Below, one piece after another: positions 1-42,189 of a stretch of 42,189 nucleotides of DNA. Location of the stretch: NCBI RefSeq assembly GCF_023518235.1, contig NZ_CP090424.1, positions 1-42,189 on the forward strand, in the 5' to 3' direction. The stretch's first letter is position 1. Every line of letters starts with the position of its first letter. Source of the stretch: Stenotrophomonas maltophilia (GTDB taxonomy: Bacteria; Pseudomonadota; Gammaproteobacteria; Xanthomonadales; Xanthomonadaceae). The position numbers and the translations under genes were made by a program. The notes under the pieces were generated by a model that had not been told where the DNA came from, made no database searches, and saw nothing but the letters and a program-made list of their open reading frames with translations.

Positions 1-458
1 ACTGGCCAGTCCAGGCTGTCTACCGCGCAGTCGGCTACAAGTCCGACCCCATCGACGGCGTCCCATTCGATGAGAACAAGCACGTCATCCCTAATGACGG
101 CGGACATGTCCTCACCGCTCCAGGCGCAGAACCAGTACCAGGCCTCTATGCAACCGGCTGGATCAAGCGTGGACCAATCGGTCTAATCGGCAACACCAAG
201 TCCGACGCCAAGGAAACCACCGACATCCTCATCAAGGATGCCGTCGCCAGGTGTACTTGAAGCTCCAAAGCACCAGGGCGAAGAAGCCATCATCGAGCTT
301 CTCGATTCCCGCAACATCCCATTCACCACCTGGGAAGGCTGGTACAAACTCGACGCAGCAGAGCGCGCACTCGGTGAAGCCGAAGGCGCGAGCGCAAGAA
401 GATTGTTGATTGGGAAGAAATGGTCCGCCAGGCCCGCGAAGCTCCAGCAATTGTCTAA
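1..458 (+). CDS. fpr2: Ferredoxin/flavodoxin-NADP+ reductase, C-terminal part
   Basis: This is the C-terminal third of a flavoprotein of the FprA/adrenodoxin-reductase family, which moves electrons between NADPH and ferredoxin and probably feeds the sulfite reductase CysI. The frame enters at base 3 (WPVQAVYRAVGYKS) and contains the family's GLYATGWIKRGPIG segment at about 145-190. The protein resumes after an apparent frame break near 248-256, breaks again near 385 at a probable GGCCGCGAG written as GGCGCGAG, and ends in APAIV at TAA 456-458. The N-terminal two thirds lie at 41278-42189 at the other end of the window, and the two pieces join in frame with no base missing or repeated. Together they give about 457 codons, the usual family length. 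Function rests on family recognition; the electron partner is inferred from the neighbouring cys operon. Confidence 0.9.
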
Positions 459-478
459 ATTGTTTTAACGCGTGAAGC

Positions 479-520
479 AGTCCCCGCCCGATTTATTCGA
501 GGCGGGGACTTTCGCTTTCC
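479..520 (+). terminator. Terminator of fpr2 (copy 1 of a repeated terminator)
   Basis: A 9-bp stem GTCCCCGCC/GGCGGGGAC surrounds a short loop and is followed by TTTCGCTTT, 20 bases after the fpr2 stop. A 42-bp copy with only two mismatches lies at 1977-2018, after the next gene. Confidence 0.85.
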
Positions 521-554
521 GGGATAAAAATTGCAACGCACTACACTGAGCAGT

Positions 555-1920
555 ATGAATGATGAGAATATTCAAAGCTCCAACTATCAGCCATTCCCGA
601 GTTTTGACGATTGGAAACAGATCGAGGTGTCGCTCTTAGATGTCATCGAATCCTCACGCCATTTTTCTGATTTGAAAGATAGCACTGATCGTTCTGCGTT
701 AGATGCTGCGCTAGAGAGAGCAAAAAGAGCTCGCCAGAGTTGATACCAATGCCATAGAAGGAATCTTCCAAACTGATCGCGGTTTTACCCATACAGTTGC
801 AACGCAGGTAGGGGCTTGGGAGCAACAAATGGCGATGAAAGGCAAACATGTTAAGCCTGCGTTTGACGATACTCTAGAAGGCTTTGAGTATGTTCTCGAT
901 GCAGTAACTGGTAGAACTCCAATCTCTCAGCAATGGATTAGAAATTTGCACGCCGTCATTCTGCGGAGCCAAGAAAGCCACGAGGTTTTTACAGCCGTTG
1001 GAGTCCAAAATCAGGCGCTTCAGAAAGGCGAGTATAAAACTCAGCCAAATAGTCCACAGCGCTCAGATGGATCTGTACATGCATACGCCCCAGTTGAAGA
1101 TACTCCTGCTGAAATGGCTAGATTTATTTCAGAACTTGAATCTAAGGAATTCTTAGCAGCCGAGAAGGTTATTCAAGCTGCCTATGCCCACTATGCTTTC
1201 GTATGTATTCATCCTTTTGCAGATGGGAATGGACGAGTTGCACGAGCCTTGGCTAGTGTTTTTCTATACAAAGATCCTGGTGTCCCTCTCGTAATCTACC
1301 AAGATCAACGCAGAGATTACATCCATGCTCTAGAAGCAGCGGACAAGAATAACCCGCTCCTGCTGATTAGATTCTTTGCTGAACGAGTGACCGATACTAT
1401 TAACTCTATTATCGTTGATCTCACTACCCCGATCGCGGGTAAATCTGGTTCGGCTAAGCTTTCGGATGCGCTACGCCCCACTCGCGTATTACCAGAATTA
1501 CATGATGCTGCACATAGGCTCCAAGAAAGTTTATTTACAGAAATCCGATCTCGATTGGATGAAGAAGGAAAAAGGAATGGGTTGGAGTTTCTACTTCAAC
1601 GGATTTTTATCGGTTCCCCATTCAATCTGCCAGAGGGCTATAACGCTTTCCCTGATAGCTATTGTCTGACCTTAGCTTTCAATAGCAACTCTCCAAAACA
1701 AATCTTCCACCCGCTATCCATAGTAATAGCAGCTCGAGATGGGAAAAGAGCGAGCAGCGACCTCGTGGCAGCTACTTCTATTGGATACAACTTTCACGCT
1801 TACGGACGTGAAGTCGAGCCTGTTGTTACTGAAAGCTTTCGAGAACGTGTGAAAATTTACGCCGACGGGATTGTAGATCACTTCTTAACCGAACTGGCTA
1901 AAAAGTTTCAACAGAATTAA
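555..1920 (+). CDS. Fic-domain protein (probable AMP transferase), apparent frameshift
   Basis: Fic proteins transfer AMP or a related group from a nucleotide to a hydroxyl side chain of a target protein. The catalytic loop HPFADGNGRVAR (about 1211-1246) matches the HxFx(D/E)GNGR motif. The N-terminal segment from ATG 555 is open until a five-A run near 722-726. Removing one A there joins it to a frame containing DTNAIEGIF near 740-765, which fits the inhibitory-helix motif (S/T)xxxE(G/N) of class II Fic proteins. The remainder is a C-terminal domain of about 200 residues, rich in helix, that I do not recognise; it may bind the target. The product would be about 454 residues. It stands alone between two copies of one terminator. 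No antitoxin gene is visible, which agrees with an in-built inhibitory helix. Start 555 has a weak ribosome site, so the start is uncertain. Confidence 0.8.
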
Positions 1921-1976
1921 TTAGCCTATCTCGGCTTTCGCCTTCCGATCCTCAGTCTAGGTTTAGCGACTTTTAA

Positions 1977-2018
1977 AGTCCCCGCTCGTTTTATTCGAGG
2001 CGGGGACTTTCGCTTTCC
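1977..2018 (+). terminator. Terminator after the Fic gene (copy 2)
   Basis: The stem GTCCCCGC/GCGGGGAC is followed by TTTCGCTTT. It is 40 of 42 bases identical to the terminator at 479-520. It may also serve the small minus-strand gene that ends at 2027 in the reverse direction. Confidence 0.8.
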
Positions 2019-2026
2019 ACCTTGCG

Positions 2027-2197
2027 CTACCGATTCACCATATAAACCAGCACTGCCACTACCAATCCGGCGATCATAAAACCAAGCGCAACCAGCGCAT
2101 TGGCATACATGATGCTGATGTACATTCCGGTGAGAACTCCAAGCAAGAAGATAATGAACGCCTTAACAACGGCCCTTCGTTGAAGATCTTCTTTCAT
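2027..2197 (-). CDS. Small two-helix membrane protein, function unknown
   Basis: The product has 56 residues. A short charged N-terminus (MKEDLQRR) is followed by two hydrophobic stretches, about residues 12-32 and 35-54, ending in MVNR. I chose the ATG at 2197 because an AAGGTGG ribosome site stands five bases before it; a longer reading from 2230 lacks such a site. I recognise no family. It is flanked by the Fic terminator and a VOC-type gene on the same strand, and the gap of about 90 bases to that gene makes an operon uncertain. Confidence 0.6.
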   Translation of the reverse strand: MKEDLQRRAVVKAFIIFLLGVLTGMYISIMYANALVALGFMIAGLVVAVLVYMVNR

Positions 2198-2287
2198 GGC
2201 AACCACCTTTTCCTCAATGCTCAAAATCAAGCTTTAAGTCCAGAGTTGCAGTTGCCTCACCCGAATTCAATAAGTTTCCAAAAGTTT

Positions 2288-2701
2288 TAGCCACCGATGT
2301 TGAACATCCAGTGAGTTCCAAAGCGATCCTCCAGCGCACCATAAACCGCACCCCAAGGAACAGCTTCCAAAGGCATGGTCACGGTCGCGCCTCAGACAAC
2401 TTCTCCCAGTAGCCACGAATTTCCTCTTCCAGCTCAGCGCCACCAGTCAGCGACAACGAGTGTCCTCGCCCTTCATTCGTTGCATCACGCGCGGAATATC
2501 ACTGGCAAAAAGCAACTTCTGACCATCAACGACCAGCTCAGCGTGCATGATTTTCTCGCCGTCACCACCAACTTCCTCCTCAGAATGCATGGCGGAAAAC
2601 GGCATCATCTGAAGCTCGCCACCAAAAACTGTTTGGTAGAACTCCATTGCTTCTTTGGCATTTCCATTGAACTGACGGTACGGGGTGAGATCGGCTTTCA
2701 T
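2288..2701 (-). CDS. VOC/PhnB-like protein (glyoxalase superfamily), apparent frameshifts
   Basis: The N-terminus carries the PhnB-type pattern: [21 protein letters not shown], with the middle strand [21 protein letters not shown]. The frame breaks near 2455, where reading one base over continues [20 protein letters not shown], and again near 2390. It then closes with [22 protein letters not shown] and TAA at 2288-2290, the typical C-terminus of this family. The total is about 138 residues, the usual size. Members are small metal-site dimers; many have no known substrate, so I give no reaction. Start 2701 has AGGAA shortly upstream. Confidence 0.75.
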
Positions 2702-2780
2702 CGGATTCCTGCCTTCCAAGCGAGAGCATTTTCTGTGACCCACATTACGCTAGAAAGCATGCGTCAATCTGCTTCCAGAC

Positions 2781-3147
2781 ATGTCACCCTCCTCAGCACC
2801 GCCACCCGACCAAAAAATTTACGAGATAGCGCGCGATCTTCCTAGGCTGCCCGCTTGGGCTTCAGGTTTAGCAAGCGGGACGCTTTCGCTTATCGACGCC
2901 AACTCCTCCATTTGGAATCCCCCATGGGCCTAGTTCACACCGAATTCACCCCAATAAACACCTACGGAATCCTCGACCACGTAGTCACCCTCCCCGACGG
3001 AACTAAAGTGCTCAACCCTTTCCGAGTCATCCCCACGACACCGGCTCCGAACTCATTTTCACCGTCCGCCCCAACGAAAACTTCGAAGAAGATTGCCAAG
3101 CAGTCGCAGCAGACCTCGAAAGGCTGGTCGCACTGGCCGAAAAATGA
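2781..3147 (+). CDS. SRPBCC-like small protein, apparent frameshifts
   Basis: Two single-C losses in C runs (near 2925 and 3033) split this gene. With them restored it reads about 122 residues from ATG 2781: MSPSSAPPPDQKIYEIARD, then GILDHVVTLPDGTKVLNPFRV, then GSELIFTVRPNENFEEDCQAV, ending LVALAEK. The order of a substrate-cavity strand (DHVVTLPDG), a strand-rich middle and a C-terminal helix resembles polyketide-cyclase/SRPBCC proteins, some of which bind hydrophobic ligands. The match is by pattern only and no ligand can be named. An in-frame upstream start is possible. It converges on tctA across the terminator at 3191-3230. Confidence 0.6.
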
Positions 3148-3190
3148 CCCCACAGAATGGTCTCTAAGCGACTTCGAGGCCTTAAACAAC

Positions 3191-3230
3191 AAACAGGCAA
3201 ACCGTAGCCACAGCTACGGTTTGCCTGTTT
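3191..3230. terminator. Bidirectional terminator between SRPBCC gene and tctA
   Basis: A near-perfect 18-bp hairpin (AAACAGGCAAACCGTAGC paired with its complement across CAC) is bordered by A and T runs, so it can work in both directions between convergent genes. Confidence 0.85.
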
Positions 3231-3243
3231 CTATACGGGGACT

Positions 3244-4776
3244 TTAAGCGTCGATGGTTTCGAGCTGAGAAGTCAGGTGCTTGCGACGACCGCGGATTGC
3301 AGTGATGACACTGACCGCGATGAAGATGGCGAGCACTGCGTAGAGGGACCAGGTGATGGGGCTGGAGACGAGGATGGAGAAATCGCCAACCGAGGACAGT
3401 AGTGCGTCGCGGAGGGAGGTTTCAGCCAAAGGTCCAAGAACCATACCGATCATCAGCGGTGCCAGCGGGTAACCGTAGCGACGCATGATCAAAGCCACGA
3501 CACCGATGCCGAGCAGCATGAGCAGGTCGAACACTGCGCCGGAGGTGGCGTAAATGCCCAGGCCACAGAACAATGCGATGCCGGAGTAGAGGTAGTGGTT
3601 TGGAATGAGCAGGAGCTTTGCCCACAGCTGTGCGAACGGCAGGTTGATGAACAGCAGGACGATCATCGCGATGAAGAAGCTGGCAAGAAGTGCCCAGACA
3701 AGTTCAGGGTTGCGATCGAAGAGTAGTGGTCCGGGCTGGATTCCGTACTGGCGGAACGCTGCCAACATGATGGCCGCAGTTGCAGAGACTGGGAGACCCA
3801 GGGCAAGAAGAGCGCCCATCGCCATGCCTGTGGTGGCGTTACCTGCAGCTTCAGGAGCAGCGAGTCCTCGGATTGCACCTTTATCGCCGAACTGCGGATC
3901 TTTGCGTCGTTTATCCAATGCGCGCTCGGTGGAGTAAGCCAAGAAGGTTGGAACTTCAGATCCACCAACAGGGATCACACCGAAAGGCAGACCAATGATG
4001 GTTCCGCGTGCCCAGGCTGGAGCGGCTTCTTTGAATTCCGTTCCGGTAAGCCACGGACGGCCTGCAGAGCGCGTCTCCAGATTTGCTTTGTCACGGCGTG
4101 CGCGGGCTGCAATGTAAAACACTTCTCCCAGTGCCAAAATCGCGACGGTAACAGTAACGAGGGAAATTCCGTCGAAAAGCTGCGGTGCCCCGAGCGTGAA
4201 GCGCTCGATGCCGGTGACCGAATCGATGCCGATGGTCGCAATGCCGAGGCCGAAAATGAGGGACGCAAGTCCCTTAAACACGGAGTCGGACACCACGGAG
4301 GAGGTGGCGACGAACGCGAAGAGTGCCAGTGCGAAGTACTCGGCGGGGCCGAATGCGGTGGACAGTTCCGCCAGGGTTGGTGCGAGGAAGACCACGATGA
4401 AGGAGGAGACGATACCGCCGATGAAGGCACCGATCGCTGCGGTAGCCAGAGCCTGTGGCGCACGGCCGTTAAGAGCCATGCGGTGGCCCTCGAATGTTGA
4501 GGCGATTGCCGATGCCTGACCTGGGGTGTTCATCAAAATTGCCATCGTGGAGTCACCGAAGAGACCACCGAAATATACGCCAGAGAACATAATGAACGCG
4601 GCAGTTGGATCAAGCGCGAAGGTCATTGGCAGCAGCAGCGCCACAGCCATGGAGGATCCAAGACCAGGCATGACGCCAACCGCGGTGCCGAGCAAACAGC
4701 CGACAATCACCCAGAGGAGGTTCATCGGCGTTAGCGCGCCGGCGAAACCTTCCATCAAGAGGGACAAAATATCCAT
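3244..4776 (-). CDS. tctA: Tripartite tricarboxylate transporter, large membrane subunit TctA
   Basis: The product has 510 residues and about twelve hydrophobic segments. It opens with the family's GMPGLGSSMAVALLLPMTFALDP region and carries the glycine-rich GLPFGVIPVGGSEVPTFLAY and AAGNATTGMAMGALLALGLP loops typical of TctA. It forms the main channel of a secondary transporter that takes up citrate or other tricarboxylates with a cation, together with TctB and the periplasmic-type binding protein TctC. The ATG overlaps the tctB stop by one base (TAATG), a sign of translational coupling. It is one of the few long genes here with no frame break. It is last in the operon and ends just before the shared terminator at 3191-3230. 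In C. glutamicum this operon is known for citrate uptake; the substrate here is taken from that knowledge. Confidence 0.92.
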   Translation of the reverse strand: MDILSLLMEGFAGALTPMNLLWVIVGCLLGTAVGVMPGLGSSMAVALLLPMTFALDPTAAFIMFSGVYFGGLFGDSTMAILMNTPGQASAIASTFEGHRMALNGRAPQALATAAIGAFIGGIVSSFIVVFLAPTLAELSTAFGPAEYFALALFAFVATSSVVSDSVFKGLASLIFGLGIATIGIDSVTGIERFTLGAPQLFDGISLVTVTVAILALGEVFYIAARARRDKANLETRSAGRPWLTGTEFKEAAPAWARGTIIGLPFGVIPVGGSEVPTFLAYSTERALDKRRKDPQFGDKGAIRGLAAPEAAGNATTGMAMGALLALGLPVSATAAIMLAAFRQYGIQPGPLLFDRNPELVWALLASFFIAMIVLLFINLPFAQLWAKLLLIPNHYLYSGIALFCGLGIYATSGAVFDLLMLLGIGVVALIMRRYGYPLAPLMIGMVLGPLAETSLRDALLSSVGDFSILVSSPITWSLYAVLAIFIAVSVITAIRGRRKHLTSQLETIDA

Positions 4777-5343
4777 TAAAAGCCACCACCCAAAAGTCCG
4801 GAAGGAAGATTAAGTCCCAAGCCCACATCGAATGCGAGGTAGACCACGGAGCTCATCATGAGGGAAACAAGAACATCGAAACCTGGGCGTTTGGAACCGA
4901 AAGCCCTGGTCATTGTCCAGAACAACAAGGAGCCAGCAAGGACCCAGCCAAGATATGGAAGCAAGACTGCAAAGGCGAAGAAGCCACCGATCGCCCACGC
5001 GAGTGAGACGTAATCAGAGTGGAATTTCCAGCTTCGGCCAGATTCATTTTCTGGATGCATGGGGTACTTGATGGTTTGAATGGTCAATGCCACTGCCACC
5101 AACAAACCCGCGATGCCGAGGATTGTTGGGAAGAATCGAGGTCCTGGGAATGCTGCATTGCCCACATCCATGTTTAAAACACCGATGAGCAAATACAAAC
5201 TAAATGCCGTAAGAATTGCGGGCATGATGAGCCCGGAGGCGGCCTTCCCAGAAAGTGCCCTCGCCAACTGGACGAGGTCCGGGCAGCTGGTGTGATTCCG
5301 GGATGTCGATATGGGACTCGCCGGATTGTTCAGTGACGTTCAC
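4776..5343 (-). CDS. tctB: Tripartite tricarboxylate transporter, small membrane subunit TctB
   Basis: TctB is the small membrane subunit that works with TctA. Four hydrophobic helices are visible (around LTAFSLYLLIGVLNM, ILGIAGLLVAVALTI, WAIGGFFAFAVLLPYLGWV and SLMMSSVVYLAFDVGL), as the family expects. I place the start at GTG 5343, which overlaps the tctC stop (TAGTG). This gives an N-terminal tail NVTEQSGESHIDIPESHQLP that joins the membrane part only if one extra base near 5283 is removed. The alternative is a TTG start at 5267. The stop overlaps the tctA start by one base. Confidence 0.85.
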
Positions 5344-6347
5344 TAGCCCATCTCCTTGAATAGCTGATCAATTCGGTCAATTTCATCTTCAACAAACTGG
5401 TCGAGTTCTTCGCCTTCAAGTGAGGCGTTCATCCAGTAGTTTCGTTCCACCGCGGACTGCCATTCAGCAGTCTCCACAGACTCCGCAACGATTGCTCGAA
5501 GTTCCGCAATTTGATCATCGCTCAAACCAGGAGGAGCGAACATGGCACGCCAGTTGGTCAAGGTCACGTCATAGCCTTGTTCCACTAGCGTTGGAATGTC
5601 AGAACCTGGAAGGCGTTCTTCTGCAGCAATTCCCAAAACCTTCAATCGACCGGCTTCTACCTGCGGATACATATCAGCAAAACCACCAGTTGATGCCTTT
5701 GCGGTTCCGTTCAGTAGCGCCTGAATCGCTTCGCCACCACCATCAGAAGGAATAAAGGTGGTTTGCTTAGGATCTATACCTGCAGACAGTGCAATTTCTG
5801 TCATAACAAGCTGGTCAAAGGAACCACCACCGGTCCAGGACACTCCTGCTGGATCTGCCTTCCAACCTTCAATGAGCTCTTCAAGGGTGTTGTATGGAGA
5901 ATCCGCTGGCACGGTGATGATGTCGAACTCTTCCACCACACGAGCAATTGGGGTGACATCCTGGATTTTCGCAGGGGTATCGAATTGAATTTGTGCTGCG
6001 ATATGCCCCGTTCCACCCACCATCAAGGTGTTCGGTGCAGTCATGGTAGACAGTTTGCCAAGTGCAATGGTTCCACCAGCTCCAGGGATGTTGACCACCT
6101 GAATATTGTTCACGATCTTATTCACGCGCATAGACTGCTGCTGCTCACGTTGGAAAGTATCCCAACCTCCACCTGCAGCTGCAGGAGCAATCAGCGTCAT
6201 GTTGGAACGAATATCCTCGCCACCGGATGCAGACTGGATGGAGAAAAACGCAGCGATTGCAGTGATGACCACCGCTGCGGTACCTACAACAAATTGTTTA
6301 GTTTTGGATTGTGCAGACCCTGCGGGTTCTGCTCCTACTTCGGCCAT
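5343..6347 (-). CDS. tctC: Tricarboxylate-binding protein TctC (extracytoplasmic receptor)
   Basis: This is the extracellular solute receptor of the TctCBA transporter, of the Bug/TctC family. A basic and then hydrophobic N-terminus (residues about 16-37, QFVVGTAAVVITAIAAFFS) acts as a Sec signal or anchor. The mature part has the family marks PAAAGGGWDTFQR, the NIPGAGGTIALGKL loop that binds carboxylate, and SDGGGEAIQALLNG. The length is about 334 residues. Start ATG 6347 (MAEVGAEP) is chosen over a TTG at 6386 because GAGAGGG lies about 11 bases upstream. It is the first gene of the operon, and the 290-base upstream region should hold the promoter. Confidence 0.9.
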   Translation of the reverse strand: MAEVGAEPAGSAQSKTKQFVVGTAAVVITAIAAFFSIQSASGGEDIRSNMTLIAPAAAGGGWDTFQREQQQSMRVNKIVNNIQVVNIPGAGGTIALGKLSTMTAPNTLMVGGTGHIAAQIQFDTPAKIQDVTPIARVVEEFDIITVPADSPYNTLEELIEGWKADPAGVSWTGGGSFDQLVMTEIALSAGIDPKQTTFIPSDGGGEAIQALLNGTAKASTGGFADMYPQVEAGRLKVLGIAAEERLPGSDIPTLVEQGYDVTLTNWRAMFAPPGLSDDQIAELRAIVAESVETAEWQSAVERNYWMNASLEGEELDQFVEDEIDRIDQLFKEMG

Positions 6348-6640
6348 TTTGGGGGAATCCCTCTCGGTCGGACTTTTGGACAACAAGCTCTTGAATGTTT
6401 GATGCCTAAGTGCTTGGGTGATTCACGTCACCGCTTCACTGTGGTGTGGACTACATTAAATGGCTTGCCGTGATCCCTAAAAGTCCTTGATGGAATTCTT
6501 TGAGATTCACCCCCAATCAGAGTGTTAAAACTCATTGACCTCGATATATGCTTATTTGGATCATTTTAAATCATTTAGCGCACAGTGATTTGTAGATCAT
6601 TCTTCAAGGTTTTGTGATCCATTCGAGAACTACTTGTGAG
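6348..6640. promoter_or_regulatory. tctCBA promoter region with repeated GATCATT words
   Basis: This AT-rich spacer carries GATCATTTTAAATCATT at about 6559-6575, AGATCATT at 6594-6601 and TGATCCATT near 6614. The spacing suggests a regulator site. In C. glutamicum the CitAB two-component system activates this operon, so a CitB site is plausible. I cannot name the -10 element with confidence. Confidence 0.4.
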
Positions 6641-7373
6641 CTAGGACTCCCCCTTGTTGTCCATCATGACGTCCATCATGTACTCAGCAATTTCTTCCGG
6701 ATCCTCAAAGAAGTCACGTAGCGCTCGAAACGCCGTTGTCACCTCAAAATCAAACCCTCGATGCAGTTCCCCCGATGCACTAAACTCCCAAATTTCTGCA
6801 CCCGGAATAGCCATCAACACCGGCGAATGCGTCACGATGATAATTTGCGCACCACTTTCCGCCAGAAAATTAAGCTCCGCCAGAATCGCCATCTGTCGAA
6901 TGAACGATAGCCCCGCTTCAGGCTCATCCATCAGATACAGCCCCTTGCCCACAAAAGCATTCTGCACAATATGCATCACCGACTCCCCGTGCGACATGTG
7001 ATGAAGGTTCACCCAGCCGGGAGCCTCATCGCGATATCCAGACGCGACGTTGAAATGAGTTTCCGCCCGCAGGAAATACCCCCGCATCGGCTCTTTTCCC
7101 TTGTGTGCTTTTGCCACAGTTTGCAAAGGGTTGTCGGAAGGTTTGAACTTTCCGGTGTGTTCACCACCTGCTGTGTCGAAGCCCGCATTGATCGCGATAG
7201 CCTCCAGCAATGTCGACTTACCCACACCGTTTTCCCCGGTTATGACGGTGATCGGCACGAAAGTCCAGCATGCGCTTTTCTCTCAACACCCGAAAAGCAG
7301 GAACCTTCTCTGTCCAAGCAGCAGCCACACCCACATGTTCAAGCGCTGCAATATCGGTGATATACGGCATCAT
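6641..7373 (-). CDS. ABC-type ATPase domain protein, apparent frameshift
   Basis: A stand-alone ATP-binding protein of about 244 residues. It has a Walker A motif GENGVGKST (near residue 55), a signature-like HHMSHGESV, a Walker B LYLMDEPEAGLS and a switch histidine in IIIVTHSPVL. No membrane segment is present. It resembles the small AAA-type ABC ATPases often annotated as transport proteins. The N-terminal part MMPYITDIAALEHVGVAAAW joins the Walker A part only after one base is restored near 7258. ATG 7373 has a strong GGAGGATCACC ribosome site and overlaps the stop of the paralogue upstream (ATGA). The partner or substrate is unknown. Confidence 0.75.
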
Positions 7374-8090
7374 TGGTGATCCTCCTCCGCAGTCAGAAAC
7401 GCCGCCGTACCTCGCGGATCTGCCACAAATTCCCGAGCCGCACGAACAGCCTCCGCATCCTCAAAATTCACCTTTGCAACACCCGAAGATGTAATTTCAA
7501 GGATCTCTGCCCCCGGAATAGCCAACAATATTGGAGAGTGCGTAGCCATGATGATCTGCGCACCACCTCGAGCAAGGTTGCCCAACTTTCCCAACAACTC
7601 CAACTGCCTCAGCATGGAAAGGCCTGCCTCAGGCTCGTCCAAAACAAAAATCCTTGATTGTTAAAACGCCGATCAATCACCGCAAATACCGATTCGCCAT
7701 GGCTCATCTTGTGAAGATCATGCATGTTCTTTTCCCCCATTAACTCCTCATAATAGGAAGCCACGTTATACATCGTCTCACCCCGAAAAAGAACGCATCC
7801 CGAGGGTTTTCTCTCCGCACCAACTTCAACGACTGATGAAGCGACGACACAATATCGCCTTCCCTGCCAAAGTTTGCATGCCTAGAGCCACCAGACGGAT
7901 TAAGGCGCATCCCCACCGCCAAAGCCTCAACCAACGTGGATTTACCCACCCCATTTTCACCAGTAATCACAGTAATCGGTGCACGAAACTCCAACGGCTG
8001 TTCATGCAGATATTCCACGATCGCCAGGCTCGATAAATACCCCGGCAATGACTCCGGATGATCAAGCAGCGAAACCTTTGTCAAGAACAT
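7370..8090 (-). CDS. Paralogous ABC-type ATPase domain protein, apparent frameshifts
   Basis: A second copy of the same ATPase type, about 240 residues. It has Walker A GENGVGKSTLVEA, Walker B FVLDEPEAGLS and IIMATHSPILLAIPG, and is clearly related to the gene downstream. Frame breaks near 7785 and 7655 separate the N-terminal, central and C-terminal parts, and the signature KMSHGES is in the middle piece. ATG 8090 follows GGGGAGCT. The stop overlaps the start of the downstream paralogue by four bases, so the pair is one transcript and the products may act as a heterodimer. It is divergent from the MFS gene at 8150. The function is not known. Confidence 0.75.
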
Positions 8091-8149
8091 AGCTCCCCAC
8101 CCTAGACAAAAGCCCAAATAAATCTGCTCAATAACCTAACCTAAAGTCC

Positions 8150-9356
8150 ATGCACGCCTCGTCGCCCCAACCTCACCCTCAGCGCACCCGTGTTCTCAGC
8201 GGACTGATTTTCGCCCAAATCATGGTTGGTGCATCCAATGGCGTGACGCTATCGATGGGAAGTTTGCTGGCAGCACACTTGGCGGGAGCTTCGTGGGGAG
8301 GATCAGCCACATTGACCACGATCGGCGCAGCTATCTTTTCGATTCCCCTTGCCCGCATGGTCTCCACATACGATCGCCGAACTTCACTCAGCACGGGCAT
8401 GTTGCTTGGTTGCGTGGGCGCACTACTGGCGATCCTCGGCACACAATTCGGCTTGTTTCCAGTAGTACTTTTGGCATTTTTGTTCCTCGGATCCATGTCG
8501 GCGGTTAACCTCCAAGCACGTTTCATGCGCAACCGACGTGGCCAGTGAAGAAACCCACCGCGACCTCTCGATCGTTGTGTGGTCCACCACCATCGGCGCA
8601 ATCGCCGGACCAAATTTATTTGAACCAAGCGCCCGATTCAGCGAAACCCTGGGCCTCGAACAACATGCCGGCGCATACCTGCTGTGTTTATTTGGCCAGC
8701 TCATCGCCATCGCAGTCTGGCGATTCACCCTCCCCAAAGGCCTCAAACCCGAAGCCACCCCAAATGCACCAACAGAAAAGAAGCGCCTCACCCCGAAAGC
8801 CCTCCAAGCCATCACATCGGTTGCAACCGCACACTTCTCCATGGTCGGTCTCATGTCCATGGCCGCCATCCACATGCAAGGCCACGGCGCCAGCCTCACC
8901 ATCATCGGCTTCACCATCAGTTTGCACGTCGCCGGAATGTACGCACTCTCACCAGTGTTCGGCCTGCTCACAGACAAACTCGGCCGCAATGTCACCATCT
9001 ATTCCGGCTTCGCCATGCTCGCCACATCCGCAGCATTTCTTATCATTTGGCCCGAACCACAGTGGGCCATGATCACATCCATGATCCTGCTTGGGCTCGG
9101 CTGGAACTCTGCCCTCGTCGGTTCTTCAACATTGCTTGTCGACGCCACCCCCATCCACCACCGCACCTACGCCCAGGGGCGCAGCGACCTAACGATGAAT
9201 CTTGCGGGAGCTTCAGGCGGGTTGATCGCCGGACCGTTAATTGCCATGGGCGGAATGCCCTTGTTGGCAGGCGTCGTTCTTGCAGTTGTGGCGCTTCAAA
9301 CGGTGCTTAGTTTCAGAACCCGTTCAATTGAAAAGACTCCTGCTTCATGTTTTTAG
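8150..9356 (+). CDS. Major facilitator superfamily transporter, apparent frameshift
   Basis: A polytopic membrane protein of about 402 residues with twelve likely helices. It has the loop-2/3 motif remnant ARMVSTYDRRTSL and, in the second half, the repeat GLLTDKLGRNVTIYSG that marks MFS carriers. The frame breaks at 8524-8530, where CATGCGC stands in place of a probable CGCCGC; the corrected join reads QARFAATDVASEETHRDLS. This is the same substitution seen in the vector origin at 15043. MFS members move small molecules using ion gradients; substrate and direction cannot be told. The TAG stop overlaps the stop of the convergent M20 gene. Confidence 0.8.
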
Positions 9357-10676
9357 CCTAGGAATTCACGCACGACGGAGTCATAACCCCGAACAGTCAG
9401 TTCAAGATCTTCCAGGTACAGCGCCTCGTCATGGGAGTGAAGTTGCCCCATTGCTTCCGCCAAAGTTCGTTCACGTGCATGAACTGCAAAACCATAACCA
9501 ACACCGCCTAGTCGACGACCAAAGCGCAGGTCAGAGCCACCAGAGGAAATAATTGGGACCACAGGCGCATCGGGGAAGAAATCACCAAGAACTTTTTCCA
9601 AGGTGTTATACAACCTGGAATCAGTTGGGCTCACCGTTGCTTCTTCAGAGATGAGGTGTTCGATTTCTACTTCATCGGCAAGATCGCCCAGAGCAGCACG
9701 CAGGGTGTCATCAACATAGTCATTGGTTTGGCCTGGAAGGGTACGGATATCCAGTTCCAAGTACGCATGCGATGGCAATACATTGATGGCTTGACCTGCA
9801 CGAACCACAGTTTGGGCGATCGTGAGATGAGACACCGCGTGGGCGAAGCGGGAGAGTCCGCCGAACTCTGCGTAGGCCTCAGGGGAGGTCCCGCTAAGAA
9901 GCGCCTGCTCCGTTTCTGGGTCGAAACGGTGCGCTTGGACGAAGCCTTGCCAGATATCGTCCTTGGCTACCTTCAGATCGGCGCAGCGATTCGGCGGGCG
10001 ACTTCACCGATCTTGACAATAGCGCTGTCACGGTCGAAAGGAATGGAACCATGACCAGCATCGCCATTGACGTGAATACGACGTTGAGCTGCACCTTTTT
10101 CTCCAACGTTAATTACTACTGCGTCGCTGCCGTCGTGGACTGGAAGGTGCGATCCACCGGATTCGGAGAGGCAGTTTTTCCAGCTGAAGAGGTTTTGGTG
10201 TTCTTCGGAAAGCCACTTCGCTCCGAGTCCGCCGCGGCTTCCTCATCAGCAACGCCAACGAATGTCAGCGTGCCACGCAGGCCGCCTTCACGGGCTACTT
10301 GACGGGTGACGGCCGCTTGGGTTGCGGTAATAAAGAGCATATCGACGGACCCTCTACCCCAAATCTGTCCATCCGAAATCTCCGCACCGAATGGATCTTT
10401 AGTCCATTTAGGCAGATCAACAGGCACAACATCAGTATGTCCAAGCAGTGTTAAAGGCTCAGCATCTGGATCGCTGCCTGGAACAGTCACGATAATTGAG
10501 GTCCGGCCCGGATGCGGTTCCAGCTTGGTGATTTTAACGTTGGGGGTTCCTTCAAAGAAACGTTCTAGGCTTTCCGCGTTTCTAATTTCCTGACCTGAAT
10601 CTGGGGTTAGATCATTCACGCAGGCGTTGCGGATAAGTTCCTGAAGGAGGGTGAGGGTTTCGTCGTAAAGCGTCAT
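9353..10676 (-). CDS. M20-family metallopeptidase/deacylase, apparent frameshifts
   Basis: This is a zinc-dependent amidohydrolase of the M20/M25/M40 family (dipeptidase, ArgE and DapE types), about 442 residues. Visible metal and catalytic motifs are GHTDVVPVDLPKW (His and catalytic Asp), WGRGSVDM (bridging Asp) and FVGVADEEA (Glu pair). The dimerisation domain follows, with GDAGHGSIPFDRDSA, and a C-terminal SGGSDLRFGRRLG and HSHDEAL hold the last ligand. The frame breaks near 10243, beside a GCGGC, and near 9990, where ATCGCTGCCGCCG appears as ATCGCTGCGCCG. ATG 10676 is the first start. The exact substrate (peptide or acylated amino acid) is not shown by sequence. A TAGAC-N6-GTCTA site lies 110 bases upstream. 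Confidence 0.8.
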
Positions 10677-10786
10677 CTTTTTCTTTCTAATATCGCGTTC
10701 ATCGCCACTGTATCGAATTTCCGGCTAACTGACGCTGGATTCTGTCTGTTTTCCCTGGAGTTTTAGACCGTATCGTTCAATGCGTA

Positions 10787-10802
10787 TAGACTATGCAGTC
10801 TA
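10787..10802. promoter_or_regulatory. McbR-type operator TAGAC-N6-GTCTA
   Basis: TAGAC TATGCA GTCTA is an exact match to the consensus I know for the C. glutamicum methionine/cysteine repressor McbR. It lies between the divergent M20 gene (start 10676) and the proline-repeat gene (start about 10843), and could control either or both. Confidence 0.55.
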
Positions 10803-10842
10803 GTAATGTTTCTTCGAACACGCTAACCATGCACCAGCCCAC

Positions 10843-12749
10843 ATGACTTTCCAGCGTGCCCGATTCGAAAGCATCACCCACCCAACACAACGTCACAGTA
10901 TGAAACAAACCAGCTCACGATATGGAATTTCACCAAATGCGAACTACCCTAAATACCAAAGACAGACAGTGACAGCCCCTTCGAGAATGCAGCAAGAGAC
11001 GACACCTCCTATGGACGGCACCTCGCCACAGAACAAAATTTCCACCACTCCCCCAGCGCCAGGAAATGCTATTCCTGCACCTGGAGGCGCCATTCCTACA
11101 CCAGCGAAAACTGAGCAGGACGCAGTACCTCCAACTGTGGCGGCGAAACTACCCGTACCTGGAAGTTCTATTCCAGCACCCGGTAGAGCATTGCCAACTC
11201 CAGTGGCTCCGGGAGGTTCCGTCCCAGCTCCGAGAGCGTCCGCACCTGCGGTTCCTAACGTTCCTGCAGCTCCCGGCGCTGCTGTTCCAGCTCCGGGAAT
11301 CTCGATCCCGGCAGCACCTAGTGCCCCAGGCAGTGCAATTCCAACACCAGGCACAGCAATCCCTGTGCCTGGAAGTGCAACTCCTGTCCCAGCACCTGGG
11401 GTTAGTGCACCTGGCGCAAGCGTTCCAAGCATTCCAGTACCAGGATCTGTCACCCCACCTGCACCAGGAATTTCCGCACCTGGCGGTGCACTTCCGACTC
11501 CTGGCAGTGCGCCCCAACACCTGGCGGTGCCCTTCCGACTCCAGGTGAGGCACTTCCCGTTCCCGGAGCACCTGGTGCACCCGGAGCATCCGGAATCCCA
11601 AGTCCTGGCCTTCCAACCCCAGGTGTCCCAACTCCCGGAGCTTCCTTACCAGTCCCAGGAGCACCAGACGCACCTGGAACCCCAAGCATTCCCGCAGCTC
11701 CCGGCATTCAAGCACCAGGAATTCCAGCAGCACCAGGAGCCCCTGCCCAAGCTGCTGCTCACGCAAAGCCAGTATTCCAAGATGCAGAGAAACGACCTCG
11801 CACAGATGAAGCTGGAAATGCGAAGAAGGAACTGCCGCTGAGAGTTCGGTTGGCGCAGCCAATTACACGTAAGCAGTGGGCAATGACTCTTGGTGTCCTG
11901 GTTCTCGGAGCAATTGTCGTGGCTGCAATCGCGGTGGTCCTTGCCAAATGGGCGTTTACCACGGAGTGGTTGCAGGACTTCGTCGAGAAGTATCCGGGTA
12001 AATATGACAACCCCGAAGGTGCGCCAGTAGGAATTCCAACGTGGCTGAGTTGGCAGCACTTCTTCAACATGTTCTTCATGGTGTTGATTATCAAGACGGG
12101 CATTGAGATCAATAGAACCCGCAGGCCAAAGGGTTATTGGACGCCGAAAAAGGGTGGCAAGAAGATCTCCTTGACGTTGTGGATCCACCTGGTTTTGGAT
12201 TTGTTGTGGATCATCAACGGTGCGGTGTTCATCATTTTGTTGTTCGCGACGGGTCAGTGGATGCGCATTGTTCCAACCAGTTGGGATGTGTTCCCGAACG
12301 CGCTGAGTGCTGGTTTGCAGTATGTGTCGTTGGATTGGCCGACTGAGAATGGTTGGGCGAATTACAACAGTTTGCAGGAGCTGACGTACTTCTTCACTGT
12401 CTTTATTGCAGCACCGTTGTCGATTGTGTCTGGTTTCCGGATGTCGAGTTACTGGCCTAAGAACAATGCGACGATGAATAAGTTGATCCCCATCGGGTTT
12501 GCTCGTGCGCTGCACATGCCAGTGATGGTGTATTACATCGTGTTCATTTGTATCCACGTGTTCTTGGTGTTGGCGACCGGCGCGTTGCGCAATTTCAACC
12601 ATATGTATGCAGGTCAAGACGTTGTGAACTGGGTTGGTTTTGGTTGGTTCGTGGCGTCGTTGGTGGTGATCATTGGAGCATTTGTGGCATTGCGTCCAAC
12701 GATTATCGCTCCGGTGGCCAAGCTGTTTGGTCAGGTCACTGCCCGTTAA
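10843..12749 (+). CDS. Proline-repeat protein with cytochrome b561-like membrane domain, apparent frameshift
   Basis: One long protein of about 635 residues if a single base is restored in the C run near 11512. Residues about 70-320 are repeats of the type PAPGxxIPTPGxA, very rich in Pro, Gly and Ala, probably an extended and flexible stretch. A charged linker (DAEKRPRTDEAGNAKKELP) leads to a membrane domain with about five helices. Histidines in helices (SWQHFFNMFF, LWIHLVLDLL, RALHMPVMVYYIVFICIHVF) resemble the haem ligands of cytochrome b561 or the b-type subunit of hydrogenase and formate dehydrogenase. It may therefore pass electrons across the membrane, but no partner enzyme is adjacent. 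Start 10843 is the longest ATG; 10900 and 10989 are in-frame alternatives and none has a good ribosome site. A strong terminator follows. Confidence 0.7.
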
Positions 12750-12763
12750 GCGAGATCCCTTAT

Positions 12764-12795
12764 GGCCCTTCAGATGTAATTCTGAAGGGCCTTTT
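12764..12795 (+). terminator. Terminator of the cytochrome b-like gene
   Basis: The stem GGCCCTTCAGA/TCTGAAGGGCC has a six-base loop and is followed by TTTTC, 15 bases after the stop codon. Confidence 0.9.
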
Positions 12796-13020
12796 CTGTT
12801 GAGTGCTCATCTAACGGGTCGAAGTCATGAGATGAGCTCTTTGTATAGCTTGGGTGCGTTCAGGCTCTTAGACGCGATTCTGAGAGGTCGCTTCTTTCAG
12901 ACCCCGAGGTAGATTCCTGACTGCACCAGACCACAGTGCCCACGAAGCCTCGAAACCCAAAACTTGGGCATCTGTGACCGGTATCGAGGGCGATAAAACA
13001 AACCACAGTGCCCACCTAGA
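12796..13020. other. Chromosome-to-plasmid junction region
   Basis: There is no convincing gene here. A 14-base direct repeat ACCACAGTGCCCAC occurs at 12930-12943 and 13002-13015. To the right, from about 13020, the sequence has the character of a corynebacterial cryptic plasmid as used in shuttle vectors. The exact join cannot be placed without a reference; I estimate 12.9-13.03 kb. Confidence 0.5.
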
Positions 13021-13124
13021 CCCGATGTTGTGCGGGGTTGCGCAGTGCGAGTTTGTCCGGGTGTTGTGCCCGTTGTCTTAGCTAGTGCTATGGTTGTCAA
13101 TTGAAACCCCTTCGGGTTATGTGG

Positions 13125-13168
13125 CCCCCGTGCATATGAGTTGGTAGCTCGCACGGGGGTTTGTCTTG
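13125..13168 (+). terminator. Terminator in plasmid segment
   Basis: The stem CCCCCGTGC/GCACGGGGG (13125-13133 with 13151-13159) is followed by a T-rich tail TTTGTCTTG. It probably ended a plasmid gene whose body is not in the window. Confidence 0.7.
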
Positions 13169-13578
13169 TCTAGGGACTATTAATTTTTAGTGGTGTTTGG
13201 TGGTACTAGCTTGGCTATGCGTGCCAGCTTACCCGTACTCAATGTTAAAGATTTGCATCGACATGGGAGGGTTACGTGTCCGATACCTAGGGGGTATCCG
13301 CGACTAGGTGCCCCGGTGCTCACTGTCTGTACCGGCGAGGCAAGCCCACACACCCGCATGGACAGGGTGGCTCCGCCCCTGCACCCCAGCAATCTGCATG
13401 TACATGTTTTACACATTAGCACGACATGACTGCATGTGCATGCACTGCATGCAGACTAGGTAAATATGAGTATGTACGACTAGTAACAGGAGCACTGCAC
13501 ATAATGAATGAGTTGCAGGACAATGTTTGCTACGCATGCGCATGACATATCGCAGGAAAGCTACTAGAGTCTTAAAGC

Positions 13579-13853
13579 ATGGCAACCAAGGCACAGCTAG
13601 AACAGCAACTACAAGAAGCTCAACAGGCACTACAGGCGCAGCAAGCGCAGGCACAAGCCACCATCGAAGCACTAGAAGCGCAGGCAAAGGCTAAGCCCGT
13701 CGTGGTCACCGCACGCGTTCCTTTGGCACTACGTGAGGACATGAAGCGCGCAGGCATGCAGAACGGTGAAAACCTCCAAGAGTTCATGATCGACGCGTTT
13801 ACCGGAGCCTAGAAAAGCTCACCACCACCGACAACGAGGAAAACAATGTCTAA
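13579..13853 (+). CDS. Small plasmid-encoded protein, Per-like (tentative), apparent frameshift
   Basis: Residues 1-40 are a Gln/Ala-rich helix (EQQLQEAQQALQAQQAQAQA) likely to form a coiled coil. It is followed by VTARVPLALREDMKRAGMQN, which looks like a ribbon-helix-helix DNA-binding segment. As printed it stops at 13812 after DAFTGA. One base over, the frame continues LEKLTTTDNEENNV to TAA 13851-13853, which would overlap the next small gene in ATGTCTAA. The break (near 13803-13812) fits a damaged GCCGC. It resembles Per, a positive effector of copy number in pGA1-type plasmids; I recall this without a search, so the name is tentative. Confidence 0.55.
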
Positions 13854-14001
13854 CCCACTAGTTCTCTTTGCCCACCGTGACCCGGTAAATGACGTGACGT
13901 TCGAGTGCATTGAGCACGCCACCTACGACACACTTTCACACGCTAAAGACCAGATCACCGCCCAAATGCAAGCCCTAGACGAAGAAGCCCTACTGCCCTA
14001 A
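13846..14001 (+). CDS. 51-residue plasmid ORF, function unknown
   Basis: ATG 13846 follows a GAGGAAAAC ribosome site. The product, MSNPLVLFAHRDPVNDV and onward to ending DEEALLP, is acidic and mostly helical with no membrane segment. The start lies inside the tail of the corrected upstream gene (ATGTCTAA), so the two may be coupled. I do not recognise the family. Confidence 0.5.
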   Translation: MSNPLVLFAHRDPVNDVTFECIEHATYDTLSHAKDQITAQMQALDEEALLP

Positions 14002-14004
14002 TGG

Positions 14005-14046
14005 GTGTTTCATGGGTGTTTCCCTAGTGTTTCATGGTGTTTTCAC
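14005..14046. repeat. GTGTTTC/ATGG repeat tract
   Basis: Four near-copies of GGTGTTTCATG occur in 42 bases. This may be iterons or a regulator site of the parent plasmid. A short hairpin GCGAGA-AG-TCTCGC follows at 14064-14077. Confidence 0.5.
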
Positions 14047-14087
14047 CTAAGCTAGGGAATTGCGCGAGAAGTCTCGCAAAAATCAGC

Positions 14088-14122
14088 AACCCCGGAACCA
14101 CACAGTTCACGGGGTTCTTCTA
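14088..14122 (+). terminator. Hairpin AACCCCG/CGGGGTT in plasmid segment
   Basis: A seven-base stem with a 15-base loop is followed by TCTTCT. It has the form of a weak terminator just before the vector join. Confidence 0.45.
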
Positions 14123-14151
14123 TGCCAGAAATCAGAAAGGGGAACCAGTGA

Positions 14152-14213
14152 ACGACCCCGAATGGCTGGATGATCCTCCAGCGCGGGGATCTCATGCTGG
14201 AGTTCTTCGCCCA
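14152..14213 (+). other. Sequence from downstream of Tn5 neo (vector scar)
   Basis: The run from GGCTGGATGATCCTCC to TTCGCCCACCCC is the stretch that follows the Tn5 kanamycin-resistance gene in many vectors. The resistance gene itself is absent, which shows that the vector was cut down or rearranged. Confidence 0.75.
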
Positions 14214-14326
14214 CCCCAAAAGGATCTAGGTGAAGATCCTTTTTGATAATCTCATGACCAAAATCCCTTAACGTGAGTTTTCGTTCCACTGAGCGTCAGA
14301 CCCCGTAGAAAAGATCAAAGGATCTT

Positions 14327-14915
14327 CTTGAGATCCTTTTTTCTGCGCGTAATCTGCTGCTTGCAAACAAAAAAACCACCGCTACCAGCGGTGGTTTGTT
14401 TGCCGGATCAAGAGCTACCAACTCTTTTTCCGAAGGTAACTGGCTTCAGCAGAGCGCAGATACCAAATACTGTTCTTCTAGTGTAGCCGTAGTTAGGCCA
14501 CCACTTCAAGAACTCTGTAGCACCGCCTACATACCTCGCTCTGCTAATCCTGTTACCAGTGGCTGCTGCCAGTGGCGATAAGTCGTGTCTTACCGGGTTG
14601 GACTCAAGACGATAGTTACCGGATAAGGCGCAGCGGTCGGGCTGAACGGGGGTTCGTGCACACAGCCCAGCTTGGAGCGAACGACCTACACCGAACTGAG
14701 ATACCTACAGCGTGAGCTATGAGAAAGCGCCACGCTTCCCGAAGGGAGAAAGGCGGACAGGTATCCGGTAAGCGGCAGGGTCGGAACAGGAGAGCGCACG
14801 AGGGAGCTTCCAGGGGAAACGCCTGGTATCTTTATAGTCCTGTCGGGTTTCGCCACCTCTGACTTGAGCGTCGATTTTTGTGATGCTCGTCAGGGGGCGG
14901 AGCCTATGGAAAAAC
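14327..14915 (+). other. pMB1 (pUC-type) replication origin
   Basis: The complete ColE1/pMB1 origin of E. coli cloning vectors is present, from GAGATCC through the RNAI/RNAII region to the CTATGGAAAAACGCC end. GAGCTATGAGAAAG and ACTGTTCTTC match the pUC form. It should not work in Corynebacterium. Against the known sequence, three homopolymers here are one base short (T run at 14335-14345, G runs near 14650 and 14895). This makes the origin a useful ruler for errors in the rest of the window. Confidence 0.95.
14366..14473 (-). ncRNA. RNAI antisense copy-number RNA of pMB1
   Basis: The 108-base antisense RNA that inhibits the primer RNAII is intact, ending in the GGTGGTTTTTTTGTT terminator when read on the minus strand. 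Confidence 0.85.
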
Positions 14916-15089
14916 GCCAGCAACGCGGCCTTTTTACGGTTCCTGGCCTTTTGCTGGCCTTTTGCTCACATGTTCTTTCCTGCGTTATCCCCTGATTCTG
15001 TGGATAACCGTATTACCGCCTTTGAGTGAGCTGATACCGCTCATGCGCAGCCGAACGACCGAGCGCAGCGAGTCAGTGAGCGAGGAAGC

Positions 15090-15298
15090 AAAAGTGCTCA
15101 TCATTGGAAAACGTTCTTCGGGGCGAAAACTCTCAAGGATCTTACCGCTGTTGAGATCCAGTTCGATGTAACCCACTCGTGCACCCAACTGATCTTCAGC
15201 ATCTTTTACTTTCACCAGCGTTTCTGGGTGAGCAAAAACAGGAAGGCAAAATCTGCAAAAAAGGGAATAAGGGCGACACGGAAATGTTGAATACTCAT
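15090..15298 (-). pseudogene. bla: TEM beta-lactamase, 5' fragment
   Basis: The first 69 or so codons of vector TEM beta-lactamase (signal peptide and the start of the mature domain, up to [10 protein letters not shown]) end at a direct join to the origin flank. The active-site serine region is missing, so it gives no resistance. Near 15251 the known ATGCCGCAAAA reads ATCTGCAAAA, an error at a GCCGC site in DNA of certain sequence. Such bla stubs occur in pTrc99A-derived shuttle vectors. Confidence 0.92.
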
Positions 15299-15337
15299 AC
15301 TCTTCCTTTTTCAATATTATTGAAGCATTTATCAGGG

Positions 15338-15368
15338 TTATTGTCTCATGAGCGGATACATATTTGAA
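15338..15368 (-). promoter_or_regulatory. bla promoter
   Basis: Read on the minus strand, TTCAAA (15363-15368) and GACAAT (15340-15345) are the -35 and -10 of the TEM promoter. It now drives only the bla stub. Confidence 0.85.
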
Positions 15369-15406
15369 TGTATTTAGAAAAATAAACAAAAGAGTTTGTA
15401 GAAACG

Positions 15407-15438
15407 CAAAAAGGCCATCCGTCAGGATGGCCTTCTGC
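15407..15438 (-). terminator. E. coli rrnB terminator T2
   Basis: The hairpin AGGCCATCC/GGATGGCCT with a T run on the minus strand is the standard vector T2. It lies downstream of phi in the direction of transcription. Confidence 0.9.
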
Positions 15439-15570
15439 TTAATTTGATGCCTGGCAGTTTATGGCGGGCGTCCTGCCCGCCACCCTCCGGGCCGTTGCTT
15501 CGCAACGTTCAAATCCGCTCCCGGCGGATTTGTCCTACTCAGGAGAGCGTTCACCGACAAACAACAGATA

Positions 15571-15610
15571 AAACGAAAGGCCCAGTCTTTCGACTGAGCC
15601 TTTCGTTTTA
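15571..15610 (-). terminator. E. coli rrnB terminator T1
   Basis: The hairpin AAACGAAAGGCCCAGTC/GACTGAGCCTTTCGTTT is rrnB T1, the first terminator met by the hps-phi transcript. Confidence 0.95.
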
Positions 15611-15614
15611 TTTG

Positions 15615-15731
15615 ATGCCTGGCAGTTCCCTACTCTCGCATGGGGAGACCCCACACTACCATCGGCGCTACGGCGTTTCACTTCTGAGTTCGGCATGGGG
15701 TCAGGTGGGACCACCGCGCTACTCCCAGGCA
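15615..15731 (-). rRNA. rrfB: E. coli rrnB 5S rRNA gene (vector-borne)
   Basis: This is the 5S gene that comes with rrnB T1/T2 in expression vectors. It measures 117 bases against the true 120. All three missing bases are in one place: TGCCTGGCGGCAGTAG reads TGCCTGGGAGTAG, a lesion at GCGGC. It is not a native ribosomal gene. Confidence 0.92.
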
Positions 15732-15831
15732 AATTCTGTTTTATCAGACCGCTTCTGCGTTCTGATTTAATCTGTATCAGGCTGAAAATCTTCTCTCATC
15801 CGCCAAAACAGCCAAGCTGAACTACTCAAGA

Positions 15832-16384
15832 TTAGCATGTCTTCCGTACATTGTTTTTGTATCCAAGCCCTTTTTCTCCATGAATCTCAAAATGACAGCA
15901 TCATAGAACAATAATAAGGTTTGTTCAAAAAGAGATCCCATTGGTTGGATGGTTTCTCTAGCTTCTGATTTATCTTTAGGCGAACCTGGCATTTTAATAA
16001 CGATATCCGCTAATTGCCCAATTGTTGATTCAGGGTTGATCGTTACAGCGCGATGGTTCCGCCAATGCTTTTTGCTTTTTGAGCCATGGAAACGAGACTT
16101 TTTGTTTCTCCTGAGCCGGATCCAATGATTAAGATGTCTTCTTTTTCATAGTTAGGTGTTACGGTTTCGCCAACGACATAGGCATCAATACCCATGTGCA
16201 TCATTCGCATTGCGAAGGATTTAGCCATAAAACCGGATCTTCCTGCACCGGCTACAAAAACTTTCTTTGATTGAAGGATTCCGTTAACCAGTGCTTCGGC
16301 TTCTTCATCGGCGATTTGGTTAACCGAACTATTTAATTCTTTTACAATTTCAGCTAAAAATTCAGTTGTCAGCATGCTGATCAT
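15832..16384 (-). CDS. hxlB: 6-phospho-3-hexuloisomerase (Phi/HxlB), apparent frameshift
   Basis: Converts D-arabino-3-hexulose 6-phosphate to fructose 6-phosphate, the second step of formaldehyde fixation in the ribulose monophosphate cycle. The SIS (sugar isomerase) domain shows VFVAGAGRSGFMAKSFAMR, GETVTPNYEKEDILIIGSGSGET and, after the break, TINPESTIGQLADIVIKMPG, ending GRHANLE at TAG 15832. The break near 16050 is a lost C: ATCGCCGCTG reads ATCGCGCTG. The corrected protein has about 184 residues, the normal size. The sequence matches B. methanolicus Phi as I remember it. The start overlaps the hxlA stop (ATGA). AT-rich Bacillus codon use marks it as foreign to the GC-richer surroundings. 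Confidence 0.93.
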
Positions 16385-17016
16385 AACCCTTGTTTAACTA
16401 ATTTATTAATTTTTTCAGCTGCTGCTTTTTTATCAGTTTGGTTAGCAATACCGCCGCCAACAATGACAAGATCCGGTTCTGCTTTGATAACTTCAGGTAA
16501 TGTTTCTAATTTGATTCCGCCCGCAATAGCAGTTTTTGCATTTTTCACGACAGCTTTAATTCTCTTAAGATCATCTAATGGGTTTTTACCTACTGCTTGA
16601 AGATCGTATCCAGCGTGCACGCAAATGTAGTCTACGCCCATTTCATCCACTTGTTTTGCACGCTCTTCTAAATTTTTAACTGCGATCATGTCAACAAGGA
16701 TTTTTTTGCCAAGTTTTTTCGCTTCTTCTACAGCACCTTTAATTGATACATCTTCAGCTGCTGCAAGAATTGTTACGATATCAGCGCCATGCTCAGCTGC
16801 TTTCGCAACTTCATATGCTGCAGCATCCATAGTTTTCATGTCAGCTAAAACTTGTAAATGAGGGAATGCGTCTTTAACTGCTTTTACAGCTTGAAGACCC
16901 CAAATTTTAATAACCGGAGTACCGATTTCTACGATATCGACATACTCCTGAACCTCAGCTACTACTTGTTTTGCTTCTTCAATGTTTACCAAATCTAGAG
17001 CTAATTGAAGTTCCAT
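16381..17016 (-). CDS. hxlA: 3-hexulose-6-phosphate synthase (Hps/HxlA)
   Basis: Condenses formaldehyde with ribulose 5-phosphate to give hexulose 6-phosphate, the entry step of the ribulose monophosphate cycle. The 211-residue (beta/alpha)8 barrel of the orotidine-decarboxylase superfamily is intact. The active-site strand LADMKTMDAA (Asp-Lys-Asp type) and the phosphate-binding IAGGIKLETLPE and VIVGGGIANQTD loops are visible. It matches B. methanolicus Hps as I remember it. The start ATG 17016 has the designed-looking ribosome site AAGGAGATATAGAT. An in-frame start at 17064 is less likely. It forms an artificial or native two-gene operon with hxlB, ended by rrnB T1/T2. The base composition is clearly foreign. 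Confidence 0.95.
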   Translation of the reverse strand: MELQLALDLVNIEEAKQVVAEVQEYVDIVEIGTPVIKIWGLQAVKAVKDAFPHLQVLADMKTMDAAAYEVAKAAEHGADIVTILAAAEDVSIKGAVEEAKKLGKKILVDMIAVKNLEERAKQVDEMGVDYICVHAGYDLQAVGKNPLDDLKRIKAVVKNAKTAIAGGIKLETLPEVIKAEPDLVIVGGGIANQTDKKAAAEKINKLVKQGL

Positions 17017-17210
17017 ATCTATATCTCCTTGCACTGCACACCACACTAATTCTTTAAAAAGCAATGTAGGTCACTGTAAAAGTTGTGTAATTTTGTGACC
17101 ATCAAAGTGATTTTGAGTAAAACATGCAAAATCACCACCTCAACGCCAATTCCTTGGGGTTCCCTTCGCTCCCCACCCGGCGCGCGGGGGCATATTCTTG
17201 GACGCTGGAG
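17017..17210 (-). promoter_or_regulatory. Promoter segment driving hps-phi (source unknown)
   Basis: This is not tac, trc, sod or tuf as I know them. It holds two inverted repeats: GGTCAC/GTGACC (17069-17074 with 17095-17100) and GATTTTG/CAAAATC (17109-17115 with 17127-17133). A TACATT on the minus strand near 17060 could be a -10. The left part ends in an engineered ribosome site. The right part (17137-17210) joins the ald stub. Confidence 0.5.
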
Positions 17211-17511
17211 CTGCGATTTCTTCCAGGTGCTCTTCCATGCGGTCCGCAATGCGGTGCAGGATCAGAGCACGTTCAGCGACAGAAGTCTTGCCCCACGCAT
17301 CAGCGGCTGCATGTGCAGCATCCAGTGCAAGCTCCACGTCCGCTGCGGTGCCACGTGCGACCTCACAGAAAACTTCACCAGTGACAGGTGAAATGTTCTC
17401 AAGGTACTGGCCCTCTACCGGTGGAACCCACTTGCCACCAATGTAGTTCTCGTAGCGCTTTTCATAGTTAACGATCGAGCCTTCGGTTCCTGGATTTGCG
17501 TAGACAGTCAT
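17211..17511 (-). pseudogene. ald: Acetaldehyde dehydrogenase, 5' stub
   Basis: The first 100 or so codons of the roughly 500-residue NAD+-dependent aldehyde dehydrogenase Ald remain, from MTVYANPGTEGSIVNYEKR to EEHLEEIA. The sequence then changes abruptly to the promoter segment of hps. The NAD-binding core and the catalytic cysteine are lost, so the enzyme is inactive. ATG 17511 keeps its AAAGGAGA ribosome site and the native upstream region, so ald transcription may still enter hps-phi. Loss of ald is a common design choice in methanol-using C. glutamicum because Ald oxidises formaldehyde; that purpose is inferred. Confidence 0.9.
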
Positions 17512-17762
17512 TGGGTCTCCTTTGGGCCACCTCCACCTGAGCACTACCTGTGCGTCAGGTGACACTTGGTCAACGATTGTGACAACGCGCACATTCGCAC
17601 GCTTAGCAGCCACCATATTCACGAAAATCAATCCGCGCTAGAACCCCCGTTAAATTCACCCCCTTTTCTCAAAATTCTCGCAGCTCAACGCCGAAAGCCT
17701 TTCAAAAGTTATTACCCCTGTTCGGGTGGTTATACATGTATCTAATTGGCGAAAGCACGAAA
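17512..17762 (-). promoter_or_regulatory. Native ald upstream region
   Basis: This is the spacer between the ald start and the hspR terminator. It carries an ACCCC word near 17717 (TTATTACCCCTG), the type bound by RamA, which is known to activate ald. No other gene is seen. Confidence 0.4.
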
Positions 17763-17795
17763 CGGGCACCTCCAAAAGATAAATGGAGGTGCCCG
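17763..17795 (-). terminator. Terminator of the dnaK-grpE-dnaJ-hspR operon
   Basis: A twelve-base stem CGGGCACCTCCA/TGGAGGTGCCCG with a nine-base loop lies 37 bases past the hspR stop. On the minus strand it is followed by TTTCG. Confidence 0.85.
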
Positions 17796-17831
17796 CTTAA
17801 TTGCTAGAAAGTGGCGTCGACAAGCATGTTT

Positions 17832-18271
17832 TTACTTGGAACGCCCCTTGCGGCGTTCCCACATGACCACCGCGGTGGAGCGGGCACGTGCACCAGCTCG
17901 CCACGCGGACGCCCGCTGCGTAATTGATCTTTGAGCTGCTCATTCTCAGCTGTGACCTTACGCAGGGATTCTTTGAGGTTTCGGTTTTCTTCGCCGAGCT
18001 CGATGATCGCCTTGATTCCGGCGAGGTTTACGCCTTCCTCCTGGCTGAGGTGCTGAATTTCTCGGAGTAATTCCACGTCAGCGCGGGAGTAACGGCGACC
18101 GCCTCCGCGAGTGCGTATCGGGGTGACCAAACCCATGCGATCGTAGGTTCGCAAAGTTTGGGCATGCATGCCGGCAAGCTCGGCTGCGACAGAGATAACG
18201 AAGACTTCCCCTTGAAAATCGACACGGTCAAACTGACCTTCATCGTTGGATTTTTTCGGTGTGGATGCCAT
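17832..18271 (-). CDS. hspR: Heat-shock repressor HspR (MerR family), apparent frameshift
   Basis: This MerR-type repressor acts with DnaK as corepressor and binds HAIR sites upstream of dnaK and clpB. The N-terminal helix-turn-helix is clear (VISVAAELAGMHAQTLRTYDRMGLVTP), with the wing RTRGGGRRYSRADVELLREI, then a coiled coil ENRNLKESLRKVTAENEQL. The printed frame derails near 17888. The corrected C-terminus is STAVVMWERRKGRSK with TAA at 17832-17834, about 147 residues. The derailment fits a damaged GCCGC. ATG 18271 has AGGAGGTGACGAAAC upstream. A HAIR-type operator is visible at 22291-22311, so the operon regulates itself. Confidence 0.92.
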
Positions 18272-18302
18272 GTTTCGTCACCTCCTTTCTCAAAGAGAAC
18301 GT

Positions 18303-19484
18303 CTAGCGGTTCTGGCCCGCCCAGTTAGCGCGGGGATCAAAACCTGAATTAGTTTCTGCTTCAGCATATGCGCGGAGAGCTTCCGCAGCGTTGTCATCCA
18401 GATTCTTCGGGACAGAAACCTGGACTGTAACCAGCAGATCACCAGTGGAATCACGTGCTTCGATACCGCGACCGCGTACACGCAAAGTACGACCATCTGG
18501 CGTTCCCGCAGGTAGCTTGAGTTTTACAGGCTTGTTGAGCGTTGGCACAGAAATAGCGCCACCCAAAGCCAGCTCGCTGAAGCTCACGGGAATGGTGATC
18601 AAAATGTTGCTGCCGTCGCGTGTGAACACATCGTCCTTTTTCACGTGGACTTTCACAAAGAGATCGCCCGCTGGTTTGCCATTTGGTCCTGCTTCGCCTT
18701 GGCCTGCAAGACGAACTTTCTGTCCATCTTCCACACCAGTTGGGATACGCACGGTGATGGAACGAGACTTCCGGACGGTGCCTCGGCCGTGGCAGTTATC
18801 GCAAGGATCAGTGATTATTTCACCAGTGCCACCACAGGTTGCACATGGAGCGGAGAATCCGAAAGCACCCTTGTTCTCAGAGGTGAATCCGGTTCCATCA
18901 CAGGTTCCACATTTTGCGGGGTGGCCTGATTTGGAGCCCGATCCGTGGCAGGTGTTGCAGGGCGCATCGCCGGTGAGTTCCACTGGGATGGTCGTGCCTT
19001 TCGCTGCCTCAACAAACGAGAGAGTTATTTCGGTTTGTACATCCGCCCCCGCGTCGGCCTAGCTGACTGGTGAGAACCAGCGCGCGGTTGAAAAGGCCAC
19101 CGAAGATATCGCCCAAACCGCCGTCCGTAGAAAACCCTCCACCTTGTCCTCCTCCGAAGAGGTCTGAGGTGTCGAATCCTCCCGTCGACGTGCGAAACCC
19201 GCCGGGAATCCCGCACCTCCGCTTCCGAATCCTCCGCGGATTCCACCAGAAGCTAGAAGTGCTTTGAGCTCGTCGTATTCTTTTCGTTTCTTGTCATCAC
19301 CAAGTACGTCATATGCCTCAGCTTTTTTGAATCGATCTTCAGCGGCCTTGTCACCTGGATTTTTATCTGGGTGATTTTCCCTGGCGAGCTTGCGGTAAGC
19401 CTTTTTGATCTCATCTTCTGAAGCGGACGAGGAGACCCCCAGGTCTGCGTAATAGTTCTTATTTGCCCATTCGCTGTTGTTCAC
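18303..19484 (-). CDS. dnaJ: Chaperone DnaJ (Hsp40), apparent frameshifts
   Basis: Cochaperone that delivers unfolded proteins to DnaK and stimulates its ATPase. The J domain (residues 8-75) has HPDKNPGDK with the essential HPD. It is followed by a Gly/Phe-rich part, then four CxxCxGxG zinc repeats ([32 protein letters not shown]) and the substrate-binding C-terminal domains. Apparent breaks near 19195 and 19040 separate the three parts. Near 19325 one of two alanines expected in [11 protein letters not shown] is missing without a frame change, again at a likely GCCGC. The start is GTG 19484 after GGAGGGGATGCCCA. The corrected length is about 395 residues. Confidence 0.93.
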
Positions 19485-19573
19485 TGGGCATCCCCTCCTT
19501 CCATGAGTCTTATATGCGGTGAATTGTATGCAATTTCTTAAGTTATCTTGTGTTGCAAGTTTTGTTGTCCGGA

Positions 19574-19623
19574 CACCGGCGGATACCTTTGAGTATTTAT
19601 TACTTCAAGGATATCCGCCGGTG
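19574..19623 (-). terminator. Hairpin between grpE and dnaJ
   Basis: The twelve-base arms CACCGGCGGATA/TATCCGCCGGTG enclose a 26-base loop. It has no T run, so it could act as an attenuator or an RNA processing and stability element that separates levels of dnaK-grpE from dnaJ-hspR. Confidence 0.6.
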
Positions 19624-19688
19624 TTGTTCAAGGAGTTCCATCTGTGGACCGTGGACAACGGCGGAAACCACTAAGAGACTTAGTCTCT

Positions 19689-20345
19689 CTAGCTCTCCTC
19701 TGGATCCCCAATGAGGACCATTGCGGTGCGGATGACGCGGTCGCCGAGGCGGTATCCCTTGCGGAGTACCGTTCCCAGAACCTTGACATCACCCTGTGAG
19801 AGATCCTGTACTGCTTCGTGGATCTCTGGATCGAATGCTTCGCCGATCTCGCCGAAGGATTCCACCTTCAATCCACCCAGGATGTTGATCAGCTTGTCAG
19901 ACAGTGACTTCAGCGGACCTTCGTTAAGGTCACCGTGCTGTTCAGCCAGGTCAAGATCGTCGAGCAACGGCAGAAGTTGGGTAACAACACCTGCGCGTGC
20001 GGTGTCGATGATGCCCTGGCGTTCACGCTCGGTACGTCGACGGTAGTTGGCGTACTCAGCGGTGACTCGCTGCAGATCCTCAGTGCGTTCGGCAAGCTGT
20101 GTTTCTACAGCGGACACTTCACCATCGCCATCCAAATCTGGATCAACATCTGATAGAAGATCATTGATCTCTGCTTCGAGCTCTGGAGAAATTTCTTCCT
20201 CTGAGGCCTGTCCAAATGGAGATTCCTCCGCTTGGCGGGCAGCTGCTTCTTCAGCTGCCTGCTCAGCACGATCAGCAGAGGTTGCCTCTGGATCGGTATT
20301 TTCAGGATCCCCAGGATTGTCGGGCATTCCGTTAGGGGTAGTCAT
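19689..20345 (-). CDS. grpE: Nucleotide exchange factor GrpE
   Basis: GrpE releases ADP from DnaK. The 218-residue frame is intact: an acidic, disordered N-terminus, the long dimer helix ([27 protein letters not shown]) and the C-terminal beta domain with [12 protein letters not shown] and [18 protein letters not shown] 20345 follows the dnaK stop directly (TAAATG), so translation is probably coupled. Confidence 0.96.
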
Positions 20346-22196
20346 TTACTTCTTGTCCTCACCATTGTCAGCTGCGTCGTCTTCGACAACTTCAGCGTCA
20401 ACAACATTGTCATCTGCAGCGCCTTCTGCACCTGCGTCAGCCTGGGTTGCACCAGCAGCAGCGTCAGCCTCGTAGATAGCCTTACCCATTTCCTGGGACT
20501 CGGTGTTCAGCTTCTCAACTGCAGCCTTGATTGCCTCGAGGTCCTCGCCCTTGAGTGCTTCTTCAACGCCCTTGGCTGCCTCTTCGACCTTTGCCTTGAG
20601 GTCTTCGGAGACCTTCTCGGAGTTCTCTTCAACGAACTTGCGGGTCTGGTAAACCAGGGACTCAGCGTTGTTGCGGACTTCCTGCTCCTCGCGGCTTCTT
20701 GTCCTCATCAGCGTGAGCTTCAGCATCCTTGATCATGCGATCAATTTCATCCTGGGAGAGACCGGAGCCGTCCTGAATGGTGATGGTGTTTTCCTTGCCA
20801 GTACCCTTGTCCTTTGCGGTGACGTGGACGATGCCGTTGGCGTCGATGTCGAAGGACACTCGATCTGTGGGACGCCACGTGGTGCAGGTGCGATCGCGCC
20901 GAGCTCGAAGGATCCGAGCAGCTTGTTGGCGGTTGCGATTTCACGCTCGCCCTGGAAGACCTGGATCTGAACAGAAGGCTGGTTGTCCTCTGCGGTGGTG
21001 AAGGTCTCGGAACGCTTGGTAGGGATGGTGGTGTTGCGCTCGATGAGCTTGGTCATCACGCCACCCTTGGTCTCAATGCCGAGGGACAGTGGGGTGACGT
21101 CAAGAAGAAGAACATCCTTGACCTCATGCCGGAGAACACCGGCCTGAAGTGCTGCACCAACTGCAACAACCTCATCTGGGTTAACACCCTTGTTTGGCTC
21201 ACGTCCACCGGTCAGTTCCTTGACCAGTTCGGTAACAGCAGGCATACGGGTGGAACCACCGACGAGAACAACGTGGTCGATCTCCGAGACGGACACGCCA
21301 GCGTCCTTAACAACCTGGTTGAAAGGAGTCTTGGTGCGGGCCAGGAGGTCCTGGGTGATGCGCTGGAACTCGGCACGGGAAAGGGTCTCATCCAAGAACA
21401 GTGGGTTCTTGTCTGCATCAACAGTGATGTAAGGAAGGTTGATGTTTGCACTCTGGGAAGAGGACAGCTCGATCTTTGCCTTCTCAGCTGCCTCACGCAG
21501 ACGCTGCAGGGCCATCTTGTCCTTGGTCAGGTCAATGCCGTTGGAGGACTGGAACTTCTCTACCAGCCAGTCAACGATACGCTGATCCCAGTCGTCGCCA
21601 CCGAGCTCGTTATCGCCGGAGGTTGCGCGAACCTCAACAACACCGTCGCCGATCTCTAGGAGGGAGACGTCGAAGGTGCTCACCGAGGTCGAATACCAGA
21701 ATGGTCTGCTCCTGCTCGCCCTTCTCAAGGCCGTATGCAAGTGCAGCCGCGGTTGGCTCGTTAACAATACGCAGAACGTTAAGGCCTGCGATCTGACCAG
21801 CTTCCTTGGTTGCCTGGCGCTGTGAGTCCTCGAAGTATGCAGGAACGGTAATAACAGCATCAGTGACGTCCTCGCCCAGGTATGCTTCAGCGTCGCGCTT
21901 CAGCTTCATCAGGGTACGAGCCGAGATTTCCTGTGAGGTGTAGTTCTTGTCATCGATAGCAACGGACCAGTCGGTGCCGATGTGGCGCTTGACGGAGCGA
22001 ATGGTGCGGTCAACGTTGGTGACCGCCTGGTTCTTAGCGGACTGGCCGACTAGAACTTCACCGTTCTTTGCGAATGCAACGACGGAAGGGGTGGTGCGTG
22101 AGCCTTCTGCGTTTGCGATAACTACTGGCTCATGCCTTCAAGTACGGAAACCACAGAGTTGGTGGTTCCAAGGTCAATTCCTACTGCACGTCCCAT
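20346..22196 (-). CDS. dnaK: Chaperone DnaK (Hsp70), apparent frameshifts
   Basis: ATP-driven folding chaperone. The N-terminal motif [20 protein letters not shown], the phosphate-2 loop around [16 protein letters not shown] and the substrate domain [15 protein letters not shown] are present, and the acidic tail ends NGEDKK. The corrected length is about 617 residues. At least four breaks are seen, near 22131 (CATGCC for CGCCGCC), 21678 (GTGCTCACC for GTGCCGCCACC), 20866 and 20695 (loss inside GCGGCG). At 21125 CTCATGCCGG for CTCGCCGCGG gives a false Arg-His-Glu instead of Arg-Gly-Glu without a frame change. An essential chaperone cannot be this damaged, which argues for sequencing error. ATG 22196 has AGGAGG upstream. 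It is first in the HspR-controlled operon. Confidence 0.96.
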
Positions 22197-22534
22197 AATG
22201 GTGCCTCCTGTTTTAGGTGATTTTAGTACTGTCCACGGCTTGAGCTTTGACTTGCTTCCCACCGACTTTCGCCGGTAAGAAAAACTCCTCATTGAGCCTG
22301 CCTGACTCAAGCTTACATATATAGCAACGGTAAATGCCACAAAGTTGTTCCAACTAGACTCAACTTTCTTAATTTACGCAGGTCAAAGCGCTTCACTTGA
22401 GAAAAATCCGGGTTTACCCCTAATTTTCAACCACCCAATCAGGGAAGATAAGAGCTGTTTTCAACAGGTCCCACTCAACTTTGACACCAAGTCTCACGCA
22501 AAATTAACAGCCATAAACTTTAGAAGGACACCCT
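22197..22534. promoter_or_regulatory. Divergent promoter region of dnaK and the PerM-like gene
   Basis: This region holds the HAIR operator, a TATATAT box on the minus strand at 22317-22323 that is a good -10 candidate for dnaK, and an AGAAGGA ribosome site at about 22521 for the rightward gene. No small gene is seen. Confidence 0.6.
22291..22311 (-). promoter_or_regulatory. HAIR operator (HspR binding site)
   Basis: On the minus strand CTTGAGT-N7-GCTCAAT matches the HspR-associated inverted repeat CTTGAGT-N7-ACTCAAG in 12 of 14 positions. It lies just downstream of the presumed -10 of dnaK. Confidence 0.85.
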
Positions 22535-23962
22535 GTGTCCCACACCTGTGGCATAGTGATTTTTGTGAGCACAGAATCAGGAAACACCCCAAAAAGGGAT
22601 GATGCAAAAAGCACCATCCCTCCGAAAGATTTGCCTGACACCGTCTTAGACGCGATTGAAGGCAATTTTGAGCCACCGCTAAATACCCAGAAGTCGGCGG
22701 TTCCCCCTAATGCCGAAGCAACTGTCGAGGCTGATTCTGAAGGAACTACCGACCGCTCTGTCATTTTGGGCAGGGACGGTAGCTGGCTGTCCGGATGGGC
22801 ATTGCGCTTCATCGTGCTGGTTATCGCCGGCGTCATTGCACTTCGTATGCTGGGCTTCATCTGGGTTGGCATCCTCCCAGTCGTCCTCGCACTTCTAGTC
22901 TGCACCGTGCTATGGCCACCAGTGAAATGGCTGCGCGAGCATAAGATTCCCGAGCGCTCGCCGTTGTCATCACAATTTTGGGTTTCTTCGCCCTCATCGG
23001 CGGAGTTTTTGCAGCCATCGCGCCAAGCGTGTCTTCCCAGACAAAGCAAGTGGTAGACCAAGCAACTGTTGGTATCGAAGATCTAATGGATTGGGTTCAG
23101 GGCCCACCTTTTAACTTAGATATCTCACAGTTTGAAGGCGCGCTCAATGACCTAACATCCATGCTGCAATCACAGTCTTCCACCATTGCTTCTGGTGTGT
23201 TCTCTGGACTGTCAACGGCATCATCCATCGTTGTCACACTAGCAGTGATGCTGGTGTTGACCTTCTTCTTCCTCAAAGACGGTCCTCGTTTCCTGCCATG
23301 GATGCGGCTTCACTGGTGAAAACGCAGGTTGGCACCTCACAGAAGTCCTGACCCGTACCTGGAATACCTTGGCCGGATTCATCCGTGCTCAGGCATTGGT
23401 GTCCATGGTTGACGCAATATTCATTGGTATCGGATTGCTGCTTCTTGGCGTCCCAATGGCCCTCGCGCTCGCGGTCATCACATTCTTCGCGGGCTTCATC
23501 CCCATCGTCGGTGCGGTGTCTGCAGGCGCCCTGGCTGTCATCATCGCGCTAGTTACCAACGGCGTGACCAATGCGCTTTTGGTACTTGTATTGATCCTGG
23601 CGGTTCAGCAGATCGAGGGCAATATCTTGTCCCCATTCCTGCAGTCCAAGGCTATGAACCTGCACGCAGCGGTTGTTTTGCTATCCGTCACCGTCGGCTC
23701 CACCATGTTCGGCATCATCGGCGCATTCTTGGCTGTTCCAGTAGCCGCGACGTTGGCTGTCTGGGTGCGCTACCACTCTGAAATGGTTGCTTTGCGCGCC
23801 GGTGAGATCACCAGTGATGACATTGAGATCGCCACGACGAAAGGTTCCCCAACCAGCCTCAATGGCCAAGAAACCCTTGCTGCCATTCGAAGCAGATTCG
23901 CCATCCTTGGCCGCAAGAAGCCGACATCTGCCACTGCAGAAAAAGCAGACTCAGAAAGCTAG
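22535..23962 (+). CDS. AI-2E/PerM-type membrane permease, apparent frameshifts
   Basis: The product has about 476 residues. A hydrophilic N-terminal tail of about 85 residues is followed by paired helices (IVLVIAGVIALRMLGF, ILPVVLALLVCTVLW), a long extracellular or cytosolic stretch, and the C-terminal helices with the family segment FIPIVGAVSAGALAVIIALV and QQIEGNILSPFLQSKAMNL. This identifies the PerM/AI-2 exporter family (PF01594-type). Members include antiporters and exporters, and AI-2 export should not be assumed. Breaks near 22957 and 23310 both fit lost bases at GCCGC. The start GTG 22535 has AGAAGGA upstream; a later GTG at about 22565 is possible. A good terminator follows. Confidence 0.85.
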
Positions 23963-23977
23963 CCAATAATGCTCACT

Positions 23978-24000
23978 CCCGATGCCAGGCATCGGGTTTT
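23978..24000 (+). terminator. Terminator of the PerM-like gene
   Basis: An eight-base stem CCCGATGC/GCATCGGG with a three-base loop and TTTTG tail. It may also end the convergent nucleosidase transcript. Confidence 0.85.
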
Positions 24001-24001
24001 G

Positions 24002-24561
24002 TTATTTAAACTCCTTCACAGCCTCCGCCAACTGTCGTGCGCCCGCATCGACCGCATCAAACCACGACCCCGAAGCCTCCTCATCCGCGCTGTCACTAAC
24101 CTGCTTCAGCAGCGTAATCGGAACACCAAAATGCTTTGCGACGCCCACCAGCGCCGCGCCCTCCATATCGCAGAGGAGGCCCGGGTGGCCAGGTGGTTGC
24201 GGGTTTCTGAATCTGCAATAAATGAGTTTCCTGTTGCCAAACTCGCTACTGGGAAGTGCCCACTCGTGGCCAAAGTTGAACCATTTGAGCATGGCTTTCC
24301 TGTCATTTCAGCGATTAACTCGCTACTGAAATCATGCTGCAGAACGTATTCGATCTCGTATACGCCAGCCAATCCATCCACCAAAGCTCCCGCCGTACCA
24401 ATATTGACAATTCGGGCAGGAAGCACCTCCCGAGTAGCCAACTCCTTAGTCAAAATCATCGTTGCTGCGGTCGTTCCGATGCCAGTCACCAGCAAGTCGA
24501 TTCCATCTGGAAGATACACCGCTTCCTCAGTTGTGGCGGATACAAAAAGAGTCTCAGTCAT
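24002..24561 (-). CDS. MTA/SAH-type nucleosidase family protein, apparent frameshift
   Basis: This is a purine/uridine phosphorylase superfamily member, closest in pattern to 5'-methylthioadenosine/S-adenosylhomocysteine nucleosidase. Visible marks are IDLLVTGIGTTAATMILT, ARIVNIGTAGALVDGLAG and, after the break near 24180, LLCDMEGAALVGVAKHFGVP. DMEGAA is the ribose-binding and catalytic Glu-Met-Glu region, and SDSADEEASGSW gives the catalytic Asp. The corrected length is about 187 residues, shorter than the usual 230. The frame change falls between ATRAS and LLCDMEGAA. ATG 24561 is the start. Its substrate could also be a different nucleoside. Confidence 0.8.
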
Positions 24562-24632
24562 GGTGACCAAGCATAGAACGACCAAGAGGTTACAGGCTGA
24601 GTTGTTTAATAAAAAACAACTCTGAAACAACT

Positions 24633-25735
24633 TCACCCACGAATTACTTTCTCGATTTCTTCAACAGCAACATCGAGGCGGATGCGTTCTTGTTCAATGC
24701 GGAGCTCACCGTCTGTAATGAGTAGGTCAAGTGCGTCAGATTCAAAATCATGAAGGTTGTCAAAGCTCTCTGCCTTGAATTCTCGGTCGGCAACGCCAAG
24801 GTAGCGCCAGCGGGAGACGGTTTCAGAGTTCATCAGCACGGATTCGGTGTGAGGAACATGGCTGCGGACGCCGTCGAGAATTTTGAAACCGTCCAGGTCA
24901 AGGTCACCCCAGTACAGCAACCGACCATTAGAAAAGTAGGGTCCTCGAACAATGTCTACTGCACGGTAGCCCGCACCCCAAGCAATTGTTACGCCCGGCC
25001 AAGTGGGTAAAGCGAGAAATGAATCGAGGTTTTCCACCATCAGAATTACTTGCGGTTCTTGTAATTCACACAGGTTGGAAAGCGGTACTTCAATGTCTGT
25101 GAGCCCAGCGGGAGCATCTACGGAATGGAAGCGGAGCCGGACGCGAGCTTCGGCGTCACCAAGTCCAAGATCGGCACGACCAGGTTCACCACGTTTGTCG
25201 GCCACTAACGTTTCAATGAGTACGCGGTGGTTTTCGAGCCATTTGGTATGCACGCCTTCAACTGCGACGGCGCGTTTCAGCAGGCCAGAGTTAGGGTGTT
25301 TCAAAAACCAATCCACAACTAACACTGCCTTAGAGAGATCATCGTTAGACAGCGAACGCCACAGCGACACATGTTTCGCCACCACCTCCGCTGTAAAACC
25401 AGACAGCTGTGAAAACCTCTCGTGAAGTGAAGACCATTCATCCTCTACCTGCGCAAACACAACTAATTCCTCAGTCGTGTTCAACGTCAGCCTAACGGGT
25501 ACTTCAGTTTTACCTAAGCCCACAGGAGACCAGTTTCGAATGGCATATTCCACATCATCACGCCCCTCCCATTGGCGGATAAATTCCCTCGTGGCATCAA
25601 TATCGGCGGCTTTAGCTGCCGTCGGTGGTGCAGGGGCAGGCTGAGGCCTGCAAATTCGCCGAGGAGCAGCTCGCTTAAGTGCGCGTGGAAGTATTTTTTG
25701 CTGCGGTGGAGGGCGTCGTCGATAAACAATGGCAT
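24633..25735 (-). CDS. mksG: MksG / JetD nuclease subunit of Wadjet-type plasmid defence, apparent frameshift
   Basis: This is the nuclease of the MksBEFG (Wadjet, JetABCD) system, which removes plasmids by cutting DNA that the SMC complex has extruded. About 368 residues: an N-terminal DUF3322-like domain (RNWSPVGLGKTEVPVRL, LVVDWFLKHPNSGL) and a C-terminal DUF2220/Toprim-like domain. The latter has the acidic motifs LMVENLDSFLALP and LLYWGDLDLDGFKIL (metal-binding Asp pair), the same fold type as topoisomerase VI. One base is missing near 25650 between EFAGL and PAPAPPTAAKAADID. ATG 25735 lies one base after the mksB stop. It is the last gene of the operon. In C. glutamicum this system is known to limit plasmid copy number. 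Confidence 0.88.
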
Positions 25736-25736
25736 G

Positions 25737-28700
25737 TTATTTCTCGATCCTAGAGAAACTGGAATTGCCCTGAATTGCGCCCTGGGCGTTTGGTTTTTCG
25801 GTGTAGCTGACCACGATGGTGGAGCCGACATAATCGCCGAGGGTTTGGATAAGTTTCAGCGGGGTCGCGAGCACCATGTGGAAGCCGAAGCTGTGGAAGA
25901 CGTTCATGGTTTGGCGGGTGAAGGCGGGGTCGGCGCGGTCGAAGGCTTCGTCCAGAATGACGGTGGCGTAGGTGGGATAATGGGCGCCGGGTTCGGCTAG
26001 CTGGTAGCGCAAGGCAGCGGCGAGGCAGAAAAACACCAGCTTCTGGGCTTGTCCGCCTGAAAGTGATGCGGAGTCGACGTAGGTGTTGACGGTTGCGCCG
26101 TCGGAATCGCGCTCGAGGCCGATGAAGCGAACGTGGCGGCGGGTGTCTAGAACGGTGTTGCGCCAGCGGGCGTCGGCGGAGTCGTGGGAGGCGAGTTTGG
26201 AAATGATTTCAGCGATCAGCGCATAACGGGCGAAGGCTTGTTTCTCGGTACTGGTTCCCAGGTCACCGCTGGTAGCGGCATCAAGTTTCTGCTGGAATTC
26301 CCTCACAATCGGACCACTTTGATCACGGATGTCGATGTGCAGGAAGCGACCTTCGTTGAATTCCGACTGCGCCAAGGAGGCGTTGATCGGCTCGATGCGC
26401 CCTCGATTTCCCGGCGCGCATCACGTAGACGCCGCGAGATTTGGCCGAGGTTTCGGGTGGACATCTCGTTCATGAGCCCTAGGAATTTGGCCGTGAATTC
26501 TGCCAAACGATCGCTGCGAAGCTCGCCGAGGCGGTTGATGGCCTCACCAACAAACTCAGGTTCGGCTTGTAAGTCAGCGCGGTTCGCAGGCCACGTTTCA
26601 ATATAGCTGCGCAAAATGCCAACAATTTGGTTTTCACAACGTCGAAGTTCTGCCTCATTGGCATCGATTTGTTTGTCCAGATCCTCGCGCAGCGCAATGG
26701 TCTGCTCATCCACGTTGGCGGCGTGAACCCGGCGGGTGTTGGCAAGAAATAGTTTCTCCACTTCCCGCGCGATTTCTTCAGAAACCTCCGCAACCGGCAG
26801 GCTTTCGAGCCGTTTCAATTCAGTTTCGGCGCGTTTCAGGTTCATCGACGCCACGGTTTCCTCACTCTGAGCTGCGACAAGCAAGTCAGAAACCCTCGCG
26901 AGCGTCTGCTTCGCCTCATCGCGCGGAAAGCTCGGTGGCCTCTGGAGTGTTGTTCAGCTCTTCCAGCAATCGGTCCAGCTCAGCAATCGCCGTCGGCTGA
27001 TTCCACATCAATCTGAGCCCACGACACTTTCAAAATTTCTTGCGAAGCTTGATACTGCCGTTCAAGTTCCCGCAGCTCAGCGCGGTTTGCAGCAATGCGA
27101 TTATCAGCTGCCTGCACAACTGCTTTGCCAGCTTTCACGGTTTCCCGAAGCGTTTCCACCTTGGCATCATTGGTGGAACCCAAACGGTATGTGGAACGAT
27201 CCCCAGCTTTCGGCGATCATCTTTTTCCCAACGCGTCGTCGGATCGCCTGTCTGCTGCGCAAATTTTCGCACACCCAAAATGGTCACGCCCTGATCGCGT
27301 GGCCCCAGCGCCGACAATTCCTCAGGAGTGCGCACGCACCGAATATTAAAACGCTTGCCTAATTCTTGATTTACCCAATCGCGAAACGGCGACTCCACAA
27401 CATCAACTTTTCGGATCAGGGAATCCGCCGGAAAACGCGAGGTTTTGTACTCCCCGTTGTCACCACGCCGTTGAATTTCAGCAGCGCTGCCAAATGTTTG
27501 GCATTTACCCAATCCCGAACCCGTGGCAACAACCCATGAGGAACCAACATTTCCGCAGCAAAACCACCCAAAATGCGCTGCACAACGGGTTCCCATTCCG
27601 CATTATTCGGATCAATCAGCTCACCGGCAAAGGGCATATCCCGCGGGCTCACGCCCAAATCCTGACACAAATTTTCCCGCACCTGCAGCAAACGGTACTC
27701 AATATTACTGCTGCCTTTACTCAAAGAAGACAGCTCTTGATCCGCTTTGAACTCATCAACCGCACGGGTTCGGTCCTCTACATTCCTCTGACCTGCAGAT
27801 TCAAGCGCTTCCCTCGCCGGATACTCATCCACGGTCAGTGCGCAGCGTTGTTGAGCTCCAAAAGCTCCTCCGCCGATTCCGGCGCCGCACCGCCCAGCCC
27901 CTTAACCAATGCGTCCAGACCAGCGCGCGCAGTGCTAATTGTTCTTCGCTTATCGACGGCCCCCTCCCTCTTCGCACTCAAAATTCCATGCTGCGCTCCC
28001 ACAATTTGTTTGACGTTGTCGTGCGCGAGGGTTTCCATTTCGCGGGCACGATCTGTCTCAATTTTGGCGGACTCCACCTTCGACTTCGCCTGCGTTTGCT
28101 CGACAGTAAATTGTCGAACCAGCGTTTCTTGCTCTTCCTTCTTAATGCGATTCCCGACAGTCGGCAGCGCCTTCTTCAGTGCATTGGCATGATCTTTGGA
28201 CTGTTGCGCTTTCTCTCGCCGATTCTTCAGCTGCACCAAAGGATCCAGGGTGTGGATCTGCCGTTTAATATCTTCGACCTGCTCATAAGCACCTTCAAGG
28301 TCTTGGAATTGTTCCACGGCAGTTTTGGCAATGCTGAACGTATCCGGTTCCACCAGCATGTAATCCCGAAATAGATCATCCAAGCTTTGAAGATCTTTCG
28401 CCGACTGCGCGCGGTGCAACAACAGCAAAGCTTCCTCACTGGAGATCCCCAAACGGCTTCTAAACCTGCCGGAGAATACAGAATGCTGCTCGCTAAAGAT
28501 GGCTTCCTTGAAAGCAGCTCTGATCTGGCGTTTATCGATGCCCTCTTTCAGGAAATCCAGCAGCGCATTGATGTCTTGATCAACGGGAAACACACCATAA
28601 TATGAAGAAATATCGGAGGTTAAATTGTGTCCCGATTTCAGATAGAAAATAGCCACCAAGGTGTGCTCGACGCCTTCACCGTTGGAATAAGTCAATCCAA

Positions 28701-29054
28701 CCAGCGAATAGGTTGCGCGGGGACGTAGGTACGTGGAGACAATCTGATCCTGCAGCGGATCCTCCTGCGCACGCCAAGCGCCACGGATATAGGTAACCAA
28801 ACTGCGTCCCTTATTCCGCGGAGTATTAGCCTGTGCGCAGAGTTAAACCTCAGCTTTCCTTGCGGAAGCAATACCGCCGTGATCGCATCAATCAGCGTGG
28901 ATTTTCCTGATCCCGAACCACCGGTAACTAAGATTCCTTCCCTGGTCACAGGAATGTCCACCGTTCCGTGGAAGGTTCCCCAGTTGATCAACTGAATCCG
29001 AGAAAGACGGAACTGACCTGGGTGGATAGGATCTAAAGCTTGTTCGCTGGTCAC
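25737..29054 (-). CDS. mksB: MksB / JetC, SMC-like ATPase of Wadjet-type system, apparent frameshifts
   Basis: An SMC-like motor that extrudes DNA loops. About 1,106 codons. The N-terminal head has Walker A VTGGSGSGKSTLIDAITAV, followed by a long coiled-coil centre with a hinge-like part around GLGGAAPESAEELL and EPVVQRILGGFAAEML. The C-terminal head has signature SLSGGQAQKLVFFCLAAAL and Walker B YATVILDEAFDRAD. At least six apparent breaks occur: near 28838 (SAAQANTPRN restored by GCCGC), 27836 (GCTGCCGCACTG), 27490, 27220, 26985-26930 and 26400. Several fit one lost base at GCCGC. The start is GTG 29054, overlapping the mksE stop by four bases (GTGA). Confidence 0.9.
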
Positions 29055-29688
29055 TTCTGTTCCTCTTCATTTCCATCATGGGCTGCTTTGTTAAATTTTT
29101 CGTACTCAGCGCGCACACCTGCCACAGTGTCGGCATCAAAAATCTGGCGCAGTGCTGGTGAGACCTCAAAACGTTCAGGTGTCTCTGTCTTTTTAGCTAA
29201 TGAATAATCCACGATGCGCCTAAATGCAGCGTCGAATCGCTTAGCTAGTTTGGCTTCATCTCGCTCTTCATCAACGCGGTAGAGCAACACTTGTTCGCGG
29301 ATTTCTTCACGATCCACAATGACTCGTTCCCCCGGTGGCGCCATGGTGAGTTCTTGGCGCAAATCAAAATGATCAACGTATCAAAATGCGACAGCGTCTC
29401 CGTGCGCAGCACTTTGGGCATCGCTTCAGTTTTGTTATTTCCAACCAATACTTCTTGTCTACCATTGGCAGGCCGAGTAAATGCAACACCCGCATCCTCA
29501 TCAAGAACCAACTCGAGGAACAAATTGTTAAGCACAGCATTGAGCGCATCTTGATCTGTGGTGATAGCCCGCCACACTTCAACATGCTGCAAAGCATTCA
29601 CCATGGGACCTTTGAGTAATTGCACCAGAGCTTTCCTGGACCCAAAAGTCAGCGTTCCAGTGTCGCCTTCCCACAGCTGATCATTCAT
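29051..29688 (-). CDS. mksE: MksE / JetB, kite subunit of Wadjet-type system, apparent frameshift
   Basis: The small winged-helix (kite) partner that links MksF and MksB, about 213 residues. The N-terminal half reads FGSRKALVQLLKGPMVN and LNNLFLELVLDEDAGVAF. After a one-base break near 29360 it continues LRQELTMAPPGERVIVDREEIREQVLLY and RFDAAFRRIVDYSLAKK. ATG 29688 overlaps the mksF stop and its TGA overlaps the mksB GTG, so mksF-E-B are translationally coupled in fixed ratio. Confidence 0.87.
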
Positions 29689-31169
29689 TTATCCATCTCG
29701 CTTTCTGCCAAATCTTCACTGTTTAAACCCCTGATGAACTGCCATCCTGTAATCCGCCGGCGGTGTGTGGCATCATCACTTTCCCACTCCACTATTTGCG
29801 CGCGACCTGTGGGAACACCATCACGCATCGCCAGGTATAACAATCCAACAATGCTGGCGAGACCTTGCGTTGCCGGGAAATGTTCTAGTACCTCGGTGAT
29901 CGTGGCGTGCGATTGCTCGGCAAGAACTAAAGAAACAGCCTCTTCCAATTCCTCAAAATCAATCTCGCTTGCCCGAATTTGTTCCATCAAGACTTCAGTG
30001 TCTAGTTCTTGTTCTTCAACTGGCTCAGGCAAATCTTCGACGCGTTCTTCACCTGGGTTCTTCAGTTTCAACCCCGCAATCGAGCGAACATCCATACCAA
30101 TGCGCACGAGTGGTGTGTCCATGTGATTGAGTGAGGTCACTTCACCAGCCTCGGCGGCCTTAGCAGCACTGCGGGTATCGCGAAGCAACTGAATCATGCG
30201 TCGGCTCTCTGCGAACTCCTCGGTAGTGACATAGTGACGCAAACTTCGAGCCAGCCCTGTCATTTCCCCGTTGACCTCGAAGCTGGCATCCTCCATATCC
30301 CGGAAAATTCGGTACAGCCCTGTCCTTAATTTTGAATCCAGATCAATAGCCTCATCGCGTCCCAGAACTTCTCTGATCCATCGATCAATCAGACTTGAGC
30401 GTTCCCGATCGAGCAAAACATCAAAGAAACTATTGAAGCTGCGCCCCGCATCGGAATCCCCAATCAGATCAACTCCCCTGAAGATCTCTTCCAAAACATC
30501 ACCACGGGAATCTTCAGGATCAAGCAACTGCCTGCGCAGCTTCCGGTTCAGATCGCTCAGCTCATGCCTTACCCTGGCGAAATCTGCAGGAATAGATGCT
30601 GCTAGATCCAAAATATCTGCTACCCGATCACCAATCTGCACGGTGGTGAGGACTTCAAATTCACCAGCGTGGACCGCTTCAATCTGGCGTTCAATCCTGT
30701 CGCGTTCACGCTCTAACTCAGCTAAACGTTTCGCTGTGCTGGGGTCCGATTCCAACGCCAAAGTCTGCAACGCCTGCGTCAACGATTCAATTCGAGACGC
30801 CGAAATGCTTCGATGCGGGTTATCCCACCGCTGCACCGAATCCAGCACCGCCAACAGCTCTTCACTCGGTTCCACGGTCTCACCAGTCTGCGAACTACCC
30901 GGACGACGCACAAACCACCGGGACTTCACCCAATCACTCACATAATCCGACGGGCTTTTCGGCAGCTCAAATCCTTCTTCACGCAGCACCCGAAAATCAT
31001 CGCTGAGCAGCTGATACAGCTCTGAGGCCGGCTTAGCGATAGCCCCCTGCGGAAAATACTGCGCTACCACGGCGAGCACCACCGGAAAGTTGTCACTGCG
31101 CAACAAAGACAGCTCCAGGGATTCCTGCCTAAATCGCTTAAACCCAAGCGCGTGCGATACAACGGTCAT
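29685..31169 (-). CDS. mksF: MksF / JetA, kleisin subunit of Wadjet-type system
   Basis: The kleisin-like subunit that closes the SMC ring. The intact 494-residue frame has N-terminal winged-helix parts (ELYQLLSDDFRVLREEGFELP, DWVKSRWFVRRP), a central helical region with ERERDRIERQIEAVHAGEF, and a C-terminal winged helix (FPATQGLASIVGLLYLAMRDG). No frame break occurs in 1.5 kb, unlike its neighbours. It is the first gene of mksF-E-B-G. ATG 31169 lacks a strong ribosome site. Confidence 0.88.
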   Translation of the reverse strand: MTVVSHALGFKRFRQESLELSLLRSDNFPVVLAVVAQYFPQGAIAKPASELYQLLSDDFRVLREEGFELPKSPSDYVSDWVKSRWFVRRPGSSQTGETVEPSEELLAVLDSVQRWDNPHRSISASRIESLTQALQTLALESDPSTAKRLAELERERDRIERQIEAVHAGEFEVLTTVQIGDRVADILDLAASIPADFARVRHELSDLNRKLRRQLLDPEDSRGDVLEEIFRGVDLIGDSDAGRSFNSFFDVLLDRERSSLIDRWIREVLGRDEAIDLDSKLRTGLYRIFRDMEDASFEVNGEMTGLARSLRHYVTTEEFAESRRMIQLLRDTRSAAKAAEAGEVTSLNHMDTPLVRIGMDVRSIAGLKLKNPGEERVEDLPEPVEEQELDTEVLMEQIRASEIDFEELEEAVSLVLAEQSHATITEVLEHFPATQGLASIVGLLYLAMRDGVPTGRAQIVEWESDDATHRRRITGWQFIRGLNSEDLAESEMDK

Positions 31170-31281
31170 GCCAATTGACTATTCCAGAAGGGGTGGACAC
31201 GTGTCGTACATTCCTGTTCGAATCCGGTCACACTCCCCCATCACCGCACCAACTTCAAACAAAGGTCATGCCTTAAGCAGC
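31170..31281 (-). promoter_or_regulatory. mks operon upstream region
   Basis: This presumed promoter of mksF-E-B-G includes a ten-base palindrome GACACGTGTC near 31197-31206. No clear -10 can be assigned. Confidence 0.35.
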
Positions 31282-31346
31282 AAAAAGCCACGCCCCTCCT
31301 TTAACTGGCTATGAACCAGCTATATATAAGGAGAAGCGTGACTTTT
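31282..31346 (-). terminator. Long imperfect hairpin, terminator of adhA
   Basis: The arms AAAAGCCACGCCCCTCCTT and AAGGAGAAGCGTGACTTTT pair imperfectly around an inner stem. On the minus strand it is followed by TTTTTGC, as expected for the end of the adhA transcript. Confidence 0.75.
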
Positions 31347-31386
31347 CAATGATGAGAATGATGAGAATGATGAGAACGACCAGAAC
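31347..31386. repeat. Nine-base tandem repeat AATGATGAG
   Basis: Three exact and two diverged copies of AATGATGAG occur in a row. One frame would read Asn-Asp-Glu repeats but has a stop just upstream and no start, so I see no gene. Confidence 0.6.
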
Positions 31387-31507
31387 GATGAGAATGTCGA
31401 GAACTACAAAAGCGACGAAAGCTCAGCCAAAGTTCGTCACATTTTCAGCCAAACCGCTCTGCAGCAACCGCCTCAAAGTAGCTTCAGAGCAGTTTCAACA
31501 CAATCCG

Positions 31508-32544
31508 TTAGAAACGAATCGCCACACGACCATCGATCTTGCCGTTTCGCATGCGGTCAAGCACACCATTGACCTCATCGAGGGAGCACTCACTCACGGT
31601 TGGCTTGATTAGTCCGCGTGCAAAGAAATCGAGCGCTTCGGCCAAGTCTTGGCGGGTTCCCACGAGGGATCCACGGATGGTCAGGCCCTTGAATACGATG
31701 TTGAACACGGATGCTGGGAACTCTCCCGGTGGCAGACCGTTGAACACAATTGTTCCTGCACGTCGAGCCATATCCAGTGCCTGGCCGAATGCTGCCTCGT
31801 GAACTGCAGTCACAAGCACGCCGTGTGCGCCACCGTTGGTGTACTTCTGTACAGCTTCGCCTGAATCTTCATTACGCGCATTCACGGTAAATTCCGCACC
31901 GTGCTTACGGGCAAGTTCCAGCTTGTCATCGGCAATATCTACCGCAATGACACGCATGCCCATCGCCGCTGCGTATTGGACTGCGATGTGGCCAAGTCCG
32001 CCGACACCGGAGATCACCATGAATTGGCCCGGGCGGGTTTCAGAGACTTTGAGTGCCTTGTAGACAGTCACGCCTGCACACAGAATTGGTGCTGCTTCGA
32101 GGTAGTCCACGCCGTCTGGGATGCGGCGGCGTAACGGGTATCCACCAGCATGTACTGGCCGAAGGATCCATTTTGGGTGTAGCCACCATACTCAGCTTCG
32201 TTGCACTGAGTTTCCCTGCCGGTGATGCAGTATTCGCAGGTGCCACACGCTGACCAGAGCCACGCATTGCCGACAATATCGCCGACCTTCACATCGTGTT
32301 CACCTGGTCCGAGCTCAACAACTTCACCTACACCTTCGTGTCCTGGTACGAATGGTGGTTCCGGCTTTACTGGCCAATCGCCCTCCAAGGCGTGGAGGTC
32401 GGTGTGGCAGATGCCGGAGGTGAGTACCTTCACCAATGCCTGGTGTGGCCCTGGCTTTGGAAGGTCAATATCCTTCACGGTCACGTCATGACCGAATTTT
32501 TCAACAACAGCAGCGGTAAATTCTTGGGGTGCAGCAGTGGTCAT
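31508..32544 (-). CDS. adhA: Zinc-dependent alcohol dehydrogenase AdhA, apparent frameshift
   Basis: Oxidises primary alcohols with NAD+. In C. glutamicum AdhA is the main ethanol dehydrogenase and also oxidises methanol to formaldehyde. Catalytic zinc ligands are in SGICHTDLHALEG and PGHEGVGEVVELG. The structural zinc site is CGTCEYCITGRETQC, and the Rossmann motif is ISGVGGLGHIAVQYA. The product of about 345 residues ends GRVAIRF. One C is lost near 32122 where TACGCCGCCCGCATC reads TACGCCGCCGCATC, splitting the frame between RYAA and IPDG. ATG 32544 (MTTAAPQEF) sits 8 bases after AAGGAG, so it is preferred over GTG 32553. Together with hps and phi it completes a methanol-to-fructose-6-phosphate route on this unit. 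Confidence 0.95.
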
Positions 32545-32912
32545 AAAACTCACTCCTTCTCGCTTGGATTACTTGGCAAATTGCTCTTCTGGCACATGTA
32601 ATTTCACACCGACATAGATGTGCCTTAAATTACAATCCTTGCAATTGTTTGATTTACAACATTCAATTGCTGCCATCGTCCACCCTAGCAAAATCCCAAT
32701 AAGGTGAAAATAGAAAGTTGAGTTATTACCCCCGAACATTTCAACAACCGTGAATGAACTGGCAATTGTAAAAAAACAAACCACCCCGCACGTTGAAATT
32801 TCGAAAAATAGATTCACAAAACTCCAGCAAATCACCCCCTAATGGAAATGTTTTTCAATTAACTTTTCAAGATTCACACAATTCCCTTTAAAAGCATCAA
32901 AGATGCTTTTCG
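32545..32912 (-). promoter_or_regulatory. adhA promoter region
   Basis: This AT-rich spacer has three ACCCC words (about 32728, 32783, 32834), the type bound by the activator RamA, known for adhA. A hairpin AAAAGCATC/GATGCTTTT is at 32890-32910. No gene is seen. Confidence 0.45.
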
Positions 32913-33029
32913 ATGCCCCCAGCCACCCATTCCCCACCACCCCAGCGGGCAATTAAGGCACGCGCGCCGTACCTACTAGATAGACTCGACAAACATGCAG
33001 TACACAACAACATTCCAAGGATCGTTTTA

Positions 33030-33557
33030 GTGTCGATTTTCAAATGGAATGAATATATGCTGCCGGTGCTTAAGGCACTGCCCCAAGATCAGATTATGGT
33101 CCGTCGGGATTTGATTGAGCTCGTCGCCTAGTCAATAGGAATCACCGAAGAGGATCGAAAGGAATTCATCAGCTCAGGTCAGCTCACTTATGTCAGCCAA
33201 ATTAACTGGGCAATCACTTATCTTCACAGAGCACTATGCTTAAACCGTCCGCAACGTGCTCACTACGCGATCAATAATCTGGGCAAAAAACTCCAAGCTC
33301 AGCACCCGGATGAAATTTCGCAAAGTGACCTTGCCAAGTTCGCCCAAGATCATGGAATAAAGTATCCAAGCGGTGTTGCTCAAAGAAAGCTGAATAATGA
33401 AGAACGGTCCGTCGACAAGCAAGAAGCCGAGCTGACGCCGACCGAGCAAATGGAAACCGGCCTTGTGCGGCTGTGCTCTAGGATTTCAGCCGATTTGTTG
33501 GAGCGATTGCACAACAACGCTCCGGTGTTATTTGAGCTGGGGTTGCCCGCAAGTGGT
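33030..33557 (+). pseudogene. Mrr-type restriction protein, N-terminal remnant
   Basis: The start GTG 33030 has AAGGA eight bases upstream. The product begins with the Mrr N-terminal winged-helix domain: ALPQDQIMVRRDLIELVA, then SIGITEEDRKEFISSGQLTY and INWAITYLHRALCLNRPQRAHYAINNLGKK. An amber codon at 33129-33131 interrupts it in the same frame. The later part ISADLLERLHNNAPVLFE is the segment that normally leads into the Mrr nuclease domain. It stops there at the end of an IS3-type remnant, so the catalytic domain is absent. Intact Mrr proteins cut methylated foreign DNA. Here it is almost certainly dead, although the amber itself could be a base error. Confidence 0.7.
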
Positions 33558-33990
33558 GGACACATAATTAAGCTACTTGTTAGTTTCCTACAGGTGAAAC
33601 AGGGCGATCATGATCCTGCTCAAACTGAACAGGAGAGATAAACCCGAGCGAGGAATGCCTACGCTGGCGGTTATAAAACTCCTTCTTTACCGTTGACCAA
33701 AAGACTTAAGCTATCGAATTATCAAAACACACCCCAGTCCGGCCCATCGACTGAGCGATCCCCAATTCCTGACACGCCCGATACAACTGATCCGATGTGA
33801 ACTGCGAAAAACCACACCATCAGGCACACCACACCGCAACGTATGCGCCATCCGCAACGCACGCCCAACAAGCCGTGTCGTTTGAGTATCATCCATGCCC
33901 ATCCCAACACACGCCGTGAACAACCATCACGCACCACACATGGACTCAGCCAGCCCCACTTTCCCCTTTCCCATGAAAGATCCACGCGGA
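33554..33990 (-). mobile_element. IS3-family transposase (OrfB) remnant
   Basis: On the minus strand, pieces in shifting frames spell an OrfB integrase core: DGCSRRVLGWA, then DDTQTTRLVGRALRMAHTLR, DGVVF, DNSIA, FWSTVKKEFYNRQRRHSSLGFIS, ending VSPVGN at 33580. About 20 residues between KKEFY and NRQRRHSSLG are missing compared with intact members. The left end TGGACACA at 33557-33564 looks like an IS3-type terminal repeat. No OrfA or second end is visible. The element has decayed and truncates the mrr remnant. Confidence 0.8.
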
Positions 33991-34243
33991 AAACTAAAAC
34001 CCGCCCCGCTTGCGAAGCACTTCGATAGGTTTATGATTGTTTGAATGAGAGGTTTCTGAGTTTCAGCAAGGCTTTCGCAGACTATTCCAAGGAATTACCA
34101 TTCAGGAAATTCTGCTCACTCTCAGCGAGTGTGAAAAAGCCACATCCGCTTTCCTTCTGAATGAAACAATAGAGTGACCTTAATATCTTTCTCGAATAGA
34201 ATATTTGTTCTATAATTAGGTTTCACCTACCTGAAGCGGAAAA
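33991..34243. other. AT-rich spacer
   Basis: About 250 bases lie between the IS remnant and the cysZ terminator. I see no gene, only low-GC sequence with a possible promoter-like TATAAT at 34211-34216. Confidence 0.4.
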
Positions 34244-34271
34244 CGCCCACCCGCGGTGGTGCGGGTGGGCG
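34244..34271 (-). terminator. Terminator of the cys operon
   Basis: An eleven-base stem CGCCCACCCGC/GCGGGTGGGCG with a six-base loop lies just past the cysZ stop. The minus strand continues TTTTCCGC. Confidence 0.9.
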
Positions 34272-34285
34272 TCGAAAAGCGTGTT

Positions 34286-35212
34286 TTAAGTGCTTTTAAT
34301 CTTTTGGCCCTTTGGTTCGGAGACAACTTCGCTGGAGATGGTCTCGTTGAGGAGATTTTTGCGGTAGCGGCGGAAGCCGAGGTACGTCAGCGGCAGGCCG
34401 ATGAGGAGGACGGTGACCTGGATGAGGCCGGTGGGGATGAAATCAAGGCCAACCACGTTGAGCACCTTTGGCAGGTTCAGTGTGACAATCAGGGTGCCCA
34501 CGAAGCCACCGAGGACGGTTGCATTAACGCGAGAGATCATCCAGGCGCCGATTGGTGCTGCGATTGCGCCGATGAGCAACGCGAGAACTGCAGAGAGGTT
34601 AGCTACTAGGTCATCCCACAGTCCCACGACGAAGCCCAATGTTGCGGCTAGGGAGACTAAGAATTCTGCGGTGTTGACGGTGCCGACTACTTTGCGGGGT
34701 TCGGTGCGTCCCAAAGACAGCAGCGTAGAGGTGGTCACTGGACCCCATCCGCCGCCACCGGATGCGTCAACGAAACCACCGACAATACCGAGTCCGCCGA
34801 GGAATCCCCTGCTGTGCGGGCGATCGGAATAGTCGCGGCGGATGCGTCCCTTGCTGAATCGCCAGACTAGGTTCATGCCGATCAGGGCAAGAATCAGGGA
34901 GGTGATCGGTGCTGCTGCTTCGGTGGAAATATTGGACAAGAAGGTAGCGCCAGCAAATGCGCCGATAGCGCCGGGGATACCGAGCCGGACAACTACTTTC
35001 CAATCCACGTTGCCAAATTTCCAGTGGCTTAAACCAGAAACTAAGGTGGTTCCAACCTCTGCGGTGTGCACGACGGCGGATGCCTGCGCAGGGCCTAAAC
35101 CTGCGAGCATGATGAGGATGGTGGTTGAGGTGACGCCGAACCCCATGCCGAGGCCGCCATCAACAAGCTGTGCTGCGACGCCTGCAATGGCGATAAAGAT
35201 TAATGTCTGCAT
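34286..35212 (-). CDS. cysZ: Sulfate permease CysZ (TauE/SafE family)
   Basis: Membrane protein of 308 residues with about eight helices that imports sulfate or a related sulfur anion. It shows the two TauE/SafE repeats: AAQLVDGGLGMGFGVTSTTILIM with ASAVVHTAEVGTTLVSGLSHW in the first half, and GFVDASGGGGWGPVTTSTLL with GTVNTAEFLVSLAATLGF in the second. The frame is intact although several GCCGC/GCGGC sites occur in it. ATG 35212 follows AAGGAAATCAGCT. It is the last gene of cysIXHDNYZ. The assignment to sulfate rests on operon context. Confidence 0.9.
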   Translation of the reverse strand: MQTLIFIAIAGVAAQLVDGGLGMGFGVTSTTILIMLAGLGPAQASAVVHTAEVGTTLVSGLSHWKFGNVDWKVVVRLGIPGAIGAFAGATFLSNISTEAAAPITSLILALIGMNLVWRFSKGRIRRDYSDRPHSRGFLGGLGIVGGFVDASGGGGWGPVTTSTLLSLGRTEPRKVVGTVNTAEFLVSLAATLGFVVGLWDDLVANLSAVLALLIGAIAAPIGAWMISRVNATVLGGFVGTLIVTLNLPKVLNVVGLDFIPTGLIQVTVLLIGLPLTYLGFRRYRKNLLNETISSEVVSEPKGQKIKST

Positions 35213-35232
35213 AGCTGATTTCCTTAGCGGTC

Positions 35233-35954
35233 TTAGATATGTGCCAGCAGTGCGCTCAATGCAGCGTGGTAACGGGCTGCAACAAGTGGTGCGAGGTCAG
35301 TAGTTAGGGGTTCGGAATAGGTGAAGTTTGTGCCGGTGGCAGCTGCGATGTTGGCGGATTGATCAATAGCCCGATCCAGCAGCAAACCTTCCGTAACAAA
35401 CAGCAGGATGTGGACGGCCTTGTGTTTCGAGGCCACCTCTATTACTCCGGCGCGCTGGCACCTGGCCCACCGGTAGCGGGCACCACCTCAACCGAAAAGC
35501 CAGTGAGGAGAGCAATGGTGTGGGCAAGATCGATGACTGATTCATTGGCGGACACGTGTGAGCTGCCAACGGAATACAAAATCACATGGGCATCTGTGGG
35601 GGCGTCCGCACTCAACCGCTGCGCAAGCACGCTGGCTACATCGGAGCCAGTGCCCAAATGCGGACCCACGAGAAGTTCCACACCATACTTTTCTGAAGCA
35701 TCTTTTACTGCCTCAGGAACGTCAATCTTTGCGTGATACGCATTGCTAAACAGCAAAGGAACCAACGCTGCCCTGGTTACACCTTCCGCACTGAGCGTTG
35801 CCACAACCTGATCAAGGGAAGGTTCAGCAAGCTCTAAATGCGCTTCCACGGCTGGTGTTTCCAGCATTCGTCCGGCCTCATGAGTCAGCGCAGTAATGCC
35901 TGCAGCTGCGGACTTTTTGCGGGAACCGTGGGAAAGCGTAATCAGGGGAATCAT
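35233..35954 (-). CDS. cysY: CysY, CbiX-like sirohydrochlorin ferrochelatase, apparent frameshift
   Basis: Probably inserts iron into sirohydrochlorin to make the siroheme that CysI needs. It begins MIPLITLSHGSRKKSAAAGI, with the chelatase His in LSHGS. A second conserved segment AALVPLLFSNAYHAKIDVPE follows, and a second half-domain with VHILLFVTEGLLLDRAID. The frame breaks near 35455, between GASAPE and VIEVASKHKA. The corrected length is about 240 residues. ATG 35954 lies 37 bases after cysN ends. The chelatase role is inferred from family and operon. Confidence 0.88.
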
Positions 35955-35991
35955 GAGGTGTCCTAAATGGGGTCTTGCCTAAGACACTGGT

Positions 35992-37280
35992 CTAGATCGA
36001 CCAGTTATTGCGTAGGCGGTGGCCAACCAAGCCAGCTGCGAGGGTATCGCCGGAGGATTGGTCGATGAGGAGGAAGGATCCGATGGCGCGGGCAGCGTAA
36101 TCTTCAACTTCGAGTTCGCCTGCAACGTCGATGCGCACGTGTGCGATGTCGTTGAGGCCGTAGGTTTCTGGTGCTTCGTTGTCGTTGACGCCGTCGATGT
36201 CGAGGACTCGTTCGATGGCTGCGACGCGTCCGCGGACCAGCTCGGTGCCGTAGCGAACCTTGACTGCTGCACCTGGTTTGATGGTGCGATCGGCCAAGCC
36301 AACAACAGTGGCGTTGAAGGAGCGAACGGATTCTGGGCGGTCTTCGCCAGCGATGAGTTCGCCGGATGAGGTCGATTTCCTGGGCTAGGCGCAGGACAAC
36401 GGCTTCTCCAACTGATGCGGTCTGGAGGGATCCGTCAGCGGAATCGATGTGGGTGACCTGGGTGGTGCTTCAGGTAGGTACACGGTATCGCCCACGGAGA
36501 CGGAACCAGCGTTGATGGTGCCGGCGTAGCCACGGTAGTCGGTGGCGTGCTCGCGGATGACGTACTGGATTGGGAAGCGGAAGCCCAGGTCGTGTGCACG
36601 GCCGTGGGAAACTTCTACGTTTTCCAGGATTTCCAGCACGGTTGGTCCGGTGTACCAATCCATGTGGGTGGAAGGTTCTGCAACGTTGTCGCCCTTGAGC
36701 GCAGAGATTGGAACAACGTGGGTGTCTGTGACATCAAGTGCAGATGCCAGGCCAACGAATTCCTTTTCAATGTTGCGGAAGACTTCTTCGCTGTAATCAA
36801 CAAGGTCAATTTTGTTGACTGCGAGGATCACCGTGCGTACGCCCAGCAGAGCCGATACGGACAGGTGGCGGGGTCTGCTCGACGACGCCGTGGCGGGCGT
36901 CGACAAGCAAAACTACAACCTGGGAGGTGGAGACGCCGGTGACGGTGTTGCGGGTGTACTGCACGTGACCTGGGGTATCAGCCAGGATGAAGGTGCGCTT
37001 GTCGGTGGCGAAGTAGCGGTAGGCAACGTCGATGGTGATGCCCTGCTCACGCTCGGCGCGCAGGCCGTCGACGAGGAGTGACAGGTCGAGGCCTTCGAAG
37101 CCACGGTCGGCGGAGGTGCGCTCTACGGAAGCCAGCTGATCAGCAAGAACAGACTTGGTGTCGTGCAGGAGGCCCGACGAAGGTGGACTTGCCATCATCT
37201 ACGGAACCTGCGGTGCACAGACGAAGGGTCTCGCGTGATGCAATCTTTTCGGATGCTTTATTCAAGGTTGGAGCAGTCAT
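35992..37280 (-). CDS. cysN: Sulfate adenylyltransferase large subunit CysN, apparent frameshifts
   Basis: A GTPase that drives sulfate activation to adenosine 5'-phosphosulfate with CysD. The G motifs are [12 protein letters not shown] (P loop), [15 protein letters not shown] and NKIDLVDY, followed by the EF-Tu-like domain 2 and the C-terminal [27 protein letters not shown]. Length is about 433 residues. At least four breaks all fall at GCGGC or GCCGC: near 37169 (GGAGGCGGCCGAC read GGAGGCCCGAC), 36877 (GTGGCGGCGGGTC read GTGGCGGGGTC), 36470 (GTGCGGCCTTC read GTGCTTC) and 36373 (TTCGCCGCGGAT read TTCGCCGGAT). ATG 37280 overlaps the cysD TGA by one base. Confidence 0.94.
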
Positions 37281-38191
37281 CAGAAGTAGCCTTCCTTCTT
37301 GCGGTCTTCCATTGCGGATTCGCTGAGGCGGTCATCGGCGCGGGTTGCGCCACGTTCGGTAAGGGTGGAGGTGGCGATCTCTTCGATCACATCGTCAATG
37401 GTGCGGGCTTCGGAGAGCACAGCACCGGTGCAGGACATATCGCCGACGGTGCGGTAGCGGACAGTCTTGGTGACGATCTCCTCGCCCTTCTTTGGTCCAC
37501 CCCACTCGCCTGCGGTCAGCCACATGCCGTCGCGCTCGAAAACTTCGCGGTCGTGGGAGAAGTAGATCGGTGGAAGTTCGATGCCACGGGCGCCGATGTA
37601 CTCCCAAATGTCAGCTTCAGTCCAGTTGGAGATTGGGAAAACACGGATGTTTTCGCCTGGCAGGTGGCCACCGTTGTAGAGGGTCCACAGCTCTGGCGCT
37701 GACGGCGTGGATCCCAACCACCGAAGGAGTCACGCACAGAGAACACACGCTCCTTGGCGCGGGCACGCTCCTCATCGCGGCGAGCGCCACCAAGCACTGC
37801 GTCGTAGCCCTGCTCAGCGATGGTCTCCACCAAAGGGACAGTCTGCAGTGGGTTGCGGGTGCCGTCTGGGCGTTCCTGCAGGTCACCGCGATCGATCCAG
37901 TCCTGGACTTTAGCTACGCGCAGGCGGGCGCCGGTGCGCTCCACCAGGTTGTCGCGGAATTCCAAAACCTCTGGGAAGTTGTGGCCGGTGTCCACGTGCA
38001 GCAATTCAAAAGGCACGTTAGCTGGAGCGAAAGCACAGCGCAAGCTCGTACACCACGACGGAATCCTTACCGCCGGAAAACAGCAGGCCGACCTTATCAA
38101 ACTGGCCAGCTACCTCGCGGAGGATGTGGATGGATTCATTTTCAAGATCTTTAAGGTGTGGGGATAGTACTGATGCAACGGTTGTGGTCAT
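37280..38191 (-). CDS. cysD: Sulfate adenylyltransferase small subunit CysD, apparent frameshifts
   Basis: The ATP-pyrophosphatase subunit that forms adenosine 5'-phosphosulfate with CysN. It has the PP-loop [16 protein letters not shown] (near residue 36), [16 protein letters not shown], the [18 protein letters not shown] segment and [17 protein letters not shown], ending DRKKEGYF. The corrected length is about 304 residues. Breaks occur near 38038 (after YELA) and 37700 (CAGCGCCCAGAG read CAGCGCCAGAG, one C lost). ATG 38191 (MTTTVASVL) overlaps the cysH stop by four bases. Confidence 0.94.
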
Positions 38192-38970
38192 GAGTGAAGT
38201 CCGCATTCTGTCTTGGCGTTTCCAGCCCAACGGCCGGCCCTAGGGTCTTGTCCTTCAGCAACAGGAAGGGTGCAGGTTTCGCATCCAATTGATGGATAAC
38301 CCTGATGGGTAAGTGGGTGATCGATGAGGTTGTTGTCCGCAATGAACTCGTTGGTTTCCTCCAATGACCAGGTGATAATTGGAGAAATCTTGAGCCTGCC
38401 GGTGGCATCCAAGCTCAGCGCAGGGGCTTGAGCACGGGTTGGGCCATCAGCGCGGCGCAGGCCGGTGATCCAGCCAGCGTATGGGCTTAACGACGCCGCC
38501 AGCGGTTCAACTTTGCGCATTCGGCAGCACGCCGCTGGGTTGCTGCGGTACAGGTTGAGACCATAAATGGAATCCTGCTCCGTGCGCTTGAGGATCGGCA
38601 GCGCGGTGACAAGCTTCTGGGAATAGCGCTCATCTACCTGACGGCAACTTCAAGGGTCTCCTTGAAGTGGTAACCGGTGTCCAAAAAGAGGAAATCAGCT
38701 TCCGGCAGGTGCCGCAGCCAGCTCCGCCAGCACGGTGTTTTCCATGCTCAAGGTCACTGCAATAGCGCCCGGCGCGTGCTCGGCTGTCCATTCCAGGATC
38801 TCTTGCGCGCTGGCGTCATACAACGCAGCAGCATGCTTTTCGACGAGTTCCTCGTTATGTTTTGCTACCTCTGGTGACAACGGTGTGGTCGTGCGAGGTC
38901 CTTCGGGTGAGATCTCGGGATCTTTTACCGAACCAGTATTTTTCAGGGCGTTAACTAGTTGAAAGCTCAT
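38188..38970 (-). CDS. cysH: Adenylylsulfate reductase CysH ([4Fe-4S] type), apparent frameshifts
   Basis: Thioredoxin-dependent reductase that turns adenosine 5'-phosphosulfate into sulfite. The iron-sulfur ligands CC in [14 protein letters not shown] and CETC in [15 protein letters not shown] show the APS-reductase type as opposed to the cluster-free PAPS type. The catalytic tail is KTECGLHS. The frame breaks near 38703, 38635 and 38522, joining [15 protein letters not shown] with [14 protein letters not shown] and [14 protein letters not shown]. Length is about 261 residues. ATG 38970 overlaps the cysX stop (ATGA). Confidence 0.93.
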
Positions 38971-39215
38971 TGTTGCGACTCACCTCTTTTGTGTCTTTCG
39001 AGAGATTCTTTTAATGCTTGCGATGTGGACTTTGCTGGTGCTGGCCTGTGCACTGGATCGTCCTGGCCGTGATATTTCACTTCAAAAACTCTGGTGCAAT
39101 CCGCACACAACCACGCGAATTCTGTTTGCTCATCGGGGAAAAGAACTTCTCCCGCGCAGTATGGGCAGTACAGAGGGTGGTTGCGGTTGGGATTGGGTTT
39201 CCTCCGAAGACTCAC
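38967..39215 (-). CDS. cysX: CysX, small cysteine-pair protein
   Basis: An 82-residue protein with CPYCAGEV and CADCTRVF, two CxxC pairs 20 residues apart that could bind zinc or an iron-sulfur cluster. The C-terminus is basic and helical. The start GTG 39215 overlaps the corrected cysI stop (GTGA). A ferredoxin-like role for sulfite reduction has been proposed for CysX, but the sequence alone shows only the metal-site pattern. Confidence 0.87.
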   Translation of the reverse strand: MSLRRKPNPNRNHPLYCPYCAGEVLFPDEQTEFAWLCADCTRVFEVKYHGQDDPVHRPAPAKSTSQALKESLERHKRGESQQ

Positions 39216-40895
39216 ACCAAATCTTCCTCAGCGCCCGCTGGACCCAATCGCGGAAGTGCTCGTCCTCGTGGCGCTGTTCCTTGAAGTGGGTAACAACGCG
39301 AGTGACGTACTCTCCCACTTCATCGGCAATAACCTTGTGGCCCTTGAGCTTGCGTCCGAAGTTTGGATCCAAGTTCATGGAACCGCCCAGGTGAACCTGG
39401 AAACCTTCAACGCGGTTGCCGTCAGCATCAGTGACGGTCTGTCCCTTGAATCCGATGTCGGAAACCTGGGTGCGTGCACAAGAGTTAGGGCAACCGTTCA
39501 GTGCAATCTTGATGGGAACATCCAAATCGCCGAGGCGCTCTTCCAGTTCGTCGACAAGCTCAATTGCTCGTGACTTGGTGGTTGCGTGCGCAAGCTTGCA
39601 GAACTCCAAGCCGGTGCAGGAAATGATGCCGCACGGAACTCGGAAGGTGAAGAGTACAGTCCGATTTCATCCAGGTCGCGTGCAACGGTAGTAAGGTTCT
39701 TTCTCTCAATATCGAGGAAGAGCAGTTCCTTTTCCGCCGTGGTACGAATCCTGGTGATGCCGTGCTTTTCTGCAACATCAGCAATGGCAATGAGCTGCTC
39801 ACCGGTGGTGTGTCCAACGGTTGGCTTCACACCGAGGTAGAACTTGCCGTCCTTTTGTGGGTGAATGCCAATGTGGTCACGGTAGCCAGGGTTGGTGGTA
39901 ACAACTGGGCCATCGATCAGCTTGCGCTCGAGGTATTCGGTCTCAAGAACTTCACGGAACTTCTCAATACCCCACTGTGCCACCAAGAACTTGAGGCGAG
40001 CACGGTTACGCAGGCGTCGGAAGCCGTAGTCGCGGAAAATTCCGGCGACGCCAGCCCACACTTCTGGAACCTCATCAAGTGGAATCCAAGAACCAAGTGG
40101 CTGAGCAAGCATTGGGTTGGTGGACAGGCCACCGCCCACAAAGCACTCAAATCCTGGGCCGAATTCTGGGTGAATCGAAGGAACGAAGGAAACGTCCTGG
40201 ATTTCGTGGGTAACATCCTGGCGCTGGTTGCCAGTGATAGCAGTCTTAAACTTACGAGGAAGGTTGTGGAACTCTTCCTTGTCTAGGTAGCGCTCACGAA
40301 TCGCATCGATAGCCGGGGTGGCATCGATCAGCTCTTCAGCAGCTACGCCAGAAACTGGGGAGCCCAAGATAACACGTGGAACGTCACCGCAACCAAGCAT
40401 GGTGGACAGTCCGACGGTTTCTAGCTTCTCCCAGATCGCAGGCACATCTTCAATACGAATCCAGTGCAGCTGAATGTTCTGGCGGTCGGTGAAGTCCGCG
40501 GTGGAACGAGCATAATCCCTAGAAATTTCACCCACGGCACGCAGGCGCTCAGGGGAAGCCAGTCCGCCATCAAAACGCACACGCATCATGAAGTACTCAT
40601 CCTGCAGCTCATCATCAGGAAGCTGACCGGTCAGTTCACCGCCCAGATCCTGCTTACGCTGGGTGTAAATGCCCAACCACTTAAAGCGTGGGGCAATGTC
40701 ATCCGGTGCAATGGAAGAAAAACCCTGCTTGGAGTAAATATCAATGACCCGCTGCTTGACAGCAAAAGCGGGTTCTTCTTGCTTAATTTCCTCGGCATGG
40801 TTAAGCGGCTCGGTGCCGTCGATTTTCCATTGGCCTTCGGGCTTAGGCTTCCTGGCGGCACGTGCTGGCCGGGCACTTCCGGTGGTTGTTGTCAT
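39212..40895 (-). CDS. cysI: Sulfite reductase (ferredoxin-type) CysI, apparent frameshifts
   Basis: Reduces sulfite to sulfide with six electrons at a siroheme coupled to a [4Fe-4S] cluster. It has the siroheme-binding parts DFTDRQNIQLHWIRIEDVP and GLSTMLGCGDVPRVILGSP and the cluster ligands in CTGLEFCKLA and NGCPNSCARTQ. Total is about 561 residues. The frame breaks near 39622, where one G is lost after GCCGC. The printed end runs into cysX because GGGCGGCTGAGG reads GGGCGCTGAGG near 39240; the corrected tail is RAAEEDLV with TGA at 39212-39214. ATG 40895 (MTTTTGSARPARAARK) is the start. It is the first gene of the operon, divergent from fpr2, its likely electron supplier. Confidence 0.95.
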
Positions 40896-41277
40896 GGGGA
40901 GTTAATCCTTAAAGAGCTAGTGAAGTACATGTCACTCGGTTTGATCTATCCGCAAACTTAGACGTACCGCTCTGTCTAGACCAACCATTAGATTCATGAG
41001 ACTGAAAGCAATGGAGTCACCTAATGCCCGTTTAAATGAATTAACCTGGGGATATTAGGTTAGGTTCACCGTGAATATAATAGACCGATCTGTCTAGTTT
41101 TTTCATGGAGTTTGAATTTAATTAAGCAAAAGTCTTCGCATTGTCGCATTTCGCTGCTACGTTTACAGACCAAGCGGTCTAGGAGTGTTAAACAGCCTGG
41201 ACTTGAAACACCTTTAACTACTTGATTTTCACACCCTTGTTTCCATAAAAGGGCTCACGAAAGGCAACTTCAAACAC
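40896..41277. promoter_or_regulatory. Divergent cysI / fpr2 control region with McbR-type sites
   Basis: TAGAC-N6-GTCTA occurs exactly at 41081-41096. A near copy CAGAC-N6-GTCTA is at 41166-41181, close to fpr2. TAGAC-N10-GTCTA lies at 40959-40978, close to cysI. McbR is the known repressor of sulfur genes in this species, and the activator CysR also acts here. No gene is seen. Confidence 0.75.
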
Positions 41278-42189
41278 ATGACAACTCCCCTGCGCGTAGC
41301 CGTCATCGGAGCTGGCCCTGCTGGCATTTACGCATCCGACCTCCTCATCCGCAATGAAGAGCGCGAAGTGTTCGTTGACCTTTTCGAGCAAATGCCTGCA
41401 CCGTTCGGACTCATCCGTTACGGCGTTGCTCCAGACCACCCACGCATCAAGGGCATCGTTAAGTCCCTGCACAACGTGTTGGACAAGCCACGCCTGCGCC
41501 TGCTCGGTAACATTGAAATCGGCAAAGACATCACCGTCGAAGAACTCCGCGACTACTACGATGCAGTCGTGTTCTCCACCGGCGCAGTTGCAGACCGCGA
41601 CCTCAACATCCCCGGAATTGAAGCAGAAGGCTACTTCGGTGCCGGCGAGTTCGTTGGCTTCTACGACGGCAACCCACGCTTCGAGCGCTCCTGGGATCTG
41701 TCTGCACAGTCCGTCGCTGTTATCGGCGTTGGTAACGTCGGCCTCGACGTAGCCCGCATCCTGGCTAAGACAGGCGACGAGCTCAAAGTCACCGAAATTT
41801 CCGACAACGTCTACGACTCCCTCAAAGAAAACAAGGCCACTGAAGTGCACGTTTTCGGACGTCGTGGCCCAGCACAGGTCAAGTTCACCCCACAGGAACT
41901 CAAAGAACTCGACCACTCCCCCACCATCAACGTGGTTGTTGATCCAGAAGACATCGACTACGACGGCGCCTCTGAAGAAGCCCCGCGCATCCAAGTCCCA
42001 GGACCTGGTCTGCCAGATCCTGGAACAGTACGCAATCCGCGAGCCAAAGGACGCTCCGCACACCCTGCAGATCCACCTCTTTGAAAACCCAGTTGAGGTT
42101 CTTCAAAAGGACGGCAAGGTTGTTGGCCTGCGCACCGAACGCACCTCACTTGATGGCAACGGCGGCAAACGGAACCGGCGAATTCAAGG
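41278..42189 (+). CDS. fpr2: Ferredoxin/flavodoxin-NADP+ reductase, N-terminal part
   Basis: The N-terminal two thirds of the FprA-type reductase. ATG 41278 starts TTPLRVAVIGAGPAGIYAS with the FAD-binding GxGPAG. EQMPAPFGLIRYGVAPDHP follows, and the NADP-binding VAVIGVGNVGLDVARIL at about residue 148. The frame breaks near 41980 (GCCCGCCGCGCATCC read GCCCCGCGCATCC) and near 42168, where two bases seem lost after GGCGGC. The last codon is split between base 42189 and bases 1-2, and the protein continues at 1-458. It is divergent from cysI under McbR-type sites. Confidence 0.95.

Follow-up and report, generated by a model that had tools for sequence, protein, structure and literature searches.

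The window, by which we mean the whole stretch of 42,189 nucleotides analysed here, is contig C2 (NZ_CP090424.1) of an assembly filed under Stenotrophomonas maltophilia (GCF_023518235.1), and it consists of two stretches of Corynebacterium glutamicum chromosome that meet at a seam and are bridged on the other side by laboratory vector (Table 1). An independent Corynebacterium chromosome (G068; one contig, 3,309,401 bp) served as the reference, and the window was aligned to it as a doubled copy. Positions 17205-55204 of the doubled window matched reference 2981393-3019490 in a single unbroken alignment (38,104 columns, 99.62%) that runs across the seam. The sequence-only reading had proposed that the right and left ends join, with no base gained or lost, inside one gene, for which we keep its name fpr2. 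We confirmed this, as the peptide across the seam, EFKDWPVQAV, is the same in the reference, where the two parts form one intact ORF (3005546-3006919; 457 aa). The seam is thus simply the cut point of a closed contig, and by our own estimate the odds of its ends being adjacent on a 3.3-Mb chromosome by chance are about one in three million. The fpr2 frame is broken in the window at places away from the seam, e.g. at 41982 and 386, and these breaks are taken as consensus errors.

Table 1 Features of the 42,189-nucleotide window; chromosome positions refer to the Corynebacterium reference
Feature	Position	Strand	Basis or remark
C. glutamicum chromosome 3006462-3019490 (fpr2 3' part, Fic-domain gene, tctA, tctC, MFS gene, cytochrome b561-like gene)	1..13015	+	alignment
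fpr2 3' part	1..458	+	alignment to reference
Junction J1, chromosome 3019490 to pBL1 3154	13015..13016		AC before joint common to both; joint falls 1 bp before the 5' arm of an 18-bp perfect hairpin is complete
pBL1 fragment (pBL1 3154-4313)	13016..14163	+	sequence match; CDS 1853-3058 absent
E. coli vector backbone: stretch downstream of neo (presumably Tn5-type) and origin (presumably pMB1/pUC)	14164..15095	+	sequence match
bla 5'-end remnant, fragment only	15096..15390	-	recognised by eye in translation
Terminators (presumably rrnB T2/T1) and 5S rRNA remnant	15400..15800	-	sequence match
phi (hxlB), 6-phospho-3-hexuloisomerase	15822..16375	-	family search; frame broken in consensus
hps (hxlA), 3-hexulose-6-phosphate synthase, 211 aa, B. 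methanolicus type	16381..17016	-	family search, protein match
Promoter fragment from upstream of PrpD gene (reference 670929-671105, 99%), in front of hps-phi	17035..17210	-	alignment
Junction J2, prpD2 promoter fragment to ald, reference 2981399	17210..17211		no base common at joint
C. glutamicum chromosome 2981399-3006461 (ald stub, hspR, dnaJ, grpE, dnaK, jetDCBA, adhA, cysN/cysH/sulfite-reductase-type genes, fpr2 5' part)	17211..42189	+	alignment
ald, about the first 100 codons from the probable start (reference copy: acetaldehyde dehydrogenase ExaC family)	17211..17512	-	alignment and family call
Wadjet type I / MksFEBG operon	24633..31169	-	families called on reference copies
jetD	24633..25831	-	families called on reference copies
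jetC	25737..29054	-	families called on reference copies
jetB	29051..29688	-	families called on reference copies
jetA	29685..31169	-	families called on reference copies
adhA, AdhP-type alcohol dehydrogenase, adjoining the mks operon	31508..32553	-	family call, alignment
fpr2 5' part (Pyr_redox_2 oxidoreductase)	41278..42189	+	family call, alignment
Seam	42189 to 1		reference 3006461/3006462, inside fpr2; alignment to reference

The earlier proposal of a circle or tandem unit holds in that the contig represents either a circle or a single direct-repeat unit, and in that it departs from the normal chromosome past ald and the cytochrome gene. Its account of the flanks needs correction, however, as it missed both that the DNA is foreign to the genome it was filed with and that the circle is made by 4.2 kb of laboratory vector (13016-17210), comprising a pBL1 piece, an origin taken to be pMB1, presumed rrnB terminators, hps-phi and a prpD2 promoter, up to ald. 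Through this segment two distant chromosome positions, 3019490 and 2981399, both on the + strand, are brought together in direct orientation at a novel joint. The 1.15 kb of pBL1 kept in the unit (21 differences in 1,164 columns) takes in the region next to the CDS at 1853-3058; this CDS, which an autonomous pBL1-family plasmid would be expected to carry and which we take to be Rep, is not in the unit, and a Pfam search of it returned no family. Positions 14253-15057 are 98.9% identical to the laboratory plasmid pKD071 (9 differences in 809 columns), while 15618-15721 matches three places in the host genome at 82%, which we read as host 5S genes. Inspection of the translated vector part by eye revealed no complete resistance gene, and no heterologous mdh was seen in it. 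The prpD2 stretch had no match among plasmid records, and the J1 sequence had 0 matches in IMG/VR.

The vector part carries the formaldehyde-fixing pair of the RuMP pathway, Hps (HUMPS family; PF00215, 5.2e-40) and, on its readable part, Phi (SIS domain; PF01380, 8.3e-12). An origin of the pair from B. subtilis was ruled out, as the top match of HxlA, at 100%, was a protein that we take to be from B. methanolicus and the readable Phi is clearly unlike YckF, presumably the B. subtilis counterpart. All four Wadjet genes lie in the chromosomal part, the best PADLOC hits of the reference copies being 1.7e-93 (JetD), 0 (JetC), 4e-81 (JetB) and 7.7e-179 (JetA). The adjoining AdhA is called a native methanol dehydrogenase (Mdh) in PMC7205612, and ald is described as inactivated in synthetic methylotrophic strains in PMC8313271 and PMC7279501. 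The unit brings together adhA, hps and phi with ald present only as a stub, and is best read as a methanol-assimilation module.

The rest of the assembly is a GC-rich 4.8-Mb genome without close similarity to the window. Neither a second copy nor chromosomal flanks turned up when this genome was searched with three stretches covering the whole window (1-12000, 12001-29999, 30000-42189); the main contig C1 gave only matches of 66-90% over at most 782 bp and one 29-bp match at 97%, which look like conserved-gene matches (dnaK, adhA, 5S and a few other places), and contigs C3 and C4 gave no match anywhere. Added together, the lengths of the four contigs exactly equal the genome size, and therefore the assembly holds no further C. 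glutamicum contig. C3 and C4 are circular and represent an excisable host prophage, 100% identical to that in C1; their near-equal length to the window (42,041 and 42,189) was dropped as a clue and taken as coincidence because this prophage has no similarity to C2. C2 is a contaminant from an engineered C. glutamicum and not part of the genome it is filed with. A species-level collection genome thus includes 42 kb derived from a different organism and from laboratory vector, and automatic annotation would credit the host with hps-phi, a second dnaK, Wadjet and cys genes of another bacterium.

The consensus of the contaminant appears to contain many errors. Among 27 ORFs called mechanically on the reference stretch, 22 were broken in C2 and none in the reference; the Wadjet frames are among those broken, probably due to sequencing error. 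In a 12-kb stretch of C1 (one of two such stretches was used) compared with three relatives, 1/10, 2/11 and 3/12 ORFs were broken, 7/10, 5/11 and 5/12 were intact and 2, 4 and 4 were partial or absent, with the relatives' loci extending beyond the compared 12 kb. Counts of frame-breaking gaps, made before the whole ORFs were compared, did not, against expectation, separate C2 (1.5 per coding kb) from C1 (3.0, 4.3 and 6.0 against relatives at about 90% identity); we think that divergence gives paired gaps in the C1 count. For a fourth relative (L128) the alignment covered no more than 38 bases, and it was left out of this count. Judged by its differences to pBL1 and pKD071, the vector part has no better consensus than the remainder of C2, so that, if these differences are errors, an additional free plasmid apparently did not contribute depth. 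The depth of the contaminant was probably shallow.

Taken together, we consider it fairly probable that an engineered, methanol-oriented C. glutamicum contained an amplified direct repeat, of which the window is one unit, carried over at low level into an unrelated assembly. A pBL1-based shuttle plasmid with PprpD2-hps-phi would have integrated in ald (J2), and illegitimate recombination between its pBL1 part and the hairpin 38 kb away (J1) would have produced a 42-kb tandem duplication; this one illegitimate joint would be enough if J2 is the older. Selection for hps-phi, perhaps together with adhA, may then have raised the copy number. After stray DNA or read carry-over, solely the over-represented unit may have reached enough reads to assemble, and the assembler would have closed it because the units lie head to tail. 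C2 is the sole C. glutamicum contig among the four; other such contigs may have been removed before deposit, in which case the over-representation argument would fall. No published strain with such a construct was found in the open-licence literature, nor, in the titles and abstract beginnings listed, any report of tandem amplification of such a unit in such strains.

An alternative explanation, possible but doubtful, is that the unit was a free 42-kb episome of the engineered strain, i.e. an integrated plasmid excised with 38 kb of chromosome in an F-prime-like manner, which kept the pBL1 origin region and received Rep from elsewhere. It would account for the exact closure of the contig and for the retained pBL1 piece with the region beside the CDS, and since C3 and C4 are a true excisable element assembled as separate circular contigs, a circular contig in this assembly can mean a true circle. 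Against this, the pBL1 CDS is missing, no complete resistance gene was seen by eye in the vector part, no contig of a helper plasmid is present among the four, and to our knowledge the pMB1 origin is non-functional in corynebacteria. pBL1 is placed in a rolling-circle family in PMC4379921, in keeping with an episome, whereas Wadjet, of which all four genes are aboard, is described in PMC10586767 as restricting circles below 50-100 kb. The complete system argues against a free circle, but not strongly. Mks of C. glutamicum affected the copy number of pBHK18 and not that of pJC1 (PMC10123090), a point in favour of the episome. We lean towards a tandem unit over a circle, given the absence of the large pBL1 CDS from the vector piece and the presence of Wadjet in the unit.

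It is quite unlikely that the closure is an assembly artefact, in which vector present at both ald and 3019490 was merged by a shallow assembly, turning the 38 kb between the copies into a false circle. The many consensus errors and the position of the vector at exactly both flanks would fit, but 4.2 kb is normally spanned by long reads, two separate integrations, equally oriented and at a distance of 38 kb, would be required, and it would be left unexplained why the assembly contains just this part of C. glutamicum. That the window is a genuine host element, whether a plasmid or C. glutamicum DNA gained by horizontal transfer, is hardly credible despite its filing in the host assembly, given 38 kb at 99.62% to one Corynebacterium chromosome together with laboratory vector parts, frames broken more often than in the tested C1 stretch, and the 100% identity of C3 and C4 to the prophage of C1, by which the other contigs agree to the base.

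Returning to the amplified direct repeat, a more far-reaching and rather speculative scenario, which we hold to be improbable as a whole, is that in an evolving synthetic methylotroph one illegitimate joint created a self-amplifying 42-kb module, combining the native methanol oxidase gene adhA with foreign hps-phi, dropping ald and turning plasmid cargo exposed to Wadjet into a chromosomal form that escapes restriction; firing of the integrated rolling-circle origin may have driven its amplification. A real amplification would be a route for engineered C. glutamicum to raise the dosage of native adhA along with that of foreign hps-phi, and would make it possible to test if MksBEFG, by restricting plasmids, favours the integration of their cargo into the chromosome.

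Tandem duplication and amplification of engineered cassettes under selection is known, and Petit et al. reportedly described in 1992 how an integrated rolling-circle plasmid induced amplification in Bacillus subtilis. The unit resembles such cases in its direct-repeat form, the illegitimate joint, the selectable gene inside and the piece of an integrated rolling-circle plasmid at the joint; it differs in that the co-repeated chromosome adds a functionally matched adhA and a whole plasmid-restriction system, and the amplification is here a likely reading of the contig. The synthetic methylotrophs MX-10/MX-11/MX-14 and MDS2/MDS2T14 (PMC8313271, PMC7205612, PMC7279501) are likewise C. glutamicum strains in which ald has been inactivated and to which RuMP genes have been supplied; the MX strains use B. 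methanolicus hps-phi, as does the unit, whereas the MDS strains use B. subtilis hxlAB. In those strains the genes are plasmid-borne (pEC-XK99E; pEKEx3 or pVWEx1) and accompanied by mdh; the nearest one that is methanol-dependent and uses B. methanolicus hps-phi has the pair on pEC-XK99E (PMC7205612). In the unit, by contrast, ald is joined to a truncated pBL1/prpD2 construct. Similar to MksBEFG, the type I Wadjet of C. glutamicum (PMC10123090, PMC10586767), the operon lies beside adhA with all four genes arranged as described, but here it sits in a repeated or circular unit that, if free, could be its own substrate, and its frames are broken in the consensus.

The window takes in the whole of contig C2 of the Stenotrophomonas maltophilia assembly (four contigs, 4,918,013 bases), and its closure was assessed against an independent genome, a Corynebacterium chromosome found via the genus of Corynebacterium pacaense, in which one 3,309,401-bp contig carries the stretch (the reference). 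When the window was placed twice head to tail, positions 17205-55204 aligned in one piece with reference 2981393-3019490 (99.62%), and the seam, where 42189 meets 1, fell between the adjacent bases 3006461 and 3006462. This confirmed the sequence-only reading that the window ends meet inside fpr2, whose two halves belong not to different genes but to one gene, intact in the reference with 457 codons. The seam is a mere cut point of a closed contig, with no biological event there. The choice that reading offered, circle or tandem unit, was sensible; what matters, though, is that vector DNA sits at the joint and that the contig is of foreign origin. A Fic-domain gene adjoining fpr2 was SoFic-like in PADLOC on its reference copy (1.1e-26); two 42-bp copies flanking it, palindrome-like by eye and also found in the reference chromosome, are possibly terminators.

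The true closure of the circle is the vector stretch between 13015 and 17211. Rightward from the cytochrome gene, the chromosome ends at window 13015 (reference 3019490); leftward from the start of ald, it ends at 17211 (reference 2981399); laboratory DNA fills the 4,195 bases between them. The promoter fragment in this DNA comes from a stretch of the reference flanked by genes of the CstA and PrpD families, which identifies it as the prpD2 promoter, described in PMC5693361 as a propionate-inducible part of C. glutamicum vectors. HxlA, the hps product, was 100% identical to a database protein, a match that points to B. methanolicus MGA3 as its putative source.

Features of the unit, with vector parts in their order after window position 13015
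Feature	Window	Reference or source	Remarks
42-bp copies	479-520; 1977-2018		95%
Fic-domain gene	531-1920
Intergenic hairpin repeat	12930-13015	3019404-3019525	18-bp perfect hairpin
pBL1 piece		pBL1 3154-4313	first vector part
Short stretch, presumably downstream of a Tn5-type neo gene			after pBL1 piece
pMB1-type origin	14253-15057 (with preceding stretch)	match to lab plasmid pKD071	98.9%
bla remnant			5' part
Terminators, which we take to be rrnB			repeat found there; 5S sequence alongside
phi, then hps			minus strand
C. glutamicum promoter fragment	17035-17210	670929-671105	99%; last vector part
Wadjet type I operon	24633-31169		complete; JetABCD, MksBEFG

GC content was 63-69% in the eight stretches read of the main contig C1 (4,791,742 bp), against 53% in the window and 54% in the reference. 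A search with the window over its full length gave no match to C1 longer than 782 bp, and all were at 66-90% except a single 29-bp match at 97%, much as conserved genes would give. Relative to the reference, the window had 104 bases deleted, 6 inserted and 35 substituted. Among 27 ORFs of at least 150 codons taken mechanically from the reference stretch, 22 were broken in the window and none in the reference itself, while a 12-kb stretch of C1 compared with ORFs of three relatives had 1 of 10, 2 of 11 and 3 of 12 broken (2, 4 and 4 partial or absent). An earlier form of this test, based on gap counts, did not separate C2 from C1. On the foreign match, GC and ORF evidence, C2 is a contaminant, clear as a database matter and probably shallow. 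Because the four contigs sum to the full assembly, the window is its sole C. glutamicum contig, which suggests that the unit (the whole window, vector included) outnumbered the remainder of its chromosome, provided that no other contigs had been taken out before the assembly was deposited.

At the first joint (13015/13016), the chromosome and pBL1 3154 have only AC in common, and the joint falls one base before the hairpin arm ends. Folded as DNA, this hairpin reached -26.8 kcal/mol (z -9.2), and its repeat had nine chromosome matches at no more than one mismatch, three of them at the joint site (reversed control, 0). The C. glutamicum chromosome has similar elements at several further sites. 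At the second joint (17210/17211), the promoter fragment meets ald with no base in common. If ald already held an integrated plasmid, a single illegitimate exchange joining the plasmid's pBL1 part to the hairpin of a sister chromosome would produce precisely this unit, tandemly repeated. We lean towards such an array, because the unit is without the pBL1 CDS at 1853-3058 and carries jetABCD, genes of a Wadjet system described as restricting circles below 50-100 kb (PMC10586767) and, in C. glutamicum, as lowering pBHK18 copy number (PMC10123090). The same exchange within one chromosome would instead release the unit as a circle, which we consider less likely on these grounds, although pJC1 copy number was reportedly unaffected in the same C. 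glutamicum work (PMC10123090) and a true excisable circle does appear as separate contigs in this assembly. Contigs C3 and C4 are one 42,041-bp circle in two rotations, identical to C1 2872-44960, where a 48-bp repeat at the ends marks an excisable prophage. The assembly counts this prophage three times; three Stenotrophomonas phage records matched its C1 copy over short stretches, 1-2% of a 20-kb query.

The unit holds adhA, an AdhP-family ORF adjoining the mks operon as stated for C. glutamicum (PMC10123090), together with hps and phi; AdhA has been called a native methanol dehydrogenase (PMC7205612). Of ald, whose product is described as formaldehyde-oxidising (PMC8879981), there is only a stub, and the vector part showed no heterologous mdh. 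With more copies, methanol oxidation and formaldehyde fixation would rise together, and the unit may have been under methanol selection. If the Wadjet operon is repeated, the source strain might restrict plasmids more strongly. As a natural phenomenon the unit is ordinary; it has some mild interest as a product of engineering and perhaps of evolution in the laboratory. Hennig et al. 2020 describe evolution for methanol use that raised plasmid copy number via cg3104 (PMC7279501), the mksB/jetC gene (PMC10123090), which also lies inside the unit.
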